In this document: positions 1-64,000 of the stretch, in pieces | Position numbering within the stretch: the stretch's first letter is position 1 | How the letters are laid out: the number at the start of each line of letters is the position of its first letter | DNA from: Pseudacidovorax sp. RU35E | Lineage (GTDB): Bacteria; Pseudomonadota; Gammaproteobacteria; Burkholderiales; Burkholderiaceae_C | DNA length: 64,000 bases | Reading direction: 5' to 3' | NCBI RefSeq assembly: GCF_900156165.1 | Contig: NZ_FTMY01000007.1 | Coordinates: forward strand, 62,001 to 126,000 | The notes under the pieces: model-generated | Told to the model about the DNA's origin: nothing | What the model saw: only the letters and a program-made list of their open reading frames with translations | Databases searched by the model: none | Made by a program: the position numbers and the translations under genes

Positions 1-537
1 GGCCGGCGCCGGCTGATCGGCTCCTTCAACCACGGCTCCATGGCCAACGCCATGCTGCAGGCCATGGGCGCGCAGGCGGCAGCGCCCGGACGGCAGGTGG
101 TCTCGCTTTCGGGCGATGGTGGCTTCACCATGATGATGGGCGACTTCCTGAGCCTGGTGCAGCTGGGCCTGCCGGTGAAGGTGATCGTCTTCAACAACGG
201 CAGCCTGGGCTTCGTCGCCATGGAGATGAAGTCCGGCGGCTACCTGGACACCGGCACCGACTTGGCGAACCCGGACTTCGCGGCCATGGCAACGGCCATG
301 GGTGTGCGCGGCATCCGCGTCACCGATTCGACGGAGCTGGACGGCGCCCTGGCCGCCGCCTTCGCGCACGACGGCCCGGCGCTGGTGGACGTCGTCACCG
401 CCAAGCAGGAACTGGTGCTGCCGCCCAAGATCGAGGCGGAGCAGGCCAAGGGCTTCGGGCTGTACCTGCTCAAGGCCATCATGAATGGGCGTGGGGACGA
501 GGTGGTGGAGCTGGCGCGCACGAACCTGTGGCGCTGA
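1..537 (+). CDS. poxB: Thiamine-pyrophosphate enzyme, PoxB-type pyruvate oxidase/dehydrogenase (3' part)
   Basis: Only the last 178 codons are inside the window; the frame is open from base 1 and stops at 535-537. The segment holds the TPP/Mg-binding block: GDGGF, followed about 25 residues later by NNGSLGF. The flanking string [11 protein letters not shown] is typical of the C-terminal TPP domain of PoxB (pyruvate:ubiquinone oxidoreductase), a peripheral membrane enzyme making acetate and CO2 from pyruvate. The C-terminus has an alpha-helical tail ending LARTNLWR, in the position of the PoxB membrane-binding tail. Another TPP enzyme of the acetolactate-synthase superfamily is possible because the first two domains are not visible. 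The gene lies just upstream of the native mutS start. Confidence 0.75.
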
Positions 538-642
538 GGACAGGGCGCCCGGGTCGATAATCCACGCCCTTCGTCATCCCGCACCGCAGCGGGCCGACCT
601 CGCGCACCGCATTCGCCATCCGGCAGCAGGCATGCGCGGCCC

Positions 643-750
643 CTGGACATCGACAAGCAATTGCAAGACCCGAGCACCGCCCTGCCGCCGCCGGCCAGCG
701 CCGACTTCTCCGCCCATACGCCGATGATGGCGGGGCGTGCGCTACTCTGA
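643..750 (+). pseudogene. mutS: Native 5' end of mutS, cut off by prophage insertion
   Basis: Reading from CTG 643 the frame encodes DIDKQLQD, then DFSAHTPMMA, and runs into phage DNA to a stop at 748-750. MutS proteins carry HTPMMxQYLRLKA near the N-terminus (E. coli has FDAHTPMMQQYL), so this is the original beginning of the mutS now found at 42991-45666. At codon level it aligns with the phage-side replacement (DKHLQE, then [10 protein letters not shown]). No ATG, GTG or TTG lies in frame upstream as far as I read (about base 598), so the native start is probably CTG 643, opposite GTG 42991 of the rebuilt gene. The 105 bp between poxB and this start contains GATAAT at 556-561, a possible -10 element without a convincing -35. 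Confidence 0.85.
724..732 (+). other. attL core (ATGATGGCG)
   Basis: These nine bases are identical to 43072-43080. To the left both sites read ACGCC, one mismatch, then the core, in the mutS frame T-P-M-M-A. To the right attL enters phage DNA while attR continues into mutS. Strand exchange must lie in or next to this block. Confidence 0.8.
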
Positions 751-770
751 AAAAGCACGCCTCGTCAGCA

Positions 771-793
771 GACCTACGCCAAAAGCTACGCCA
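771..793 (+). repeat. Putative integrase arm-type sites, left end
   Basis: ACCTACGCCA (772-781) and AGCTACGCCA (784-793) are tandem copies 12 bp apart, about 40-60 bp inside attL. Related copies lie near the integrase gene at 42846-42919. DUF4102 integrases carry an N-terminal arm-binding domain, so these are candidate arm sites; the binding role is inferred. Confidence 0.5.
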
Positions 794-832
794 CGACAGG
801 CACCCGCCGAACCTCGAAACCGCCCTAGAATA

Positions 833-848
833 CTGTACGGATTATCAG
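833..848 (+). promoter_or_regulatory. LexA-box-like operator
   Basis: CTGTACGGATTATCAG has the CTG-N10-CAG form of the proteobacterial SOS box and matches 10 of the 16 positions of the E. coli consensus. It lies directly upstream of the + strand gene at the left prophage end. LexA control is inferred. Confidence 0.5.
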
Positions 849-888
849 TATGTGGGCAGTACACCGACTTCGCCTTCGCGGCACCCGA

Positions 889-1305
889 ATGGACAAGACG
901 TGGATCGCAGCAGACGTCCACGTCGGCCGGCTGCGCATGGAAGAGCGAGACTTCGACCCTCGGCCCGCGCGCAAGCGCATGTCCGCCTATCTTGGCTGGC
1001 CAGACTCACGCGAGGGCTTCGTAATCCCGCCGCTGCAGCTGGCCAGGGTCGTCAAGATCATCGACCGCGGGGTGCTGATCACCGGCTTCGAGCTGCGCGA
1101 GTCGTCGTACGAGCCGAAGACGATCCGGCGAGAGCGTTTTGCGCAGACCTGGTGGTGTCTGCCCGTGCTCTTCGATGAGATGCAGGCAGCCGACCCGGTT
1201 GCGCCGCCGGCGCCGCCGGCACCGGCGGCGCGAGAGGACTGGCGCATGCGATCCTCTCGGGAGTACATGGAGCGGATCGGGCTGCTGCCGCCCGACTCGA
1301 TCTAG
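889..1305 (+). CDS. Hypothetical phage protein at left prophage end
   Basis: 138 residues from ATG 889. The frame also opens at ATG 850, but that codon abuts the LexA-like box (833-848), where transcription would have to start, so 889 is preferred; neither start has a clear Shine-Dalgarno sequence. The protein is soluble-looking, with a basic first half (EERDFDPRPARKRMSAYLGW), then VVKIIDRGVLITGFELRES, and an Ala/Pro-rich linker near the C-terminus. I recognise no family. It is the only rightward gene at this end, convergent with the spanin gene; the two stop codons share the bases CTAG at 1302-1305. Position and separate promoter suggest a lysogen-expressed or SOS-induced accessory gene. Confidence 0.6.
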   Translation: MDKTWIAADVHVGRLRMEERDFDPRPARKRMSAYLGWPDSREGFVIPPLQLARVVKIIDRGVLITGFELRESSYEPKTIRRERFAQTWWCLPVLFDEMQAADPVAPPAPPAPAAREDWRMRSSREYMERIGLLPPDSI

Positions 1306-1568
1306 CGCCCCAGGGGCGCAGTACACGCGGCCAACGCCGCCTCCAGCTCGGATTCGTATCCTTCACGCAGCAGCAGCTCAGCTTGAGCCGCCTGCACCCA
1401 GTGGTCGACGTCGACGCCCGACCGAAGCGCATCGGTCGGCATGACGGGCCGCGGCGGCGCCTGTACCCGGCATTCGACCGGGAGCGGCACGCTGACTCGG
1501 GTGGACGGCGCCGTGCTGCATGCCACCAGCGCGGCCGTCAGCGGGGCCAGGAAGAGCACGCGGGTCAT
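1302..1568 (-). CDS. Rz1-like outer-membrane spanin lipoprotein
   Basis: 88 residues starting MTRVLFLAPL. A short hydrophobic signal ends in ALVAC, a good lipobox, so the mature protein would begin with a lipidated Cys. A proline-rich stretch follows (VPLPVE, QAPPRPVMP), as in Rz1 o-spanins. Its ATG overlaps the stop of the Rz-like gene (ATGA at 1565-1568). Spanin pairs fuse inner and outer membranes in the last step of lysis of Gram-negative hosts. It is longer than lambda Rz1 (60 aa) because of a C-terminal helical segment. Confidence 0.75.
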   Translation of the reverse strand: MTRVLFLAPLTAALVACSTAPSTRVSVPLPVECRVQAPPRPVMPTDALRSGVDVDHWVQAAQAELLLREGYESELEAALAACTAPLGR

Positions 1569-1921
1569 GGCGCAGCCCTTCCCCTCAACCAGGCGTCGAC
1601 GCGCGCCTGGGCGCTCGCGCACGCATCGCCGGGCACGGCCGGCGGCGTGGACAGGATCGTCTGCGCCAGAGCCTGGTGCGCGCGCGCCTTGGCGGCCGCT
1701 GCGGCCTGGTCCTTCTTCGCGGCCGCAGCGCGCTGGTCGGCCAGGTCGCGCAGATCCTGCGTGGCATCGCTGCAGGCCGAAGCATCGCCTCGCGCTTCAT
1801 CGCGCTGGCCACGCAGCTCGGTGGCCGCGGTGCGCGCCTGCAGCCAAGCCCAACCCATGCCGGCGTTGCCGGCCACGCTGATGGCCAGAGCCACCAGAAG
1901 CGCCTGCATCGCGGCAGTCAT
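1565..1921 (-). CDS. Rz-like inner-membrane spanin
   Basis: 118 residues from ATG 1921, which overlaps the lysozyme stop. An N-terminal membrane segment (ALLVALAISVAGNAGMGWAW) is followed by a periplasmic alpha-helical, coiled-coil-like region rich in Ala, Gln, Lys and Asp. This is the layout of an i-spanin, which spans the periplasm to contact the Rz1 lipoprotein encoded next. The frame extends upstream as an alternative reading of the lysozyme gene, but only the part from 1921 makes sense. Assignment rests on topology and position between lysozyme and Rz1. Confidence 0.75.
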   Translation of the reverse strand: MTAAMQALLVALAISVAGNAGMGWAWLQARTAATELRGQRDEARGDASACSDATQDLRDLADQRAAAAKKDQAAAAAKARAHQALAQTILSTPPAVPGDACASAQARVDAWLRGRAAP

Positions 1922-2541
1922 GGAAAGGCCAGTTCGGCGGCCGCGATAGCGTCGCGCGCGGGCAAGCCCAGGAACACCAGGCGCGTGGCGTGCCGGCGCC
2001 GCTGCAGGCCCTTGAGCACCTGGCCACCAGCTCGGACCCACTTCGGCAGTTCGTCGGCAGCACCCTGTGCATCGCCGGCGTTGAGCTTGCGCAGGAAGGT
2101 GCTCGGCCGGCCATCGGCCAGGAAGAGGATGCCATCGCGGCCGCGGCCGCCCGGGCCCGTGTTGTAGACCGTGGAGACCACCGCATCCCATTGCCGCTGG
2201 TCGAGGTCGACCTGCACCGCAGCTCGAGCGGCCGGCTCGAAGTCGCGCACGATCCGCCGCGCATAGCGCGCGTCCGCATCGGCCTGGCTGATGACCAGGC
2301 CCGGTCTCACGTCCTGCGTGTCGCCCCATCCGATGGTCCACGGCACGCCGCTGACGCCGGCGAAGCCAGCCGGAACCCCGGACAGGTTGTAAGGGTCGAT
2401 GCCGGCGCGGCGCAGCGCGGCAAACAGCGGTGACGCTGGATCCGGGTACGCACGCAGCCTGCAGGCCTCGTAGTAGTGATTGAGGACGTGGCAATCCTCG
2501 CCAACGCGGCGATCCGCGTTGGGCCCATCATCGGTAGCCAT
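1918..2541 (-). CDS. Phage lysozyme (endolysin), GH24 family
   Basis: 207 residues. It contains the T4/P22-lysozyme-type active-site region: YYEACRLRAYPD with Glu25 as likely catalytic acid and Asp34 downstream, then WTIGWGDT with Thr75. About 30 residues are inserted between the Asp and the GWGDT block, compared with the compact E-x8-D-x5-T arrangement. It cleaves the glycan strands of peptidoglycan. No signal peptide or SAR anchor is visible, so export should need a holin; two membrane-protein genes lie just upstream. It is followed by overlapping Rz and Rz1 genes, a standard lysis cassette. Confidence 0.85.
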   Translation of the reverse strand: MATDDGPNADRRVGEDCHVLNHYYEACRLRAYPDPASPLFAALRRAGIDPYNLSGVPAGFAGVSGVPWTIGWGDTQDVRPGLVISQADADARYARRIVRDFEPAARAAVQVDLDQRQWDAVVSTVYNTGPGGRGRDGILFLADGRPSTFLRKLNAGDAQGAADELPKWVRAGGQVLKGLQRRRHATRLVFLGLPARDAIAAAELAFP

Positions 2542-2546
2542 GGAAC

Positions 2547-3059
2547 TCAGCCTTCCTTGATCGTCGACGCCGTGGGCGGCGGGTTGTCGGCCAGGGGCAC
2601 CACCGCGGACGACGGCGGCTCATCGAGCGGCACGCCGGCCCGCAGCCGGCCGGCCTGCTGGTCCAGCTTGGCCTTGGCCAAAGTGCGCACCCATGTGAAG
2701 AAGGCATTGCCCATCCACCCCGCGATCAGAACGCCGCCGAATCGCAGCTCGCGCGTGACCGTGCCGGGCCACTTGGACTCCACCATGATCATGAGCACGT
2801 AGACCGCCAGTCCTGCGAGCAGCGCTGTGACCAGGTCGCGGCGCGACTCCTTCAACACGAGGAAGACGGCACGGTTGTCGTTGGCCAGCGTGAAGATGGT
2901 CTTGAAGACGCCGCCGAACAGGCCGCCCACCGCGGCCGTGACCAGGCTCTCGTAGTCCCACATGTAGACCTCCTGCGCGAAGGTCGCGGCGGAGGCAAAG
3001 CGGGCGAGGGCATAGAAGCAGATGCACATGGCCACGTTGACGAAGAGCCGGTGCTTCAT
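2547..3059 (-). CDS. Membrane protein, candidate holin
   Basis: 170 residues. A first hydrophobic segment (VNVAMCICFYALARFASA) could be a signal or TM helix; further TM-like stretches are LVTAALLGLF-type at about 38-60, LVTALLAGLAVYVLMIMV at about 76-95 and VLIAGWMGNAFFTWV at about 109-125. The C-terminal tail is charged and Pro-rich. Its place directly before the lysozyme suggests a holin, but it is longer than most and I do not recognise the family. The start overlaps the stop of the next upstream membrane protein (ATGA at 3056-3059), so the two may act together. Confidence 0.55.
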   Translation of the reverse strand: MKHRLFVNVAMCICFYALARFASAATFAQEVYMWDYESLVTAAVGGLFGGVFKTIFTLANDNRAVFLVLKESRRDLVTALLAGLAVYVLMIMVESKWPGTVTRELRFGGVLIAGWMGNAFFTWVRTLAKAKLDQQAGRLRAGVPLDEPPSSAVVPLADNPPPTASTIKEG

Positions 3060-3577
3060 GTGTTCACAGCCTTGTAGATGGCGCGCAGCAGCTGCGCGTT
3101 GAGAGAGATGGCGTAGATGAAGGCCAGTCCGACGCTCTCGATGCCCTGGCGCTCGTAAAGCCAGAACAGCGCGCCGCTGGTCTGCAGGGGCAGCGACAAC
3201 ACTCCCAGATAGCCCCAGGTGAACGCCGAGATCACGGCCGCCAGCGTGGCCAGCTTGCGAGGCCAGCGGATTGCCAGCGAGCCAGGGAAGAACGCCAGAG
3301 CCACGGCATGCGGCACGATCAGCAGCAGCGACACGATGAATGCGAAGCCGATGGCGTGTGCGCCCGGCAGGCCATGCTCCAGCGCCGCCACCTTGTGCAG
3401 CATCGACGGCGCGAGCCGGAAGATGTAGGTGATGGGACCGGCCAGGTCGTTGATGAAGGACAGCGTGACGAAGGCCGTCAGCAGGCGCACTTCGAGGCGG
3501 TCCTGCTGCTCGGGCGTCGGCACAGCAGCGGCGCTCAAGCCGCGCAGAACTTCCGGTGTCAGATGTTTGATGTGCAT
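3056..3577 (-). CDS. Multi-pass membrane protein of lysis region
   Basis: 173 residues from ATG 3577 (MHIKHLTPEVLRG). At least four hydrophobic segments: LLTAFVTLSFINDLAGPITYIF, AIGFAFIVSLLLIVPHAVALAFF, LATLAAVISAFTWGYLGVLSL and VGLAFIYAISLNAQLL. No family recognised. It is translationally coupled to the candidate holin gene and lies between the tail-fibre module and lysozyme, so a role in lysis timing or in superinfection exclusion is possible. The frame extends further upstream but that part overlaps and mirrors the preceding gene. Confidence 0.6.
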   Translation of the reverse strand: MHIKHLTPEVLRGLSAAAVPTPEQQDRLEVRLLTAFVTLSFINDLAGPITYIFRLAPSMLHKVAALEHGLPGAHAIGFAFIVSLLLIVPHAVALAFFPGSLAIRWPRKLATLAAVISAFTWGYLGVLSLPLQTSGALFWLYERQGIESVGLAFIYAISLNAQLLRAIYKAVNT

Positions 3578-3587
3578 CGGCCCGCCC

Positions 3588-4295
3588 TCAGATGAGGGTA
3601 TCGAGGTTGTCGAGGAAGAAGAGCCGCCAGCTCTTGTAGCGGCCGAGCACCTGCGCTTCAGACAGAGCGCCGGCATACACCTCGACGGCCCGGCTGATGA
3701 AGGTCTTGTCACTGGTCTGAGCCAGGCCGTTGACGCGGAACGGTCCGCGCGGCGCAATCTGCGGCGCCGTGGACGAGTAAAGGTACTTTTGCAGGCGACC
3801 GCCATTGCCGACGTACAACGTCAGGCTGGTGCCGGACACCACCAGCGCAGCAAAGATGTCGCGACCCGCAACGCGCACGTTGGTGTCAATCGTTTCGTCG
3901 GTTGTGTCTCCTGTTCGAACGCCAATCGACGCATTGCCCGTTGGGGCTACCATCAGACCACTCCAGCCTCCTACGTTGTCCCACGTCGACACGGGAAGCC
4001 GCACCGACGATTCGCCGGAAGGGAAATCGGAGTTGAAGACCGTGCACGCGGAATAGGAAGCCGTCACGATTGGCGTTGCCAGATTGATCGCAGCCGGGCC
4101 TGTGAGGCGAACACCAAAATCCTCAAAGACGACAGGGCCTCCGCCATAAAAACTAGGCACGCCTCCCAAACTCAACGACCTGCTGAGCGAGCCCTCGCCC
4201 GCCCAGGCGCCGCTGAATGCAGCGGCAACGTCTAACGGTGGCTTCGCGAACGCGACAGGGTTCTGGAAAGTTGGCGTACGAGTGATGATCTGCAT
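3588..4295 (-). CDS. Putative lectin-like tail-associated protein
   Basis: 235 residues, rich in Gly, Ser, Thr and Val and predicted all-beta by eye. The C-terminal part (DKTFISRAVEVYAGALSEAQ, then GRYKSWRLFF) looks like the end of LamG/concanavalin-type domains, where 'ALS.AEV...Y' is common. It follows the tail-spike gene by 9 bp and precedes the lysis genes, so it probably binds or decorates the fibre, or recognises surface glycans. Base composition is visibly less GC-rich than the structural genes, like the spike gene. Function is inferred from context. Confidence 0.5.
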   Translation of the reverse strand: MQIITRTPTFQNPVAFAKPPLDVAAAFSGAWAGEGSLSRSLSLGGVPSFYGGGPVVFEDFGVRLTGPAAINLATPIVTASYSACTVFNSDFPSGESSVRLPVSTWDNVGGWSGLMVAPTGNASIGVRTGDTTDETIDTNVRVAGRDIFAALVVSGTSLTLYVGNGGRLQKYLYSSTAPQIAPRGPFRVNGLAQTSDKTFISRAVEVYAGALSEAQVLGRYKSWRLFFLDNLDTLI

Positions 4296-4304
4296 GCGTT
4301 ACTC

Positions 4305-6197
4305 CTAGGTGGTAAACGTGATGTCGAAGCACTGGAGGTAGTTGTCCAGCGGAACGGCGATACCGTCGATCAGTACAGTTTCGACATCGCCTGAGTCGTC
4401 CCGGACGTTGCCCCCCAATCGGCCATATAGGAGGCGCGCACCCACTGGCACATCCGCCGTGCAGCGGATGACGATCCGCTTGGCTGATGCCATGTAGACC
4501 GACTCGATAAGCGTTCCATCAACCGCCAACTCAAAGCCAGCGAAGCCGCGGCGCGGGTTGCCAGTAGCCGTGTCACAGGTCTCGATGACGGCCTTGCTGC
4601 CCGGCACGTCGAGGTCGATGGTGATGATTCGACCTGCGCGGCGGATGGCGGAGGCACGAAGTCCCGTGTAGACCCGGCTGTCGATGGCATGCGCCTTGAT
4701 GGCCCGCCCGATGTGAGCACCCATGAGGCGGCTGCTCTCGGCCGACAGGTGAACGCCATCGTTCCAAGGCGCAAGCACGGTCTGAAGCGGATACACGGGA
4801 GTCGCCACGAATGCATTTGGCAGCTCCTCGGCGACGTCGGCTTGCGCGCCGGCCGCTCCGAAGTTGTAGACGCCCGCGGTCTGATACATCGGGAACAGGA
4901 CTTCCTGCACTTGGCCGGTAATGGCCTTCACGTCGGCGTCGATGTCCGCGAAGAGCTGCAGGAGCATGTTCTTGTATTCGGTTCGGTCGAATGGACCGTT
5001 CTCGCCCTGCAGAAATGGGACGGCTAGCAGCACGTATGTCTTGCCTTGCGTCGTCGCCAGATTTCTGGCTGCCGTCACCTGGGCAATGAGGCGGGCATAG
5101 GGTGCGGTGCCTTTCACCAGACCAGTCAGCGGGGTGCCGCCGCGGCCAGCGCAGGAACCGAGGAGCTGGAAGGGGTAGTCGCCCGGTGCGACGCCATCGG
5201 CCAGCAGCTCGCGCTTGATCTGGTCGCAGCAGCCAGACAGTGGCGTTTCGCCTGGGTTTGAGATGCCGGCAGCAGCCACATCAATGCCAACGCGGACGCT
5301 CTCCACCAGCGGCACGAGCGATGCATAGGGAGACGCGTCCCCGTACACATCAGGGCGGGTGCCGCTTGAGAACATCAGGCTATCGAATGGCTGCGTGGTG
5401 CTGATGGCCGCGCTTGCGCCCACCAAAGAACGCTCGCCCATGGACAGCGACTGGCCGTACATGATGATGTGGCAGATCTCGGCCGGGAAGGCCTGTGCTA
5501 CCCGGGGGGCGAAACGGCGGGCGCGCAGCACTTTTGTCTCTACTTCGCTGAGCGCGGCATAAGTGGCTTCCACGCCCCGCCGCCCGAACCTGACCGCACT
5601 GGATCCGTCGGCACCCGTCACGATCAACGGCTCGCTGGAATGCAGGAGCCGTGTACCGTAGAGCTTGCCGCCGACGTCGAATGCTGCCGCCTGGAAGGAA
5701 TCCTTGGTGACGCCTGCGACGGATGTCGTACCGTCTTGAGCGACGAAATTCGTAATGCCCCCACCGGGACGCTGACCGATGAGGCCATCGAATTCACTTC
5801 CGCTGAGAGGATCCAGAACCGGCACCAGCTGGCCGCCCCGCTTGACATATGTGGTCGTCCGCGTGAGGCCATCCACGCCTGCCGCAAGAATCGTGGCAAC
5901 ACCCTCGTCCGGCAGATCTGCCAGCGCCTGCGCTTTAGATGCCTTGATGTTCACGGTTGAGAGTGAAACCGTTGCGGCGTCTGTGGCCTGCCCCGCTGCG
6001 ACCTCACTTGCGAGACGGTTGGCGCCGGTCACAGTTTGTGCGTAATCAGCACCCAGGTCCTGCTCAATGCCGGCCCATGTCTTCTTGGTCTGCCCTTTGC
6101 GGTCAGTCGCCGTGGGCGATGGCGACGTTGCAAGATCCTCGATGTGCTTCAGGTCCTTTGCACCGTCGTCGAAGGTCTGGAAAGTCAATCCGGCCAT
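4305..6197 (-). CDS. Tail spike/fibre with SGNH (sialate-O-acetylesterase-like) hydrolase domain
   Basis: 630 residues. The N-terminal 200 residues look like a virion-attachment and beta-rich stem. From about residue 245 there is an SGNH-hydrolase domain: IIMYGQSLSMGE carries the nucleophile Ser in GQS, LLAVPFLQGENG resembles the QGE block of carbohydrate esterase families, and WNDGVHLSAES gives the Asp and His of the triad. The likely substrate is an acetylated surface polysaccharide, which the phage would deacetylate during adsorption. A beta-rich C-terminal domain follows. The gene sits behind its own upstream terminator and has lower GC, as expected for an exchangeable host-range module. 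Confidence 0.7.
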   Translation of the reverse strand: MAGLTFQTFDDGAKDLKHIEDLATSPSPTATDRKGQTKKTWAGIEQDLGADYAQTVTGANRLASEVAAGQATDAATVSLSTVNIKASKAQALADLPDEGVATILAAGVDGLTRTTTYVKRGGQLVPVLDPLSGSEFDGLIGQRPGGGITNFVAQDGTTSVAGVTKDSFQAAAFDVGGKLYGTRLLHSSEPLIVTGADGSSAVRFGRRGVEATYAALSEVETKVLRARRFAPRVAQAFPAEICHIIMYGQSLSMGERSLVGASAAISTTQPFDSLMFSSGTRPDVYGDASPYASLVPLVESVRVGIDVAAAGISNPGETPLSGCCDQIKRELLADGVAPGDYPFQLLGSCAGRGGTPLTGLVKGTAPYARLIAQVTAARNLATTQGKTYVLLAVPFLQGENGPFDRTEYKNMLLQLFADIDADVKAITGQVQEVLFPMYQTAGVYNFGAAGAQADVAEELPNAFVATPVYPLQTVLAPWNDGVHLSAESSRLMGAHIGRAIKAHAIDSRVYTGLRASAIRRAGRIITIDLDVPGSKAVIETCDTATGNPRRGFAGFELAVDGTLIESVYMASAKRIVIRCTADVPVGARLLYGRLGGNVRDDSGDVETVLIDGIAVPLDNYLQCFDITFTT

Positions 6198-6212
6198 ATG
6201 GTCCTTAAGAAT

Positions 6213-6237
6213 GAAAAAGGCCGCTCAAGAGCGGCCT
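6213..6237 (-). terminator. Rho-independent terminator before the tail-spike gene
   Basis: A perfect 9-bp inverted repeat (AGGCCGCTC, loop AA, GAGCGGCCT at 6218-6237) is followed on the minus strand by TTTTTC. It lies between the tail-tip gene (ends 6257) and the spike start (6197), so late transcription must read through or restart here. Confidence 0.8.
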
Positions 6238-6256
6238 GGTGGCGTTGTTGTCGCGG

Positions 6257-9103
6257 TCAATTGATGACCGCTTCCTTGTTCGGGATGGGCTGCGTGTCCA
6301 TCTCGTAGTAGCTGTCCGAGTAGTTCACCGCCATCAGGCGGACGTACGGGTCACCCTTCAGGTCCATCTCCTGCAGCAACCAAGCCTGGGCCAGGCGCGT
6401 GCTGTTGCTGGCGAAGCTGAAGCTGGTGCGGATGCCCTCCTCCGGCGTGGGCACCAGCACCAGCGCCTCGTCGGGCACGGCCTGCAGAACGACCTGGCGG
6501 GCCGTCGGGCCCGGCGTGGCCAGGATCGACTGCACCGAGCCGTCGCGGCGCTGCAGGAGGATGCTGTGCTGCTCGCCGGCCTCGAAGACCACCGGCCGGC
6601 TGAGCGTCAGCACCAGGCCGGCCTGCCCGATCACCTCGCCGTCGTAGCTTTTGAAGACCGTGTTGTCGACGGAGTCGAAGCGCGACAGCGGGATGAGCGC
6701 GCGGCCGTCCGCCGTCACGCTGCTCTCCAGCGTCTGGCGCATGCCCTTGAGCTTGCGCTCCTCGCGGCAGGCGTGCAGCCAGGCCTGCGCGAAGCTGCGG
6801 ATGCCCGGGCGCTCGATCTTCTTGAGCTTCGAGTAGTTGCCACCCACGGGCAGGCGGATCGTCTCTGCCTGCTCGGTGTCCGGGTCCTGGTACACCAGCT
6901 CGATCCCGTCGTAATCGGCATCGTTGGCGAAGGTGCGCGTGATCGTCTCGGCGTTGGGCTCTTTGTTGCGGTGGCAGAACATCGCGACCGGCGCCGCCTG
7001 CGCCCGCTCGAAGGCGATGCGCAGGCGGCCGTTCTGGCGATACGGCTCGCAGAAGCAAGCCCTGGCGATCATCAACACCGCCTCTTCGTAGCCGATCTCG
7101 TCGCTGTCGAAGGTGTAGCTGAAGTTCGCCGCCTCGGGATGCATCGCCGCCACCTGCGCGGCCGTCGCGCTGATCTGGGCCATGTCGATCTCGGCCAGCG
7201 CGCGCCGGCCGAAGACCGGATCGAGGGAGACGGCTGCCAGCACGTCGCGCAGGTAGCCGGTGCCGTAGATCTCGCCGGACACATGGCGACCTTCCGCATC
7301 GAAAGCACCGCTGAAGCCGCTGCCGGTCCACACCGGGATGCGGCGCGTCACCAGGGCATTGAGCTGCCGCCGGCGCAGCGACGTGGCGCGGGTCGTGGCC
7401 TGCGTCATCGTGTGCACGGTGGTCATCGCGCCGAAATGCGCCTTGGCCACGGGGCTGACGCTAAAAAGGTCGACCCACTTCACCTCGTCGACGAGCGTGC
7501 CGCGCCAGGCGTACAAAAACGGCGTCGTGCGCCGGGCCCGAACGCGCGCTGGGCCCGTCCAGCCGGTGTAGTGCTCCACCGTCTCGGCCTGCTGCGCGGT
7601 GCTGGCCGCGGACATGGCCGAGCTGAAGGTCTCAACCTGGCCCGTAGGATTCAGCGCACCGTCCAGCCGCTCGACCTGGACCTCGTACCCCACGGTCGTG
7701 ACGAACTTGCCGCCGTTCTCCGCGTACAGCTGAGCGCACAGAAAGTTGGCCCACACGCGGTTCCGGTCTGTGGCGGGCATGGTGAACCAGTCCGTCCAGT
7801 CCGTGAGCCCGTTGAGCACTGTGATCGTGACGGGCGAATCGACCTCGAAGAGGCGGTCCACTTCCCACACTGCAGTGGTCAGCTCCAGGCGCTGGTCTTC
7901 CACAGCGCGGATGATGCGCGAGCCGTTGAAGCTGGGCACTGGGTGCGTCACCGTGATGTCGACGTCGTATTCAAACCCCGTCGTCGTGGTCTGGCCGCCC
8001 TCCACCACCGTCACATCGCTGCCACTGGCCGACTGCACAGTGAAGGTGCCGTTGTTGCCGGGCGTGGCCAGGCCGGAGAAGGTGATCGAGTCGCCAGGCC
8101 GGGCCTCGCCGCCCGTGAAGCCGAACACGGTGTAGGTGCGCGTGTCCGCGTCGACCTTGACCGCGTCGGTGCGCTCGGTCACCACAGGCTCGTCCGGCAC
8201 GCCGGCGATGGTGACTGTCTGGCCGATCTCCGAGATCGAGCCCACGTTCGGCTGCGGCTGCAGCTGCAGGATCTGGTCGTAGCTGGACGCGGGGATCGAG
8301 TACGTGCCGCCGGCGATGGACGACGACACAACGCGCGCCGGGCCCGACCTGGCCAGCAGGTAGAGCGCATTGGGAGCCAGCTGGAGTTGGTTGGCCGCGA
8401 ACAGCGTGATGCCGTCGACCTCCTGCGAGCGGCGCACCGTCAGCACCGGGTCGGTGATCGCCTCGCCGATGCTCAGCTGAGGCGCGCCGCTATTCGGCGA
8501 GGTGAACGGCGCATAGACCCTGCAGCCGGCGCCACGGATGTAGCTCAGCAGCGTGTCGGCATCGCGCACGTCGGTCACGTCGTAGTAGCCGCGGCCGATG
8601 CAGTAGTAGCCGAACTCCACCTCCTCGTTGCCGATGTATTTGCGGTAGGTCGCCATCAGCTGGCTGGGCACCGCGCGCACCGTGCCGTAGATGTCTTCCC
8701 AGCGCTGCAAAAGCCGCACGCCGTTCTCGCGCTGGCCGAGCGCGTTGTTGGGGCTCTCCTGCGTCCGGTTGACGTTGTTCGGCATCGTCGGCGACGGGGC
8801 CGTGATGGCCTGCACCGCAAGCCCCACCACTGCGGTGAACAGGAACTGGCCAACCGCAGCCGCCGACCCCGGGTCACCCGGCGACTGCAGCACGGTGTAG
8901 ACGCCCGCCGGCGCCGCCATCACGGCCTCCGCGGTCTGCTCGACCTCGGCGTCGGCGCTGGGTTCACCGGCGTAGAACTGGAGCGCGCAGCGGGGCTTCG
9001 CGCCGTAGTGGGCCAGCAGCCACTCCGCCAGGCTGTCCGCGCGGAAGATGCGCGGCTCGGTCGGCGCGAACGGATGCTCGTAGAGCCGGATCGTGGTGGT
9101 CAT
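6257..9103 (-). CDS. Tail tip / host-specificity protein (TipJ/gpJ-like)
   Basis: 948 residues from ATG 9103 (MTTTIRLYEHPF), which overlaps the stop of the preceding NlpC/P60-like gene. Large central tail proteins of lambda-type siphoviruses occupy this place, after the gpK/gpL/gpI-like genes, and bind the receptor. Visible features: a hydrophobic stretch near residues 75-100 (VGQFLFTAVVGLAVQAI), several Gly/Thr-rich beta-sandwich-like regions in the first half, and mixed alpha/beta regions later. The C-terminus ends YYEMDTQPIPNKEAVIN. Specific binding regions cannot be deduced from sequence alone. Confidence 0.75.
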   Translation of the reverse strand: MTTTIRLYEHPFAPTEPRIFRADSLAEWLLAHYGAKPRCALQFYAGEPSADAEVEQTAEAVMAAPAGVYTVLQSPGDPGSAAAVGQFLFTAVVGLAVQAITAPSPTMPNNVNRTQESPNNALGQRENGVRLLQRWEDIYGTVRAVPSQLMATYRKYIGNEEVEFGYYCIGRGYYDVTDVRDADTLLSYIRGAGCRVYAPFTSPNSGAPQLSIGEAITDPVLTVRRSQEVDGITLFAANQLQLAPNALYLLARSGPARVVSSSIAGGTYSIPASSYDQILQLQPQPNVGSISEIGQTVTIAGVPDEPVVTERTDAVKVDADTRTYTVFGFTGGEARPGDSITFSGLATPGNNGTFTVQSASGSDVTVVEGGQTTTTGFEYDVDITVTHPVPSFNGSRIIRAVEDQRLELTTAVWEVDRLFEVDSPVTITVLNGLTDWTDWFTMPATDRNRVWANFLCAQLYAENGGKFVTTVGYEVQVERLDGALNPTGQVETFSSAMSAASTAQQAETVEHYTGWTGPARVRARRTTPFLYAWRGTLVDEVKWVDLFSVSPVAKAHFGAMTTVHTMTQATTRATSLRRRQLNALVTRRIPVWTGSGFSGAFDAEGRHVSGEIYGTGYLRDVLAAVSLDPVFGRRALAEIDMAQISATAAQVAAMHPEAANFSYTFDSDEIGYEEAVLMIARACFCEPYRQNGRLRIAFERAQAAPVAMFCHRNKEPNAETITRTFANDADYDGIELVYQDPDTEQAETIRLPVGGNYSKLKKIERPGIRSFAQAWLHACREERKLKGMRQTLESSVTADGRALIPLSRFDSVDNTVFKSYDGEVIGQAGLVLTLSRPVVFEAGEQHSILLQRRDGSVQSILATPGPTARQVVLQAVPDEALVLVPTPEEGIRTSFSFASNSTRLAQAWLLQEMDLKGDPYVRLMAVNYSDSYYEMDTQPIPNKEAVIN

Positions 9104-9465
9104 CGTGCCCAGAACTCCATGAGCGGGTAACCGTCCTGCAGGCTGGCCAAGTCCTGGTGCAGGTTGCCCTCGGGCAGCGCGTGCAGCACCTTGCCCTCGA
9201 CGAAAACGCCCGCGTGGTGCAGGCCCAGGGACGCGCTCTTTCCCATCAGCACCACGCACCACTCCTGCGGCTCGGCGATCTGCGCAAAACCGTGCTGGCT
9301 GGCATGCAGCGCGAAGCGGAAGGCCCTGGCCACGGCGCGCGTGCTGTTGTTGATGGTGCGGTACTCGTCGACGCGCTGGCCCAGCTCGGCCGTGTAGACA
9401 TCGGCGACGAGCGCCCAGCACGGTGGATCCGGGTACACGCGAGCGAGGTAGGTGGCGATGTTCAT
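9100..9465 (-). CDS. NlpC/P60-like tail assembly protein
   Basis: 121 residues from ATG 9465. The motif PPCWALVADVYTAELG resembles the catalytic Cys region of NlpC/P60 (C40) peptidases, and LHHAGVFVEGKVLHALP resembles the His region. In lambda-like tails the equivalent (gpK C-terminal domain) is a peptidoglycan peptidase that helps the tail cross the cell wall. It is short, about the minimum for the fold, so an inactive structural version cannot be excluded. It overlaps both neighbours by 4 bp, implying translational coupling. Confidence 0.6.
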   Translation of the reverse strand: MNIATYLARVYPDPPCWALVADVYTAELGQRVDEYRTINNSTRAVARAFRFALHASQHGFAQIAEPQEWCVVLMGKSASLGLHHAGVFVEGKVLHALPEGNLHQDLASLQDGYPLMEFWAR

Positions 9466-9971
9466 AGGAATGCTCGCAGCATGGGGATGTCGCGCGTCGT
9501 GTAGAGGATGCCGGTGCGGGTGACATTCCAGCGGGGATAGAGCGCGCTCAGCGTGGCAGCGCCCACCTGGTAGCTGGCGGTTTCCACCTCCAGCACCGCA
9601 AAGGCCTGGATCGCGGTGAGGTCGTCGCTCAGGTACTCGCGGTACACGCAGCGCACCTTCTCGTCGGTGTCCAGCGGAATGGCCGCCATCGACTCGCGGA
9701 ACTGGTCCTGCACATCGGTGGTGTCCAGGTGGATGTCGTACTTGCGGTCCAGGTTGCCCTGCACGTCGGCCAGCCCAACCTGCAGGTTGAGCGGCAGCAC
9801 GTCGACCAGCGTGCCGTCCTCGATGGCGATCTGCCCCGCGTACGGCTCGCGCCACAGCCGCCACACCTGCGGCATGGCCGAGTGGGAGAGCTCCACCGTC
9901 TGGATGGCGTGCACCGTCTGAGGCGCCGACGCGAAGAACACGCGCAGGCGCTGCTCGATGTCGAGGGACAT
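9462..9971 (-). CDS. DUF1833-like tail protein
   Basis: 169 residues. The segment ELSHSAMPQVWRLWREPYAG followed by EDGTLVDVLPLNLQV matches the pattern I associate with DUF1833 phage proteins, small minor-tail components next to the NlpC/P60 and tip genes. Mixed beta-strand character, no membrane segment. The ATGA overlap with the downstream gene and the 3-bp gap to the upstream one fit one tail-tip operon. The exact virion position is unknown. Confidence 0.6.
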   Translation of the reverse strand: MSLDIEQRLRVFFASAPQTVHAIQTVELSHSAMPQVWRLWREPYAGQIAIEDGTLVDVLPLNLQVGLADVQGNLDRKYDIHLDTTDVQDQFRESMAAIPLDTDEKVRCVYREYLSDDLTAIQAFAVLEVETASYQVGAATLSALYPRWNVTRTGILYTTRDIPMLRAFL

Positions 9972-9974
9972 GGG

Positions 9975-10466
9975 TCAGAACTCCAGCACGCGGGTATCAG
10001 AGAGCGCAAAGCGGGCCAGGCGCCGCAGCAGCGCATCGAGATCCGGACCGACCTCGTCCCACAGCTCCAGCACGTCGGAGGCGCTTTCCTCATCGAACTC
10101 ATAGACGCTCGGCTCGGCCTCCAGCACGAAGGTGATGGTCCAGACGCGCCCACCGGCCGGCTCCGCCGAGTAGCTGCCCGGCACGATGTTGCAGACGTGT
10201 GCACGCACGCCCTGGCCGCTGTCCAGGTCCATCTCGAAGCCGATGGCGCCGCGGCCGATCTTGTGCATGTAGAACAGCGTCCAGATCGCGTACTGCGGCG
10301 CCGTCAGGATCATCGAGGCGCGGAACTGCTGCGTGCCACGGGCGTAGTCCTGGGCATAGCGGGGCGCTCCGCCGGCGACGGCCGTACGCCGGACGCCGCC
10401 GGGGTCGCCCGCCGAATAGTTCGACGTGACCAGCCGCAGGCCGCGAGGGATGCGGGGCGTGGTCAT
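9975..10466 (-). CDS. Minor tail protein
   Basis: 163 residues from ATG 10466 (MTTPRIPRGLRLV), overlapping the tape-measure stop. Contains SASMILTAPQ-like beta stretches and FEMDLDSGQGVRAHVCNIVP, a layout usual in the small tail proteins directly after the tape measure (gpM/gpL-like in lambda). No enzymatic motif seen. The frame opens further upstream inside the tape-measure gene, but the overlapping start is the natural choice in this tightly coupled operon. The name is by position. Confidence 0.6.
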   Translation of the reverse strand: MTTPRIPRGLRLVTSNYSAGDPGGVRRTAVAGGAPRYAQDYARGTQQFRASMILTAPQYAIWTLFYMHKIGRGAIGFEMDLDSGQGVRAHVCNIVPGSYSAEPAGGRVWTITFVLEAEPSVYEFDEESASDVLELWDEVGPDLDALLRRLARFALSDTRVLEF

Positions 10467-13400
10467 GGCCGGTTCTTCGGCGCGCGGTAGCCGCGCTCGT
10501 AGTTCTTGCGCATGCGGCTGTTGGGGTCCAGCCACTGCGCCGCGGCCGCGCTGACGGCGTCTCGGATGATGAGCGTGCGCGTCTGCGCGTCGAAGCTGAC
10601 GTTGTCAGAGGTCATGGGTACGCTCGACTGGTTGATGAGGTTGAGCGCCATGGGCGCACCGTTGCCGGCAGGGCCAGACGCGCCCACCAGCCCGCCAGCG
10701 GCGTAGCCGTAGCGGTTGATGCGCTCCAGCGTTGCCAAGCCGATCTTGGAGGTGCTGTCGGCGTTGATGACGTACTCGCCGCGGTGCACGATGCCGGCGG
10801 GTTCAAGCTTGCCGCCGGCGCCGGTGTAGCCGCCCGTCGACCAAGCAGCGGCGGGCATACCCATAGCAGCCGTGATGCCTCCACCGCCACCCCAGGTGGC
10901 TCCGGGCATGCCCATCACTGCCGTGATACCGGCCCCTCCGCCCCCGCCAGCGGCTGAGCCAACAGCCGCGCCAAACAGGCCCGCGAGGTTGAAGCCGCCG
11001 CCCTTGCCATCGCCGAGGATGCTTGCCATTGCCGCACGCACCTGGATGCGAATCAGGTCCGCGATGATGCTGTTGGCCAGCCCCTTGAAATCCGCCTTGG
11101 CCGTCGTGGCGAAGGACACCAGAGCGTCTTCCATGCCGCCGAAGGCCCGCTCGAACGCCGAGCGTGTGGATTCCGCGACGTTCCTGGCGGAGTCGGAGTA
11201 GTTCGCGAAGGCCTCGCGCGCACCGAGCGTCCAGTCGCCCTGCTTTTCACGCAGACGGGCGTAGTACTCGCCCTGACTGCGCAGCGCATCTTCTTGCGCC
11301 TGGTTGATCTTGGACAGCTCGTCGGCGTAGGCATCGCTGCCCAGCTGATTCTTCTCGGCGGCTTGCTTGGTGGCCGCCAGGCGGTAACGCTCGAACTCGC
11401 GGTAGATCTCTTTCTGAGCCGCGACCTCCTCGCGGGCCCGGTTCCCCAGGCCGAAGGCGCCGAGCGTGCGGTCGTACTGCTCGCCCCTGTTCTTCGCCGA
11501 GTCGGCAATCGAGAGGTTGATCGCCTGCATCTGGCGACCGAACTCGATGGCCTCCTCTTTGGACTTCCGGACGATCTCCTCGATCTTCTTCTCGAACTCG
11601 ACCTGGTTCGACAGCTCGACGTTGAGCTGCAGCTGCTGGGCGATGGCATCCTTGGCCGCCAGCAGACTGCGCTGGTCGGCTGTGAGGACCTTCTTGTCCT
11701 TGAGGTCGGCAATCAGCTGCTGGAACTTGAGCTGCTCGCGCGCCGCTTCGGTGAGCTTCGACTCGCCAGCGAGTTGACCGCGCAGGGCGGCTTCGGCCTG
11801 GCGCTGGGTCTCCAGAAAGCGAGTGGCGGCATCGTCCTGGTACGCCTTGCCTTTCGGCTCTTTCGGGTCCTTGAACTTCTCGTTCGCGGCGTCGATCATT
11901 TCGGCAAGGGTTTTGCCGCCCGTGACCTTCAGGAAGCCGGCTTCGCCAAGGCGCTTGTAGTCGGCCTGCAGCTGCTCGATGGCCTTCTTGCGCTTGTCGG
12001 CGTTGGACTGGATCTCCTTGGCCAGCGTTGCAAGGCGGTCCGTCGCAGCGATCTTGGCTGATTCGTCGCGCGCCTTCTCGCCCTGCGCCCAGGCGGCATC
12101 CATGTCGCGCAGTGCCTTGCGGGACTGCTCGGCCAGCGCAGTGCGCGCCTCGGCCTGCACGGTGGAGCCCATACCCAGCGCCAGACGCATGCTGTCCCAC
12201 ACACCAGCGTTCGGCGCGTAGTTGGGATTGGTGACGTTCTGGACACGCTGCCGAGCGTCCGCCAATGCCTCGCCAGCGGTCTTGGGCCGGCCCAGGCCCA
12301 TCATCATGTCCCAGGCCTCCTTGGCGTCCCGGGCGATGTCGTTCCACATCCGGCTCAGAACACCGCCCTGGCGCTCGATGGCCTGCATGCGGCCCACGGC
12401 CACCTCGGCGTAGCTGGAGATGGCGACCGCGGCGGCCTCCTCCTTCTTGCCCTGCTCTTCCAGCGAACGAATGCGTTCGTAGGTCGCCTGGGTGAGGTAG
12501 TGCTGCGACTCGTTGAGTTTCTCGGAGGCCTTGGTCGGCTCGTCGGCCAGCTTCGTGAAGGTCTCGACCGCCTTGCCGATCTCCGTGCCGAGGGCGCGGT
12601 TCATCGCAACGGCGGCCGAACCGACCTCGACCATCACGTCGCGCGGGATCTTGCCGGACTCCGCGATGGCGGCAAGCGCGCCGGCGGCCTCGTGCTGGGT
12701 GCCCACCACCGAACTCACGCGCTGCGCGGCTTCCTGCAGCTGGCTGCTCGTGACGCCCAGGCTGTTGCCAGTGAGGATCAGGCTCTTGACATACGCGCCG
12801 TTCTCCTGCGAGCCCTGGTAGATCGCCAACGTCAGCGCGGCGACCGCGGCGGCCGTCACCGTCAGCGGAGATACCAGACTCAGCACGTAGCCGCCGATGC
12901 CCCGAGCGGCGGCGCCGATGCCGCCGAACATGTCCTTGAGCTGGCCGCCCTGCTGGAGCAGCACCGTCAGCGGCGCCTGCCCGCCCTGCAAGCCCACCAC
13001 GATGTCGGTGAACTGCGCCGGCACCATGCGCATGGCGGCTGCCGTCTGCGCCGCAGAGACCCCCACGCGCTGCATGGCCGGGCCGGAGGCCTCGAGCGCA
13101 CTGGCCGCTGCCCTGTTCTTCTCGACCACGGCATCCAGCTGGGCCAGGTAGGGGCGCAGGGCCGCCACGTCCGCGTTGCGCTGCCGGGCAATGGACTCGA
13201 AATACGAAGCGGCGCTCCTGCTGCCCGCCTCTTCCTGCGCAATCTTGCGCTGGATGGACTGGATGATGTTCCGGGTGGACTGCTCTGTCTCCTTGGCGGC
13301 CTGGGCCGCCTTGCGCGAGACATCGTCCGTCGCCTTGCCCACCTGAGCCACGCCCGTCGCGGCCTGCCGGCCACTGCTGGTGGCCGCAGTGGCAAAGTCC

Positions 13401-13486
13401 TGCAGCGACTTCTTGCCACGAGCGGTGCCGGCCTCGACGTCGGACACGTCCAGGCCGACCGACATCTGTTTCTTCAGATCGGTCAT
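10463..13486 (-). CDS. Tail tape measure protein
   Basis: 1007 residues. Near residues 150-230 it has the lambda-type tape-measure block (AAAMRMVPAQFTDIVVGLQG, then LLQQGGQLKDMFGG and membrane-like helices GGYVLSLVSPLTVTAAAVAALTL). Long alpha-helical, coiled-coil-rich regions follow, then a Gly-rich region with a near-duplicate GITAVMGMPGATW / GITAAMGMPAAAW, and the common tape-measure end STGGYTGAGGKLEPAGIVHRG. The protein fills the tail tube, sets its length and helps inject DNA. Both ends overlap neighbouring genes by 4 bp. Confidence 0.9.
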   Translation of the reverse strand: MTDLKKQMSVGLDVSDVEAGTARGKKSLQDFATAATSSGRQAATGVAQVGKATDDVSRKAAQAAKETEQSTRNIIQSIQRKIAQEEAGSRSAASYFESIARQRNADVAALRPYLAQLDAVVEKNRAAASALEASGPAMQRVGVSAAQTAAAMRMVPAQFTDIVVGLQGGQAPLTVLLQQGGQLKDMFGGIGAAARGIGGYVLSLVSPLTVTAAAVAALTLAIYQGSQENGAYVKSLILTGNSLGVTSSQLQEAAQRVSSVVGTQHEAAGALAAIAESGKIPRDVMVEVGSAAVAMNRALGTEIGKAVETFTKLADEPTKASEKLNESQHYLTQATYERIRSLEEQGKKEEAAAVAISSYAEVAVGRMQAIERQGGVLSRMWNDIARDAKEAWDMMMGLGRPKTAGEALADARQRVQNVTNPNYAPNAGVWDSMRLALGMGSTVQAEARTALAEQSRKALRDMDAAWAQGEKARDESAKIAATDRLATLAKEIQSNADKRKKAIEQLQADYKRLGEAGFLKVTGGKTLAEMIDAANEKFKDPKEPKGKAYQDDAATRFLETQRQAEAALRGQLAGESKLTEAAREQLKFQQLIADLKDKKVLTADQRSLLAAKDAIAQQLQLNVELSNQVEFEKKIEEIVRKSKEEAIEFGRQMQAINLSIADSAKNRGEQYDRTLGAFGLGNRAREEVAAQKEIYREFERYRLAATKQAAEKNQLGSDAYADELSKINQAQEDALRSQGEYYARLREKQGDWTLGAREAFANYSDSARNVAESTRSAFERAFGGMEDALVSFATTAKADFKGLANSIIADLIRIQVRAAMASILGDGKGGGFNLAGLFGAAVGSAAGGGGGAGITAVMGMPGATWGGGGGITAAMGMPAAAWSTGGYTGAGGKLEPAGIVHRGEYVINADSTSKIGLATLERINRYGYAAGGLVGASGPAGNGAPMALNLINQSSVPMTSDNVSFDAQTRTLIIRDAVSAAAAQWLDPNSRMRKNYERGYRAPKNRP

Positions 13487-13800
13487 GCGGGGCTTTCAGG
13501 GGGGCGGTTCTGCTCGCGTTCGTGCGCGTAGTAACGCAGCGCGGTCGATTCCATGATGCGCAGGCCCTGGAACAGGTCGGGCCACGTCGCGCGGGGGATG
13601 CCCAGCATGCGCAGCACGATGGGCAGGCTCTCGTACTTCAATCCAGTGGCACCGGCGAAGCCGACGTTCCACTGGGTTTCCATCTCCGCGAACACGCGGA
13701 AGATCTCCGCGTTGTCGGGCCAGATGTCGTAGGGGTCTCCGCTCGCCTCTTCGAGCGTCAGGCCCCAGACCGCCGCCGCTTCCGGCGTCGGTCCGGGCAT
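13483..13800 (-). CDS. DUF1799-like tail assembly chaperone component (T part of G-T)
   Basis: 105 residues if started at ATG 13800. It contains WPDNAEIFRVFAEMETQWNV and GLKYESLPIVLRMLGI, the pattern of DUF1799 phage proteins found just before the tape measure. The frame is -1 relative to the preceding chaperone gene and is open without stop back to the slippery heptamer at 13827-13833. It is therefore probably made mainly as the C-terminal part of a frameshifted G-T fusion, as in lambda, although the ATG 13800 could also give a free product. Confidence 0.7.
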   Translation of the reverse strand: MPGPTPEAAAVWGLTLEEASGDPYDIWPDNAEIFRVFAEMETQWNVGFAGATGLKYESLPIVLRMLGIPRATWPDLFQGLRIMESTALRYYAHEREQNRPPESPA

Positions 13801-13802
13801 GA

Positions 13803-14135
13803 CTAGTGCAAGGGCGAGCTCGCGGAGTTTTTTTCCTTGGCCTGGAACAGCTGGCTGACGTAGACGTCGACCACCTGGCGGGGCGCCGCATAGTGGTTGT
13901 CGAGCAGCACCACGACGTTCTCGATGGTGAAGGGCTCTTCGAGATCCCAGCCGCTTGCCATCTCCAGGATGGCCTCGGGATCGGTCAGCGTCTGGAGGCG
14001 GGCCATGAAGGCGTCGAGTTCCGCCTTGGTGCGGTGGCGAAAGGTGAAGACGATTTCTCCCACTTCGCCGCCGGGCAGCGGGATCTTGACGGCCGCGTCG
14101 AAGGTCGGCGCGGCCTTAAGTCGGAACTTGGCCAT
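13803..14135 (-). CDS. Tail assembly chaperone (gpG-like)
   Basis: 110 residues, MAKFRLKAAPTFDAAVKIPL, with a beta-rich start and a helical second half (LQTLTDPEAILEMASGW). It lies between the tail-tube gene and the tape measure, the place of gpG, which coats the tape measure during tail assembly. Near its 3' end the message reads GAA AAA AAC, a canonical -1 slip site. Ribosomes that slip continue through the next gene and make a G-T fusion; those that do not stop at TAG 13805-13803. No enzymatic motif. Confidence 0.75.
   Translation of the reverse strand: MAKFRLKAAPTFDAAVKIPLPGGEVGEIVFTFRHRTKAELDAFMARLQTLTDPEAILEMASGWDLEEPFTIENVVVLLDNHYAAPRQVVDVYVSQLFQAKEKNSASSPLH
13827..13833 (-). other. 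Programmed -1 frameshift heptamer A AAA AAC
   Basis: On the minus strand the zero-frame codons are GAA AAA AAC (13835-13827). The last A of GAA plus AAA AAC form A AAA AAC, a textbook X XXY YYZ heptamer. The -1 frame then reads CTC CGC GAG and runs without stop into the downstream gene's codons (ATG 13800 onward). This matches tail-chaperone frameshifts in many siphoviruses. Confidence 0.8.
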
Positions 14136-14139
14136 GGCG

Positions 14140-14781
14140 TCAGATGCGGGTGATGGCGGTCACGGCCACGCTCACCGCGTTGCCGATCAGCTCGTTGACG
14201 GTCAGCGTGGGCATCTTGTTGAACGACACCTGGCCGCTGAGCAGGATCTCGCCGATGCCCTTGGGCAGGATGAGGCGCAGGGCGCGCTGGTCGGTGTCAC
14301 CGTCTGCCGATTCCAGCGCGGCGCGGGCAGCGGAATCGCCCTCGGCCACCATGAAGGTGAAGGTCAGTGGGTTCTTGAAGGTCTTCTGCTGCCGCTGCTT
14401 CAGGTCCTCCAGGAACTGGAAGGTCAAGTACTGCTGCTCGCCGCCACCGGCCTGGGGCGTCATGACGTGCTTCACGCGCTGCCAGGCGGTGATCTTGCGG
14501 ACCGAGCCGGCGCCCTGGCCCACCGGGTATTCGTCGGTGTCGGTGTTGATGCCACCAAGCGTCACGTCGTTGGTGGCCACCGCCGCGACCTTGGTGAGCG
14601 CACCATCGATGCCCGACCAGCCCGAGATGAGTTCCAGGTAGTCGTCGGCCAGGACGCCATGCGCCGCGGCCAGCGTGGCCTCGGCCGGGTTGTCATTGCT
14701 GACGTCGGTCATGGCGATGGCCGAGCCAAAGGCGGTGGAGAGATGGATGATGGTGCCGTTGGGCACAGCGAACTTGCTCAT
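14140..14781 (-). CDS. Major tail tube protein
   Basis: 213 residues, beginning MSKFAVPNGTIIHLSTAFGSA. Beta-rich with the features of gpV-like tube proteins (VTLGGINTDTDEY, QYLTFQFLEDLKQRQQKTFK, ILPKGIGEILLSGQVSFNK). Located between the tail-completion and chaperone genes. It polymerises into the hollow tail tube. A 48-bp gap separates it from the upstream gene, one of the few non-overlapping junctions in this operon, so a separate ribosome entry is likely, as expected for an abundant protein. Confidence 0.8.
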   Translation of the reverse strand: MSKFAVPNGTIIHLSTAFGSAIAMTDVSNDNPAEATLAAAHGVLADDYLELISGWSGIDGALTKVAAVATNDVTLGGINTDTDEYPVGQGAGSVRKITAWQRVKHVMTPQAGGGEQQYLTFQFLEDLKQRQQKTFKNPLTFTFMVAEGDSAARAALESADGDTDQRALRLILPKGIGEILLSGQVSFNKMPTLTVNELIGNAVSVAVTAITRI

Positions 14782-14829
14782 GGTGCAAACCTCGAAGGGT
14801 GGTGCCCGGAGGGGCGGGGTGGGAACGGA

Positions 14830-15216
14830 TCAGCGCGGCAACCAGACCGAGAAGTCCTGGGTGCTGCCGCGCAACTTGGTGTCACTGTCGTAGCGGTCGA
14901 TGGGCTCGCCGAGAGGCGTGGCCTGCAGGTCGGGAGAGAGCCGCATGGCTTCCTCGACGCGGTCGGCCAGCTGCTCGGCCAGCAGGCGCGTGGTGGCCCA
15001 ACTGGTGATCTGGATGCGCGCGTTGCGCAGGTCGGGCATTTCCTGCTCCAGCAGCACGATGGAGCCGCCGCCGACGCGCTGAAACACGATGGCAGGCACG
15101 GCCGGCGCCTTCGACGACTCGGGCATGACGTCGGCGTAGCAGCGGTGGGACGGTTCCGCGCCAGGGGCGGGCACCAAGCCGCTGAGGGTGCTGGTGATGG
15201 TGGCGACGATGCTCAA
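14830..15216 (-). CDS. Tail terminator / DUF3168-like protein
   Basis: 128 residues from TTG 15216, whose bases overlap the upstream stop as TTGA; AAAGGAG lies nine bases before it inside the upstream gene, so TTG is a supported start. The sequence RCYADVMPESSKAPAVPAIV followed by RIQITSWATTRLLAEQLADR resembles DUF3168/gp17-type tail-completion proteins that cap the tail and join it to the head. The position after the HK97 gp10-like gene agrees. It ends TQDFSVWLPR. Confidence 0.65.
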   Translation of the reverse strand: MSIVATITSTLSGLVPAPGAEPSHRCYADVMPESSKAPAVPAIVFQRVGGGSIVLLEQEMPDLRNARIQITSWATTRLLAEQLADRVEEAMRLSPDLQATPLGEPIDRYDSDTKLRGSTQDFSVWLPR

Positions 15217-15686
15217 GACATGGCTCCTTTCATCAGCTCTCGGAACTTGGCCCACATGGCTTCGGCTGCGGCGACGTTCTTCGCGTCCCATGCGGGGCGC
15301 AGGAATGGATGCGCGGGCGCGGTGGCGGTGCCGAACTCGACCATGAAGGCGTAGGGCGCGTCTGCCTGCCGCCAGCTGATGTGATATGTGGCCAACGCAG
15401 GGCCGCTGTGGTCCTTGGAATAGGCCTGGTAGATGGAGCGCCGAAGCGACCCCGACTCGAACCAGTAGGCAAACTGCCGCTTCTGGCCCGGCGGCGCCTT
15501 CTTGGCGGCCGTACCGTAGAACCAGTGGCCATTCGGGCTCATCGGCACGCGCAACAGAACCTCTTCGTACAGGACCTGTGCACCTGCCTGGGCCGATGGA
15601 CGCACCGCGGTGAGGGCGTCTTCGGCGATGACGTCGAAGTCGGCCTCCAGATCGGACAGATCCGCGCGGAACGTCAGGTCAGCCAT
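15213..15686 (-). CDS. HK97 gp10-like tail completion protein
   Basis: 157 residues from ATG 15686 (MADLTFRADLS). The blocks LYEEVLLRVPMSPNG, HISWRQADAPYAFMVEFGTA and APAHPFLRPAWDAKN match the gp10 family signature, in which a 'VEFGT...HPFLRPA' motif is conserved. These proteins sit at the head-tail interface. The start overlaps the preceding head-closure gene by 8 bp and the stop is coupled to the TTG of the next gene. Confidence 0.8.
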   Translation of the reverse strand: MADLTFRADLSDLEADFDVIAEDALTAVRPSAQAGAQVLYEEVLLRVPMSPNGHWFYGTAAKKAPPGQKRQFAYWFESGSLRRSIYQAYSKDHSGPALATYHISWRQADAPYAFMVEFGTATAPAHPFLRPAWDAKNVAAAEAMWAKFRELMKGAMS

Positions 15687-16008
15687 CGTTCTGGCCGCTT
15701 TCGCAGACCAGGTCCAGGTACTGGCGATGAGCCTCATCGGGCAGCACGGCCTGGATGTCGTAGACGGCCCCCTTGAACAGCAGCCGGCACGAGGCCGCGT
15801 CAACATCGGTGCGATACCGGATGCGGACGCTCGCGCGTGTGACAGTCAGCTGCGCATCCGCTCGGATGGCTTCGAGGCCGCCAGGGAAACGAACATCTGC
15901 CCAGACAGTGGCGAGCGCCTGCCAGGTGTGAATCGGCTGGCCCGCCTCGTCCGTCGCCGATACGCGCCGCTGCAGTTGCACCTGGCATTTCAGCTTGCCG
16001 ATGTCCAT
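15679..16008 (-). CDS. Phage head closure (head-tail adaptor) protein
   Basis: 109 residues from ATG 16008 (MDIGKLKCQVQLQRR). The pattern 'IGKLxxxVxLQxR', then VWADVRFPGGLEAIRAD, and the ending RQYLDLVCES are typical of the SPP1 gp16/HK97-type head-tail adaptor family, which closes the connector after packaging. Its ATG shares one base with the upstream stop. Name based on family pattern plus order between connector and gp10-like genes. Confidence 0.75.
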   Translation of the reverse strand: MDIGKLKCQVQLQRRVSATDEAGQPIHTWQALATVWADVRFPGGLEAIRADAQLTVTRASVRIRYRTDVDAASCRLLFKGAVYDIQAVLPDEAHRQYLDLVCESGQNDG

Positions 16009-16478
16009 CACACCCCCAGCCCGATGCGGTAGGGCCACAGCAGCGAGCGCGCGCCCTTGGGCAGTTCCTGCAGAGCTGCCGCCACGTCCTCGCGGTGCTC
16101 GAACAGGTGGCCCAGCGTGAGCAGCACGGCCGCGCGGATGCTGTCGTTGAGCACGATGCCCAGGGCGATGCGCTGGGCGTCGGTCTTGGCTTGTGCATAC
16201 GTGTGCACGGCCTGGCCGCGCAGCATGCAGCGCACATCCTCGTCCGCCTGGGCGTCGGCCGCAGCGTAGGCGGCCTCGCGCGTCGCCACGGCGCCCGTCA
16301 GCAGCGTCGTGACGGTGCCACGGGCATCGTCGAGCTGCTGCTGCGTGGCGTACACGGCGCGGTTGAGGAACTGCTGCGCCGCATCCTCCGCCGCGAGCAG
16401 GTAGGGCAGCACCTGCGCCTCGGGGTAGTCGTCGTCCACCCGCAGGTGACGGCGGGCGGTGGCCAGGTCGAGCAGCAT
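16008..16478 (-). CDS. Head-tail connector protein (gp6-like)
   Basis: 156 residues, MLLDLATARRHLRVDDDYPE, the usual opening of phage gp6-like connectors (LDxAxxHLRVDDDxED), followed by helical segments (LLAAEDAAQQFLNRAVY). It attaches below the portal ring. The start overlaps the upstream stop (ATGA near 16478). Confidence 0.85.
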   Translation of the reverse strand: MLLDLATARRHLRVDDDYPEAQVLPYLLAAEDAAQQFLNRAVYATQQQLDDARGTVTTLLTGAVATREAAYAAADAQADEDVRCMLRGQAVHTYAQAKTDAQRIALGIVLNDSIRAAVLLTLGHLFEHREDVAAALQELPKGARSLLWPYRIGLGV

Positions 16479-16780
16479 CAGGACGCAGGTGCGTTGTCCA
16501 GCATCGCGGCCAGGTCAGCCTTGAGGGTGACACCGTCCGGGATGGCGATCTCGCGCGCGGCCAGGGCCTCCTTGATCTCGGCAACCGTGAGGCCATCCGA
16601 TGGCTTGGCATTGCCGCCGGCAGGCGGAGCCGGGGCTCGGGGGGCCGGCGCGACCTCTTCGGTGCCATCGGCCTTGACGCGGACGGCGGCACCGGTGTCG
16701 ATGAAGTACTGGCCGCGGCTGCTGTCCATGTCGGCCGTGGTGCCGGCGCGCGGGTCGGGGGCTTTGAACTTGATGAGCAT
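16478..16780 (-). CDS. Small phage head protein, hypothetical
   Basis: 100 residues from ATG 16780 (MLIKFKAPDPRAG). A short N-terminal region with QYFIDTGAAVRVKADGTEEV is followed by a Pro/Ala linker and a helical C-terminal segment (GLTVAEIKEALAAREIAIPD) that resembles the SAP/HeH-like helix-extension-helix motifs common in small phage head genes. Possibly an accessory head or DNA-contacting protein. It sits between the capsid and connector genes; no enzymatic motif. Confidence 0.6.
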   Translation of the reverse strand: MLIKFKAPDPRAGTTADMDSSRGQYFIDTGAAVRVKADGTEEVAPAPRAPAPPAGGNAKPSDGLTVAEIKEALAAREIAIPDGVTLKADLAAMLDNAPAS

Positions 16781-16838
16781 GGGTTTTTCCTTGCAGGCGG
16801 GCGGGGCTCGCGCCCCGCCGCCGCCGTAGGGCCAGGGA

Positions 16839-18194
16839 TCAGGTGACGTAGCCGAAGTCGCCATAGATGAAGGACTCGGGGCGGTAGACCGCGAGGGCCA
16901 GGCGCTCTTCCGCGAGGATGGTCACCAGGTTCTTGACGAAGTCGTCTTCGTTCTCGGTGGCGATCTCGACGCGCGCCATCCAGCGGTCGAACACCTGCGC
17001 GCCGAGCCGAAACGCGCCGGCCAGGAACTTGTCCACGTCAATGGCCTGGGTGGCCACCACCGGGCGATTCCACAGCGTGGCGCCGATGACGCCCTGCGGG
17101 TTGCCGATGATGTAGCGGCCGGTCGTGTCCTTCAGCAGCTCGATGCGCGCCCAGTCGATGGGATTCATCACCACGCCGGTGGACGGGTACTCGGCCAGCT
17201 CGGCCTGCAGGAAGGCCAGACGGATGTTGTCGATGGCGGTTTCGGTGCCGGCGGGGTCGAAGGGCGCCGCAAAGGCCGTGGCCTGCGGGATGATGCCCAG
17301 CAGGTTCTGGCCGGTGCCGTCGCCCTTGAGCAGCTGCTGCTCTTCCTTGAAGGCCAGGCCGTACATCATGCGACCGTCGATGTGGCTGGCCAGCTGCGAG
17401 GCGTCGTCCATGATCTGGCGCGAGGCCTTCACGAAGTGGGCGATGACCTTGGCCGTGGTGGACACCAGGTCGAACTTCATCGTGGACTCGGGCTTCTTGG
17501 CGCCTTCCGCCGTGGGCGCGGCGTTGTTGGTGAAGCCCGTTTCCTTGACGTACTCCAGCGCATTGCCATCCATGCGGCCGGGCGTGATCAGGTCACGCAC
17601 GGTGAGGCGGCGTTCGGGCAGCGACAGGATGCCCGCGAGGCGCGTCGGCACCACCAGGTCGCCGGCGGCGCCATCGGTGTCGGTGGTCACCGAGGTGATG
17701 GCCGCCTTGACGGTCATGTCCACGCGGCCGCGCGGCGTGGCCTGGCCGGTGAAGGCCTTGACCTTCTCGTCGGCCGCGAACTGCTGGCCCAGCGACAGGC
17801 GCGGCTGATGGCCGGCGGCAGCGGTCTGGACCTTGGCGAGCAGCTGCTCGACCTGTTGCTGCTGGGCCTGCAGCTCGCCCTGCTTGATGAGCAGCTCGTC
17901 GACCTTCTCTTTGTTGGCCGTGGACATCTGGATGCCCTTGGCCGCTTCGGCCAGCGCCTTCTCGCCGGCTTCCTTGACCTGGCCGCTGATCTTGTCGAGC
18001 GCGGCCTTGATCTCGGTCGGGTTGAAGTTCTGCGTGTCGCCCATGAAGGCGGCACCGGCAAGGCCGAGAGCGATCTCGGGGTGGGCGAGCACGAAGGCGT
18101 GGGCGACGCCCTGCACGTCGACGCCCATGGCCTGGGCGCCGATGGCAATGGCACAGAGGGCGATCACGGCGACCGCCAGGAACTTGCGTTGCAT
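16839..18194 (-). CDS. Major capsid protein, HK97 fold, with hydrophobic N-terminal extension
   Basis: 451 residues. Residues about 60-125 form a helical delta/scaffold domain with coiled-coil-like Gln/Glu repeats; from about residue 150 the HK97-fold body follows (GDLVVPTRLAGILSLPERRL, VKASRQIMDDASQLASHIDG, VVMNPIDWARIELLKD, RVEIATENEDDFVKNLVTIL). The scaffold part should be cut off by the ClpP-like protease encoded upstream. The first 50 residues are odd: MQRKFLAVAVIALCAIAIGA looks like a signal or TM helix. An internal ATG (MGDTQNF, about codon 51) would remove this and could be the true start. Confidence 0.9.
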   Translation of the reverse strand: MQRKFLAVAVIALCAIAIGAQAMGVDVQGVAHAFVLAHPEIALGLAGAAFMGDTQNFNPTEIKAALDKISGQVKEAGEKALAEAAKGIQMSTANKEKVDELLIKQGELQAQQQQVEQLLAKVQTAAAGHQPRLSLGQQFAADEKVKAFTGQATPRGRVDMTVKAAITSVTTDTDGAAGDLVVPTRLAGILSLPERRLTVRDLITPGRMDGNALEYVKETGFTNNAAPTAEGAKKPESTMKFDLVSTTAKVIAHFVKASRQIMDDASQLASHIDGRMMYGLAFKEEQQLLKGDGTGQNLLGIIPQATAFAAPFDPAGTETAIDNIRLAFLQAELAEYPSTGVVMNPIDWARIELLKDTTGRYIIGNPQGVIGATLWNRPVVATQAIDVDKFLAGAFRLGAQVFDRWMARVEIATENEDDFVKNLVTILAEERLALAVYRPESFIYGDFGYVT

Positions 18195-18223
18195 GGAGAG
18201 GGTTTCCTTTCAGTTGGAGGAGA

Positions 18224-19087
18224 TCAGTGGGAGAGAGAGAAGCCCTGGAGGGCCGCGAGAACATCAGCGCCCGGGTCGCCCTGGACACGTCCGGTGGGAT
18301 CACCCTCACCGCTGCCAGCCGGATCGCCCGGGCTGGACTTGAATTCGGAGATGAGGCGCATCGCCTCGGACTTGGGCATGCCGCCGGCGCGCAGCGCGGC
18401 CTCCAGCCGGCGCACGGCCGAGGCGCTGGCCTTGGTGTCGCCCTTGCCGACCTGGTCGGAGGGCAGCAGCGAGTCGGCGAAGCCCTGGTCGACGGCGGCG
18501 CTGCCGCCGATCCATGACTCGGCGTCCATCAGCTTGGCAACGGCGTCGGTCTTGAGGCCGGTGCGGGCCGTGTAGATGTCGGCCATGGCGGCGTCGAAGG
18601 GCTCCAGCCAGTCGGCGATCTCGCGCAGGTCGAGCCTGTTGCCGGCCGCCATGACCCAACTGTTGTGGACCATGAAGAAGCCTGCGCGCGCCACCTGCAC
18701 GTTGTCGCCCGCCATGGCGATGATGGAGCCGGCTGAGGCCGCCAAGCCCAGCACCTTGACCGTCACTTCCCCCTCGTGCTCGCGCAGAAGGTTGTAGATG
18801 GCCAGGCCCTCGAACATGTCGCCGCCTGGGCTGTTGAGGTTGACGGTGACCGGCCCCTTTCCCAGGTTGCGCAGCGCGCCGGCGATGCGCTTCGCCGTGA
18901 CGCCGTCGCCGGTCCAGTAGTCGTAGCCGATGACGTCGTAGATGCTGATGGTGCGGTCTTCGCCTGCGCCATCGGCGGCGGCCCGGATGCCGGGTTGCCA
19001 GCGGTCGAGGGCACGCGGCAGGATCTCGCTGCGCACGCCGGCGCTCGGGCGGCCTTGCGGGGCGCCCGGAAGGGTCTTCAAGCTCAT
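18224..19087 (-). CDS. ClpP-like head maturation protease
   Basis: 287 residues. ClpP fold: NLNSPGGDMFEGLAIYNLLR, then GLAASAGSIIAMAG with likely catalytic Ser118, and GFFMVHNSWV with likely catalytic His141; the acidic third residue is not obvious by eye. These serine proteases of HK97-type phages remove scaffold domains from the capsid protein during prohead maturation. The last 60 residues are Gly/Asp/Pro-rich and may be autocleaved. Order portal-protease-capsid is classic. Confidence 0.85.
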   Translation of the reverse strand: MSLKTLPGAPQGRPSAGVRSEILPRALDRWQPGIRAAADGAGEDRTISIYDVIGYDYWTGDGVTAKRIAGALRNLGKGPVTVNLNSPGGDMFEGLAIYNLLREHEGEVTVKVLGLAASAGSIIAMAGDNVQVARAGFFMVHNSWVMAAGNRLDLREIADWLEPFDAAMADIYTARTGLKTDAVAKLMDAESWIGGSAAVDQGFADSLLPSDQVGKGDTKASASAVRRLEAALRAGGMPKSEAMRLISEFKSSPGDPAGSGEGDPTGRVQGDPGADVLAALQGFSLSH

Positions 19088-19090
19088 GGG

Positions 19091-20386
19091 TCAGCCTTTC
19101 TGCGGCTCGTCGGGAAGGCCCAGCCAGGCGCGCAACGCGGCGCGGACCTGCTGGGAGTCGTTGGTGCCCTGGCCAATGGCGTCCAGGGTGGTCATGGCGG
19201 ACTGCACGGTGAGCACTGCAGCGTTACCGCCCAGGGGCTCGCGGTCCTCCAACTGGCGGATCTCGTCGCGGGTGAAGATGCCGTTGTTGACCATGGCCGT
19301 GTAGAACGCGGCGCGCGCAGCGGTGTCGGCGCGCAGGAGGCCCTCGACGGCAAACTTGGCGTAGAAGCGCACCCGCTCGGCGGGCGACAGCAGGTCCTTG
19401 CTGATGGCCTGCTCGATGCGCTTGAGCCACGGCCCCAGGGTGAAAGTGAGGAAGCCGATCATCTGCTGCTCGATGCCGCTGCCCCAGCTGGTGGTTTTCT
19501 CGGTGTGGCCGACCATCCAGGGCGGCACGCGAAACCAGCGGCACACCTCCTCCACGCTGTAGCCGCGGGATTCGAGCAGCTGGGCGTCGGCGGCGGACAT
19601 GCCGACGTCGCCGATGTCGGTGCCGCCTTCGAGCAGCGGGATGCCGCCCTTGAGTCGCGTTTCCTCTAGGTGGGCCAGAAACGAATCCCGGTTCGGCTTC
19701 GTGAGGAACGTGGCGACCTTGTAGTAGAGCGATTGCATGCGCCCCGTGCGGAAGGCGTTGTTGGCCGCCTTGTCCGCCGCCAGCGCACCGCCGAACACCG
19801 CAGAGCCGTACTGGATGACAGATACGCCCTCTTCGCCATCCAGCGAGAAGCCCGGGATACGCCACACGTCCGCGTCGGGAATGATGCGCTGGCGGCCGTC
19901 CTTCTCGGCGTAGCGCCATACGGTCGTTCCGTCCAGGCGCTTGGACTCGCTCAACCGGGAAGGCGCCAGGAAGCGCAGGCCGACGACACGGTCGCCCAGC
20001 TTGAGCTTCTCGGCACGGGCACGGCCACGCGTCAGCATGGCAGCAACGACCGCCTCCCAGAACACGGAGGCCGTGCTGTCGACGTTGGGCTGGTCGTGAA
20101 GGATGAAGTGGAGCCGGTGTTGCGGCGCTGCGCGCTTTCCATTCGGCCCGCGCTCATAGATGCCCAGCGGCAGCGTGGCGATGGTCTCGGAGATGAGCCG
20201 CACGCAGGCCCACGCGGCCGACAGCGTCAGCATGGACTGGTGGTCCACGCGCACGCCAGCGCCGCCGCCAGCATCGCCGAGGATGCGGCGCGTGCCCGCC
20301 ACGTCGCCGACGCTCACGCCGCCCGCCATCGCGCGCACGGCCGTCGCCATGCGCGCGAGCATCGGCGGCTTGGATCGGTTGGTCAT
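19091..20386 (-). CDS. Portal protein (HK97 family)
   Basis: 431 residues from ATG 20386 (MTNRSKPPMLARM), which overlaps the terminase stop by 4 bp; the longer frame upstream is a shadow of the terminase gene. Typical portal blocks: LSAAWACVRLISETIATLPL, WEAVVAAMLTRGRA, RFRVPPWMVGH-type RWFRVPPWMVGHTEKTTSWG and FLTFTLGPWLKRIEQAISKD. Twelve copies form the DNA entry ring at one capsid vertex. Confidence 0.9.
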   Translation of the reverse strand: MTNRSKPPMLARMATAVRAMAGGVSVGDVAGTRRILGDAGGGAGVRVDHQSMLTLSAAWACVRLISETIATLPLGIYERGPNGKRAAPQHRLHFILHDQPNVDSTASVFWEAVVAAMLTRGRARAEKLKLGDRVVGLRFLAPSRLSESKRLDGTTVWRYAEKDGRQRIIPDADVWRIPGFSLDGEEGVSVIQYGSAVFGGALAADKAANNAFRTGRMQSLYYKVATFLTKPNRDSFLAHLEETRLKGGIPLLEGGTDIGDVGMSAADAQLLESRGYSVEEVCRWFRVPPWMVGHTEKTTSWGSGIEQQMIGFLTFTLGPWLKRIEQAISKDLLSPAERVRFYAKFAVEGLLRADTAARAAFYTAMVNNGIFTRDEIRQLEDREPLGGNAAVLTVQSAMTTLDAIGQGTNDSQQVRAALRAWLGLPDEPQKG

Positions 20387-22098
20387 CGGTTCAGCACCAC
20401 AGGGTTGGAGAAGAAGCCGGACACGTCCGGCTCCCCATCCGTTTTCACAAAGCGGCTCAAGGCCATCACCAGCGCCACGACGCAGTCGATGCGGCCGCGC
20501 TGCTGGCTCTTCTTCTTGTCCGGGCGGTAGTTGCCGTTCGTGTCGAACAGCAGCGCCACATTCATCGCGCAGTAGCGCAGCACCGGGTTGCCCGAGTGCC
20601 GTAGGCGCCGGCTGTAGACCAGTGCCTCCAGCAGCTTGGAGCCCGGGTACATGCCGCCGGTGTTCTGCGGGATCTCCACGAGCGGCACACCTGCGTCCAT
20701 CAGGGCGTTGCACAGCTGCTGGGCGTTCCACGGGTCGAAGCCGATGGACTCCACGTCGAAGTCCTGCACCGCCTGCAGGATGGCTTCCTTGACCGGGGCG
20801 TAGTCGGTCACGTCACCGGGCGTCGGGGTCAGCCAGCCCTCTTCGGCCCAGCGCTTGTAGGCCGCAACGTCGTCGTGCTCCTGAACGTCGACCTTGGCCT
20901 GGGGACACCAGGTCCACACCAGCACATGCCATTCCCCGTCCTCTTCGTCCGGCGGGAAGATCAGCACGAAGGCCGTCAGGTCGCGCGTGCTCGCCAGGTC
21001 AAGGCCCCCAAAGCAACGGCGCTTGCGCAGCATTGCCGGCACGAAGGACGCGGCGCCCTTGTCCCAGACGTCCGGCTCGAACCAGCCGTCGGCGCTGTTG
21101 CACCAGACGTTCAGGTCCTTGGTCAGGAAGTTGACCTTCGCGCCGGGCAATGCCGCAGCCTTGCGCGCCATGCCCCGCATGTACTCCATGCGCTTCGCGC
21201 TGCCGAGGCCGGGGTTCGCCTTGGGCCACACGCGCTCGTCGAAGGGGTCATCGCCCGGGTCCAGCGTGTAGATGTAGCCGAAGAAGCTGTCGTCCTGACG
21301 CTTGCCCTCCAGCACTGAGATCAGGTAGCCGCGCACCTCGGTGCAGATGCCGTCGAGGATGAAGCCTGCCGTCGTGATCGCCGAGAGCAGGGGCTGCGCC
21401 CGGGCGCCGAAGGCCGACTCCATCACGTCCCACACCTCGCGCGACGGGGCGGCGTGCAGCTCGTCGTACAGCACCGCGGAGGGGTTCTTGCCGTCCTGGT
21501 TCTCCGCGTTGGCCGGCAGCGGCTCGAACACGCTGCCGTCCAGCTCGGCCTTCTCCTGGTTGAGGCCGTTATAGATGCGCAGCGACCGCGCCATGCCCCC
21601 CGAGCGGCGCACCCAGCGCTTCATGTTGTCGAAGGCCGGCTTGAACACGGTCATGGCCTGGCCGCGCGTGGTGGCCATGGCGTAGACCTCGGCGCCGACC
21701 TCGCCGTCCATCATGAAGAGGTAGGCGCCCTGCGGCCCCTTCCATGTGCTCTTGCCGTTCTTGCGGGCGACCTCCTCGTAACCCTTGCTGAAGCGGCGCA
21801 GGCCCGTGTCCTTGTAACGCCAGCCGTACAGCACCGCCGTCCAGAACTGCTGCCACGGGTCCAGCAGGATGGCCTGGCCAGCGAGCGGGCCCTTGATGTG
21901 GACGAAGAACCGTTCGATGAACTGGATGACGTGCAACGCGTGCGGCGGCGAGAACACCAGGCCGCGCTTCGGCCCGGCCACGAGGTCCTCGTAGTGCCGC
22001 CGCACCGCCAGGTACACCAGGCGGCCGGTGACGATCTCGCCGCGCAGCACGGGCAGGCCGTAGGCTTCGTCCCAGGCCTCCGGGTGCGCCGGCGTCAG
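20383..22098 (-). CDS. Terminase large subunit
   Basis: About 571 residues. ATPase motifs: YEEVARKNGKSTW (Walker-A-like) and SAVLYDELHA (Walker B). Nuclease-domain motifs: GGLDLASTRDLTAFV, IGFDPWN and RIDCVVALVMALSR. It cuts and pumps DNA into proheads. The start is uncertain: no ATG/GTG/TTG lies near the expected N-terminus, but CTG 22098 overlaps the small-terminase stop as CTGA, like the ATGA/TTGA couplings elsewhere in this operon. A GTG at the later 'GLPVLRGEI' is an alternative. Confidence 0.88.
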   Translation of the reverse strand: MTPAHPEAWDEAYGLPVLRGEIVTGRLVYLAVRRHYEDLVAGPKRGLVFSPPHALHVIQFIERFFVHIKGPLAGQAILLDPWQQFWTAVLYGWRYKDTGLRRFSKGYEEVARKNGKSTWKGPQGAYLFMMDGEVGAEVYAMATTRGQAMTVFKPAFDNMKRWVRRSGGMARSLRIYNGLNQEKAELDGSVFEPLPANAENQDGKNPSAVLYDELHAAPSREVWDVMESAFGARAQPLLSAITTAGFILDGICTEVRGYLISVLEGKRQDDSFFGYIYTLDPGDDPFDERVWPKANPGLGSAKRMEYMRGMARKAAALPGAKVNFLTKDLNVWCNSADGWFEPDVWDKGAASFVPAMLRKRRCFGGLDLASTRDLTAFVLIFPPDEEDGEWHVLVWTWCPQAKVDVQEHDDVAAYKRWAEEGWLTPTPGDVTDYAPVKEAILQAVQDFDVESIGFDPWNAQQLCNALMDAGVPLVEIPQNTGGMYPGSKLLEALVYSRRLRHSGNPVLRYCAMNVALLFDTNGNYRPDKKKSQQRGRIDCVVALVMALSRFVKTDGEPDVSGFFSNPVVLNR

Positions 22099-22583
22099 TG
22101 CCTTGACACGAGCCCGGGTGAGGCAGTGGCGTGGTTTACGAGATCGGCGAACAGGTCGTCCTGCTTGCCCTGTTCGCCCGTGTCCTTGCGCACGCGGGCC
22201 AGCGACGGAATGGTCAAGCACGCCTTTGGTAGCCATTGGCCCAACTCCATCTTCAGCCGCTTCTCGTCGTCCGCCCACGGCGTGGGGGTCACCCAGCCGG
22301 TCTTGGAGGTCTGCGTGCGGCCATCCTCTTCGCACTTCCGGGCCGCCTTGATCCAGTCGGCGAACGTGCGCACGATGATCACGATGGGCAGGCCCGCCGT
22401 GAGGTGCTCGACGCCCGCTTCGCGCAGCGTGGAGCAAATGTGCTCGAACAGCACCAGCTCTTCGCTCGAAAGCTTGAGCATGGGCGGCGGCTCGGGGGAA
22501 ATCACATCGGTGCGCGATGACGCGCGGGCATTCCCGACCGCAGGCAGCGCGACCGAGAAGCTCGGTTCATCTTCCATGACCAC
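22095..22583 (-). CDS. Terminase small subunit, P27 family
   Basis: 162 residues. The block TFADWIKAARKCEEDGRTQT, followed by TPTPWADDEKRLKMELGQWL and KACLTIPSLARVR, fits the P27-type small terminase, which recognises the packaging site and delivers DNA to the large subunit. Its stop overlaps the presumed CTG start of the large subunit. P27-type TerS plus an HNH gene just upstream is the set-up of cos-packaging HK97-like phages. Confidence 0.8.
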   Translation of the reverse strand: MVMEDEPSFSVALPAVGNARASSRTDVISPEPPPMLKLSSEELVLFEHICSTLREAGVEHLTAGLPIVIIVRTFADWIKAARKCEEDGRTQTSKTGWVTPTPWADDEKRLKMELGQWLPKACLTIPSLARVRKDTGEQGKQDDLFADLVNHATASPGLVSRH

Positions 22584-22626
22584 CTCTACTCAAACCCCAG
22601 GGGGGTAGTTATCCCTCTCCATAAAT

Positions 22627-23061
22627 TCACGGGGAACCGCTCGGTTTCCGGCCGGCAGCGCCAGACTTTCGACCCACCCCCGGGTCGACCGACCCGCGCG
22701 ACCCCCTCGGGAATGCCCCTCGGAGGCCCCGCAGGCGCTCCCCAAGCGACTTTTCGTCGTGGCACTGGGTGCAGAGGCCCTGCTCATTGCTGGCGTCGTC
22801 TGCGCCGCCCTCTTCGAGCGGCACGATGTGGTCGCGCTGGGTCGCCAGGACCACCAGTCCAGCCGCCTTGCAGCTGGCGCAGAGAGGATCGCGCTCGAAC
22901 AGCGCGGCGCGCATTGCCTGCAGGCGCCGGCCGGTGATGCGCTTCGTGGCGCCGGCCTTTTTCGCCCAGGCTTGCCGCTGGTGATCAGCGCACCGACCGT
23001 CCTTGACCGCGAGGGAGCGGCAGCCAGGATGAGAGCAGGGACGAGGAGCGGCGAAGGGCAT
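22627..23061 (-). CDS. HNH endonuclease
   Basis: 144 residues. Zinc-binding pairs CSHPGC and CASC, then TQRDHIVPLEEGGADDASNE with the HNH His and CTQCHDEKS closing the beta-beta-alpha-metal fold. The C-terminus is Gly/Arg-rich. In HK97-type phages an HNH protein encoded next to the terminase genes assists site-specific cos cleavage. It is the first gene after the putative late terminator at 23231-23262. The 256 bp between it and the Q-like gene hold no supported gene and are a reasonable place for the late promoter and cos site. Confidence 0.85.
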   Translation of the reverse strand: MPFAAPRPCSHPGCRSLAVKDGRCADHQRQAWAKKAGATKRITGRRLQAMRAALFERDPLCASCKAAGLVVLATQRDHIVPLEEGGADDASNEQGLCTQCHDEKSLGERLRGLRGAFPRGSRGSVDPGVGRKSGAAGRKPSGSP

Positions 23062-23230
23062 GGGGTGATCCGGCGCGCCCGCCGGCTGCTGCAGGAGAAA
23101 GGCGCAGCGTCAGTGGCCGGCGGGCGTTACGGTGGCGCGCGGTTTGCCCACCGCGCGCTGGGGCCAGCACATCACGCAGAGCACTGCAAGGATGCAGGCC
23201 GCGTGGGGTTGCGTGCTGGGTTTGACCAAC

Positions 23231-23262
23231 AAAAAACCCGCCAACGTTGCCGCGGGCGGGTT
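23231..23262 (-). terminator. Rho-independent terminator downstream of the Q-like gene
   Basis: On the minus strand AACCCGCC and GGCGGGTT (23262-23235) form a stem over a 12-base loop, followed by TTTTTT. It stands directly before the late genes and could be the tR'-type terminator that a Q-like protein overrides. Confidence 0.8.
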
Positions 23263-23317
23263 TCACTTTCCTTGCGCTCAGGTGTCACACAGGGTTGCCG
23301 GAATTTACCAAAACCGT

Positions 23318-23740
23318 CTATGTACTAAAACCCCTGACCCGCGCGTATGCAGCCTGGACGTCAGCCCGAAGGCGAGCTTGCTTCTCGGCCCGCTCAGTGA
23401 ACCAGGCAGCCAGCACACGGTCTGCAACACCCAGGTTCGCATGGATGTTGGACGTATGGCAGCCGATGCGCTTCGCCGCACCGGTCGGGCCCAGGCCCAA
23501 GGGATACACCAGGTACAGCGTCTGGTACAGGACGGGCCGCGGTGCCTTCAGCGCCTCGACAGCATCGTTCGTAATCGAGGCCTCGACCTCATCGATGGGG
23601 ATGCGCGACACGCGGTCAGCGCCGGGGAACTCATTCAGGAACACCGACTGCGTGGCGAAGCCCAGCCCACCAGCACGCTGCTGGCAGTGCCACCGCTCCC
23701 AGTTCTTCAGCCGCGAGTGCACCCAGTCAAGCCGCGCCAT
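23318..23740 (-). CDS. Putative late-gene antiterminator, Q-like
   Basis: 140 residues from ATG 23740 (MARLDWVHSRLKNWERW), with AGAAGGG six bases upstream; an in-frame ATG at 23758 is less likely. The middle reads IDEVEASITNDAVEALKAPR, and GPTGAAKRIGCHTSNIHANL looks like a helix-turn-helix, a pattern I associate with Q/DUF1133-type antiterminators of Burkholderia phages. Position agrees: last early leftward gene, immediately followed by an intrinsic terminator and then the late operon. Function is an inference from motif plus gene order. Confidence 0.6.
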   Translation of the reverse strand: MARLDWVHSRLKNWERWHCQQRAGGLGFATQSVFLNEFPGADRVSRIPIDEVEASITNDAVEALKAPRPVLYQTLYLVYPLGLGPTGAAKRIGCHTSNIHANLGVADRVLAAWFTERAEKQARLRADVQAAYARVRGFST

Positions 23741-24053
23741 CGCTGCCCTTCTGCGCATCGGGCCAGATGCAGACGAAGCTGCAACCGAACTGGACCATGG
23801 CGACCGCCACGTCGGCCATTACCGCCTGGTCGAAGGGAGTGCCCACGACCCGGCCGCGCTCGATGGCGTAGAAGCAATTCGGTTCGCCGCGCAAGCCCAG
23901 CGTGACCCACGCGAATGCCTGCTTGCCGACCACCCTGGCCTTCTGCTGGATGGCGGCATAGACCTCGGGCATCCGCTCCTTGATCTCGGTCTTGAGCTGC
24001 TCGACCTGGGCCGGGCTGCGTCTTTCTGGTGGCCTTGTGTCCATGGTGTCCAT
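23727..24053 (-). CDS. Hypothetical phage protein
   Basis: 108 residues, MDTMDTRPPERRSPAQ. A helical N-terminus (VEQLKTEIKERMPEVYAAIQ) is followed by FAWVTLGLRGEPNCFYAIER and two Cys in QFGCSFVCIWPDAQ. No family recognised. Overlaps the Q-like gene by 14 bp. CCTGAAAG stands just before the start, and about 50 bp upstream there is a GTGCAC-CCAG-GTGCAC motif also found before the first retroelement target gene. Confidence 0.55.
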   Translation of the reverse strand: MDTMDTRPPERRSPAQVEQLKTEIKERMPEVYAAIQQKARVVGKQAFAWVTLGLRGEPNCFYAIERGRVVGTPFDQAVMADVAVAMVQFGCSFVCIWPDAQKGSDGAA

Positions 24054-24104
24054 GCTCTTTCAGGGAATAGATACGGGAGATCGGGGGCAGCCGCGCGCGC
24101 GAGC

Positions 24105-24120
24105 GTGCACCTGGGTGCAC
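24105..24120 (-). repeat. 16-bp leader motif, copy 1
   Basis: On the minus strand GTGCACCCAGGTGCAC lies about 50 bp upstream of ATG 24053. The identical 16 bases occur on the plus strand at 32291-32306, upstream of ATG 32339, and both leaders then contain CCTGAAAG before the start. The rest of 24121-24264 shows no supported gene. Confidence 0.5.
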
Positions 24121-24264
24121 GCCGATGCGCCTGCGCCCGCAGTAAGGGCGAGGTCGCGAGTCGGTCCAGGGTGGCAATGCAGCAGCCTCAACCCTCGGTT
24201 TTGAGGGAAGAGCAGTACCCATGGGCTCGCAGGAAACCCATGGCCACCGTGGACACATGGACAC

Positions 24265-24420
24265 CTAGGTCATGGGGCCGTGCATCGATGTCCCCGCTAC
24301 CGCGCCGCAACGACTGCCGCGAATCTCGCCTCCCGCAGTCATTGCCACGCGGCGCGATTCCCGAGCCACGACCTTTTCCGGTGCTGGCCGCACCGCTCGC
24401 TGGTCAGAATGGCTCGTCAT
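24265..24420 (-). CDS. Small ORF overlapping the primase end
   Basis: 51 residues (MTSHSDQRAVRPAPEKVVAR...) starting 17 bp inside the primase-helicase gene, in another frame. Basic and polar, no membrane segment, no known motif, weak ribosome site. It fills part of an otherwise empty 350-bp stretch in a densely packed operon, which is the main argument for it. Confidence 0.3.
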   Translation of the reverse strand: MTSHSDQRAVRPAPEKVVARESRRVAMTAGGEIRGSRCGAVAGTSMHGPMT

Positions 24421-27058
24421 CGGCGCCCCACTGATCATGTGGCCCTTGGTTGCGTGCAGGCGCCGGCGCCGCAGGGGCACGCGGCGCGTCCACCTGGCTG
24501 CCGTGCGATGCCTGCACGAACTCCTCTTCATCGTCCTGGCGGCTTTCCGGTGGCCAGTCTCTCGGCCGCAGGTAGCCCCAGGCACGTACCCCGTTGATCT
24601 GCTTCTTGCACCGCTCCCAGCCTTCGGCCTCCATCCAGCCGGCGACCTCGCGGTCCAGGCCGGCGCCGCTCTTCGCGGGGTCGGCGCCGAGCGCCTTGGT
24701 CAGCTGGCCCAGCGTGACGAACTCCGCCAGGTTGTTGATGACCTTGCCGGACTCGGTACCGTCAGGGTCGCGCGTCAGCAGGCGCAGCAGCTCGCTCTGC
24801 ACGGTGGTCTCCACCATGCGCAGCTCCTGCCGTGGCACGAACAGCTCGGCCTCTTCCTGCGGCGTGGGCGCGTACCGTTCACCCTTCCGGTAGAAGGCCA
24901 TGGCCTCGGCGAACAACTGGTCGCGGTTTCGGACGATCCAGTCGGTGTTGATCTGGTGCCGCACCGGGATCGGCCAGAAACGCCGGTTGCCGGTCCGATC
25001 GCGCAGGTAGGTCTTCTCGTTGGTGGTGCCCACCATGACGCACTGGCGTGGGAAGGCCTCGACGTCGCGCGCGTAGGCCGCCCGGTAGCGGTCAACCTTC
25101 TCCGAAATGAACGCCTTGATCAACTGGATGGCCGCTTTGCCAAAGCCGGCCAGCTCGCCGAGCTCGTAGCACCACACGCCCTGCACCTGCTCCTGGCCTT
25201 CTTTACCCTTGCCGACGTCGAAGGGCGTGGCGCTGTACCAGTCGGTGGATGCGAGCGCCTCCACCATCGTCGTCTTCCGCAGGCCGCCCTTTCCTTCCAG
25301 CACCGGGCAGTAGTCGAACTTGCAGCCCGGCTGCATCACGCGGTACACCATGCCCAGCAGCCAGAAGCGGCCCACCAGGCGCAAGTAGCGCGTCATCGAC
25401 TCAGTCAGGGTTTCGGGCTTCTCGCCGATGACGTAGATGAGCCAACTATCCAGCCGTGGCTTCTCATCGTGCTGCAGGCCTTCGAGGTACTGGCGCACGG
25501 GGTGAAAGCGGCACTTGCTGGCCACTGTCTCCATGGCCTCATACAGCGACGGCCGTGAGATGCTGGGGATGCCATAGCGCGACGTGAAGTAGTCGCCCAG
25601 CATCAGGTCTGCATCGCGACTGAGCGCCCCGGCTTCGCCATGCGGCCACGGCCAAGGCTTGAGAACGTCGATACGGCTGGAGAGCAAGTTGCGGCCGAGG
25701 CATCCCTGCAGCTTGGGGTCGTTCTCGAGCGCCGCGATGACCAGGCTGCGTGATACCCGCCAGCTGCGGCGCTTGAAATCGTAGAACGGCTCTAGCCAAG
25801 TCGGAATGCCGTCGTCTTCATCATCACCCCCAGCGTCAGCGGGGCCGTCGCTGGCGGGCGGTGGTGGGCCGGGTGGAGGGGGCGGCGGACTGGGCGTCGA
25901 CGCGGTCAGCACTGTCGCGCGCGCGAAAAACGCCATGACCTCGTCGAAGCCCCAGCCGTCGACCTCGATGGCGTCCCTCGCGTCCCAGCCATCGGGAAGC
26001 ACGCCCGGCGGCTCGCACGGCAGCATGGAGACGGCGCAGCCGTGCGTGTCACGCAGCAGCGCACCGATACCCAGCATTGCCGCCATGCCTGGTTGCTCGC
26101 GCGCCGCCATGAACGGCTGCAGTGCCATGGCTTCGGCAAGTCGCGCCTCGTCGCCCCCACATTCCTGACGCTGCTGCTTGGTCAGCTGGACGCGCTTGCT
26201 GTCGCAGTCGGGCCAGAGAAGGACGGTACTGGCAGCGAGCCAGGACCAATCGGCCATCCGCCAAGACTTGCTGCCGTTGGGCCAGGACACGACGCAATAG
26301 ATGCCGGGGGCATGCGCGTCCAGCAGCGCCTGGAGCACTTCGGCCTTGATCTCGCCTTCGACCACGATGACGGTGCGGGCCCCCGGCTGCTGGCCTGATG
26401 GATAGAACAGCGGCCGCGGTTCCTCCCACCCCCGCCACTGCCACTTTTGTGAACCGTCACGATCACTGCTGGCGTAGACGTACGGCATCGTGACCTTGCG
26501 GCCGCTGGAGTCGATGAAGCGCACCACAAAGCCGAACAGGTCACCATCGACCCGATAGGCCGCACGGTGCACCGGGTTCTTCCGCTCGTAATGCCAGAAG
26601 GTAGGCTGCGCGGCATGAGGCGGCACCGGCACGATGGGCGTCCATCGCTCCTTGTCTGGCTGCGCTGACGCCGTTGCAACGGGCGCCGAGGGCGGTGGCC
26701 GCGGTGCCGCAACGTCCTTGCCGCGCTTGACGATGCCGGCAATGTCATGCAGCCCGAACTGGTCGGCCAGCTCCAGCGCGGCCTCCCAGTTCTCCAGTCC
26801 ATGGATCGCACCGTACAGGCCGACCAGATCGCCCCCCGTCAGCTTCTTGTCGTTGGCCGCAAAGTCGCTCCACTTGCCGGTGATGACGTTGACCGAGAAG
26901 CTTCGGCCCTTGCCGCCCGCCACGGAGCCACACACGTACTCTGGCCCCCGCCGATGACCACCAGGCAGCCACTGGGGCAGCAGTGTCTCGGCCATCGGCA
27001 GCAAGGCTTTGCCCAGCGCCCCGTAGTTGATGGGGGGCAGCGGTTCGCGAGAAGTCAT
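24404..27058 (-). CDS. Primase-helicase, TOPRIM plus VapE/D5-type ATPase
   Basis: 884 residues from ATG 27058 (MTSREPLPPINYG). Residues about 60-110 resemble a primase-type domain (FSVNVITGKWSDFAANDKKL). A TOPRIM-like segment follows (TVIVVEGEIKAEVLQ), then a Pro-rich linker. The C-terminal half is the VapE-type helicase: VRQYLEGLQHDEKPRLDSWL, FDYCPVLEGKGGLRKTTMVE with the Walker A Lys, and GTTNEKTYLRDRTGNRRFWP. It probably opens and primes phage DNA at the replication origin. A second, helicase-only relative is encoded on the other strand at 30835. Confidence 0.85.
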   Translation of the reverse strand: MTSREPLPPINYGALGKALLPMAETLLPQWLPGGHRRGPEYVCGSVAGGKGRSFSVNVITGKWSDFAANDKKLTGGDLVGLYGAIHGLENWEAALELADQFGLHDIAGIVKRGKDVAAPRPPPSAPVATASAQPDKERWTPIVPVPPHAAQPTFWHYERKNPVHRAAYRVDGDLFGFVVRFIDSSGRKVTMPYVYASSDRDGSQKWQWRGWEEPRPLFYPSGQQPGARTVIVVEGEIKAEVLQALLDAHAPGIYCVVSWPNGSKSWRMADWSWLAASTVLLWPDCDSKRVQLTKQQRQECGGDEARLAEAMALQPFMAAREQPGMAAMLGIGALLRDTHGCAVSMLPCEPPGVLPDGWDARDAIEVDGWGFDEVMAFFARATVLTASTPSPPPPPPGPPPPASDGPADAGGDDEDDGIPTWLEPFYDFKRRSWRVSRSLVIAALENDPKLQGCLGRNLLSSRIDVLKPWPWPHGEAGALSRDADLMLGDYFTSRYGIPSISRPSLYEAMETVASKCRFHPVRQYLEGLQHDEKPRLDSWLIYVIGEKPETLTESMTRYLRLVGRFWLLGMVYRVMQPGCKFDYCPVLEGKGGLRKTTMVEALASTDWYSATPFDVGKGKEGQEQVQGVWCYELGELAGFGKAAIQLIKAFISEKVDRYRAAYARDVEAFPRQCVMVGTTNEKTYLRDRTGNRRFWPIPVRHQINTDWIVRNRDQLFAEAMAFYRKGERYAPTPQEEAELFVPRQELRMVETTVQSELLRLLTRDPDGTESGKVINNLAEFVTLGQLTKALGADPAKSGAGLDREVAGWMEAEGWERCKKQINGVRAWGYLRPRDWPPESRQDDEEEFVQASHGSQVDAPRAPAAPAPARNQGPHDQWGADDEPF

Positions 27059-27065
27059 CGAACCT

Positions 27066-27365
27066 CTACGCCGCAGCGCCCCAGCCGGCCAGCACGCGGC
27101 CCAGCTCAGCGGGCGACCCGCTGCCCCGCTGCGCAAGTCTTGGCGGCGCGTATTCGGCCACTGGCTTGTTGCAGTACGCCACGGCGCGCGCCCGCACCCT
27201 GACGAGATGGCCCGCACGCACGAGGTTCTTGATGGTCAAGCGCGTGGCCGTGAAACCCACCTGCGCCTTCATCGCCAGCTCGCGCTGCGTGGGTGCCCGT
27301 TCCTCGGTGGCCAGGGCCGCGGCGGCCTGCAGCAAGGCCTGGCTGACCTCTCCCGCCGGCCTCAC
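27066..27365 (-). CDS. Winged-helix-like early protein
   Basis: 99 residues from GTG 27365, overlapping the upstream stop as GTGA. The core ALATEERAPTQRELAMKAQV followed by TRLTIKNLVRAGHLVRVR looks like a winged helix-turn-helix with recognition helix and wing. Lies between a regulator-like gene and the primase, so a replication-initiator or regulatory role is plausible. No named family recognised. Confidence 0.55.
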   Translation of the reverse strand: MRPAGEVSQALLQAAAALATEERAPTQRELAMKAQVGFTATRLTIKNLVRAGHLVRVRARAVAYCNKPVAEYAPPRLAQRGSGSPAELGRVLAGWGAAA

Positions 27366-27760
27366 CCGACCGCCTTCAGGCCACCGAAGGCCCGCATGCG
27401 CTCCATACGCGTGGCGAGCTGTCCGGCCAGCGACATGCATTCGTCGAACTTCGCGAGCAGCTGCGAAGCCTCGTCCTTGGGATCGAGCGGGATTGGGCGC
27501 GAGTAGCCGGCCTCACCCATCAGGTACTCGGCCAGGATGTGCACGCCCTGCTCACGCCCCAATCGCATCAGCAGCAGCAGCTGCGAAGGGCTGAGCCGCT
27601 CGCTGCGGTTGGCATTGAGGCAGTCGGACAGCTGACGCTGTGCGGCCATCGGTGTCTTGTCGGGCCAGATCCGCGCGGCCACTTCCTTGGTGCCGCCCAT
27701 GGCCTGCACATGAGCGCGCAGGGCGTCGATCTCATCGTCATAGAACAGCTTGGGTTCCAC
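27362..27760 (-). CDS. CII-like phage regulatory protein (putative)
   Basis: 132 residues from GTG 27760, preceded by a very strong AGGAGGAG at 27767-27774. The first half contains a probable HTH (GGTKEVAARIWPDKTPMAAQ, RQLSDCLNANRSERLS) of the type seen in phage CII/regulatory proteins; the rest is helical (LLLLMRLGREQGVHILAEYL). It is the first gene after the four-fold TTCSGAA array (27791-27827). A role as activator or repressor of early genes is inferred. Confidence 0.55.
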   Translation of the reverse strand: MEPKLFYDDEIDALRAHVQAMGGTKEVAARIWPDKTPMAAQRQLSDCLNANRSERLSPSQLLLLMRLGREQGVHILAEYLMGEAGYSRPIPLDPKDEASQLLAKFDECMSLAGQLATRMERMRAFGGLKAVG

Positions 27761-27790
27761 GGACTCCTCCTAAGTCGTTGTCACGCGGGG

Positions 27791-27827
27791 TTCCGAAGCG
27801 TTCCGAATTTTTCGGAACCTTTCGGAA
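27791..27827 (-). promoter_or_regulatory. Operator-like array: four TTCSGAA boxes at exact 10-bp steps
   Basis: On the plus strand TTCCGAA begins at 27791 and 27801, and TTCGGAA at 27811 and 27821. The two forms are reverse complements, so the block is a symmetric set of half-sites on one helix face. It lies about 17-55 bp upstream of the strong ribosome site of the gene at 27760. The rest of 27828-28010 shows no supported gene. Confidence 0.6.
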
Positions 27828-28010
27828 TGCCCGCGGCGGGCAAAAAAAAGAGACTGCCGACATGCAGCAGCGAATGAAGAAAACCACCCAGCCGCCCCAG
27901 TCGCGCCAAGGCCGCCAACCACGGCCAGGCACAAGGAGGGAGGAGACGTTGAACGGCGCGCCGGATGTCGCGGCGGCCGGGTGCAAAAAGATGAAGCACG
28001 CAGGCCAACT

Positions 28011-28343
28011 TCAAGCGCCGGGCTTTTTTTCGACCACGCACGAATCCACGAGCGCAAGTGCCGTCAGCAGTTCATCGGCCAAGCGCATCGGGAGCGCCGT
28101 GGAGTTGCGCCCGGCCGCGTCTACCAACGCCCGCTTGATCTCGGCGGCGGCAACCTTGCCCAGCTGCGGCCGCTGCGTTCGCTTCGGACCGGCGGAACTG
28201 GTAAAGACTGTGGGCCAGACATCCGGCTGGTACACAGACCTGTGGATGAACGTCACGGTTTCCTTGCTGCCGAACCGATCTCCTCTCCGTCGGATGCGCT
28301 CGGAGGGCTTGGTGGAAGGTCGACGTGCGACTCGCTTACGCAT
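28011..28343 (-). CDS. Hypothetical basic early protein
   Basis: 110 residues from ATG 28343 (MRKRVARRPSTKPSERIR), with AGGAGA six bases upstream. The N-terminus is strongly basic, the centre contains VTFIHRSVYQPDVWPTVF, and the C-terminal half is helical (VAAAEIKRALVDAAGRNS, LADELLTALALVDSC). No family recognised. Divergent from the + strand gene at 28433 and separated from cro by it. Confidence 0.55.
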   Translation of the reverse strand: MRKRVARRPSTKPSERIRRRGDRFGSKETVTFIHRSVYQPDVWPTVFTSSAGPKRTQRPQLGKVAAAEIKRALVDAAGRNSTALPMRLADELLTALALVDSCVVEKKPGA

Positions 28344-28432
28344 AGCTTTTCTCCTGAATGGATGGGCAGGCGCCTGCACCCCCCAGGGGCAGAATGGAAG
28401 TCCCACAACAACCATCCCCTGGAGGGGCAGAC

Positions 28433-28702
28433 ATGAACGAAGCGGAAACGCGGGCATTCACCGGCTTGGCCGAACTCACCTTCCAAATGCAGGGAACGCT
28501 GCAAGCGATGCAGTTGATCCAAGAAGTCCTGGTGTCCGCTCTACTCATCGAGGCCCCGCACATAGTGGATCTGCTGGAATCGCAATTGGCGAAGCGACTG
28601 GCTCATGGACCGTCAGTCGAAGGTCCCGCCGAGGAGATGTACGTGCGAAACATCGAGGCCTTCCAAGAAACTCTGCGCTGCCTCGGTCCCGCCTGGAGTT
28701 AG
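28433..28702 (+). CDS. Hypothetical helical protein, antisense to the leftward early operon
   Basis: 89 residues from ATG 28433 (MNEAETRAFTGLAELTFQMQ), preceded by GGAGGGG at good spacing. Entirely helical-looking and acidic; no motif recognised. It is rightward inside the leftward early region, convergent with cro (8 bp gap) and divergent from 28343. Two related blocks, CCCCCCAGGGGCAGA and CCCCTGGAGGGGCAGA, and a palindrome GCAGGCGCCTGC (28366-28377) lie upstream. The orientation matches cI, so it may be expressed in the lysogen. Confidence 0.6.
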   Translation: MNEAETRAFTGLAELTFQMQGTLQAMQLIQEVLVSALLIEAPHIVDLLESQLAKRLAHGPSVEGPAEEMYVRNIEAFQETLRCLGPAWS

Positions 28703-28710
28703 GCCACCTA

Positions 28711-28968
28711 TCAGGCATGGGCGCCCTCCTGCGAGGGAACCGACGCCGGAACTGCCTGCGCTCGCAGTACGTCCCATGCGACGTCTGGGCGAAGGTCTTC
28801 GCAGCGGACTACGCCGCCCGTCGCCCGCTCGATGGCGGGGCAGCGTTCGGCGGGGACGCGGCGCACCCCGTTGGCCCACTGACTGACGAGCACCGGCTGA
28901 CAGCCGATGGCGGCGGCAATCGCGCTCTGTCGGCCGCGCGACTTCGTGACGTAGTCGAGGAGGTTCAT
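28711..28968 (-). CDS. Cro/YdaS-like repressor
   Basis: 85 residues, MNLLDYVTKSRGRQSAIAAA. The HTH IAAAIGCQPVLVSQWANGVR and RRVPAERCPAIERATGGVV are typical of YdaS/Cro-like phage regulators. Divergent from cI across an 82-bp region with three 13-bp operators. The best promoter (TTGCGG, 17 bp, TAAGAT) ends six bases before the ATG, so the transcript is probably leaderless. By analogy with lambda it should favour lytic growth by shutting off cI. Confidence 0.8.
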   Translation of the reverse strand: MNLLDYVTKSRGRQSAIAAAIGCQPVLVSQWANGVRRVPAERCPAIERATGGVVRCEDLRPDVAWDVLRAQAVPASVPSQEGAHA

Positions 28969-28974
28969 AGCGCG

Positions 28975-29003
28975 ATCTTAAGCGGGCCGCTTTATTGCCG
29001 CAA
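28975..29003 (-). promoter_or_regulatory. Leftward early promoter PR-like
   Basis: On the minus strand: TTGCGG (29003-28998), 17-bp spacer, TAAGAT (28980-28975). Operator O1 fills most of the spacer. The block ATAAAGCGGCCCGCTTA is identical to the one in the rightward early promoter at 30572-30600. Confidence 0.7.
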
Positions 29004-29039
29004 GCAGGCTGCTTCTTCACCAATCTAAGCGCCTCGCTT
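28980..29039. promoter_or_regulatory. Right-operator-like region: three 13-bp operators
   Basis: AAGCGGGCCGCTT (28980-28992), AAGCAGGCTGCTT (29002-29014) and AAGCGCCTCGCTT (29027-29039) are palindromes with 6-, 6- and 5-bp arms and 22/25-bp centre spacing. They lie between the divergent cro-like and cI genes, and three more copies occur at 30538-30595. They are the likely binding sites of both repressors. Confidence 0.8.
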
Positions 29040-29044
29040 GCAAT
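29016..29044 (+). promoter_or_regulatory. cI maintenance promoter, PRM-like
   Basis: TTCACC (29016-29021), 17 bp, TGCAAT (29039-29044); six bases then precede ATG 29051. Operator O3 lies in the spacer (possible autorepression), and O2 ends two bases before the -35 (a position suited to activation by bound repressor). Both hexamers are weak. Confidence 0.45.
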
Positions 29045-29050
29045 CCACAC

Positions 29051-29770
29051 ATGAAAACAGTGGGAACGATTCGTCGCGAGAACCTCGAACTTCTCGTGCG
29101 CGAGAGGGGAACCCTTGAGGCTGTCGCAGAGGCGGCCGGCAGCACTTCCATCTACCTAAGCCAAGTCCGAAACCAGGCTATCGACAAGGCGTCGGGCAAG
29201 CCGCGCGAAATGGGTAGCGCGATGGCGCGCCGCCTTGAGGGCGGATGTGCTAAGCCGGAAGGATGGATGGATGTGGACCACGACGATGCGCCGACAGCCC
29301 CGCCCCTATCCGTGACGCCTTCTCCTGCCTACCTGCCAGGCTTTGAAGAGCTGGTCGTGCCACTGCTGGCCAACTCTGGCGCCATGGGCGACGGCTCCGA
29401 TCAACTGCCCGACGACGTGGTGGTTGGCCGCATTTCCGTTTCACCCGAATGGGCGCTGCGAACGCTCAAACCTACGAAGCTCCAAGCCCTGCGGTTCATC
29501 CACGGCTATGGCGACTCGATGGCACCCACCTTTCTGGACGGCGACGTGCTGCTGGTGGATACGGGCGTGGCAGAGGTGAAAGTGGACGGCGTCTACGTCA
29601 TTAGCGCCAATGACCGGCTCTACATCAAGCGCGTGCGCCAGCGCATCAACGGTCGCCACGAGATCAGCAGCGACAACCCAGCAGTCAAGACCGTGGACGT
29701 GCTGGAGGGGGACACCCAGGTGAGCATCTTGGGCCGCGTCCTTTGGGCCTGGAACGGCAGGAAGTTGTGA
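29051..29770 (+). CDS. cI: CI-like prophage repressor with S24 peptidase domain
   Basis: 239 residues. N-terminal HTH (GTLEAVAEAAGSTSIYLSQV), linker at about 75-125, C-terminal LexA/S24 domain: HGYGDSMAPTFLDGDVLLVD with Ser156 and LYIKRV with Lys193, the expected catalytic dyad. It should keep the prophage silent by binding the 13-bp operators. No Ala-Gly or Cys-Gly bond lies in the linker, the usual self-cleavage site of LexA/CI proteins. No Shine-Dalgarno sequence; probably leaderless. Followed by two small genes that may be co-expressed in the lysogen. Confidence 0.85.
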   Translation: MKTVGTIRRENLELLVRERGTLEAVAEAAGSTSIYLSQVRNQAIDKASGKPREMGSAMARRLEGGCAKPEGWMDVDHDDAPTAPPLSVTPSPAYLPGFEELVVPLLANSGAMGDGSDQLPDDVVVGRISVSPEWALRTLKPTKLQALRFIHGYGDSMAPTFLDGDVLLVDTGVAEVKVDGVYVISANDRLYIKRVRQRINGRHEISSDNPAVKTVDVLEGDTQVSILGRVLWAWNGRKL

Positions 29771-29780
29771 GGAGAAACGA

Positions 29781-29921
29781 ATGAGTAATCCAAAGTCGCC
29801 ATCGCCCCCGCCGCGGCCGCCTGCGCCGCCGCCATCGCGGCCAATCACGCCGAATCACAAGGGTGATCGGGTTTACTACACGCCGCCTCCGCCGCCACCT
29901 CCTAGACCACCAAGCAAATAG
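29781..29921 (+). CDS. Proline-rich microprotein
   Basis: 46 residues, about 21 of them Pro, in two blocks (SPSPPPRPPAPPPSRP and TPPPPPPPRPPSK) around ITPNHKGDRVYY. It has a very good ribosome site (GAGGAGA) 11 bp after the cI stop and ends 9 bp before the next gene. The clear ribosome site and tight packing argue that it is translated. No family recognised; poly-Pro sequences often bind protein partners. Likely expressed with cI in the lysogen. Confidence 0.6.
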   Translation: MSNPKSPSPPPRPPAPPPSRPITPNHKGDRVYYTPPPPPPPRPPSK

Positions 29922-29930
29922 GCAAGCAAA

Positions 29931-30458
29931 ATGGCTCCCACTATGGAACCAGTGGAAGCCAAGACAGCAGCGGACTCCGATTGGGACAAGCGCTGCGACA
30001 TCCTCTACAAATCCTGGGTGCAGGTGCGCTACCACCGCAAGCGCCAGCGCTTCTTCGACCTAGTGGACCGTGCAACAAAGGCACTCACGCTAGTGCTTGG
30101 CGCATCGTTGTTTGGTCCCTACGTCGGCAAGTCGGTTTCATGGATTGGCACAGCCATCTCGGCCATCGGCTTGATGGCACTCGTCTTCTCCTACGGAGAC
30201 CGCAAGCAGCTGCACAAAGAAATGGCCGAGCGTGCGGCCGGCATCGTGCGATCCATCGAATCGGTTCCGGCCGGGCAGCTGACCGCGGCGAATACCGCCA
30301 CGTGGGCGGCCGACTTTGCTGAGCTGGTGAGCAAGGCACCTCCGCCGCTCAAGACGCTGACCATGATGTGTGAGCGGGAACAGTCGACCGCAGATGGACA
30401 CCCAAACCACGTCGCACCTCGGCCGCTCGGACGCCGTGTGTTCGCGCACGTTTTTTGA
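29931..30458 (+). CDS. Two-TM membrane protein, SLATT-like (lysogeny-expressed candidate)
   Basis: 175 residues. A basic, helical start (DWDKRCDILYKSWVQVRYHR) is followed by two TM segments (ALTLVLGASLFGPYV and WIGTAISAIGLMALVFSY) and a cytoplasmic-looking helical C-terminus. This resembles SLATT-type two-TM domains, predicted pore-forming effectors in defence systems; the match is by layout only. It follows cI and the Pro-rich gene and precedes a terminator, so cI, microprotein and this gene may form one lysogenic transcript. Superinfection exclusion or another conversion function is plausible. Confidence 0.6.
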   Translation: MAPTMEPVEAKTAADSDWDKRCDILYKSWVQVRYHRKRQRFFDLVDRATKALTLVLGASLFGPYVGKSVSWIGTAISAIGLMALVFSYGDRKQLHKEMAERAAGIVRSIESVPAGQLTAANTATWAADFAELVSKAPPPLKTLTMMCEREQSTADGHPNHVAPRPLGRRVFAHVF

Positions 30459-30479
30459 TCGTGCGTCATGCTCACCGCC

Positions 30480-30501
30480 AAGCCGCCACTAGGCGGCTTT
30501 T
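30480..30501 (+). terminator. Terminator of the lysogenic (cI) transcript
   Basis: AAGCCGCC, loop ACTA, GGCGGCTT, then TT: an 8-bp perfect stem 21 bp after the two-TM gene. It separates the cI unit from the rightward early promoter. Confidence 0.8.
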
Positions 30502-30537
30502 CCATTTCTGAGCGGATCGACTCCGGGCAACCGTATG

Positions 30538-30595
30538 AAGCGGCCCGCGTATTTTTTTGCAAGCATCCTGCTTGACCATATAAAGCGGCCCGCTT
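30538..30595. promoter_or_regulatory. Left-operator-like region: three 13-bp operators
   Basis: AAGCGGCCCGCGT (30538-30550), AAGCATCCTGCTT (30561-30573) and AAGCGGCCCGCTT (30583-30595), centres 23 and 22 bp apart. Same motif and spacing as beside cro. The second overlaps the -35 and the third fills the spacer of the promoter at 30572-30600. Confidence 0.8.
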
Positions 30596-30600
30596 AGTAT
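30572..30600 (+). promoter_or_regulatory. Rightward early promoter, PL-like
   Basis: TTGACC (30572-30577), 17 bp, TAGTAT (30595-30600). Two operators overlap it, so CI should repress it. It precedes the operon from 30637 onward by about 30 bp of leader. Confidence 0.8.
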
Positions 30601-30636
30601 TCTCTCCGCCGCACACGATGTGCGCAGGAGAGCCAA

Positions 30637-30825
30637 GTGACAACCTACCGCTGTTTCTACGCCCCGCTCGACAAGCTGGGCTCCCCCACCATGGCCGAGG
30701 CCGGCGTGCTGCCCTTCGTGCAGCTGCAGGCCACCAATGCCGAGGACGCCCTGCGCAAGGCCCACCACGTCACCGGCTGCCCGGTGACCGAGGCCCAGCG
30801 ACTCGAAGACGCCGTCCAGGCCTGA
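30637..30825 (+). CDS. Hypothetical small early protein
   Basis: 62 residues from GTG 30637, with AGGAGA upstream. Sequence MTTYRCFYAPLDKLGSPTMA, then LQATNAEDALRKAHHVTGCP: one small alpha/beta unit, no membrane segment, no known motif. First gene of the rightward early operon, directly behind the repressed promoter, the place lambda uses for N, but there is no Arg-rich RNA-binding motif to support that. Confidence 0.6.
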   Translation: MTTYRCFYAPLDKLGSPTMAEAGVLPFVQLQATNAEDALRKAHHVTGCPVTEAQRLEDAVQA

Positions 30826-30834
30826 GGCGCCGCC

Positions 30835-32082
30835 ATGAGCGCCCGCAACACCGCACCGGTGGACACCGGCACCCCCGTGCAGGCCTATCTCCAAGGCCTG
30901 CAGCACGACGGCCAGTCGCGCCTCGATAGCTGGCTCCCCCTGGCTCTGCATCACACGCCGGCTTCGGTCGGCGCCGACACCTACGACTACCTGTGCCTGG
31001 TCGGCCGGTACCTGGTGCTGGGCATGGTTCAGCGCGCCATGCACCCCGGCTGCAAATTCGACTACTGCGTGGTGCTGCAGGGCCGGCCTGGCTCGCGCAA
31101 GTCCACGCTGGTGGAGGCGCTGGCCGGCGCGACGTGGTATGCCGATGCGGCCTTCGACCCCACCGAGCCGCTGGGGCCGGTCTTGAAGGACTGCTGGCTG
31201 TATGAGGTGTCCGAACTGTCTGCGATGCGCGGGCACGAACTGGCGGCGCTCAAGCAGCAGATCTCCAGCACGGCCGACGCCTACCGTCCGGCGTATCGCG
31301 GCCACTTCGTGCAGCAGCCGCGGCAATGCGTGTTCATCGCCACGACCGGGTCGACGGACTACCTCAACGCTGCGGGCAATCGTCGGTTCTGGCCTGTGCC
31401 CGTAGTAGCGGATATCGACGTGGAGTGGGTGCGCGCCAATCGCGATCAGCTTTTCGCCGAGGCCGTTGCACAGTACCGCATCGGGGCGCCGTACTGGCCG
31501 AACGAGGAGCAGGAGGCGCGGCTCTTCCTGCCGATGCAGCGACAGAACCGGATGCACCCCGCATTGGATTCGGCGCTGAGGGAGGTGCTTTCCAGGACTC
31601 CGGATGCAGCGCCCGCTGGCGGAGTGCATTCGGGCACGGACTTCGTCACCTTGGGCCAGGTGACGCGGGCGCTGGGCATCGGCGCCGCCACCAGCTCAGC
31701 CAGCATGGACCGCGCGGTCGGCCTCTGGCTGGAAGAGCAGGGCTGGAAGCACGTCAAGCGCAGCATCGCAGGCATCACTGCCTGGGGCTATCAGCGCCCG
31801 GCCGGCAGCATCAACGCTCAGGCGTCTCTGCCTCCAGCTTCGCAATCTGCGCCCGTGCGTTCTGCACCGCCTCGTACGCAGCAAGCAGCCGCGTCTCCAG
31901 CCAGTGCTCCCCTGCTCCCTTCTCCAGCTGCTCAGCCACAACCTGCGCCGCCACGATTCGTACGGCATGCGCAAAGTCTGCTTCGTCGATTCGGCTTTCA
32001 GCTGACATGGACGCCCTCCGGCAGTGATGGTGATGGCGCCAGTCTAGTCATCCGCCACGCTCGTCGGGACAAGCAGCGATGA
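30835..32082 (+). CDS. VapE-type helicase, second copy (helicase domain only)
   Basis: 415 residues. Nearly all motifs of the helicase half of the 24404-27058 protein recur in order: VQAYLQGLQHDGQSRLDSWL, FDYCVVLQGRPGSRKSTLVE with Walker A, ELSAMRGHELAALKQQISST, ATTGSTDYLNAAGNRRFWPV and FVTLGQVTRALGI. Primase and TOPRIM parts are missing. From about residue 325 (after AGITAWGYQRPAG) the sequence becomes low-complexity Ser/Pro/Ala because it overlaps an antisense gene (31811-32008). The true domain ends before this; the native 3' end has apparently been replaced. Confidence 0.75.
   Translation: MSARNTAPVDTGTPVQAYLQGLQHDGQSRLDSWLPLALHHTPASVGADTYDYLCLVGRYLVLGMVQRAMHPGCKFDYCVVLQGRPGSRKSTLVEALAGATWYADAAFDPTEPLGPVLKDCWLYEVSELSAMRGHELAALKQQISSTADAYRPAYRGHFVQQPRQCVFIATTGSTDYLNAAGNRRFWPVPVVADIDVEWVRANRDQLFAEAVAQYRIGAPYWPNEEQEARLFLPMQRQNRMHPALDSALREVLSRTPDAAPAGGVHSGTDFVTLGQVTRALGIGAATSSASMDRAVGLWLEEQGWKHVKRSIAGITAWGYQRPAGSINAQASLPPASQSAPVRSAPPRTQQAAASPASAPLLPSPAAQPQPAPPRFVRHAQSLLRRFGFQLTWTPSGSDGDGASLVIRHARRDKQR
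31811..32008 (-). CDS. Small helical protein antisense to the VapE tail
   Basis: 65 residues, MSAESRIDEADFAHAVRIVA, then EQLEKGAGEHWLETRLLAAY: well-formed amphipathic helices with a charged, coiled-coil-like character. A strong GGAGG stands six bases before the ATG. The composition looks like a genuine protein, whereas the opposite frame there is low-complexity. It is the only leftward gene within the rightward early operon. Function unknown. Confidence 0.55.
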   Translation of the reverse strand: MSAESRIDEADFAHAVRIVAAQVVAEQLEKGAGEHWLETRLLAAYEAVQNARAQIAKLEAETPER

Positions 32083-32267
32083 ACCCGGCCGCCCTTCCTT
32101 CCTGGGCCATCGGTGCGCTGGTCTTCATCCTGTTTGGCGTGCTGCCAGCCGTGGCCAATGTGCTGGATCTACCCGACGAGACCGACGCCCTGGCGATCAC
32201 CGCCCAGGTCGCCGAGGACCTGGAGCGCGAGGGCCCGGCGTTCGCGCTCGGTGGCCCGCTGCGCTGA
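32079..32267 (+). CDS. Small single-TM protein
   Basis: 62 residues, MNPAALPSWAIGALVFILFG with one TM segment (about residues 9-28), then an acidic helical tail (DLPDETDALAITAQVAEDLE). The ATG overlaps the VapE-like stop (ATGA). No family recognised. It stands directly before the first retroelement target gene. Confidence 0.55.
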   Translation: MNPAALPSWAIGALVFILFGVLPAVANVLDLPDETDALAITAQVAEDLEREGPAFALGGPLR

Positions 32268-32290
32268 CCGCTCCCCCGCTTTCCCACCCC

Positions 32291-32306
32291 GTGCACCCAG
32301 GTGCAC
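32291..32306 (+). repeat. 16-bp leader motif, copy 2
   Basis: GTGCACCCAGGTGCAC, identical to the copy at 24105-24120 on the minus strand, 33 bp upstream of ATG 32339; CCTGAAAGGA follows as the ribosome site. Probably a shared leader or binding site. Confidence 0.5.
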
Positions 32307-32338
32307 ACCCTTCCTCCGCAACCCCTGAAAGGATTCCC

Positions 32339-32737
32339 ATGTCCACGTCCGAGAACACCCTCGCGCCCACCGTGCTGCCCGCACTGGGCGCCGCGCTGGC
32401 TGGCGGCATCTTCGCCGGCCTGACCACCGACAAGGCCGGTCAGCACTTCGCTGTCGTGCTGCTGCCCGGCCGCGCCGACAGCAAGGACTGGCCCGCTGCG
32501 CAGGCGTGGGCCAAGGAACAGGGCGGCGAGCTGCCGTCGCGCGCCGTGGCGCTGCTGCTCTTCACCCACGTCAAAGACCAGCTGCCGCGCACCTGGCACT
32601 GGACCAGCGAGCCCGATGGCGCCTCGTACGCGTGGTGCTGCTACTTCGCCTACGGCCACCAGAGCACCAGCCACCAGTCGGCCGAGCTGGCCGCCGTTGC
32701 CGTCCGCCAGATTCCGATCAGTGCTTCGATCCTTTGA
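32339..32737 (+). CDS. Retroelement target protein 1 (DUF1566-like, variable C-terminus)
   Basis: 132 residues from ATG 32339 with AAAGGA seven bases upstream. The core VVLLPGRADSKDWPAAQAWA, QGGELPSRAVALLLF and WHWTSEPD, then ASYAWCCYFAYGHQSTSHQS near the C-terminus, is the layout of DUF1566/formylglycine-enzyme-related lectin-like folds used by diversity-generating retroelements. Against the template repeat at 33776-33878 all eleven substitutions in the variable part lie at template adenines. No signal peptide. The variable residues (W-C-C-Y-F-A-Y-G-H) should form a ligand-binding surface. Confidence 0.85.
   Translation: MSTSENTLAPTVLPALGAALAGGIFAGLTTDKAGQHFAVVLLPGRADSKDWPAAQAWAKEQGGELPSRAVALLLFTHVKDQLPRTWHWTSEPDGASYAWCCYFAYGHQSTSHQSAELAAVAVRQIPISASIL
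32614..32717 (+). repeat. Variable repeat VR1
   Basis: Near-copy of the template repeat 33776-33878. Template AAC codons became TGC, TAC, GCC, TAC, CAC, AGC, ACC and AGC, and GAC became GGC; non-adenine positions are unchanged across GCCTCGTACGCGTGG and CACCAGTCGGCCGAGCTGG. One extra C occurs near the 3' end (GTCCGCCAG). Confidence 0.9.
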
Positions 32738-32755
32738 TGCTTGGAGCGTGACGCC

Positions 32756-33208
32756 ATGACCATCACCCTTCAAGCCATCGAAGCCCGCCTCGACGAAGTC
32801 GCGGGCATGGTTCAGCAGTACAAGGCCGAGCAGTCCAGCCGCGTCGTGGAGATTGCCGGCGCCTCCATCGCACTCAAGCAGGGCGAGCGCTACGCCGGCG
32901 CCGTCATCGACGACGACGGCCAGGTGTTGCATCACCTCATGCTCATGGCCGGCGTGGCCACTGACGTGGGCTGGAAGCAGGCCCGGGCATGGGCCGAAGC
33001 CCAGGGCGGCGAACTGCCCACGCGGCAGGAACAGGCCCTGCTCTTTGCCAACTGCAAGCCGCATCTCCTCGGCCGCAGCCATTGGTCCTGCGAGGTCCAC
33101 GAAGACGACGCCTCGTACGCGTGGGACTGCTACTTCGACAACGGCATCCAGAGCTACTACCACCAGTCGGCCGCGCTGGCCGCCGTTGCCGTCCGCAGGA
33201 TTCGCTGA
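32756..33208 (+). CDS. Retroelement target protein 2 (DUF1566-like, variable C-terminus)
   Basis: 150 residues from ATG 32756 (MTITLQAIEARLDEVAGM), GGAG nine bases upstream. It has an extra N-terminal helix compared with target 1, then the same fold (LMLMAGVATDVGWKQARAWA, QGGELPTRQEQALLFANC, SHWSCEVHEDDASYAWDCYF). The C-terminal variable repeat differs from the template almost only at adenines. Tandem with target 1; downstream of both stops the sequence TTCG(A/G)TCCTTTGAT recurs, suggesting gene duplication. No signal peptide. Confidence 0.85.
   Translation: MTITLQAIEARLDEVAGMVQQYKAEQSSRVVEIAGASIALKQGERYAGAVIDDDGQVLHHLMLMAGVATDVGWKQARAWAEAQGGELPTRQEQALLFANCKPHLLGRSHWSCEVHEDDASYAWDCYFDNGIQSYYHQSAALAAVAVRRIR
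33104..33203 (+). repeat. Variable repeat VR2
   Basis: Aligned with the template, AAC codons became GAC, TAC, GAC, ATC, AGC, TAC and TAC, one stayed AAC, and GAG became GCG: all at template adenines. Identity is otherwise complete through GCCGCCGTTGCCGTCCGCAG. Confidence 0.9.
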
Positions 33209-33244
33209 GTCCTTCGGTCCTTTGATCCTTTCGAGCTGAGCCCC

Positions 33245-33610
33245 ATGGCCATCCATTCGGATCTCCCCATCTATCGCACCGGCGTGCAGCTGCTCAACCT
33301 GGCAGTGCGCGCACAGGTCCAGATGCCGCGCGAACTCAAGCGGCAGATGGGCGACAAGATCACGCAGAACTGCGTCGACATCCTGGAGCTGATGGCGCTG
33401 GCCAACGCAGCCCAGAAGCAGCACCGCGCCGAGTACCTGCAGGCGCTGCTCACCAAGCAGCGCGCCGTCACCGTGATGCTGCGCGTGGTGTTCGACATGC
33501 GGCGGCTCTCACCCAAGCTCTGGGCTGAGTCTGTGGAGCTGCTCGGGAGCATCGGGCGGCAGGCGGGTGGATGGCTCAAGTCCGCGGACAGGAAGGCGCC
33601 TGCAGCATGA
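33245..33610 (+). CDS. avd: Avd-like accessory variability protein
   Basis: 121 residues, four predicted helices: YRTGVQLLNLAVRAQVQMPR, LKRQMGDKITQNCVDILELM, KQHRAEYLQALLTKQRAVTV, and LRVVFDMRRLSPKLWAESVE. This is the Avd/four-helix-bundle pattern. Avd forms a barrel-shaped pentamer that binds the reverse transcriptase and template RNA and is needed for mutagenic cDNA synthesis. Located between target 2 and the template repeat, as in many such elements. Confidence 0.85.
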   Translation: MAIHSDLPIYRTGVQLLNLAVRAQVQMPRELKRQMGDKITQNCVDILELMALANAAQKQHRAEYLQALLTKQRAVTVMLRVVFDMRRLSPKLWAESVELLGSIGRQAGGWLKSADRKAPAA

Positions 33611-34962
33611 CGGTCACGACTCTCATGCCCGTGCGCCAGGTGAATCTGGTCGCGCCGCTGGGCCACAAGCCCACCGACATGCACGCCACGGATACGGCCG
33701 CGCCTGCGCGCGGTGCGTCCGGTGCAGCCGCCCCGCTGATCGGCGCAAGCCTTCGGCAGGACGGCCTCCATAGCGCGATGACGCCTCGTACGCGTGGAAC
33801 TGCAACTTCAACAACGGCAACCAGAACAACAACCACCAGTCGGCCGAGCTGGCCGCCGTTGCCGTCCGCAGATTCCGACCTGTTCGCCAAGCTTGTGACG
33901 GCCTGGCTCGACTGCAGGCGCACGAAACGCAACAGCGCGAGTGCGCAGGCCTTCGAGGCCCGGGCCGAGCACCACCTGTACTCGCTGCACGAGGAACTGA
34001 GCAGCGGCAGCTACCGGCCTGGCCGCTCGATCTGCTTCGTCGTGACCCGTCCGCGGCCGCGCGAGGTGTGGGCGGCCGAGTTTCGCGACCGGGTCGTGCA
34101 TCACCTTCTCTACAACCACATCGCACCGCGCTTTCACGCGCGCTTCGTGGCCGACAGCTGCGCCTGCATTCCGGGGCGCGGCACCCTCTACGCGGCCCGG
34201 CGCCTGGAGCACCAGGTCCGCAGCGTCACGCACAACTGGAGCCGTCCGGCCCACTACCTGAAATGCGACCTCTCCAACTTCTTCGTCTTCATCGACAAGC
34301 GGGTGCTGCTGGCGGCGCTGCAGCGCCAGGTGACCGAGCCGTGGTGGATGTGGCTGACGCAGACCGTGCTGATGCACGACCCGCGGCAGGACGTGCTGTT
34401 GCGGGCCCGCCCGCACGAGCTGGCCCTGGTGCCTGAGCACAAGCGGCTGATGAACGCGCCGGCGCATTGCGGCCTGCCCATCGGCAACCTGTCGAGCCAG
34501 TTTTTCGCGAACGTACTGCTGGACGGGCTTGACCAGCATGTGAAGCACCAGCTGCGCGCGCCGCACTACGTGCGCTACGTCGATGACTTCGTGCTGCTGC
34601 ACGACAGCCCCCAATGGCTCAACGAGGCGCATGCGCGCATCGAGGCCAAGCTGGACGCGCTTCGGCTGCAGCTGAACCCCCGCAAGACGATCCTGCAGCC
34701 GGTCAGCCGGGGCATCGACTTCGTGGGCCAGCTGATCAAGCCCTGGCGCCGCACCACGCGGCCGCGGACGCTGCGCACGGCCCTGACTCGCCTGGAGACC
34801 CTGCCGCCCGGGAAGCTCTACGCGACGGGCAACAGCTACTTCGGCCAGGTCCGCCAGGCCGGCTCATCGATCAAGGAACAGGCCGCCATCGCGCGGGCCA
34901 TGTTGCGGCGTGGCCATGCGGTCGATGGCGACATGACGCGCGCTTTCAGGAGACACGCATGA
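33607..34962 (+). CDS. brt: Retroelement-type reverse transcriptase
   Basis: 451 residues if started at ATG 33607, which overlaps the avd stop (ATGA). RT motifs: KCDLSNFFVF (motif A Asp), GLPIGNLSSQFFANVLLDGL containing IGxxxSQ, the signature of diversity-generating retroelement RTs, and VRYVDDFVLLHD (YVDD active site). The conserved core begins near 33880. The 90 codons before it include the template repeat read in frame, which is low-complexity Thr/Arg. GTG 33895 (about 355 aa) is a more usual length and an alternative start. The enzyme copies template RNA with errors at adenines. Confidence 0.92.
   Translation: MTVTTLMPVRQVNLVAPLGHKPTDMHATDTAAPARGASGAAAPLIGASLRQDGLHSAMTPRTRGTATSTTATRTTTTSRPSWPPLPSADSDLFAKLVTAWLDCRRTKRNSASAQAFEARAEHHLYSLHEELSSGSYRPGRSICFVVTRPRPREVWAAEFRDRVVHHLLYNHIAPRFHARFVADSCACIPGRGTLYAARRLEHQVRSVTHNWSRPAHYLKCDLSNFFVFIDKRVLLAALQRQVTEPWWMWLTQTVLMHDPRQDVLLRARPHELALVPEHKRLMNAPAHCGLPIGNLSSQFFANVLLDGLDQHVKHQLRAPHYVRYVDDFVLLHDSPQWLNEAHARIEAKLDALRLQLNPRKTILQPVSRGIDFVGQLIKPWRRTTRPRTLRTALTRLETLPPGKLYATGNSYFGQVRQAGSSIKEQAAIARAMLRRGHAVDGDMTRAFRRHA
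33776..33878 (+). repeat. Template repeat (TR) of the diversity-generating retroelement
   Basis: 103 bp with a run of AAC codons in the target frame (N-C-N-F-N-N-G-N-Q-N-N-N-H-Q), flanked by constant GCCTCGTACGCGTGG and CGAGCTGGCCGCCGTTGCC. It is the invariant donor: both VRs differ from it at A positions. It lies between avd and the RT core, inside the upstream extension of the RT frame. Confidence 0.92.
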
Positions 34963-35180
34963 GTCAATCCGAATCGCGCTCCAGCGAGCGCGCCGAGCTG
35001 CTGGAGCGGGCCGAACGCCTCGCGGCCATGGATGAGGTCCGCCGCCTCTACGACCCCGACGACCATCCCAATAGCGGCCGTGCGTGCGACATCGCCATCG
35101 GGCTGGTGCTGATGGTGATCGTGCTCGTCACGCTGCTGTCGGTGTGTGCTCTCACTGCTCGGATGTGGCCATGGAGCTGA
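34959..35180 (+). CDS. Small C-terminal-anchored membrane protein
   Basis: 73 residues from ATG 34959, overlapping the RT stop (ATGA), AGGAG upstream. A charged helical start (SERAELLERAERLAAMDEVR) and one TM segment near the C-terminus (IAIGLVLMVIVLVTLLSVCA). No family recognised. Coupled to the retroelement RT gene, but whether it belongs to that system is unknown. Confidence 0.6.
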   Translation: MSQSESRSSERAELLERAERLAAMDEVRRLYDPDDHPNSGRACDIAIGLVLMVIVLVTLLSVCALTARMWPWS

Positions 35181-35524
35181 CGTCCCCCGCTGCCCACGCG
35201 TCCGCGCCTGGCGCCGATCTCTTCGGCGACGGCACCGTGACCATCGAGATCCGCGGCCGCCTTTCGCAGGATGCGCAGATCCGCCACAAACCCGCCGGCG
35301 ATGGTCAGCACACCGTGCCGGTGCTGTGCCTGGAGATCGAACCGCTGTCCGCGGCAGGCCACCACTACCACGCCGAGCAGGTCTACACCGAGACCACCCT
35401 GGCACTGGCAGAAGAGCGCGCCCGCGCATTGCGCAAGGGCACGCACATCACCTTGACCACCCCCTGGGCTGGCACGCGCGTGATCTTTCCGCGCGTGCAG
35501 ACCATCCATACGAAGGAGGCCTGA
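35171..35524 (+). CDS. Putative single-strand-binding-like OB-fold protein
   Basis: 117 residues from ATG 35171, overlapping the previous gene by 10 bp. The core DGTVTIEIRGRLSQDAQIRH, HTVPVLCLEIEPLS and RALRKGTHITLTTPWAGTRV has the strand order of an OB fold and the 'GRLxxDxxxR' opening of SSB-like proteins. It lacks the acidic C-terminal tip of bacterial SSB. The setting beside a dNMP kinase and a ParB-like gene in the early operon agrees with DNA metabolism. Function inferred. Confidence 0.5.
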   Translation: MELTSPAAHASAPGADLFGDGTVTIEIRGRLSQDAQIRHKPAGDGQHTVPVLCLEIEPLSAAGHHYHAEQVYTETTLALAEERARALRKGTHITLTTPWAGTRVIFPRVQTIHTKEA

Positions 35525-35525
35525 C

Positions 35526-36200
35526 GTGGCCCGCAAACAGCACATCATCGCGCTCACCGGCTTCGCTGGCGTGGGCAAAGATACCGTCGCCGACCTGCTG
35601 GTGACGCACCTGGGTTTCGTCAAGCTGGCCTTCGGCGACGCGCTGCGCGCCGAGGTGGCCGAGGCCTTCGACGTGGACATGGCCACGCTGTCGGACCCCA
35701 GAACCAAGCACCTGCCCACGCCGGCGCTCGCGATGGCACGGGCGCCGCTGGGGTTCGTCGGGGCGGTGGCGTTGACCATCGGCAGTGAGCATCGCGACGG
35801 CCGCGGGATGCTGGCCCAGGCATGGCTCGAGCAGGCACGCACGCCGCGCCAGGTGATGCAGTGGTGGGGCACCGAGTACCGGCGGCGCCAGTCAGCCAAC
35901 TACTGGACCCGGCAGCTGGCCGCGCGCCTGGCCGGTTTGGCCCGCGCGGGCCACGACCGCATGGTGGTGACGGACTGCCGCTTCGCGAACGAAGCCGATT
36001 GCATCCACGGCGCCGGCGGCAGGATCTGGCAGGTGACGCGCCCGGGCATCGAGGCCAGCACCACGACCGAAGGCCATCACGTCAGCGCGACGGACGGCAG
36101 CGCCTTCCACCCCAGCGTCGTGCTCTCCAACAGCCATGACATCGCCCACCTGCAGCGCCTGGTGTTCGATGCGTTCATGGAGCTGGAGACTGCGCGATGA
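35526..36200 (+). CDS. Deoxynucleoside monophosphate kinase
   Basis: 224 residues from GTG 35526. Walker A ALTGFAGVGKDTVADLL near the N-terminus; TPRQVMQWWGTEYRRRQSAN and MVVTDCRFANEADCIH match the T4 gp1/dNMP-kinase family. It phosphorylates dNMPs to dNDPs for phage DNA synthesis. Two base pairs after the SSB-like gene and overlapping the next gene by 4 bp. Confidence 0.8.
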   Translation: MARKQHIIALTGFAGVGKDTVADLLVTHLGFVKLAFGDALRAEVAEAFDVDMATLSDPRTKHLPTPALAMARAPLGFVGAVALTIGSEHRDGRGMLAQAWLEQARTPRQVMQWWGTEYRRRQSANYWTRQLAARLAGLARAGHDRMVVTDCRFANEADCIHGAGGRIWQVTRPGIEASTTTEGHHVSATDGSAFHPSVVLSNSHDIAHLQRLVFDAFMELETAR

Positions 36201-37060
36201 GCCGCTACGTCCCCACCGGCACGTACACGGGCGAGGACCTGGCGCGCCAGAGCGCGCGCCCGGGTGCCTATGACGCGATGAGCATTCCGAGCCGCATGGG
36301 TGATCGTCGCCTGTCGCGCGCGGAGATGCGCGCCGAGTTGGCGGCGCCGCTGCCCGCCATGCCGCTGCCCTCGCGAGCTGTCACGAGCGTGGCCGTGCCC
36401 GAGGGCGCGACGGCCGCGCCGATTCCTCTTTCTCCGCCGCCGATCCCCTCGCCCCTGCCCGTTGCCGAGCAAGCGCCCCCCCCGGTGGCCACCGTGCCGG
36501 GCCAGGTGTTCAAGCAGGGCCGCAGCACGACCAACAGCAAGCCCGAAGCCGGCGCGCAGGCTGCCGGCGCGCCGCGGTCACTGACGCCGATCAAGGGCCG
36601 CGGCATCACGGCCTACACGCCGCGGCATGGCAGCGTGCCGCACGTCATCGTGCAGCACCTTCGCGCAAACGGCGGGTGCGTGACGTACTCCGCGGCCGCA
36701 GCCATGACCGGCGCCAATGCCGGGCACCTCACCGCGATCTGCAAGGCCGCGCTCCTCGGCGGCGCGCTGATGCGCCACCGTGTCGGCGACAACCTGGTGT
36801 TGGCCCTGCCGGGATGGACGCCACCCACCGAGACAGTCGCGGCATCGCCTGCAGCTGCGCTCTCTCCCATGCCTGACCGAGTCGCGCAGGATCGGCCGCC
36901 CGAGGCGATGACGCCCCACGCGGCAGCTATTGCCGCCTCCATCACCACCCTCAACACCAGCCTGGCCGAGGCCGTGCGCGCTTACGAGCGCGCCGGCCAG
37001 GCCCTGGCCCAGCTGCAGGCCGACCTGCAGGCCCACCAGGAAGGAGCCGCCAATGGCTGA
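36197..37060 (+). CDS. Hypothetical early protein with Pro-rich N-terminal half
   Basis: 287 residues. The first 100 residues are low-complexity (LSPPPIPSPLPVAEQAPPPV). At about 135-205, ITAYTPRHGSVPHVIVQHLR, GGCVTYSAAAAMTGANAGHL and AALLGGALMRHRVGDNLVLA look like a winged-helix DNA-binding domain. The C-terminus is a coiled-coil-like helix (LNTSLAEAVRAYERAGQALA). Possibly a DNA-binding regulator or replication factor; no family recognised. Overlaps both neighbours. Confidence 0.5.
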   Translation: MSRYVPTGTYTGEDLARQSARPGAYDAMSIPSRMGDRRLSRAEMRAELAAPLPAMPLPSRAVTSVAVPEGATAAPIPLSPPPIPSPLPVAEQAPPPVATVPGQVFKQGRSTTNSKPEAGAQAAGAPRSLTPIKGRGITAYTPRHGSVPHVIVQHLRANGGCVTYSAAAAMTGANAGHLTAICKAALLGGALMRHRVGDNLVLALPGWTPPTETVAASPAAALSPMPDRVAQDRPPEAMTPHAAAIAASITTLNTSLAEAVRAYERAGQALAQLQADLQAHQEGAANG

Positions 37061-39587
37061 GATCGCCACCCCCGTCGACTCGAAGACGTGCACGGCCTGC
37101 AAGACGGCCAAGCCGGTCGACGAGTTCAGCAAGAACGCCAGCAACGCCGATGGCCTGCAGCGGCACTGCAAGGCCTGCATGCAGCTCATGAAGGCCAAGT
37201 CCACTCCGCGCACCGCCGCGGCCGCAGACGCCGGCGCACCGGCTGAGCTGCCAGTCGATCAAATCGTGCCCAGCCTCACCAACCGGCACATCGACGAGAC
37301 CGAGCCCGAGATGCTGGAGCTGGTCTCCAGCGTGCGCCGGCTGGGCGTGCTGGAGCCGATCATCGTGCGCGTGCTGCCGGCCAACCGGCTGGACGAGACG
37401 GCCCGCAGGGACGCTGGCCGGCCCCGCCCGGGCTGGGAGATCGTCGCCGGCGAGCGCCGCTGGCGTGCTGCCCGCCTCGCCGAGCTGAAGACCATCCCGG
37501 CTATGGTGCGCGTGCTCGACGACACCGAGGTGCTGGAGATCCAGATCGTCGAGAACCTGCAGCGCAAGGGCCTCAGCGAGCTGGAGGAGGCCGAGGCCTA
37601 CCACCGCCTGGTCGAGCAGGCGCACGTGCCCAAGGAAGAGATCGGCGAGCGCGTGGACCGCTCGCGCAGCTACGTGTACCAGCGCCTCAAGCTGCTGGAC
37701 CTGAACCCCGCCGGACGCGAGGCGCTGCGCAAAGGCAAGCTGGACTTCAGCAAGGCCCTCATCGTGGCGCGCATCCCGAACGACAAGCTGCAGATCAAAG
37801 CGCTGGGCCAGGCCACGGGGGAAGAGCGGTACGGCTCGCCCATGAGCAAGGTCGAGCTGCAGCAGTGGGTGCAGACGAATGTGATGCTGTCGCTCAAGCG
37901 CACGAAGTTCGACATCAAGGACGCTACGCTCAACGCCGGCGCCGGCGCTTGCATGTCCTGCCCCAAGCGCACCGGCGCGCAGCCCGACGTGTTCGCCGAC
38001 GTCGACAGCCCGGATCTGTGCATCGACACGACGTGCTATCGGGCCAAGGAGAAGGACCACGATGACCGGCGGTTCGAGGAGGCACAGCGCGAGGGCAAAA
38101 AGGTCATCGAGGCGGCCAAGGCTGAGAAGCTGGCCGGAGCCGGCTCCTACGGCGGGAAGTGGCTGGCAGGCCACTACGACCTCGACGCCCATCCTGACTA
38201 CCAGCTTGACGTCGACGGCACCACCTTGCGCCGAGCGCTGGGCAAGCACTGCCCGCCGCCCGTGCTGGTCAAGCATCCGACGACGGGCGCCGTGCACGAA
38301 GTGCTGACCGTCGACAAGGTGAAGAGCCTGATTGCAGAGCACGGCCTGACACGGACGGCGAAGCGCGCGGCCAAGACTGAGGCCGATGCGGCAGAAGTGA
38401 AGAAGGTCGAGCGCCGCAAGCCCATCGATGAGCGCCCCGAGTATGAAGAGCGGTGGCGGCGGCAGGTGCTGGCCGCGGCCGATGCCAAGCTCAAGACGAT
38501 GGACGCGATCCCCGCTGAGCTGCTGCGCGCGTTTCTGCTCGACAAACTCAGTGGCTACAACGAATCGTCGTTCGGGCCCGCGCTGGATTTGGGCGACGAG
38601 TTCGATGAAGACCAGGCCACCGAGCGCCTGCGCATGGCCCCCGAGGCCGAGCTGCCGACCATCTTCCTGCGCTGGATGCTTTGGGACGCCGAGGACGGCT
38701 ACGACGCATGGGACGAGGACGCCCAAGCCCAGCAAGGCCCACGCACGCCGCTCTTCGAGCTGATCCACATGGCCGGCGTCGACCTCGCCGCAGTACAGGC
38801 CGACGTGCATCGCGAGATGGAAAGCGAGGACCGCGCCGCCGACATGGAAGCGGCCGAGGCCAAGAAAGCCGAGAAGGCCGCGGCCAAGGCCCAAAAGGCA
38901 TCCGCCGCAACCGCCCCGCCTGCGGCGCCCGCCGCTTCCGCGAGGGGCAAGGCCCGTGCTGGAAAGACCCGTGAATCCGAGGCCCGTGCCGGCATCGCCG
39001 ATGCGCTGCGCGCTGCGGAAGGGAGTCATAACCAGGCGCCTGACGGCGCAGGGCTGGAGGGCGCTGCGGCAGCTGCCGCATCGCATGGCCAGGCGGCCGC
39101 GGCCGCGGCAGAAGAGGAAGGCGCGGCACTCGCCGCGCCGGACGCCGCGCACCCCACATTGAAGCTGACGCAGGCGTGGCCCTTCCCGACCACAGAGAAG
39201 GTCCTATCGCCACGCGTCTTTCAAATCGGCGACCTGGTGCGCGTGCGCGACATAGACGTACTGCGTCGCAATGTCCGTGGAAGGGTCGGCCGAATCACGG
39301 GCACCACCAACGATGGCCGCGTGCAACTTGTGTATGGGCCGCGGTCGAGCGACACGGTCATGATCTTGGTCGAACACATCGACCCCTACTTGGCCGACGT
39401 CCTGCCGGGCAGCCAGGTGCGCGTGCTGCGCACTGGCCTGACGATGCAGCGCGCGGCATTCGAGTGGCGCACCGGTGAGGCAATGCGCCTGCAGGCTGAC
39501 GGCTGGGTCATCGCCTTCCCGGCCGATGGCAAGCACGAGGCCTGCGAGTCCACCTTCGGCGCCGAAGAGCTGGAGGTGCTGCCGTGA
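37053..39587 (+). CDS. ParB-like protein with N-terminal zinc-finger motif
   Basis: 844 residues from ATG 37053. Cys pairs CTACKTAK and HCKACM (residues about 11-38) suggest a small zinc ribbon. The ParB/Srx-like domain follows: VDQIVPSLTNRHIDETEPEM, GWEIVAGERRWRAARLAELK, then the HTH part ERVDRSRSYVYQRLKLLDLN. The middle has Cys motifs (CMSCPKR, CIDTTCYRAKE) seen in long phage/plasmid ParB-like proteins. The C-terminal 250 residues are Ala/Lys-rich, then a beta-rich KOW-like end. Without a ParA partner it is more likely a DNA-binding replication or regulatory factor or nuclease than a partition protein. Confidence 0.75.
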   Translation: MAEIATPVDSKTCTACKTAKPVDEFSKNASNADGLQRHCKACMQLMKAKSTPRTAAAADAGAPAELPVDQIVPSLTNRHIDETEPEMLELVSSVRRLGVLEPIIVRVLPANRLDETARRDAGRPRPGWEIVAGERRWRAARLAELKTIPAMVRVLDDTEVLEIQIVENLQRKGLSELEEAEAYHRLVEQAHVPKEEIGERVDRSRSYVYQRLKLLDLNPAGREALRKGKLDFSKALIVARIPNDKLQIKALGQATGEERYGSPMSKVELQQWVQTNVMLSLKRTKFDIKDATLNAGAGACMSCPKRTGAQPDVFADVDSPDLCIDTTCYRAKEKDHDDRRFEEAQREGKKVIEAAKAEKLAGAGSYGGKWLAGHYDLDAHPDYQLDVDGTTLRRALGKHCPPPVLVKHPTTGAVHEVLTVDKVKSLIAEHGLTRTAKRAAKTEADAAEVKKVERRKPIDERPEYEERWRRQVLAAADAKLKTMDAIPAELLRAFLLDKLSGYNESSFGPALDLGDEFDEDQATERLRMAPEAELPTIFLRWMLWDAEDGYDAWDEDAQAQQGPRTPLFELIHMAGVDLAAVQADVHREMESEDRAADMEAAEAKKAEKAAAKAQKASAATAPPAAPAASARGKARAGKTRESEARAGIADALRAAEGSHNQAPDGAGLEGAAAAAASHGQAAAAAAEEEGAALAAPDAAHPTLKLTQAWPFPTTEKVLSPRVFQIGDLVRVRDIDVLRRNVRGRVGRITGTTNDGRVQLVYGPRSSDTVMILVEHIDPYLADVLPGSQVRVLRTGLTMQRAAFEWRTGEAMRLQADGWVIAFPADGKHEACESTFGAEELEVLP

Positions 39588-39727
39588 GCCCCGAGACCTT
39601 CCTCGCCCTGGTAACGCTCGGCAGCGCGGCCTTCATCTTCTCGGCCGGCTTCGTCGCCGGACGCGCCTGGACCGCGTGGCGCGTCAGCCGCCAGGTTCCG
39701 CGCATATCGGAAGGCGGTTTAGCTTGA
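39584..39727 (+). CDS. Microprotein with one TM segment
   Basis: 47 residues from GTG 39584, overlapping the ParB-like stop (GTGA). TFLALVTLGSAAFIFSAGFV is a clear TM helix, followed by a basic tail (RAWTAWRVSRQ). Its stop overlaps the next TTG start. Coupling on both sides supports translation. Function unknown. Confidence 0.5.
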   Translation: MSPETFLALVTLGSAAFIFSAGFVAGRAWTAWRVSRQVPRISEGGLA

Positions 39728-39915
39728 ACACGCCTCTTTCACCGACCCGGCGCGGTGTTCCGCTCTACGGGTTCTTCGCTCGCCCGAGGGGCCTACTGCT
39801 CAAAGTCCACGCAGAGCCGTGCATCTACGCCTCTGGCTACATCCAATCACTGCGCCCGCGCTGGCCGGGCCCGACTGCCGCCATTCGATGGAACGGCCGA
39901 GGAGGTCAACAATGA
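39724..39915 (+). CDS. Small basic early protein
   Basis: 63 residues from TTG 39724 (TTGA overlap with the previous stop). Sequence LSPTRRGVPLYGFFARPRGL and the C-terminal WPGPTAAIRWNGRGGQQ; basic, no membrane segment. Its stop overlaps ATG 39912. The chain of 4-bp overlaps from 37053 to 40400 supports it. No family recognised. Confidence 0.45.
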   Translation: MNTPLSPTRRGVPLYGFFARPRGLLLKVHAEPCIYASGYIQSLRPRWPGPTAAIRWNGRGGQQ

Positions 39916-40400
39916 CCCATGGCCGCAAGCCCCGCCGGCCGCGGCGGATCTCGCTCGACCCGGTGCGCTTGGCGCGCAACGGCGCCACGCGGCTGACGCC
40001 GCCCGAGATCGCCAGCGCAATCGACCCGCTGCGCGCGGCCGCGCGCGCACTCGCCCGTGGCGTAGCCACGGAAATGGACTGGTTTACCGCGGCCAGCGCC
40101 ATGAACGTGGCCCAGGGCATCGAACACCAGGGCGTGGTGCGCGGCCTCAGCGAGCACGTGCACGGCGCCGAAGTGGCCCTGCGCGAGATCCAGCGGCGCG
40201 CCATGGTCAGCGGCGCCTGGCTGCCGCCCGAGTTGCACGTCGACGAGATCGAGCGCATCGACACGGCCGTCGACTTGCACGAGTTCCAGCTGCAGCAGCT
40301 GAGCTACAGCGAGTTCCGCCAAGTTGCGGTGCGCGTCGAAGCCGAGATTCGCTGCACCGGCGGCCGCGTGATGCAGGGACTTGCAGGAGCGGTGACATGA
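39912..40400 (+). CDS. Hypothetical early phage protein
   Basis: 162 residues from ATG 39912 (MTHGRKPRRPRRISLDP). Basic N-terminus, then long helices (AAARALARGVATEMDWFTAA, GVVRGLSEHVHGAEVALREI, VDLHEFQLQQLSYSEFRQVA). No motif recognised. Overlaps the excisionase-like gene by 4 bp. Confidence 0.55.
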   Translation: MTHGRKPRRPRRISLDPVRLARNGATRLTPPEIASAIDPLRAAARALARGVATEMDWFTAASAMNVAQGIEHQGVVRGLSEHVHGAEVALREIQRRAMVSGAWLPPELHVDEIERIDTAVDLHEFQLQQLSYSEFRQVAVRVEAEIRCTGGRVMQGLAGAVT

Positions 40401-40639
40401 CCGTGCCGCGCTTCTATCTCAGCAAGGAAGAGCTGCCGGAAGCGACCGCGCTTTCGCGCAGCACCATCGAAGAAGAGATCCGCCAGGGTCGATTCCCCAA
40501 ACCGCGGCTCTTGAGCAAGCAGCGCGTCGGCTATCTGCTTCGAGAGGTGATGGAGTGGGCGGAAAGTAGACCAGTCGCGGATCTGCCGCCTCCTTCCAAC
40601 ACTTGCCGAAGAAAAGTTAACCAGGATCGCGAAAACTGA
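40397..40639 (+). CDS. AlpA-like excisionase / regulator
   Basis: 80 residues from ATG 40397. RFYLSKEELPEATALSRSTI, EEIRQGRFPKPRLLSKQRVG and YLLREVMEWAESRP form the MerR-like winged HTH of the AlpA family, which act as excisionases or integrase regulators. Last gene of the rightward early operon and close to the integrase, as expected for a recombination directionality factor. Its last 23 bp overlap the convergent DUF5677-like gene. Confidence 0.75.
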   Translation: MTVPRFYLSKEELPEATALSRSTIEEEIRQGRFPKPRLLSKQRVGYLLREVMEWAESRPVADLPPPSNTCRRKVNQDREN

Positions 40640-41558
40640 AATTAATTGAAGGTATTGAGAGCATTGCCGGCCGCCAATCAGTCGTGTACTGTTTTCTGAA
40701 CGCGGCGATCTCTCCAGACCTGTATTCTTTCAGTATTGCAAAATAACTATCGAACGCGACCGAAGTGAAATATATAAACAACTCATTAAAGCTCTTAATA
40801 TTTCTTATTGGCGTCAATCGCACGCGCGTCGCTTCAACAATGACGGCAGTGCTCATGTCCCTTGCGTGGACCAGCTTTGACGCCTTCCCATAGAAAAACG
40901 AGTATTTTTCACGCTTGTTTATTCTTTTCGCGATTGCCGCGATAGAGGGCGCACCCGCGACTTTAAACCAATCGGTCTCAACCCCTCGCTTATCTTTGGC
41001 TTGTTGGAATTTGATATTTATCGGAGCGTATTTTTCTGAAGCAAGATGCTGATCAAGCATTGCAATGGCTTCGGATGCCTGCTGTTCAAGCTGCGCGTCA
41101 GTGACCACGGGCCCCTCATCGACCCAAGAGGCAAACGCCCTTCTGTATTCTTGAGCTTCCTCTGTAGAAGGAATAACTCGTTCCGCCCAGATCCGCTGCT
41201 CTCTCCATTGCGCAACCTGATATGCCGACGCGATTTCGTCCGTAGTATCAGCAATCATCCATTCGAGATAAAGGGAGGCTTCAAAAGCGGCTCGAAGCGG
41301 AACGAACGCCGCATCGCAGCAGCAGCGCGAAATAAGCACATGCGCTGCGTCTAGCATCATTACAACCTGCTTCAGCAACGTACCGCAAATGAGAATGTGT
41401 TTATCCGTAGCGGGACACGAAGCTAACGCTCTTGGCACTAGATTCGATCCATAATTGACCAGCTGCTCCAGCATATCGACCTGAGCAGAGTAGTAAGCTT
41501 TGACATCGGCCTCCGCTAAATCTCTGTCTAAGAATGTCGCGTGTGGATTTTCTGGCAT
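40617..41558 (-). CDS. DUF5677-like accessory protein
   Basis: 313 residues, mostly helical: AEADVKAYYSAQVDMLEQLV, MLDAAHVLISRCCCDAAFVP, LRAAFEASLYLEWMIADTTD, YSFFYGKASKLVHARDMSTA. The 'RaxfEaxlyl' motif followed far downstream by a 'SKLVHA'-type His motif resembles DUF5677 and related AbiV/HEPN-like helical proteins. The gene is visibly AT-richer than its neighbours and lies between excisionase and integrase, a usual place for cargo. No signal or TM segment. An anti-phage role is possible but inferred from family resemblance and position only. Confidence 0.6.
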   Translation of the reverse strand: MPENPHATFLDRDLAEADVKAYYSAQVDMLEQLVNYGSNLVPRALASCPATDKHILICGTLLKQVVMMLDAAHVLISRCCCDAAFVPLRAAFEASLYLEWMIADTTDEIASAYQVAQWREQRIWAERVIPSTEEAQEYRRAFASWVDEGPVVTDAQLEQQASEAIAMLDQHLASEKYAPINIKFQQAKDKRGVETDWFKVAGAPSIAAIAKRINKREKYSFFYGKASKLVHARDMSTAVIVEATRVRLTPIRNIKSFNELFIYFTSVAFDSYFAILKEYRSGEIAAFRKQYTTDWRPAMLSIPSINFSFRDPG

Positions 41559-41570
41559 AACTCCGATACC

Positions 41571-42836
41571 CTATTGCTGTGCGAGCTCCTCAAGTCTAGC
41601 GGACCATTTCTCCAACCAAATGCGGCGTTCGACGTCATAAGAGTGGCGGTTGTAAACACCTTGGATGCCGGGCGGGAGATGGCCCAGTACAGCCTCCGCC
41701 ACCGCATCAGGGCAGCCCATCGCCGCCAACTGGGTACGAACGGTGCGGCGTAAATCGTGGGGCGCCCAGTGCTCCACCGGCAAACGCGGCCGCAGGACGT
41801 CCGGCCGCGTCTTCGAGTAAGGCATGTGGTACCAGACCGCCACGCCCATCACCTTCTGGTCGACCGGCCCTTCCGCCGGCGGCCGTTTCGGAAACAGGTA
41901 ACCGCTCGGCGTGTTGGCCAGCCGCCGGCGGACGACTGCCTCGGCCCGGCCAACCAGCGGTACGCGTAGATCTGTGGCGTGCTCGATGCGGCTGGTCTTT
42001 GTCTTGGCCTTAGGCACCGTCCACCATAGGCCGTCGTTTTCCTCGGAGATCTCCCTGGCCTCCATGGCCACGATCTCGGCGCCTCGCGCACCGGTCCACA
42101 GGTAGAGCGTTAGGCCGTCGTCGATCAGGCTGGTGAAGTTGGGCAGCCAGCGCAGTAGCAGGCCGAGCTCGACGTCGCTGAGCACCCGCTTGGCAGTGAT
42201 GCGCTCCCCCTGTACCAGCTTGCCTTTGCTGCGCAGGCGGCCGCGCATGATGAGACGCCACCAGTTGGGCGTTTCCTCGGGCAGTCTGCCGGCGTCGAGC
42301 GCGTAGTCCCATGCCGCGCCCAGTTCTTGCCGAATCTGGCCGGCGAGCACCGGCGTCTTGGCCAAGCCCTCAAGCAGGCTGAATGCGTCGGCTCGCTTGA
42401 GCGTGGCGGCCTGGTGGTCGTCGATTGCGCCTAGGTAGCCTTCGAGCAGGCGCCGGACCTCTGCACGCCCTTTCGGCTTGCGGTGGACGTCAATGTGGCC
42501 ACCCAAGTAGTCCTGCACCAACTGCCGCACTGGATAGCCAGCAGCGCGGCGCTTTGGCGCGGCCGCGGCCGCCCTCGCGGCCTTCTTGGCGTCGACGGGA
42601 TCGACTCCCCCTTTGCGGCCGGCTCGCAGGTCTTCCCAGAGCGCCTGGGCCTTGGCCAGCGTCATCGCCGGCCACTGGCCGATGGTCAGTTGCCGCATCC
42701 GGCCATCGGCAGCCTTGTAGCGGTACACCCAGGACCGCCGCGAGGTGCTGGCCGCCAGGCGCAGGCCTGGAGACTCGGGCACGATAATCGTCTGGCCAGG
42801 CTGCAGCAGCTTTGCCTCGCGCGCATCGAACGGCAT
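41571..42836 (-). CDS. int: Tyrosine-type site-specific integrase (DUF4102/P4 type)
   Basis: 421 residues. N-terminal DUF4102 arm-binding domain (PGLRLAASTSRRSWVYRYKA, then MRQLTIGQWPAMTLAKAQAL), a core-binding region at about 95-200, and a catalytic domain with LYLWTGARGAEIVAMEAREI (Arg), HDLRRTVRTQLAAM (His, Arg) and GHLPPGIQGVYNRHSYDVER (His, Tyr). It recombines attP with attB. The start faces attR, and arm-like repeats lie in the 80 bp beyond it. Here the target is the start of mutS rather than a tRNA gene, the more usual target of this type. Confidence 0.95.
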   Translation of the reverse strand: MPFDAREAKLLQPGQTIIVPESPGLRLAASTSRRSWVYRYKAADGRMRQLTIGQWPAMTLAKAQALWEDLRAGRKGGVDPVDAKKAARAAAAAPKRRAAGYPVRQLVQDYLGGHIDVHRKPKGRAEVRRLLEGYLGAIDDHQAATLKRADAFSLLEGLAKTPVLAGQIRQELGAAWDYALDAGRLPEETPNWWRLIMRGRLRSKGKLVQGERITAKRVLSDVELGLLLRWLPNFTSLIDDGLTLYLWTGARGAEIVAMEAREISEENDGLWWTVPKAKTKTSRIEHATDLRVPLVGRAEAVVRRRLANTPSGYLFPKRPPAEGPVDQKVMGVAVWYHMPYSKTRPDVLRPRLPVEHWAPHDLRRTVRTQLAAMGCPDAVAEAVLGHLPPGIQGVYNRHSYDVERRIWLEKWSARLEELAQQ

Positions 42837-42845
42837 GGGAAATCC

Positions 42846-42919
42846 TTGGCGTAGATTTCCCGGAGGCTCGCCGCACCACCTGGTGTAGCTTTTGAAAAAC
42901 CAGGGCTAAAACCTACGCC
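42846..42919. repeat. Putative integrase arm-type sites, right end
   Basis: TTGGCGTAGAT (42846-42856) and TGGTGTAGCTT (42881-42891) are, on the minus strand, ATCTACGCCAA and AAGCTACACCA; ACCTACGCC (42911-42919) is on the plus strand. With the left-end copies this gives five related sites of form (A/G)NCTACGCCA. Confidence 0.5.
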
Positions 42920-42990
42920 GTTTGCCCAAGTGTAGTGAAGCGCGGATGAGTGCGGTTAGCGTGAGTCGGCGACATCGAACCCGGACCTTT

Positions 42991-45666
42991 GTGAATACCG
43001 ACAAGCACTTGCAAGAAAAAAGCCCGCAAGATCAAGCATCTACGACACCGGACTTTTTGCATCACACGCCCATGATGGCGCAGTACCTGCGCCTCAAGGC
43101 CGACCATCCCGAGACACTGCTCTTCTACCGAATGGGCGACTTCTACGAGCTGTTCTACGCCGATGCCGAGAAGGCCGCGCGACTGCTCGACATCACGCTC
43201 ACCACACGCGGCCAGTCGGCGGGCTCGCCGGTGGTCATGGCCGGCGTGCCCTTCCACTCGGTCGACACCTACCTCGCGCGCCTCATCAAGCTGGGTGAGT
43301 CGGTCGCGATCTGCGAACAGGTGGGCGAGGTCGGCGCCGCCAAGGGGCCGGTCGAGCGCAAGGTGGTGCGCGTGGTCACACCCGGCACGCTCACAGACGC
43401 CGAACTGCTGGCCGACAAGAGCGATGCCATCCTGATGGCGGTGCATGCCGGCCCTCGCAACGCCTGCGGCCTGGCCTGGCTCAGCGTCACCGGCGCCGAG
43501 GTGCACCTGGCCGAATGCGAAGCCGATGCGCTCGAAGGCTGGCTGCAGCGGGTGGGCCCGAGCGAGTTGCTCTACAGCGCCGAGGTCACGCCCGCCTTCG
43601 AGCAGCGCCTGAAGCTGCAGCGCGAGCCGGGCGGCTTCACGCTGTCGGTGCGGCCGGCCTGGCAGTTCGACCCCGGCCTGGGCGAGCGCAAGCTGCGCGA
43701 GCAATTGGGCGCTGCCAGCTTGGCGGCCTGGGGCGCCGACTCGCTGGGCCAGGCCCATGCCGCCGCCGCCGCACTGCTGGGCTATGCCGAACACACGCAG
43801 GGCCGCACGTTGTCGCACCTGCAGCGTCTGGCCGTCGAGCGCGATGGCGAGCTGATCGAGCTGCCCGCCACCACGCGGCGCAACCTCGAATTGGTGCAGA
43901 CGCTTCGCGGCGAGGAATCGCCCACCCTCTTCTCGCTGCTGGACAGCTGCATGACCGGCATGGGCAGCCGCATGCTCAAGCGCTGGCTGCTGGCGCCGCG
44001 CCGCGACCGGGCCGAGGCCCAGGCCCGACTGGGCGCCGTCGGCGCCCTTCGCGCGCCGGCGCCCGGTGAGACCGCCGCGCCCTGGAAGCTGCTGCGCGAA
44101 CAACTCAAGAACACCAGCGACGTGGAGCGCATCGCCGCGCGCGTCGCGCTGCGCCAGGTGCGGCCACGCGAGCTGGTCGCGCTGCAACTGGCGCTCACCA
44201 AGTGCGAGCGCCTGGGGCCGCTGCTGCCGAAGGGCGCGCCGCTGCTGGGCTACTTCGCCGAAGAGCTGGTGCCGCCACCGGGCTGCGCTGAGCTGCTGGC
44301 GCGTGCCATCCAGCCGGAACCCGCCGCGCTGATCCGCGAAGGCGGCGTGATCGCCACCGGCTTCGACGCCGAGCTGGACGAGCTGCGCGCCATCGGCGAG
44401 AACTGCGACGGCTTCCTGCTGGAGCTGGAGACGCGCGAGCGCGCCCTGACCGGCATCGCCAACCTGCGAGTGCAGTTCAACCGCGTGCATGGCTTCTACA
44501 TCGAGATCACGCAGAGCGCCCTGTCGCGCGTGCCCGAGCACTACCGCCGCCGCCAGACGCTGAAGAACGCCGAGCGCTTCATCACGCCCGAACTCAAGGC
44601 CTTCGAGGACAAGGCCCTGTCGGCGCAAGACCGCGCCCTGGCGCGCGAGAAGTGGCTCTACGAGCAGCTGCTCGATCAGATGCAGCCACATGTGCCGGCC
44701 CTCACGCGTGTGGCCGCCGCGCTGGCCTCGCTCGACGCCCTCGCGGCCCTGGCCGAGCGGGCGCACATGCTGAACTGGAACGCGCCCAGCTTCGTGGCCC
44801 ATCCCTGCATCGAGATCGAGCAGGGCCGCCATCCCGTGGTGGAGGCACGCCTGGCCGAAAAATCCAGCGGCGCGTTCATCGCCAACGACACGCGCCTGGG
44901 GCCCAGCCAGCGCATGCAGGTCATCACCGGCCCGAACATGGGCGGTAAGTCGACCTACATGCGGCAGGTGGCGATCATCGTGCTGCTGGCCTCCATCGGC
45001 TCCTGCGTGCCGGCCGCGAGCTGCCGGCTCGGGCCCATCGACGCCATCCACACCCGCATCGGCGCGGCCGACGACCTGGCCAATGCCCAGTCCACCTTCA
45101 TGCTGGAGATGACCGAGGCTGCGCAGATCCTGCACAGCGCCACGCCGCATTCGCTGGTGCTCATGGACGAGATCGGCCGCGGCACCAGCACCTTCGACGG
45201 CCTGGCGCTGGCGGCGGGCATCGCGGCGCATCTGCACGACAAGGCCAAGTCCTTCACCCTCTTCGCCACGCACTATTTCGAGCTGACGGAGTTTCCGGCC
45301 ACGCACCGCGCCGCGCTCAACATGCACGTGAGCGCGACCGAGAGCGGCCGCGACATCGTCTTCCTGCACGAGATGCAGCCCGGCCCCGCCAGCCGCAGTT
45401 ACGGCATCCAGGTGGCGCGGCTGGCCGGCATGCCGGCGGCGGTGCTTCACCATGCCCGCGGCGCGCTGGAAGCCCTGGAGTCGCAGCAGACGCAGGCGCA
45501 GGCCCAGGTGGACCTGTTCGCGCCGCCGCCCGCAGCCCAGACGCCGCAGGAGAGCCCCGTAGAATCCGCGCTGGCCACGCTCGACCCCGATGCGATGAGC
45601 CCCCGGGAGGCGCTCGAAGCGCTCTACACACTCAAAAAGCTGCACCAACGCGAGCGTCGGGACTGA
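42991..45666 (+). CDS. mutS: DNA mismatch repair protein MutS with phage-supplied N-terminus
   Basis: 891 residues from GTG 42991, the codon that aligns with the native CTG 643; the open frame reaches back to TTG 42922 and ATG 42946, so the exact start is unproven. Domain I has [20 protein letters not shown] with the F-x-E mismatch-reading motif; the ATPase has [15 protein letters not shown] (Walker A) and [14 protein letters not shown] (Walker B), and the C-terminus a clamp-dimer tail. MutS binds mismatches and recruits MutL. Codons before 43072 come from the phage ([20 protein letters not shown]), are AT-richer and carry whatever promoter the phage provides. The stranded native start is at 643-732. 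Confidence 0.95.
43072..43080 (+). other. attR core (ATGATGGCG)
   Basis: Identical to 724-732. Upstream is phage-derived mutS-like sequence, downstream native mutS (CAGTACCTGCGC). The core encodes M-M-A of the conserved HTPMMAQYL. Confidence 0.8.
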
Positions 45667-45701
45667 AGCCTCCGCGGCCCGCCCGCCGACCGCGCATCAT
45701 C

Positions 45702-46532
45702 ATGACGTACTGCGTAGGCATCAAACTCAACGCCGGCCTGGTCTTCCTGTCGGACTCCCGCACCAACGCCGGTGTGGACCACATCAGCACTTTCCGCAAG
45801 ACCATCGTCTACGAGCAGCCCGGCGACCGGGTGATGGTGCTGCTATCGGCCGGCAACCTGTCGATCTCGCAGTCGGTGCGCGAGATCCTGCAGATCGAAG
45901 AGCTGGAGGAGCGCGGCCGCGAAGGCCCGCCCATCACCATCTGGAACGCCAAGAGCATGTTCGACGCCGCACGCGTGCTTGGCTCGGCCGTGCGCCATGT
46001 GTACGACCGCGACGGCGAGGCACTGAAGGCGGCCGGCGTGGACTTCAACGTGAGCTTCATCCTGGGCGGCCAAGTCAAGGGCGAGGGCATGCGGCTCTTC
46101 CTCGTCTATTCAGCCGGCAACTTCATCGAGGCCACGCCCGAGACACCCTACTTCCAGATCGGCGAGGCTAAGTACGGCAAGCCGGTGCTCGACCGCGTGC
46201 TTACGCCCGACACGCCGCTGGACGAGGCCGCCAAGTGCGCGCTGGTGTCGATGGACTCGACCATGAAGTCCAACCTGTCGGTGGGTCTGCCGCTGGACCT
46301 GGTGGTGTACGAAGCCAACCGCCTGCAGACCGACAAGGTGATCTGCATCGACGCCGACAACCCCTACTTCCGCATGATCCGCGACGGCTGGGGCCGCAAG
46401 CTGCGAGAGGTATTCGACAGTCTCGAAGACCCGGTCTGGAACGATGACCACACCGCGCACCCGCTGAAGATGCCGGCCGGCCGCCACGGCGCGCTGCGCA
46501 AGATCTCGACGCGGGACGAGAAGCTGATCTGA
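45702..46532 (+). CDS. Anbu-type proteasome-like peptidase
   Basis: 276 residues, MTYCVGIKLNAGLVFLSDSR then TNAGVDHISTFRKT, the conserved opening of Anbu (ancestral beta-subunit) proteins, where Thr2 after Met removal is the predicted nucleophile. Further blocks: VMVLLSAGNLSISQSVREIL, FNVSFILGGQVKGEGMRLFL, AKCALVSMDSTMKSNLSVGL. Proteasome/HslV-like fold; in many proteobacteria it is linked to transglutaminase and alpha-E genes, which are absent here. Likely co-transcribed with mutS (35 bp gap). Confidence 0.8.
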   Translation: MTYCVGIKLNAGLVFLSDSRTNAGVDHISTFRKTIVYEQPGDRVMVLLSAGNLSISQSVREILQIEELEERGREGPPITIWNAKSMFDAARVLGSAVRHVYDRDGEALKAAGVDFNVSFILGGQVKGEGMRLFLVYSAGNFIEATPETPYFQIGEAKYGKPVLDRVLTPDTPLDEAAKCALVSMDSTMKSNLSVGLPLDLVVYEANRLQTDKVICIDADNPYFRMIRDGWGRKLREVFDSLEDPVWNDDHTAHPLKMPAGRHGALRKISTRDEKLI

Positions 46533-46533
46533 G

Positions 46534-47385
46534 TTGCACTCTTCCGTGCCTGCTTCAGCGCCCCCGTCTTCCGCCGCAGCCACGCTGCCGCCCATCGTCT
46601 TCTCGCACGGCAACAGCTTTCCGGCGAGCACCTACCGGGTGATGCTCGACAGCCTGCGTGCCCGCGGCTTCGCCGTGCACGCCATCGAGAAGTTCGGGCA
46701 CGACCCGCGCTTTCCGGTCACCAACAACTGGCCCCACCTGGTCGAGCAACTCGCCGAGTTCGCCGCGCCCATCGCCGATGGAGCGGGCACCGCCCCGTTC
46801 CTGGTCGGCCATTCACTGGGCGGCATCCTGAGCGTGATGTGCGCCTCGCAGCATCCGCTGCTGGCGCGAGGCGTGGTGATGATCGATTCGCCCATCATCG
46901 ACGGCTGGCGCGCCGGCACACTGGGACTGGTCAAGCGCACGCCGCTGATGCGCCGGGTGTCGCCCGGAATGGTCAGCCGCAAGCGCCGCGACAGCTGGGA
47001 AGACCGCGAGGCCGTGTTCGAGCACTTCCGCCACAAGAAGGCCTTCGCGCGCTGGCATCCGCAGGTGCTGCACGACTACATCGACCACGGCACCTTCGTT
47101 CACGGCGATGCGCGCGCCCTGGCCTTCGACCGCGACGTCGAGACGGCGATCTACGACAACCTGCCCGACAACATTGGCAGCCTGCTGCGCCGCCGGCCCC
47201 TGCAATGCCCCTGCGCCTTCATCGGCGGGCGCCAGTCGGTGGAGATGAAGCGCGCCGGCATGGCCGCGACGCTGCGCCTGACGCGCGGGCGCATCAGCAT
47301 GCTGGACGGCACGCACCTCTTTCCGATGGAAAAGCCGATCGCGACGGCAGCCGCCATCGAGGCCACGCTGCGCAACCTGCTCTGA
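46534..47385 (+). CDS. Alpha/beta hydrolase
   Basis: 283 residues if started at TTG 46534; GTG 46546 is an alternative. IVFSHGNSFPASTY gives the oxyanion region, LVGHSLGGILSVMCA the nucleophile elbow (GHSLGG), and SMLDGTHLFPMEKP the catalytic His. Cytoplasmic, no signal peptide. Substrate unknown; sequence is of the general Abhydrolase_1/6 type. It follows the Anbu gene by 1 bp and is closed by a strong terminator. Confidence 0.75.
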   Translation: MHSSVPASAPPSSAAATLPPIVFSHGNSFPASTYRVMLDSLRARGFAVHAIEKFGHDPRFPVTNNWPHLVEQLAEFAAPIADGAGTAPFLVGHSLGGILSVMCASQHPLLARGVVMIDSPIIDGWRAGTLGLVKRTPLMRRVSPGMVSRKRRDSWEDREAVFEHFRHKKAFARWHPQVLHDYIDHGTFVHGDARALAFDRDVETAIYDNLPDNIGSLLRRRPLQCPCAFIGGRQSVEMKRAGMAATLRLTRGRISMLDGTHLFPMEKPIATAAAIEATLRNLL

Positions 47386-47446
47386 GGACCTGCTCGACCC
47401 CCGGGCGCGTCGGGTCGACGAGCACTGCGCGGTGCTCCAAAGGACA

Positions 47447-47476
47447 AAAGCCACCGGCCTGCAACCGGTGGCTTTT
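47447..47476 (+). terminator. Terminator after the alpha/beta hydrolase
   Basis: AAGCCACCGG, 7-base loop, CCGGTGGCTT (47448-47474), followed by TTTT. It ends the mutS-Anbu-hydrolase unit. Confidence 0.9.
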
Positions 47477-47537
47477 TTATTGGCACTTCATGTGAAGACT
47501 CATGGAAGCGCGCTACACCGGCTTATGCGCCCCACAA

Positions 47538-47563
47538 CCGTTCGGGCTGAGCTTGTCGAAGCC
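47538..47563. repeat. Interspersed repeat of Burkholderiales type
   Basis: On the minus strand CTTCGACAAGCTCAGCCCGAA, trimmed at either end to TTCGACAAGCTCAGCCCGAA, resembles a short element common between genes in this order. It lies between convergent transcription units. Confidence 0.5.
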
Positions 47564-47590
47564 GAGGCGCGATAACCCGCCCCGCGCCGT

Positions 47591-48415
47591 TCAATCCGCC
47601 CACACCACCAGCCCGCTCCAGGCCGTGCCCAGCACGATCAGGCCGAACACGATGCGGTACCAGGCGAAGGGAATGAAGCTGTGGGTGGAGATGTAGCGCA
47701 GCAGCCAGCGCACGCACAGCCAGGCGCTCACAAAGGAGAACACCAGGCCCACCGCGAACATCGGAATGTCCGCCACGGACAGCAGTGCGCGCTCCTTGTA
47801 GAGGCTGTAGACGCCCGCGCCGATCAACGTCGGAATGGCCAGGAAGAAAGAGAAATCGGTCGCCGCCTTGCGCGACAGGCCCAGCAGCATGCCGCCAATG
47901 ATGGTGGAGCCGCTGCGACTGGTGCCGGGGATCATGGCGAAGCACTGCACCAGTCCCACCTTGAGCGCATCCAGCGGCGTCATGTCGTCCACATGTTCGA
48001 CGCGCACGGCGCCGGGTGGGCGCTTCTCGGCCCACAGGATGATGAAGCCGCCGATGATGAAGGTGCTGGCCACCACCGTGGGCGTGAAGAGGTGCGCCTT
48101 GATGGCCTTGCCGAACAGCAGGCCCAGCACCACGGCCGGCAGAAAACCGATGAGCACGTTGAGTGCGAAGCGTTGGGCTTTGCGCTGGCGCGGCAGTGCC
48201 ACGACGGTGGAACGGATCTTCTGCCAGTACACAAGGATCACCGCGAAGATCGCACCGGTCTGAATCGCAATGTCGAAGACCTTCGCCTTGCCGTCGTCGA
48301 AGCCGAGCAGCGAGCCGGCCAGGATGAGGTGGCCGGTGGAGGAAATCGGGAGGAACTCGGTGAGCCCTTCCACGATGCCCATGATGGCGGCCTTGACCAG
48401 CAGAACGATGTCCAA
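47591..48415 (-). CDS. uppP: Undecaprenyl-diphosphate phosphatase
   Basis: 274 residues, a polytopic membrane protein. Signature motifs: [20 protein letters not shown] near the N-terminus (Glu-rich [11 protein letters not shown]) and [19 protein letters not shown] (PGTSRSG). It regenerates the C55-P lipid carrier for peptidoglycan and other envelope polymers; overexpression gives bacitracin resistance. About eight TM segments are visible. Length is normal for the BacA/UppP family. Confidence 0.95.
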
Positions 48416-48480
48416 ACGGAACTCCTTGATCGACGGTCGGACCCTGGTCGGGTCCGGGGAACAGCTGCAGCGCAGACAAC

Positions 48481-48517
48481 AAAAAAGCCGCTGAGGAAAT
48501 GACTCCGCAGCGGCTTT
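48481..48517 (-). terminator. Terminator of tRNA-Pro
   Basis: On the minus strand AAAGCCGCTG (48517-48508) pairs with CAGCGGCTTT (48493-48484) over a 14-base loop, followed by TTT. It lies 14 bp after the tRNA 3' end. Confidence 0.8.
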
Positions 48518-48530
48518 CAGCTTTTTTTAT

Positions 48531-48607
48531 TGGTCGGTGTGAAAGGATTCGAACCTTCGACCCCTTGCACCCCATGCAAGTGCGCTACCAGGCTGCGCCA
48601 CACACCG
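48531..48607 (-). tRNA. proL: tRNA-Pro (anticodon GGG)
   Basis: 77 nt including encoded CCA (TGG at 48531-48533 on plus). Acceptor CGGTGTG/CACACCG with discriminator A; D-arm GCGCAGCCTGGTAGCGC; anticodon stem CTTGC/GCAAG around loop ATGGGGT (anticodon GGG at 48573-48571); T-arm with GGTTCGAATCC. It reads CCC/CCU codons. The prophage did not use it as attachment site. Confidence 0.97.
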
Positions 48608-48673
48608 AAGCCATAAAGTATATACCGAAATTCGCGAGCCTCACGAACTTGGCACTGAGAAATCCAAGCCTCG

Positions 48674-49207
48674 TCAGTAGAGGCTCAACAGTTCGCGCAG
48701 CTCCACCAGTTCGCGTCGAAGCAGCGCCACGGGATAGGCATCGGAGATCACAGGCAAGGGCGAACCCACCACGAGTTCGGCATCGGCCGCCACACGATGC
48801 GCCGAGTGGCGTGCGCCCTCCGCCGGCACCGCCGGCGACACTGCCTCGTCGAACGCCGGATCGTCATCGAAAGGCTGCTCGGCAAAGGTGAGCTGAGCCT
48901 CGGCATCGTCTCCGGCCAACTCGCCACGGCGGCGACGATCGCGCTCGGCCTGGGCCAGTTCCTGGAGCCGGTTGCGTGCACCGCTGATCGTGAAGCCCTG
49001 CTCATACAGCAGATCCCGGATGCGCCGGATCATCAGCACCTCATGGTGCTGGTAGTAGCGGCGATTGCCCCGCCGCTTCATGGGCCGCAACTGCGTGAAT
49101 TCCTGCTCCCAGTAGCGCAACACGTGGGGCTTGACCCCGCACAGTTCGGCCACCTCACCGATGGTGAAGTAGCGCTTGACGGGAATCGGAGGGAGGCTGT
49201 TCTCCAT
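48674..49207 (-). CDS. MerR-family transcriptional regulator
   Basis: 177 residues from ATG 49207 (MENSLPPIPVKRYFTIGEVA). The winged HTH reads YFTIGEVAELCGVKPHVLRY and WEQEFTQLRPMKRRGNRRYY, followed by HHEVLMIRRIRDLLYEQGFT. The long acidic C-terminus has no Cys metal site, so it is not a metal sensor. This is the conserved Burkholderiales merR gene downstream of ihfA. Its target is unknown. Confidence 0.85.
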   Translation of the reverse strand: MENSLPPIPVKRYFTIGEVAELCGVKPHVLRYWEQEFTQLRPMKRRGNRRYYQHHEVLMIRRIRDLLYEQGFTISGARNRLQELAQAERDRRRRGELAGDDAEAQLTFAEQPFDDDPAFDEAVSPAVPAEGARHSAHRVAADAELVVGSPLPVISDAYPVALLRRELVELRELLSLY

Positions 49208-49320
49208 CGAAATCAACACGGTGCGAGGCAAACGTGCGAGGTTACTCCAGCACCGCTGCACATACCAGCCGCCGAATGTCCAAAGTGCACAAAGATGTGA
49301 CGACGGCGCTCGGGTGGGCG

Positions 49321-49704
49321 TCAGTCGACTTCTGCGCCGCGCCGGACTTCGGCCGGGGCCACCGCCATGGGCGTCTGCGCGTCGGCCGCCACGGCCTCGT
49401 GCAGTTGCTCCTTGAGCTTGGCACTGGCGTGGAAGACCGCCACGCGGCGAGGACCGATCGGAATCGACTCACCCGTGCGGGGATTGCGGCCGGGTCGCGC
49501 GGCTTTCGTGCGGATCTGGAAGTTGCCGAAGCCGGAAATCTTCACCTCGTCGCCCTCGATCAGCCGCTGGCCGATGACGTCGAAGAAGGCTTCCACCATG
49601 TCCTTGGCCTCACGCTTGTTCAGGCCGATCTGTTCGAACAGCAGTTCCGACAGCTGCGCCTTGGTGAGCGCGGGCGTCTCGATGGCGTCGATCTTGAATT
49701 CCAT
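49321..49704 (-). CDS. ihfA: Integration host factor, alpha subunit
   Basis: 127 residues from ATG 49704 (MEFKIDAIETPALTKAQLSE). HU/IHF fold: AEAKDMVEAFFDVIGQRLIE-type helices (EAKDMVEAFFDVIGQRLIEG), GFGNFQIRTKAARPGRNPRT with the beta-arm Pro that intercalates DNA, and a C-terminal extension of about 28 residues beyond E. coli IhfA. It bends DNA at specific sites together with IhfB and is commonly needed by phage integrases. Directly follows pheT, as in most proteobacteria. Confidence 0.92.
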   Translation of the reverse strand: MEFKIDAIETPALTKAQLSELLFEQIGLNKREAKDMVEAFFDVIGQRLIEGDEVKISGFGNFQIRTKAARPGRNPRTGESIPIGPRRVAVFHASAKLKEQLHEAVAADAQTPMAVAPAEVRRGAEVD

Positions 49705-49723
49705 GTCGTCGTCGTCCTGGGTT

Positions 49724-52153
49724 TCAGCCGCGCAGGCGCGCGCCCACCTCTTGCTGGGCCTTCGCGAGGATGGCCGACACGGCGGCATCCACCTGTTCGT
49801 CGGTCAGCGTGGCCTCGCCCAGGAAGGCCAGGCGCACGGCCATGCTTTTCTCGCCCGCAGCGAGGGTGCCGGGCGCAGCAGCGTTTGCCTCAGGCGCCGG
49901 CCGGTAGATGTCGAACAGCGCCGCATCGCGCAGCAGGCCGCCGGTGTCTGCAGTGCGCACGGCATCCAGCAGAGCGTCGTGGCTCACCGATTCGGCCACC
50001 ACCACGGCGATGTCGCGCTCCACGGACTGGTGGCGCGGCACCGGACGCAGGGCCGGCATGGCCCGCGCCGTCACGGCGTCGAGCGACAACTCGAACAGCA
50101 TGGGCGCGAAGGGCAGGTCCCACTGCTGGCGCCAGCGCGGGTGCAGCTCGCCAATGAAGCCGACCGGTTGACCATCCACGAGCACCCGGGCGCAGCGGCC
50201 CGGATGCAGCGCGGGATGCTCCGCCTTCTCGAAACGCACGGCGCGCGGCGCGAGCAGCGCTTCGACATCGCCCTTGGCGTCGTAGAAATCCACACGCTGC
50301 GGCTTGCCGTCCCAGCGCGCAGCCTCGTCGTCGCCCCAGGCCAGGCCCGCCACATGCACCGGCTGGCGCACGCCCTTGACGCTGCTATCGCTGGTCACGA
50401 CGGCATCGTCGCGCGCGAACACACGGCCCACCTCGAACACGCGCACGCGCGGCGCCTTGCGGTCCAGGTTGAACTTGAGCACGGCCAGCAGCGAACCCAT
50501 GAGCGACGAGCGCATCACGCTCATCTGACTGGCGATGGGGTTGAGCAGCTGCACCGGGTTGGCGTTGCCCGCCAGATCGCGCTCCCATGCCGCTTCGACG
50601 AAGCTGAAGTTGATCGTCTCCTGGTAGCCCAGGTCGGCCAGCCGATGGCGCACGGCGAAGCGGCTGCGCTGCGCTTCCGACAGCACGCGGGCGCGGATGG
50701 GCGCCAGCGGCGGCGTGGACGGCAGGTTGTTGTAGCCGACGAGGCGCGCGACCTCCTCGATCAGGTCTTCCTCGATGGCGATGTCGAAGCGGTGCGGCGG
50801 CGGCGTGACGGTGAGCGTGCCCTCGCCCTCGGTGAAGTCCAGGTGCAGCTTGCGCAGCACGTCGGCGCACTGGGCCTGGGTGATCGGCATACCGATCACG
50901 CGCTCGGCACGCGCGACGCGCAGCGTGACGGGCGTGGCCTCGGGCAGCTTGAGGACCTGGTCGTCGATGGGGCCGGCCTGGCCGCCGCAGATCTCCTGCA
51001 CCAGGCGGGTGATGCGCTCGATCATGGCCACGGTGCGGCTCGGATCCACACCGCGCTCGAAGCGATGGCCGGCGTCGGTCGAGAAGTTGAAGCGGCGCGA
51101 GCGGCCCTGGATGGCGGCCGGCCACCAGAAGGCAGCCTCGATGTAGATGCTGCTCGTGTCGTCGGACACGGCCGTGGCGTCGCCGCCCATGATGCCGGCC
51201 AGGGACTCGACCTCGCGCTCGTCGGCGATCACGCCCACCTGCGCGTCGACCGTGACGGTGTTGCCGTTGAGCAGCTTGAGCTGCTCGCCTGGCCTGCCCC
51301 AGCGCACCGTGAGGCCGCCATGGATCTTGTCGAGGTCGAATATGTGCGAGGGCGAGCCGTACTCGAACATCACGTAGTTGGAGATGTCCACCAGCGGCGA
51401 CACGCTGCGCTGGCCGCAGCGCGCCAGGCGCTCGACCATCCAGGCCGGCGTGGCCGCGCGGGTGTTGACGCCGCGCACGATGCGTCCCGAGAAGCGACCG
51501 CAAAGGTCAGCGGCCTCGACGCGCACCGGCAGCTTGTCGTCCAGTTGCGGCTGCACCGGCTCGATGGCCGGCGTCTGCAGCGGCGCACCGGTCAGCGCCG
51601 ACAGTTCGCGCGCGATGCCGTAGACCGACAGGCCATGCGCCAGGTTGGGCGTGAGCTTGATGGTGATCAGCACGTCGTCGAGCTGCAGCAGCTCGCGCAC
51701 GTCGGCGCCCACCGGCGCATCGCCAGCGAGTTCGAGCAGGCCACCGTGGTCGTCGCTCAGGCCCAACTCGCGGGCGGAGCACAGCATGCCCTGGCTCTCC
51801 ACGCCACGCAGCTTGCCCAGCTTGATCTTGAAAGGCTTGCCGTCCTCGCCGGGCGGCAGCTCGGCGCCGACCAGCGCGCAGGGCACCTTGATGCCCACAC
51901 GGGCGTTGGGTGCGCCACAGACGATGTTTAGCAGGGCGCCATGGCCGGCGTCCACCTGACACACGCGCAGGCGGTCGGCATTGGGATGCTGCACGGCCTC
52001 CTTGATCTCACCGACGACGATCTTGGTGAAGGGCGGCGCAGCGGGACGGCGCTCCTCGACTTCAAAGCCGCCCATGGTGAGCGTATCGGCCAGGGCTTCG
52101 GAGGACAGCGGCGGATTGCAGAAGGCGCGCAGCCAGGATTCGGGGAATTGCAT
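49724..52153 (-). CDS. pheT: Phenylalanyl-tRNA synthetase, beta subunit
   Basis: 809 residues. N-terminal tRNA-binding OB domain (FTKIVVGEIKEAVQHPNADR, LRVCQVDAGHG), B3/B4 editing region, B5 domain, and a C-terminal anticodon-binding fold (SVERDIAVVVAESVSHDALL). With PheS it forms the alpha2-beta2 enzyme charging tRNA-Phe. 15 bp separate it from pheS. Full length for the family. Confidence 0.97.
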   Translation of the reverse strand: MQFPESWLRAFCNPPLSSEALADTLTMGGFEVEERRPAAPPFTKIVVGEIKEAVQHPNADRLRVCQVDAGHGALLNIVCGAPNARVGIKVPCALVGAELPPGEDGKPFKIKLGKLRGVESQGMLCSARELGLSDDHGGLLELAGDAPVGADVRELLQLDDVLITIKLTPNLAHGLSVYGIARELSALTGAPLQTPAIEPVQPQLDDKLPVRVEAADLCGRFSGRIVRGVNTRAATPAWMVERLARCGQRSVSPLVDISNYVMFEYGSPSHIFDLDKIHGGLTVRWGRPGEQLKLLNGNTVTVDAQVGVIADEREVESLAGIMGGDATAVSDDTSSIYIEAAFWWPAAIQGRSRRFNFSTDAGHRFERGVDPSRTVAMIERITRLVQEICGGQAGPIDDQVLKLPEATPVTLRVARAERVIGMPITQAQCADVLRKLHLDFTEGEGTLTVTPPPHRFDIAIEEDLIEEVARLVGYNNLPSTPPLAPIRARVLSEAQRSRFAVRHRLADLGYQETINFSFVEAAWERDLAGNANPVQLLNPIASQMSVMRSSLMGSLLAVLKFNLDRKAPRVRVFEVGRVFARDDAVVTSDSSVKGVRQPVHVAGLAWGDDEAARWDGKPQRVDFYDAKGDVEALLAPRAVRFEKAEHPALHPGRCARVLVDGQPVGFIGELHPRWRQQWDLPFAPMLFELSLDAVTARAMPALRPVPRHQSVERDIAVVVAESVSHDALLDAVRTADTGGLLRDAALFDIYRPAPEANAAAPGTLAAGEKSMAVRLAFLGEATLTDEQVDAAVSAILAKAQQEVGARLRG

Positions 52154-52168
52154 CGGGTCGCCCTCGTC

Positions 52169-53212
52169 TTATTGGAATTGGTTCAGGAAGCGCAGGTCGC
52201 CGTCGAAGAAGAGGCGCAGGTCGCTCACGCCGTAGCGCAGCATGGCCAGGCGGTCGATACCCGAGCCGAAGGCGAAGCCGATGTACTTCTCCGGGTCCAG
52301 GCCCATGTTGCGCACCACCTGCGGATGCACCTGGCCCGAGCCCGAGACCTCCAGCCAACGCCCGGCCAGCGGCCCCTTCTCGAACATGATGTCGATTTCG
52401 GCGCTGGGCTCGGTGAAGGGGAAGTAGCTGGGGCGGAAGCGCAGCTTGAGCGCGCTCGTCTCGAAAAAGGCCTGGATGAAGTCCAGGTACATCACCTTCA
52501 GGTCCTTGAAGCTGACGTTCTGGCCGATCCACAGCCCCTCGACCTGGTGGAACATGGGCGAGTGGGTGGCGTCGCTGTCCACACGGTAGGTGCGGCCCGG
52601 TGCGATCACGCGGATGTCGGGCATGCTCTCCTGGCCGGCGTACTGGCGCGCATGGGCCTGGGCATAACGCACCTGCATCGGCGAGGTGTGCGGGCGCAGG
52701 TTGAACAGCTGGCCGTCATCGTCCTTCATGTCGACGTAGAAGGTGTCCTGCATCGACCGCGCCGGATGGTTCGGCGGGTTGTTCAGCGAGGTGAAGCTGA
52801 ACCAGTCAGTCTCGACCTCGGGGCCATCGGCCACGTCGAAGCCCATGCTGGCGAAGATGGCCTCGATGCGCTCCTGCGCACGCGCCACCGGGTGCAAGCC
52901 ACCCCCGGCGCGGCGGCGGCCCGGCAGCGTGACGTCCAGCGCCTCGGCCTGCAGCTGGGCATTGAGTTCCGCATCGGCCAGTTCCTGACGACGGGCATTG
53001 AGCGCGGCCTCGATCGCCTGCTTGGCCACGTTGATGGCGGCGCCGCGGCTCTTCTTCTCGTCGACCGGCAGCTGGGCCAGGCCCTTCATGAGTTCCGTGA
53101 CCCGGCCGGACTTGCCGAGGAACTGCGCCTTCGCGTTTTCGAGCTCAGCGGGTGCCCGGGCGCCAGCGAAGGCGGCACGGGCTTGGTCGACCAGGGTGTC
53201 CAGTTCGTTCAT
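52169..53212 (-). CDS. pheS: Phenylalanyl-tRNA synthetase, alpha subunit
   Basis: 347 residues from ATG 53212 ([20 protein letters not shown]). N-terminal coiled coil, then class II catalytic motifs: [31 protein letters not shown]-type [12 protein letters not shown], and [19 protein letters not shown] (motif 3). The in-frame extension upstream to 53434 runs through the attenuator-like region and is not coding. Confidence 0.97.
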
Positions 53213-53305
53213 GGAATGCGTGCGATGCGGAGAAATGGAGAGGGCCGTGACCGCGGGACGCGAGGGCACCGACCGGGAGTCGATGCGCGCGCCGCGGGGC
53301 CCATG

Positions 53306-53339
53306 AAAAAGGGCCGGAGCTTTTTCAAGCGCCAGCCCT
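53306..53339 (-). terminator. Terminator/attenuator between rplT and pheS
   Basis: On the minus strand AGGGCTGG and CCGGCCCT (53339-53310) pair around a 14-base loop and are followed by TTTTT. A second hairpin (GTGCGCGTC/GACGCGCAC) lies just upstream. E. coli pheST is attenuated here; I see no Phe-rich leader peptide, so this may be only a partial terminator. Confidence 0.6.
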
Positions 53340-53390
53340 GGAACCGTGGGTGTGCGCGTCTCCGCCGGAGCGGACGCGCACGGGGCGGAA

Positions 53391-53750
53391 TCAAGCAGCC
53401 AGCTTGGCCTTGACCTGCTCCACGATGCCGGCAAAAGCCGCCTTGTCGTGCACGGCGATGTCGGCGAGGACCTTGCGGTCGATCTCGATGCCGGCCTTGC
53501 GGATGCCGTTGGCGAACTGGCTGTACGTCAGGCCCAGTTCACGGGAGGCGGCGTTGATACGCGCAATCCACAGACGACGGAAAACGCGCTTCTTGGCGCG
53601 GCGGTCACGGTAGGCGTACTGGCCCGCCTTCATCACCGCCTGCTTGGCGATGCGGAAGACGTTGCCGCGACGACCGCGGAAGCCCTTGGCAAGGGCGAGA
53701 ACCTTCTTGTGGCGGGCGCGAGCGGTTACACCACGTTTGACGCGAGGCAT
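53391..53750 (-). CDS. rplT: 50S ribosomal protein L20
   Basis: 119 residues, [20 protein letters not shown], then [20 protein letters not shown] and [20 protein letters not shown], the invariant L20 sequence. Binds 23S rRNA early in assembly; in E. coli it also represses translation of rpmI-rplT. Part of infC-rpmI-rplT-pheST. Confidence 0.98.
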
Positions 53751-53778
53751 ATTGAATCCTTCCTAGTTCGTCGGTTGA

Positions 53779-53982
53779 TCAAATGCCTTGGCCGGGCAGC
53801 ATGGCGGCCATCGAAACCATGTTGGTCTCATGAACCGTCACCGCACCGCGCAGGTGGCGCTTGTTCTTGGTGGTCTTCTTGGTCAGGATGTGACGCTTGA
53901 AGGCTTGACCGCGCTTGACGGTGCCACCGGGACGAACGCGGAAGCGTTTCTTCGCGCTGCTCTTGGTCTTCATCTTGGGCAT
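53779..53982 (-). CDS. rpmI: 50S ribosomal protein L35
   Basis: 67 residues, [20 protein letters not shown], with [16 protein letters not shown]; full-length L35. Lies 28 bp before rplT and downstream of infC, the standard arrangement. Confidence 0.98.
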
Positions 53983-54124
53983 GTGAATGCTCCTTTTACT
54001 TGTGCTCGCAAGGCGCCGGGAATCCTTCCCGAACTTGTTGGCCTTCGAGGCACTTCTTCATCCCGCCACCCGCGCCTTGCGGCGCCAGCGGCGAAATCCT
54101 TTGTAGGCAGGCGAAGCTCGCGCT

Positions 54125-54721
54125 TCAAGCCTGGCCGGACGTTGCCGGCTCGGCGGCCTTGGGAGCCGCCCCACCCTTCTTGCGGCCCGGCGCGATCATC
54201 ATGATCATCTGCCGGCCTTCCAGCTTGGGGAACTGCTCGACCACGATGGCGTCGCCCAGTTCGTCCCGGATGCGCTGCAGCAAGGCCAGGCCCAGCTCCT
54301 GGTGCGTGATCTCGCGGCCACGGAAGCGCAGCGTGATCTTGCACTTGTCGCCGTCGTCCAGAAAACGACGGATGTTGCGCATCTTGATGTTGTAGTCGCC
54401 ATCGTCGGTACCGGGTCGGAACTTGACTTCCTTAACCTCGATGACCTTCTGCTTCGACTTCGCCTCGGCGGCCTTCTTCTGTTCGAGGAACTTGAACTTG
54501 CCGTACTCGATCAACCGGCAGACCGGCGGATTGGCGGCAGCGACGACCTCGACCAGGTCCACGTCGCTCTCGCCGGCAAGACGCAGGGCCTCGGACAGGC
54601 TCACGACGCCCAGGGCCTCGTTGTCGGGTCCGAACAGGCGAACTTCCGGGGCCATGATTTCCCGGTTCAGGCGGTGTTGGCGTTCCTCGCGTTGGCGACG
54701 GTCGCGAAATGCAGTAGCGAT
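54125..54721 (-). CDS. infC: Translation initiation factor IF-3, probable ATC start
   Basis: An ATG start at 54655 gives 176 residues and lacks the conserved N-terminus. Upstream in frame the codons read [21 protein letters not shown] before M-A-P-E-V-R, the normal IF3 opening. The only start-like codon there is ATC 54721, with AAGGA eight bases upstream, giving 198 residues. infC genes typically use AUU/AUC so that IF3, which rejects such codons, limits its own synthesis. The body has [34 protein letters not shown] and [12 protein letters not shown]. Confidence 0.93.
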
Positions 54722-54827
54722 GGCTTCAGTCCTTCATCAGATGCTACAGATTCTGTAGCTAAAACCGCTTTGGCGCGCGCTCAAGCGATGCGCAGAGCCG
54801 GACATTGAAATCCGGCCCCGAGGTTTG

Positions 54828-56735
54828 TCAACGCTTGTTGGAGATGTCGTCGGCGATCTTTTGGGAGAACGCCTCAATCGACATGACCCCGAGGTCGACA
54901 TTGCCCCGGGCGCGCACTGCGACGGCACCGGCCTCCCGTTCCTTGTCGCCGACGACGAGGATGTAGGGAAGCTTTTGCAGCGAGTGCTTTCGTATTTTAT
55001 ACGTGATCTTTTCGTTATGCAGATCCAGCTGCACTCTAAACCCTTGATGGCGCAGCGTTTTCGCAACTTCGGCCGCATAGTCGGCCTGTGAATCCGTGAT
55101 GTTGAGCACCGAAACCTGGACCGGGGCAAGCCACGCGGGCATCGCGCCGGCGTGGTGTTCGATCAGCATGCCGATGAAGCGCTCGAGGCTGCCGACGATG
55201 GCACGGTGCAGCATCACGGGGTGGGCGCGACCGCTCGACTCCGTCACGTACTCGGCGCCTAGACGCTCGGCCATGTTGAAGTCCACCTGCATCGTGCCGC
55301 ATTGCCACTGACGGCCGATCGCGTCGCGCAGCGTGTACTCGATCTTGGGGCCATAGAAGGCCCCGTCGCCCGGGGCGATGACGAAGTCCACGCCCGAGCG
55401 ACGCAGCGCTTCCATCAGCGCGCCTTCGGCCTTGTCCCAGAGCTCGTCGGAGCCGATGCGGTGCTCGGGGCGCGTCGCCACCTTGTAGAGGATGTCCGTG
55501 AAACCGAAATCCGCGTACACCTTGAGCAACTGCGACGTGTAGGCCACGCATTCCTCGAGGATGTGGTCCTCCGTGCAGAAGATGTGGCCGTCATCCTGCG
55601 TGAAGCCGCGCACCCGCATGATCCCATGCAGGCCGCCCGAAGGCTCATTGCGGTGGCACTGACCGAACTCACCATAGCGCAGCGGCAGTTCACGGTAGCT
55701 GCGCAGGTCGCTCTTGAAGATGAGCACATGGCCGGGGCAGTTCATCGGCTTGAGCGCATAGTCGCGCTTCTCCGACTCCGTGACGAACATGTTCTCGCGG
55801 TAGTTCTGCCAGTGACCCGTCTTTTCCCACAGGCTCTTGTCGAGGATCTGTGGGCCCTTCACTTCCTGGTAGCCCGTGTCCTTGTAGACCTGGCGCATGT
55901 ACTGCTCCACGGCCTGCCACAGGGCCCAACCCTTGGGATGCCAGAAGACCACGCCGGGTGCGACGTCGTCGATGTGGAACAGGTCGAGTTCCTTGCCCAG
56001 CTTGCGGTGGTCGCGCTTCTCGGCCTCCTCGATGCGCTGGATGTACTGATCGAGCTGCTTCTTGTCGGCCCAGGCCGTGCCGTAGATGCGCTGCAGCTGT
56101 TCGTTCTTGGCATCACCGCGCCAGTAGGCGCCGGCCAGCTTCGTAAGCTTGAAGACCTTCAGGAAGCGCGTGTTGGGCACGTGCGGGCCGCGGCACATGT
56201 CCACATATTCCTGGTGGTAGTACAGGCCCATGGCCTGCTCCTCGGGCATGTCCTCGACCAGGCGCAGCTTGTAGTCTTCACCACGGGACTTGAAGACGTC
56301 GATCACTTCGGCGCGCGGCGTCATCTTCTTGATGACGTCGTAGTCCTGCGCGATCAGCTCCTTCATGCGCTGCTCGATGGCCGCCATGTCGTCCGGCGTG
56401 AAGGGGCGCTCGTACGAGATGTCGTAATAGAAGCCCTCGTCGATCACCGGGCCGATCACCATCTTGGCCGTGGGATAGAGCTGCTTGACCGCATGGCCGA
56501 CCAGGTGGGCGCAGGAGTGGCGGATGATCTCCAGCCCTTCCTCATCCTTGGGCGTGATGATCTGCAGGCGAGCGTCGTGGTCGATGAGGTCGCTGGCGTC
56601 CACCAGCTTGCCGTCCACCTTGCCCGCCACCGTGTTCTTGGCGAGGCCGGGGCCGATGGACTGGGCCACCTCGGCCACCGTCACGGGACCGGGATATTCG
56701 CGGCGGGAGTTGTCGGGGAGCGTGATCTGGATCAT
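54828..56735 (-). CDS. thrS: Threonyl-tRNA synthetase
   Basis: 635 residues from ATG 56735 ([20 protein letters not shown]). TGS domain, editing domain with [16 protein letters not shown] (Zn/editing HxxxH) and CRGPHVPNT, class II catalytic domain ([20 protein letters not shown], motif 2 [14 protein letters not shown]), and a C-terminal anticodon domain ([20 protein letters not shown]). Full length. An intrinsic hairpin in its leader suggests attenuation. Confidence 0.97.
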
Positions 56736-56756
56736 GGAAAACCTCGGAGCGGAAAA

Positions 56757-56784
56757 CAAAAAAGCGCGGGAATGAGCCGCGCTT
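56757..56784 (-). terminator. Terminator-like hairpin in the thrS leader
   Basis: On the minus strand AAGCGCGG, 7-base loop, CCGCGCTT, then TTTTG, ending about 22 bp before the thrS ATG. It could attenuate thrS; no leader ORF was identified. Confidence 0.6.
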
Positions 56785-56960
56785 CGTGCTGAATGAACGG
56801 GCCGGACCTGCCGGCGCTGCGCGGTGCTACCGGCCACTCCCCACGGGAAGCGGACCGAACGTTGCGGTGCCAGTAGTTCGCGGTGTCATAACCAGTTTGC
56901 CTTTCTCGCCCTTGTTGGTGGACAGCCGGTGAGCCGGCGATTGTAGCGACGGCCAACGGA

Positions 56961-56985
56961 AAAGGCCCGGCGATTGCCGGGCCTT
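56961..56985 (-). terminator. Terminator after aceA
   Basis: AAGGCCCGGC, loop, GCCGGGCCTT (56985-56962) followed on the minus strand by TT. Strong 10-bp stem 30 bp after the aceA stop. Confidence 0.85.
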
Positions 56986-57015
56986 GCTCGCGCCAAATGC
57001 GGCGCAATGCGCTGA

Positions 57016-58347
<1,332 letters not shown>

Positions 58348-58431
58348 GGTGGACTCCAAGGTTGCAATGACGGGTCGGAAGGCTGAGCGGCGGTCTTCGC
58401 TGCTTGGCTCTACTGTACGAGCATCTCTTGT

Positions 58432-58452
58432 GTCTTATGTCTTATATAAGAC
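58432..58452. promoter_or_regulatory. Palindromic operator candidate upstream of aceA
   Basis: GTCTTATATAAGAC (58439-58452) is a perfect 14-bp palindrome, preceded by an additional direct half-site GTCTTAT (58432-58438). It lies about 85-105 bp upstream of the aceA start in an AT-rich stretch. Confidence 0.5.
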
Positions 58453-58500
58453 TTTATTAAAGCCAATAATTTCAACAACTTAAGATGATATTTTCGCGAT

Positions 58501-58516
58501 AAGAAACGCGTTTCTT
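58501..58516. promoter_or_regulatory. Second palindromic operator candidate upstream of aceA
   Basis: AAGAAACGCGTTTCTT is a perfect 16-bp palindrome; GAGAAACGC at 58564-58572 repeats a half-site. The rest of the 58348-58691 gap shows no supported gene. Confidence 0.5.
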
Positions 58517-58691
58517 CTTTCTGAAAGGCATGATCCAAACCTGCCGCGCCGAAATTCCACAATGAGAAACGCTTTTTCCCAGCGCGGAAGCGTCGGACAC
58601 GTGACTGGGACTTGGACGGCGTCGTGTGGTGGCCGCCCGCAATGCCGAGCCGTCGGATGGTGCGTCGGGGGCGGGGACAACCGGCTGCCCA

Positions 58692-59141
58692 TCACCTCGC
58701 AACCGTTGCTCCTGCCAGGTGTGCAATCCAATCGCCAGAGGCGATGACAGGTCTGCCTCGGGCGCGTCGTGGATGGATCTCATAGACCAGGCAATCCACA
58801 CTGCCACCGCCCTCCATCACCACGCTCACGTGCCTTCGGCGGTACTCGCCTTCGTCATCGTCCTGGACCTCTTCCAGGGCATCGAGCGCCCGCTCGACCG
58901 CGGGCGCGATCTCGTACACCTCGCCCCACACCCGACCGGGACCGCCCAGGACCACGCCTGGATAGGCGCCCAGGTCATGCAGCGTGCCCGCGATACAGCC
59001 TGCGCCGCGAAAGCAGGGCGCCGGCGGTCCGAAGCGGTGGATGTCGTTGCTGCCGCTACGCCGCAAGGTGCCGTACACGAAGACGGAACGTGGCGGGTCC
59101 GAGGAATGCCGCGGCAGAAGGGCGTTCAATGGCTCAGGCAT
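58692..59141 (-). CDS. Gamma-glutamylcyclotransferase-like protein
   Basis: 149 residues. SVFVYGTLRRSGSNDIHRF holds the YGTLR motif of the GGCT/AIG2 fold, followed by GAYPGVVLGGPGRVWGEVYE and ALDALEEVQDDDEGEYRRR, whose Glu is in the position of the catalytic acid. These enzymes cyclise gamma-glutamyl groups to 5-oxoproline; the true substrate of this branch is unknown. Divergent from the DMT exporter. Confidence 0.8.
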   Translation of the reverse strand: MPEPLNALLPRHSSDPPRSVFVYGTLRRSGSNDIHRFGPPAPCFRGAGCIAGTLHDLGAYPGVVLGGPGRVWGEVYEIAPAVERALDALEEVQDDDEGEYRRRHVSVVMEGGGSVDCLVYEIHPRRARGRPVIASGDWIAHLAGATVAR

Positions 59142-59198
59142 GATGGATCGATCCCGCGCACGCAGACGCGGAACGTGAAGACAAGAAAGACCAGTCTA

Positions 59199-60152
59199 GT
59201 GACGCCGTCCCCCGCGCCCACTTCGCCCCATCGTCTCCTCTCGTATGGCTGCCTGGCGCTCAGCATGACGCTCGTCGGCAGCTATGTGGCCCTGTCCAAG
59301 CCGCTGGCCGCGACCTTTCCGGTACTGCTGCTGGCCTGGCTGCGCTTCGGCATCGCGGCGCTGGCGATGCCGCATTGGCTGCGCAGGCCGGCCGACGAAC
59401 CACCGATGACTGCGCGCACGCGATTCCTGGTGTTCCTGGAATCCTTCCTCGGCAACTTCCTGTTCTCCATCTTCATGCTGTTCGGCGTACGCATGACCAG
59501 CGCCGTCTCGGCAGGCGTGATCATGGCGGCGATCCCTGCGGTGGTGGCCATCGGCAGTTGGCTGTTCCTGCGCGAACGCATCGGCGCACGGGTGGTGGCC
59601 GCCATCGGATGCGCCGCTGCGGGCATCGGCCTGCTGGCGCTGGCCCCGCATCCGGCCCACGCGGACCCGACAGGCCCCACGCCAGCCTGGCCCTGGCTGG
59701 GCAACCTGCTGGTGTTCTGCGCGGTCCTGTGCGAGGCGGCGTATGCGGTGATCGGCAAGTCGCTCACAGGGCGACTGGGACCCCGTCGCATCTCGGCACT
59801 GATCAACCTGTGGGGCTTCGCGCTGAGCACGCCTTTCGGTCTCGCGCTCGCCTGGCACTTCGACTTCTCCGCCGTACCCGGGGGGATGTGGATGCTGCTG
59901 GTGGCCTACGCCCTGGCCGCCAGCATCTGGACCGTGTGGCTCTGGATGACAGGCCTACAGGGAGGCGTGCCCGCATCTCAGGCCGGTGTCTTCACGGTGA
60001 TGCTGCCGGTGGCAGCAGCGCTCGTGGGCGTGTTCGTGCTGGGCGAGTCGCTGTCGACGCTGCAACTGCTTGCTTTTGCTGCAGCACTCGCAGGGGTCGT
60101 GCTGGCCACCTGGCCCTCGCGCAGCGGCCGGCCCGTGCCCGCGCAACGTTGA
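59199..60152 (+). CDS. DMT-superfamily (EamA) exporter
   Basis: 317 residues from GTG 59199 (the frame is open upstream but overlaps the divergent gene). Ten hydrophobic segments in two EamA halves, e.g. GCLALSMTLVGSYVALSKPL, SAGVIMAAIPAVVAIGSWLF, LLVFCAVLCEAAYAVIGKSL and VFTVMLPVAAALVGVFVLGE. Inner-membrane metabolite exporter of unknown substrate. The start codon is the best available but its ribosome site is weak. Confidence 0.8.
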   Translation: MTPSPAPTSPHRLLSYGCLALSMTLVGSYVALSKPLAATFPVLLLAWLRFGIAALAMPHWLRRPADEPPMTARTRFLVFLESFLGNFLFSIFMLFGVRMTSAVSAGVIMAAIPAVVAIGSWLFLRERIGARVVAAIGCAAAGIGLLALAPHPAHADPTGPTPAWPWLGNLLVFCAVLCEAAYAVIGKSLTGRLGPRRISALINLWGFALSTPFGLALAWHFDFSAVPGGMWMLLVAYALAASIWTVWLWMTGLQGGVPASQAGVFTVMLPVAAALVGVFVLGESLSTLQLLAFAAALAGVVLATWPSRSGRPVPAQR

Positions 60153-60314
60153 GCGACGCCGCGCGGTTTGCCCTCTGAAAAAAAGCAACGCGCCCCTCGG
60201 AAAAGCCTTGATCTCCCTTGGAAAGGCGTTTCTTCTCCTTTAGCATCAGCGACACCCAAGAAGACACGCTTTTCATTGGGAAGACTGCATCTCTCCAAAG
60301 ACAAGGACTCAACC

Positions 60315-60719
60315 ATGGCAACTGCAAAGAAAGCACCGGCGAAGGCGCCGGCGAAGAAGGCCGCCGCGCCCGCCAAGAAGGCGGCTCCAGCGAAGAAGGC
60401 AGCGCCGGCCAAGAAGGCTGCCGCACCGGCGAAGAAGGCGCCCGCCGCCAAGAAGGCCCCCGCGGCCAAGCGCACCCCCAACGCCGCCTTCATGAAGGCG
60501 CTCACGCCCAGCCCCGCGCTGGCCGCCGTGGTGGGCAGCACCCCGCTGCCGCGAACCGCCATCGTGAGCAAGCTGTGGGACTACATCAAGAAGAACAACC
60601 TGCAGGACAAGGCCAACAAGCGGATGATCAACGCCGACGCCAAGCTGAAGGAAATCTTTGGCAAGGCACAGGTCTCGATGTTCGAGCTGGCCTCGCTGAT
60701 CGGCGCGCACGTCAAGTAA
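60315..60719 (+). CDS. SWIB/MDM2-domain protein with histone-H1-like Lys/Ala tail
   Basis: 134 residues from ATG 60315. Residues 1-55 are tandem AAPAKK-type repeats, like the C-terminal tails of H1 and bacterial histone-like proteins. Residues about 60-134 form a SWIB domain: PSPALAAVVGSTPLPRTAIV, SKLWDYIKKNNLQDKANKRM, KLKEIFGKAQVSMFELASLI. Known from chlamydiae and some Burkholderiales; likely nucleoid-associated. Frame starts before 60315 are not credible. Confidence 0.85.
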   Translation: MATAKKAPAKAPAKKAAAPAKKAAPAKKAAPAKKAAAPAKKAPAAKKAPAAKRTPNAAFMKALTPSPALAAVVGSTPLPRTAIVSKLWDYIKKNNLQDKANKRMINADAKLKEIFGKAQVSMFELASLIGAHVK

Positions 60720-60738
60720 GACGCGCCACCCGCCAGCC

Positions 60739-60767
60739 AAAAGGGACGTGCGATGCACGTCCCTTTT
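60739..60767 (+). terminator. Terminator after the SWIB gene
   Basis: AAAAGGGACGTGC, loop GAT, GCACGTCCCTTTT: 13-bp perfect stem ending in a T run. Could act in both directions with the converging gene at 60833. Confidence 0.9.
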
Positions 60768-60832
60768 CATTTGCACGGCGGTTTTGAGAGCCGGCGAGAC
60801 TGGCAGACCGAAGGCCAGCCGCGCACAGCGCA

Positions 60833-62539
60833 TCAGCCTGCGGCGGCATCCTTGCCGATGGCGGCTTCGCGGATCGCACCCAGCGTCGTCCGCGTGGTGA
60901 TCACCTCCGGGTCGAGCGGGATCTCGATCAGCGTGCCCGTCGGCGCTTCCAGCGCGCGCAGCAGCGCCGCCTCGAAATCCTCCGTGCAAGTGACCCGCTC
61001 CGCCGCATAGCCATAGGCCCGCGCGAGCGCGCAGAAATCCGGGTTGCCCAAGGCCGTGCCGCTGATGCGCGTCGGGTACTCGCGCTCCTGGTGCATGCGG
61101 ATGGTGCCGAACATGCCGTTGTTGAGCAGCACGACGATGCTGCGCCCCCCGTGCTGCATGGCCGTGGCCAGCTCCTGGCCGTTCATCAGGAAGTCGCCAT
61201 CGCCCGCCACCGTGAAGGCCACCCGGCCCGACACGATGCTGGCCGCGATGGCCGCTGGCACGCCGTAGCCCATGGCGCCACTGGTGGGCGCCAACTGCGT
61301 CTTGAAGCCCTTGGCCAGACCGTGATGGCGGAAGAAGCGATGCATCCAGCTGGCGAAGTTGCCGGCGCCATTGGTCACCACGGCGTCGGCCGGCAGGTGC
61401 TTCTGCACGATGTTGACGACGGCCGCCATGTCGACCGGCCCCGGCAGCGACTGCGGCACCAGATTGGCCTCGTAGCTGGCGTGCAACTGCTGCGCCCAGG
61501 CGCTCCAGGGCACCTCGGGCGGCGCGGTCAGAACTTCCAGCGATCGGGCCGCCGCGTTCATGGTCGTGTTGAAGGCGAGATCGGCTTGATAGACGCGGTT
61601 CAGTTCCTCGGCGCTGGCATGGAAATGCACCAGCCTCTGCCGACTGCGCGGCGCCTCCAGGAGGGTGTAGCCGCCGGTCGTCATCTCACCCAGGCGCGGG
61701 CCGATGGCGATGACCAGATCGCTCTCGCGCACATGGGCCGCCAGTCGTGGATTGATGGCGATGCCCACGTCGCCGGCATAGAGCGGATGGTGGTTGTCGA
61801 AGGTGTCCTGGAAGCGGAAGGCATTGGCCACCGGCAACTGCCAGTTCTCGGCGAAACGCTGCAGGGCCTGCGCGGCCTGAGGCGTCCAACCGCCCCCGCC
61901 CGCGACCACGATGGGGCGCTCGGCCGCGAGCAGCATGGTGCGCAGGGTACGAAGGCCGCCAGGGTCGGCCCAGGCCTGGGGCGGCTCGACGCGTGGAAGC
62001 GGCTGGGTCGCGGTCGGTGCGCGCAGCATGTCCTCGGGCAACACCAGCACCACCGGACCCGGCCGGCCGCTCATGGCCGTCGCGAAGGCGCGGGCCACGT
62101 ATTCGGGGAGCCGGTCGGCATCGTCCACACGCTCGACCCGTTTGGCGAAGCCCTTGGTGCTCGGGCCAAAGAAGCTGGCGAAGTCCACTTCCTGGAAGGC
62201 TTCGCGGTCGCGGAAGTCGCTGCCCACGTCGCCGACCAGCAGCACCATCGGCGTCGAATCCTGGAAGGCGGTGTGCACGCCGATGGACGCATTGGTGGCG
62301 CCCGGACCGCGGGTGACGAAGCACACGCCCGGTCGTCCGCTCAGCTTGCCGTGCGCTTCGGCCATGAAGGCCGCGCCCCCTTCCTGCCGACAGGCCACGA
62401 AGCGGATCTGCGCCCCGTGGTCATGGAAGCCGTCGAGTGCCGCCAGGAAACTTTCACCCGGCACGCCGAACACGTGGGAGACGCCTTGGGCGACGAGACA
62501 TTCGACCAGCAGATGGCCGGCAGGACGAGAAGCGGTCAT
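60833..62539 (-). CDS. Acetolactate-synthase-like TPP enzyme
   Basis: 568 residues. The N-terminal PYR domain has VFGVPGESFLAALDG and VACRQEGGAAFMAEA with the catalytic Glu; the C-terminal PP domain has TVAGDGDFLMNGQELATAMQ and VLLNNGMFGTIRMHQE, the TPP/Mg motif. Such genes outside ilv operons are often annotated as acetolactate synthase large-subunit-like or other 2-oxoacid-condensing or decarboxylating enzymes. No small regulatory subunit lies nearby. Divergent from a TetR regulator that probably controls it. Confidence 0.8.
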   Translation of the reverse strand: MTASRPAGHLLVECLVAQGVSHVFGVPGESFLAALDGFHDHGAQIRFVACRQEGGAAFMAEAHGKLSGRPGVCFVTRGPGATNASIGVHTAFQDSTPMVLLVGDVGSDFRDREAFQEVDFASFFGPSTKGFAKRVERVDDADRLPEYVARAFATAMSGRPGPVVLVLPEDMLRAPTATQPLPRVEPPQAWADPGGLRTLRTMLLAAERPIVVAGGGGWTPQAAQALQRFAENWQLPVANAFRFQDTFDNHHPLYAGDVGIAINPRLAAHVRESDLVIAIGPRLGEMTTGGYTLLEAPRSRQRLVHFHASAEELNRVYQADLAFNTTMNAAARSLEVLTAPPEVPWSAWAQQLHASYEANLVPQSLPGPVDMAAVVNIVQKHLPADAVVTNGAGNFASWMHRFFRHHGLAKGFKTQLAPTSGAMGYGVPAAIAASIVSGRVAFTVAGDGDFLMNGQELATAMQHGGRSIVVLLNNGMFGTIRMHQEREYPTRISGTALGNPDFCALARAYGYAAERVTCTEDFEAALLRALEAPTGTLIEIPLDPEVITTRTTLGAIREAAIGKDAAAG

Positions 62540-62617
62540 GAGGTGAAGGAGGCGCGCACGCCGATAGCCACGAAAAGTTGGGCGATTATCGGGAGCCCGC
62601 GTTGCGGACGACTCTAG

Positions 62618-62633
62618 TTAACCATATAGTGAA
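62618..62633. promoter_or_regulatory. TetR operator candidate
   Basis: TTAACCATATAGTGAA is an imperfect 16-bp palindrome (6 of 8 pairs) in the 101-bp divergent region, 7 bp before the TetR start. Confidence 0.5.
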
Positions 62634-62640
62634 TTGAACG

Positions 62641-63285
62641 ATGCGCGACGATACCCCCCTCCCTGAAGCGCGCCCACGCGATGCCGACCGATCCCAGGCC
62701 GCCATCCTGCTGGCCGCGCGCGAGGAGTTCGCCAGCCACGGCCTCGCCGGCGCGCGGATGGACCGCATCGCCGAGCGCGCCGACGTCAACAAGCGCCTCA
62801 TCTACTACTACTTCGGCAGCAAGGACGACCTGTTCCTTGCCGTGCTCGAGGGGGTGTATGCCGACATCCGCACTGCCGAGCAGCAATTGCACCTGGACGC
62901 GGTCGAGCCCGTGGAAGCCGTTCGCCGCCTGGTCTCCTTCACTTGGCACTACTACCTGGAACACCCGGAGTTCATCACGCTGCTCAACAGCGAGAACCTC
63001 CACCGCGCCGAGCACCTGCGGCGCTCCGAGCGCATCCAGGAGATGAATTCGCCGCTGGTGCAGCTGCTCGACGGCGTACTCGAGCGAGGCCGGCGCGAAG
63101 GCGTGTTCCGCGCCGGGGTCGATCCGATCCAGCTCTACATCTCGATCGCTTCGCTGTGCTACTTCTATCTGTCGAACAACCACACGCTTTCCGCCATCTT
63201 CGGGCGTGACCTGCGCGCACCGAAGGCCATGGCGCAGCGGCTGTCGCACATGACCGAACTGGTGCTGGGTTACCTGCTGCACTGA
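62641..63285 (+). CDS. TetR/AcrR-family regulator
   Basis: 214 residues. HTH: AAILLAAREEFASHGLAGAR, MDRIAERADVNKRLIYYYFG, the standard TetR N-terminus. The C-terminal ligand domain (VEPVEAVRRLVSFTWHYYLE, DPIQLYISIASLCYFYLSNN) resembles RutR/nicotinate-type TetR_C domains. Probably represses itself and the divergent TPP enzyme gene. Confidence 0.88.
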   Translation: MRDDTPLPEARPRDADRSQAAILLAAREEFASHGLAGARMDRIAERADVNKRLIYYYFGSKDDLFLAVLEGVYADIRTAEQQLHLDAVEPVEAVRRLVSFTWHYYLEHPEFITLLNSENLHRAEHLRRSERIQEMNSPLVQLLDGVLERGRREGVFRAGVDPIQLYISIASLCYFYLSNNHTLSAIFGRDLRAPKAMAQRLSHMTELVLGYLLH

Positions 63286-63461
63286 TTGATCGCGCGAGCG
63301 CCAGGCGGCGCGCGCAGCCCCTTCGGACACCGCGCTGCGGGGGTCGCTCATCCGGGATTCCACCAAGACCTCATCGGCCGCGCTGCGTTGACGTGCAAGC
63401 GGTCAGCGCACAGAATCGCCTGCAATTCACCGATTGGTGAATAAAAACAGGAGACATCGAC

Positions 63462-64000
63462 ATGCGTCCTTTCACCCGCACCGCCGCAGCAGCCCTTTTC
63501 GCCCTGTCTGCGGCGACCCTCCCCGCACTCGCCGACACGGCCTACCCCAGCAAGCCGATCCGCGTGATCGTGCCCTTCGCTGCCGGCAGCACCACCGACA
63601 TCATTGCCCGCGCCATCACCGACAAGATGAGCCAGAGCATGGGCCAGCAGCTGGTGATCGAGAACCGCGGCGGCGCGAGCGGCACCATCGGGCAGGCGGC
63701 AGTGGCCTCCGCCGCGCCGGACGGCTATACGGTGATGATCCATTCGTCCTCGCACACGGTCAGCCCGTCCACCTTTGCCAAGCTGCCCTTCGACACGGTG
63801 CGCGACTTCGCGGGCGTGACGCCGATCTCCTCCCTGTCGAACGCGCTGGTCGTGTCGCCGCAGAAGGGCTATCGCACGCTGAACGATCTGCTGGCAGCGG
63901 CACGCGCCCAGCCCGGAAAGCTCAACTTCGCTTCGGCGGGCCAGGGCAGTGCCACGCATCTCAATGCCGAGAAGTTCAAACTGGCCGCCCGCATCGATGC
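63462..64000 (+). CDS. Bug-family (TctC-like) periplasmic solute receptor, 5' part
   Basis: The frame is open to the window end (179 codons). Signal peptide MRPFTRTAAAALFALSAATL with ALA-D cleavage, then YPSKPIRVIVPFAAGSTTDI and GGASGTIGQAAVASAAPDGY, the invariant Bug opening. These receptors, hugely expanded in Burkholderiales, bind carboxylates in the periplasm. AGGAGA precedes the ATG. Gap 63286-63461 shows no gene. Confidence 0.9.
   Translation, partial: MRPFTRTAAAALFALSAATLPALADTAYPSKPIRVIVPFAAGSTTDIIARAITDKMSQSMGQQLVIENRGGASGTIGQAAVASAAPDGYTVMIHSSSHTVSPSTFAKLPFDTVRDFAGVTPISSLSNALVVSPQKGYRTLNDLLAAARAQPGKLNFASAGQGSATHLNAEKFKLAARID

Follow-up and report, generated by a model that had tools for sequence, protein, structure and literature searches.

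The locus raises the question of how mutS can be read at full length with a 42-kb prophage inside its 5′ end, and what DNA takes the place of the lost start. The window (the whole 64,000-nucleotide stretch of Pseudacidovorax sp. RU35E analysed here, contig NZ_FTMY01000007.1, positions 62,001 to 126,000) contains both junctions of the element. The reading held here with high confidence is gene-sparing integration: a phage integrase acts at an 18-bp core in mutS, and the attP carries a substitute 5′ end of the gene that doubles as the P-side arm. SXT-type elements at prfC likewise integrate into a gene's 5′ end and encode a replacement start; they differ in being conjugative elements and in using a gene other than mutS.

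The mutS-rebuilding arrangement was already reported in 2017, and the present prophage is a further case. According to the available text of Chu et al. 2017, mBio (PMC5296598), elements integrated in the HTPMMQQ motif of mutS bring a new start and upstream region, leave the host start orphaned and are found in hundreds of Beta- and Gammaproteobacteria. The window prophage shares with them the gene and motif, an integrase less than 300 bp from mutS, an orphaned host start and an in-frame element start; some of these elements are also prophages (e.g. B. multivorans CF2). Tuanyok et al. 2008 (PMC2612704) had reported GI8c, a prophage located at mutS in a Burkholderia strain. The core described here overlaps its 15-bp repeat, ACGCCGATGATGCAG, but in the available text of that report GI8c is not analysed as a rebuilt start. 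The preliminary description had taken SpyCI of Streptococcus pyogenes as the precedent. That phage-like element also occupies the beginning of a mismatch-repair gene; however, in the available account (PMC3430984) its integration cuts mutL from its promoter and gives a mutator, whereas the window prophage sits in mutS and rebuilds the gene. The window prophage does not occupy a SpyCI-type site (5′ end of mutL, split from the mutS promoter), and the elements of Chu et al. 2017 (PMC5296598), located at mutS itself in the available text, are the closer precedent. Pseudomonas prophages between mutS and cinA concern, in the accessible part of their description, the region upstream of cinA and were set aside.

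Junctions and reading frame

Both junctions are read directly from the sequence: a 42-kb prophage interrupts the codons for HTPMM(Q/A) near the beginning of mutS. According to the junctions, the core and the alignment, it extends over 733..43080 (42.3 kb measured from the right edge of one core to that of the other, the crossover point being somewhere within the core). At the left end, the orphaned native start (661..750, + strand), found joined to mutS in three relatives (L014-L016), runs through the core into phage DNA: positions 661-732 read LQDPSTALPPPASADFSAHTPMMA, followed by GRALL and a stop at 748-750. The description of a host start at this end is upheld, but its position, 643, was approximate: the host frame 541-724 has neither ATG nor GTG, and TTG 661 is its sole ordinary start codon.

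At the right end, ORF 42922-45666 encodes a full-length MutS that matches all five Pfam MutS domains. The host remainder of the gene is 43072..45666 (+), as given by the frame, the Pfam domains and the alignment to relatives. It is preceded by the phage-encoded replacement start, 42991..43071 (+), for which GTG 42991 is a candidate start codon and ATG 42946 and TTG 43009 are alternatives; none of these three candidates has a strong ribosome-binding site. Positions 42991-43080 give (V/M) and 29 residues in frame with the full-length MutS. As previously proposed, mutS is therefore split by the prophage, which supplies a replacement N-terminus; both junctions and the in-frame full-length MutS confirm it.

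A stretch common to both junctions does exist, but it is not the 'ATGATGGCG' given earlier: it is an 18-bp imperfect core, CAYACGCCSATGATGGCG, with 16/18 identical positions. The attL core is CATACGCCGATGATGGCG (715..732, +) and the attR core CACACGCCCATGATGGCG (43063..43080, +). A core search of both strands of the window, with up to two substitutions allowed, finds only 715 and 43063. The start of int is 238 nt from the second ATG of the core.

The open frame was compared among phage ends (n = 52: the window, 47 loci, 3 attP and phage Aval), reduced to 41 by dereplication at 80% identity over the last 96 nt. An ATG, GTG or TTG occurs in frame after the last stop in all 41, and the mutS frame is open over at least 24 codons in 37/41, against 7/41 and 21/41 for the other two frames. 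In the proposed mechanism, a tyrosine integrase would insert a temperate tailed phage at the 18-bp core, which corresponds to the HTPMMA codons near the start of mutS. The attP, adjacent to int, would carry the substitute 5′ end, and the first ~30 codons and everything upstream would be swapped with the frame kept.

Gene content and arm-type sites

PHROGs matches were obtained for 16 of the 20 prophage proteins scanned. The structural and lysis proteins (PHROGs, Pfam) include endolysin, tail fibre, tail, tape measure, major tail, major head, head protease and portal proteins. The others (PHROGs, Pfam) are a large terminase, an HNH protein, a CI-like repressor with an S24 peptidase domain (29051..29770, +), a helicase/primase, a reverse transcriptase, a kinase, a ParB-like protein, an AlpA/excisionase-like protein (39755..40639, +; candidate Xis, with the excisionase-like domain at its C-terminus) and a tyrosine integrase with Arm-DNA-bind_3 and Phage_integrase domains (41571..42836, −). 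With an integrase and a repressor, a terminase, portal, head and tail proteins and lysis genes, the element has the full set expected of a temperate tailed phage and looks like a complete one.

Three conserved sites near int look like Int arm-type sites: 42847..42858 (−), 42882..42893 (−) and 42909..42919 (+). They consist of two GGCGTAGcTTTT and one AAAAcCTACGCC, coincide with the inverted repeat I1, are conserved in position across the 41 dereplicated ends and covary between elements. Two CTACGCC direct repeats at the other end (773..792, +; CCTACGCC at 773-780 and GCTACGCC at 785-792) are also likely arm-type sites; since RCTACGCC occurs 12 times in the window, this assignment rests on their position and on the conserved arm sites.

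Empty site, free attP and excision

mutS is present in 15/15 genomes of the genus: the window's own, a lysogen of the same type (G010), one with mutS split over contigs (G013) and 12 others, in which the leaders were compared. The uninterrupted mutS with the left-hand start that had been predicted is found in three prophage-free genomes, G004 (L016), G009 (L015) and G012 (L014). The arrangement at the junctions is thus more than a chance likeness, as in all three this start is joined directly to mutS. An empty site assembled in silico (window 1-732 and 43081-45666; 3318 bp) aligns without gaps to the three loci with 93.6-94.4% identity. No prophage-free relative carrying the 42991-43071 version, which the preliminary description had named as contrary evidence, was found: this version is absent from 12/12 uninterrupted same-genus leaders, the nearest being that of G014 (65% over 65 nt). 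A host-type start at the far end is also present in the two other same-type elements with both ends available (G010, G185).

Free copies of the attP are found as well. The record of Acidovorax phage Aval (OP131589) starts at an attP that reads MQEKTEPNQQLAGIPISEHTPMMH, followed by a stop. Its integrase, 58% identical to that of the window, adjoins this mutS-type attP. Aval is a sequenced phage isolate with, as in the window, a mutS-type attP beside the integrase; it differs by its myovirus morphology, and its authors do not mention mutS or the attP in the available text (PMC11619371). Among the 80 IMG/VR loci listed, there are 33 in which the sequence outward of the integrase exceeds 200 nt, and the core motif is found in 22 of these 33. 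Nine of the 22 run on into non-MutS DNA and are free attP; L257, with a mutS-type attP encoding KLTPMMQQ, is a tenth (at least 10). L089 is a further attP. In Noviherbaspirillum autotrophicum TSA66, the mutS locus (L124) has two integrase copies 36,756 bp apart. The inner copy faces an attP, which recurs on another contig of 36,844 bp (L124, L087, L088). We infer that two elements are inserted in tandem and that a further copy was assembled on its own. The earlier claim of an attP that imitates codons of mutS and restores the gene under upstream sequence brought by the phage is borne out by these free copies and by the empty site in three relatives. A dead remnant fixed in mutS is an unlikely description of the prophage: the integrase, excisionase-like, repressor, terminase, portal, head, tail and lysis genes are all open frames, and relatives have free attP copies.

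Because the two 18-bp cores are colinear, any crossover point inside them keeps the mutS frame. Excision should leave an in-frame native mutS without a scar, and MutS is expected to be full-length and in frame with or without the prophage. In the available text of Chu et al. 2017 (PMC5296598), excision is reported in four strains, one of which, V. splendidus 12B01, retains a scar, the three other hosts being scarless. A frameshift on excision, by which cured cells would be hypermutators, has its precedent in that strain (PMC5296598, in the part available), where the element leaves a 2-bp scar; none is predicted for the window prophage. Given the colinear cores, the prophage-free relatives with an intact mutS and the scarless excision in the three other hosts (PMC5296598, same text), a 12B01-like frameshift is not expected here and is considered highly improbable.

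Relatives of the integrase

Integrase relatives (E ≤ 1e-60) are found in 7/399 genomes of the order. The integrase is directly beside mutS in 4 of these 7 (G000, G147, G185, G297); the genus search adds a fifth genome, G010. Among the 80 relatives listed from named genomes, at least 47 adjoin mutS, and these include contigs of G010, G185, G147 and G297. The gap between integrase and mutS is 211-269 nt in 46/47 listed loci and 1633 nt in L111, whose integrase match is incomplete. The hosts of the listed mutS-type relatives belong to Comamonadaceae, Oxalobacteraceae, Burkholderiaceae, Alcaligenaceae, Neisseriaceae, Rhodocyclaceae-like bacteria and Methylococcaceae; Xylophilus sp. Leaf220 and Variovorax paradoxus ISL-79 are two environmental strains with this arrangement. 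Distant integrases (32-33% identical) lie beside mutS in 2 of 57 sampled non-genus mutS loci (L137, L144), and a 36%-identical one in a genome of the same class (L268).

In an 80-row integrase tree, the mutS label requires 4 changes versus 25.2 in shuffles (0/500 as low); loci were labelled by a motif search, which overlooked L257, a case not in the tree, and other loci labelled as non-mutS may hide such cases. The window integrase belongs to an all-mutS set of 8 rows (SH-aLRT 96 in a quick tree search).

IHF-like sites in the supplied start

Sites were scored against WATCAANNNNTTR, which we take to be the IHF consensus (9 defined positions). The supplied start of the window has two such sites 31 bp apart: a distal one, CGACAAGCACTTG (42999..43011, +; 6/9 positions), and a proximal one, GATCAAGCATCTA (43030..43042, +; 7/9), within the MutS reading frame. 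Both are weak in the window itself. Host IHF genes of himA type and hip type were detected, both over the cut-offs.

The offsets are those of many phage ends. At the proximal site (−45 from the second ATG of the core), 30/41 dereplicated ends score at least 7 and 24/41 at least 8, the remaining 11/41 being below 7; at the distal site (−76), the counts are 20/41 and 11/41. Host leaders without integrase were taken from 70 loci, minus 4 with a nearby integrase match and 1 too short, i.e. 65, or 60 after dereplication; a score of at least 7 is found in 3/60 at the proximal offset and 1/60 at the distal one. A site of at least 8 anywhere in the stretch is present in 30/41 phage ends, versus a mean of 2.3 and a maximum of 6 in shuffles; these counts are non-independent trials, related sequences sharing offsets partly by descent.

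In translation, the proximal site gives the NQxx(L/V) seen repeatedly some 14 codons ahead of HTPMM. Its codons might be kept for MutS function, as a useful N-terminal tail, with only an incidental resemblance to IHF sites, and the motif does lie in the translated stretch of mutS-type elements. This is nevertheless quite improbable, as host MutS leaders lack the motif (3/60) and the same 13-mer pair, with the same 31-bp spacing, precedes tRNA-Gly, where nothing is translated. A tRNA scan of 36 loci identified 8 tRNA-Gly loci; in 6 of these 8 tRNA-Gly(CCC)-adjacent relatives, the pair lies just before the tRNA at −50/−19 and both sites score at least 7. The exceptions are L117, which has the −19 site only, and L033, which is weak. 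Location of L117 at the 5′ end of a phosphatase-like gene, considered at one point, is wrong, the tRNA-Gly being in between.

Four elements (L036, from the same genome as the window, L101, L105 and L114) lie where a D-2-hydroxyacid dehydrogenase gene begins; they have a site 29-30 nt before the start that matches 8-9 of 9 positions, and in L105 and L114 a second IHF-like site lies 31 bp further upstream. One or more strong IHF-like sites are present in 13/28 non-mutS relatives (14/29 with L257 still counted, 3.19 being expected).

Since the same pair precedes tRNA-Gly in 6/8 relatives, where nothing is translated, att function best accounts for the conserved sequence, which in mutS-type phages is also translated. 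The supplied MutS codons look like attachment-site DNA read as protein, overlying IHF-like sites. In gene-sparing integration, these codons would form the P-side arm of attP, with the two IHF-like sites between the arm-type Int sites and the core; the sequence pattern suggests that IHF would bind there. This overlay of the supplied MutS start on recombination signals may be a new point: nothing that links IHF to mutS attachment sites was found in the literature searched, mainly non-subscription, and the word IHF is absent from the main text, as available, of Chu et al. 2017 (PMC5296598).

Expression of mutS

The best matrix match within 481-711 is a candidate native mutS promoter (534..561, +), CTGAGG and GATAAT with a 16-nt spacer, which the prophage cuts off from mutS. 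Its hexamers are also found in L014 and L015 (CTGAGG/GATAAT) and L016 (TTGAGG/GATAAT). A consensus promoter scan detects nothing in either leader, native (534-561 included) or phage-side. With a sigma-70 matrix compared with mononucleotide shuffles in GC-rich hosts, where a missing consensus match is not equivalent to a missing promoter, the phage-side leader of the window is no better than shuffles (P = 0.83). Only 2 of 41 phage leaders are at P < 0.05 (mean P 0.56; no enrichment), whereas native host leaders are enriched for matrix matches (13/65 at P < 0.05). The promoter previously placed at the phage end next to int is therefore not supported by these two approaches, neither of which found a sigma-70 promoter in the phage leaders. 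In the available text of Chu et al. 2017 (PMC5296598) the element is stated to supply a promoter; in the window's phage-side leader the consensus scan and the matrix test gave no such signal. Transcription of mutS in the lysogen would have to begin in phage-side sequence or inside int, and mutation rate would then be affected, if at all, through the level of expression.

mutS looks to be under constraint (dN/dS ~0.05): values are 0.040-0.058 between the window and four relatives, and 0.039-0.069 among those relatives. The low ratio may merely reflect recent integration.

In an active-lysogeny switch, excision and integration would alter the MutS level, and mutation rate would differ between lysogenic, induced and cured states. 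Such a switch was proposed by Chu et al., who also demonstrated a scar-based mutator in V. splendidus (PMC5296598, in the text available). It agrees with the loss, in the lysogen, of the native promoter-like box (CTGAGG or TTGAGG with GATAAT) and with the contrast between host and phage leaders. However, mutS should be in frame in both states, purifying selection is unchanged and target-gene sparing is common among phages; a regulatory role is regarded as rather unlikely.

Phage-like leaders in prophage-free relatives

In the 65 nt preceding the core, two uninterrupted mutS leaders resemble phage ends more closely than any other host leader compared: G003 shares 68% identity with phage ends (45% with the best other host leader) and G014 65% (55%), shuffled leaders reaching 46% at most. 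Three other host leaders of the genus (L015, L016, L026) reach 54% identity to phage ends. Prophages lost by homologous recombination between related mutS starts could leave their own start behind; alternatively, the phages took their starts from hosts of the genus, which explains the likeness equally well. Phage remnants upstream of mutS were sought by blast and open frames in G003, G014 and G002 and rejected: over ~5, 11.5 and 12 kb, respectively, these showed no integrase and no match to the mutS phages other than that of the leader, and no phage gene was recognised upstream of mutS in G003 and G014. An excision footprint in G005 was also rejected; its mutS is 97% identical but has a different leader, and the 1.2 kb that separate mutS from the upstream gene encode a PrlF/YhaV toxin-antitoxin pair, not remains of a phage. 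It is doubtful that all three of the following hold together: that the MutS N-terminus of lysogens is an attP arm, that IHF and Int binding gates MutS expression, and that prophages leave start footprints.

Significance

Gene-sparing integration of this type would show how a conserved coding sequence can serve as a phage target and the gene nevertheless survive, the attP arm being made translatable. The mutS-type and tRNA-Gly-type attP of one integrase family would allow the demands of the attachment site to be separated from those of the host gene. Should occupancy by IHF or Int influence how much MutS is made, mutation rate would be tied to lysogeny and growth phase.

The mutS locus and its surroundings

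Among same-genus genomes in which mutS is uninterrupted, the mutS leaders of L018 (genome G003) and L025 (genome G014) are closer to the phage ends than to other host leaders. In G005, a PrlF/YhaV toxin-antitoxin pair (L017:247-1262) sits between mutS and the upstream gene. In Noviherbaspirillum autotrophicum TSA66 (L124, L087, L088), mutS apparently holds a tandem prophage; a separate contig of this strain has about the same length as one prophage copy. A host himA-type IHF subunit gene (49393-49671, minus strand; G000:C10:111393-111671) lies in the window about 4 kb 3' of mutS.

Other genes of the prophage

The reverse-transcriptase protein (33571-34962, plus strand) is possibly encoded by a defence gene; PADLOC ranks a generic RT model first (2.9e-39) and UG4-type DRT second (6.7e-24). 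The DUF5677 protein encoded next to int (40617-41558, minus strand) gave no match to PHROG or PADLOC.

Related integrases at other targets

A D-2-hydroxyacid-dehydrogenase-like gene has a second related integrase of the same genome (L036, G000:C17:540957-542225) at its 5' end; L101, L105 and L114 share this target, and in L036 an IHF-like site lies 30 nt ahead of the gene start. Other related integrases (L103, L104, L107, L109, L110, L112, L117, L033) adjoin the 5' end of tRNA-Gly(CCC); the element would therefore contribute upstream, not 3', tRNA sequence.
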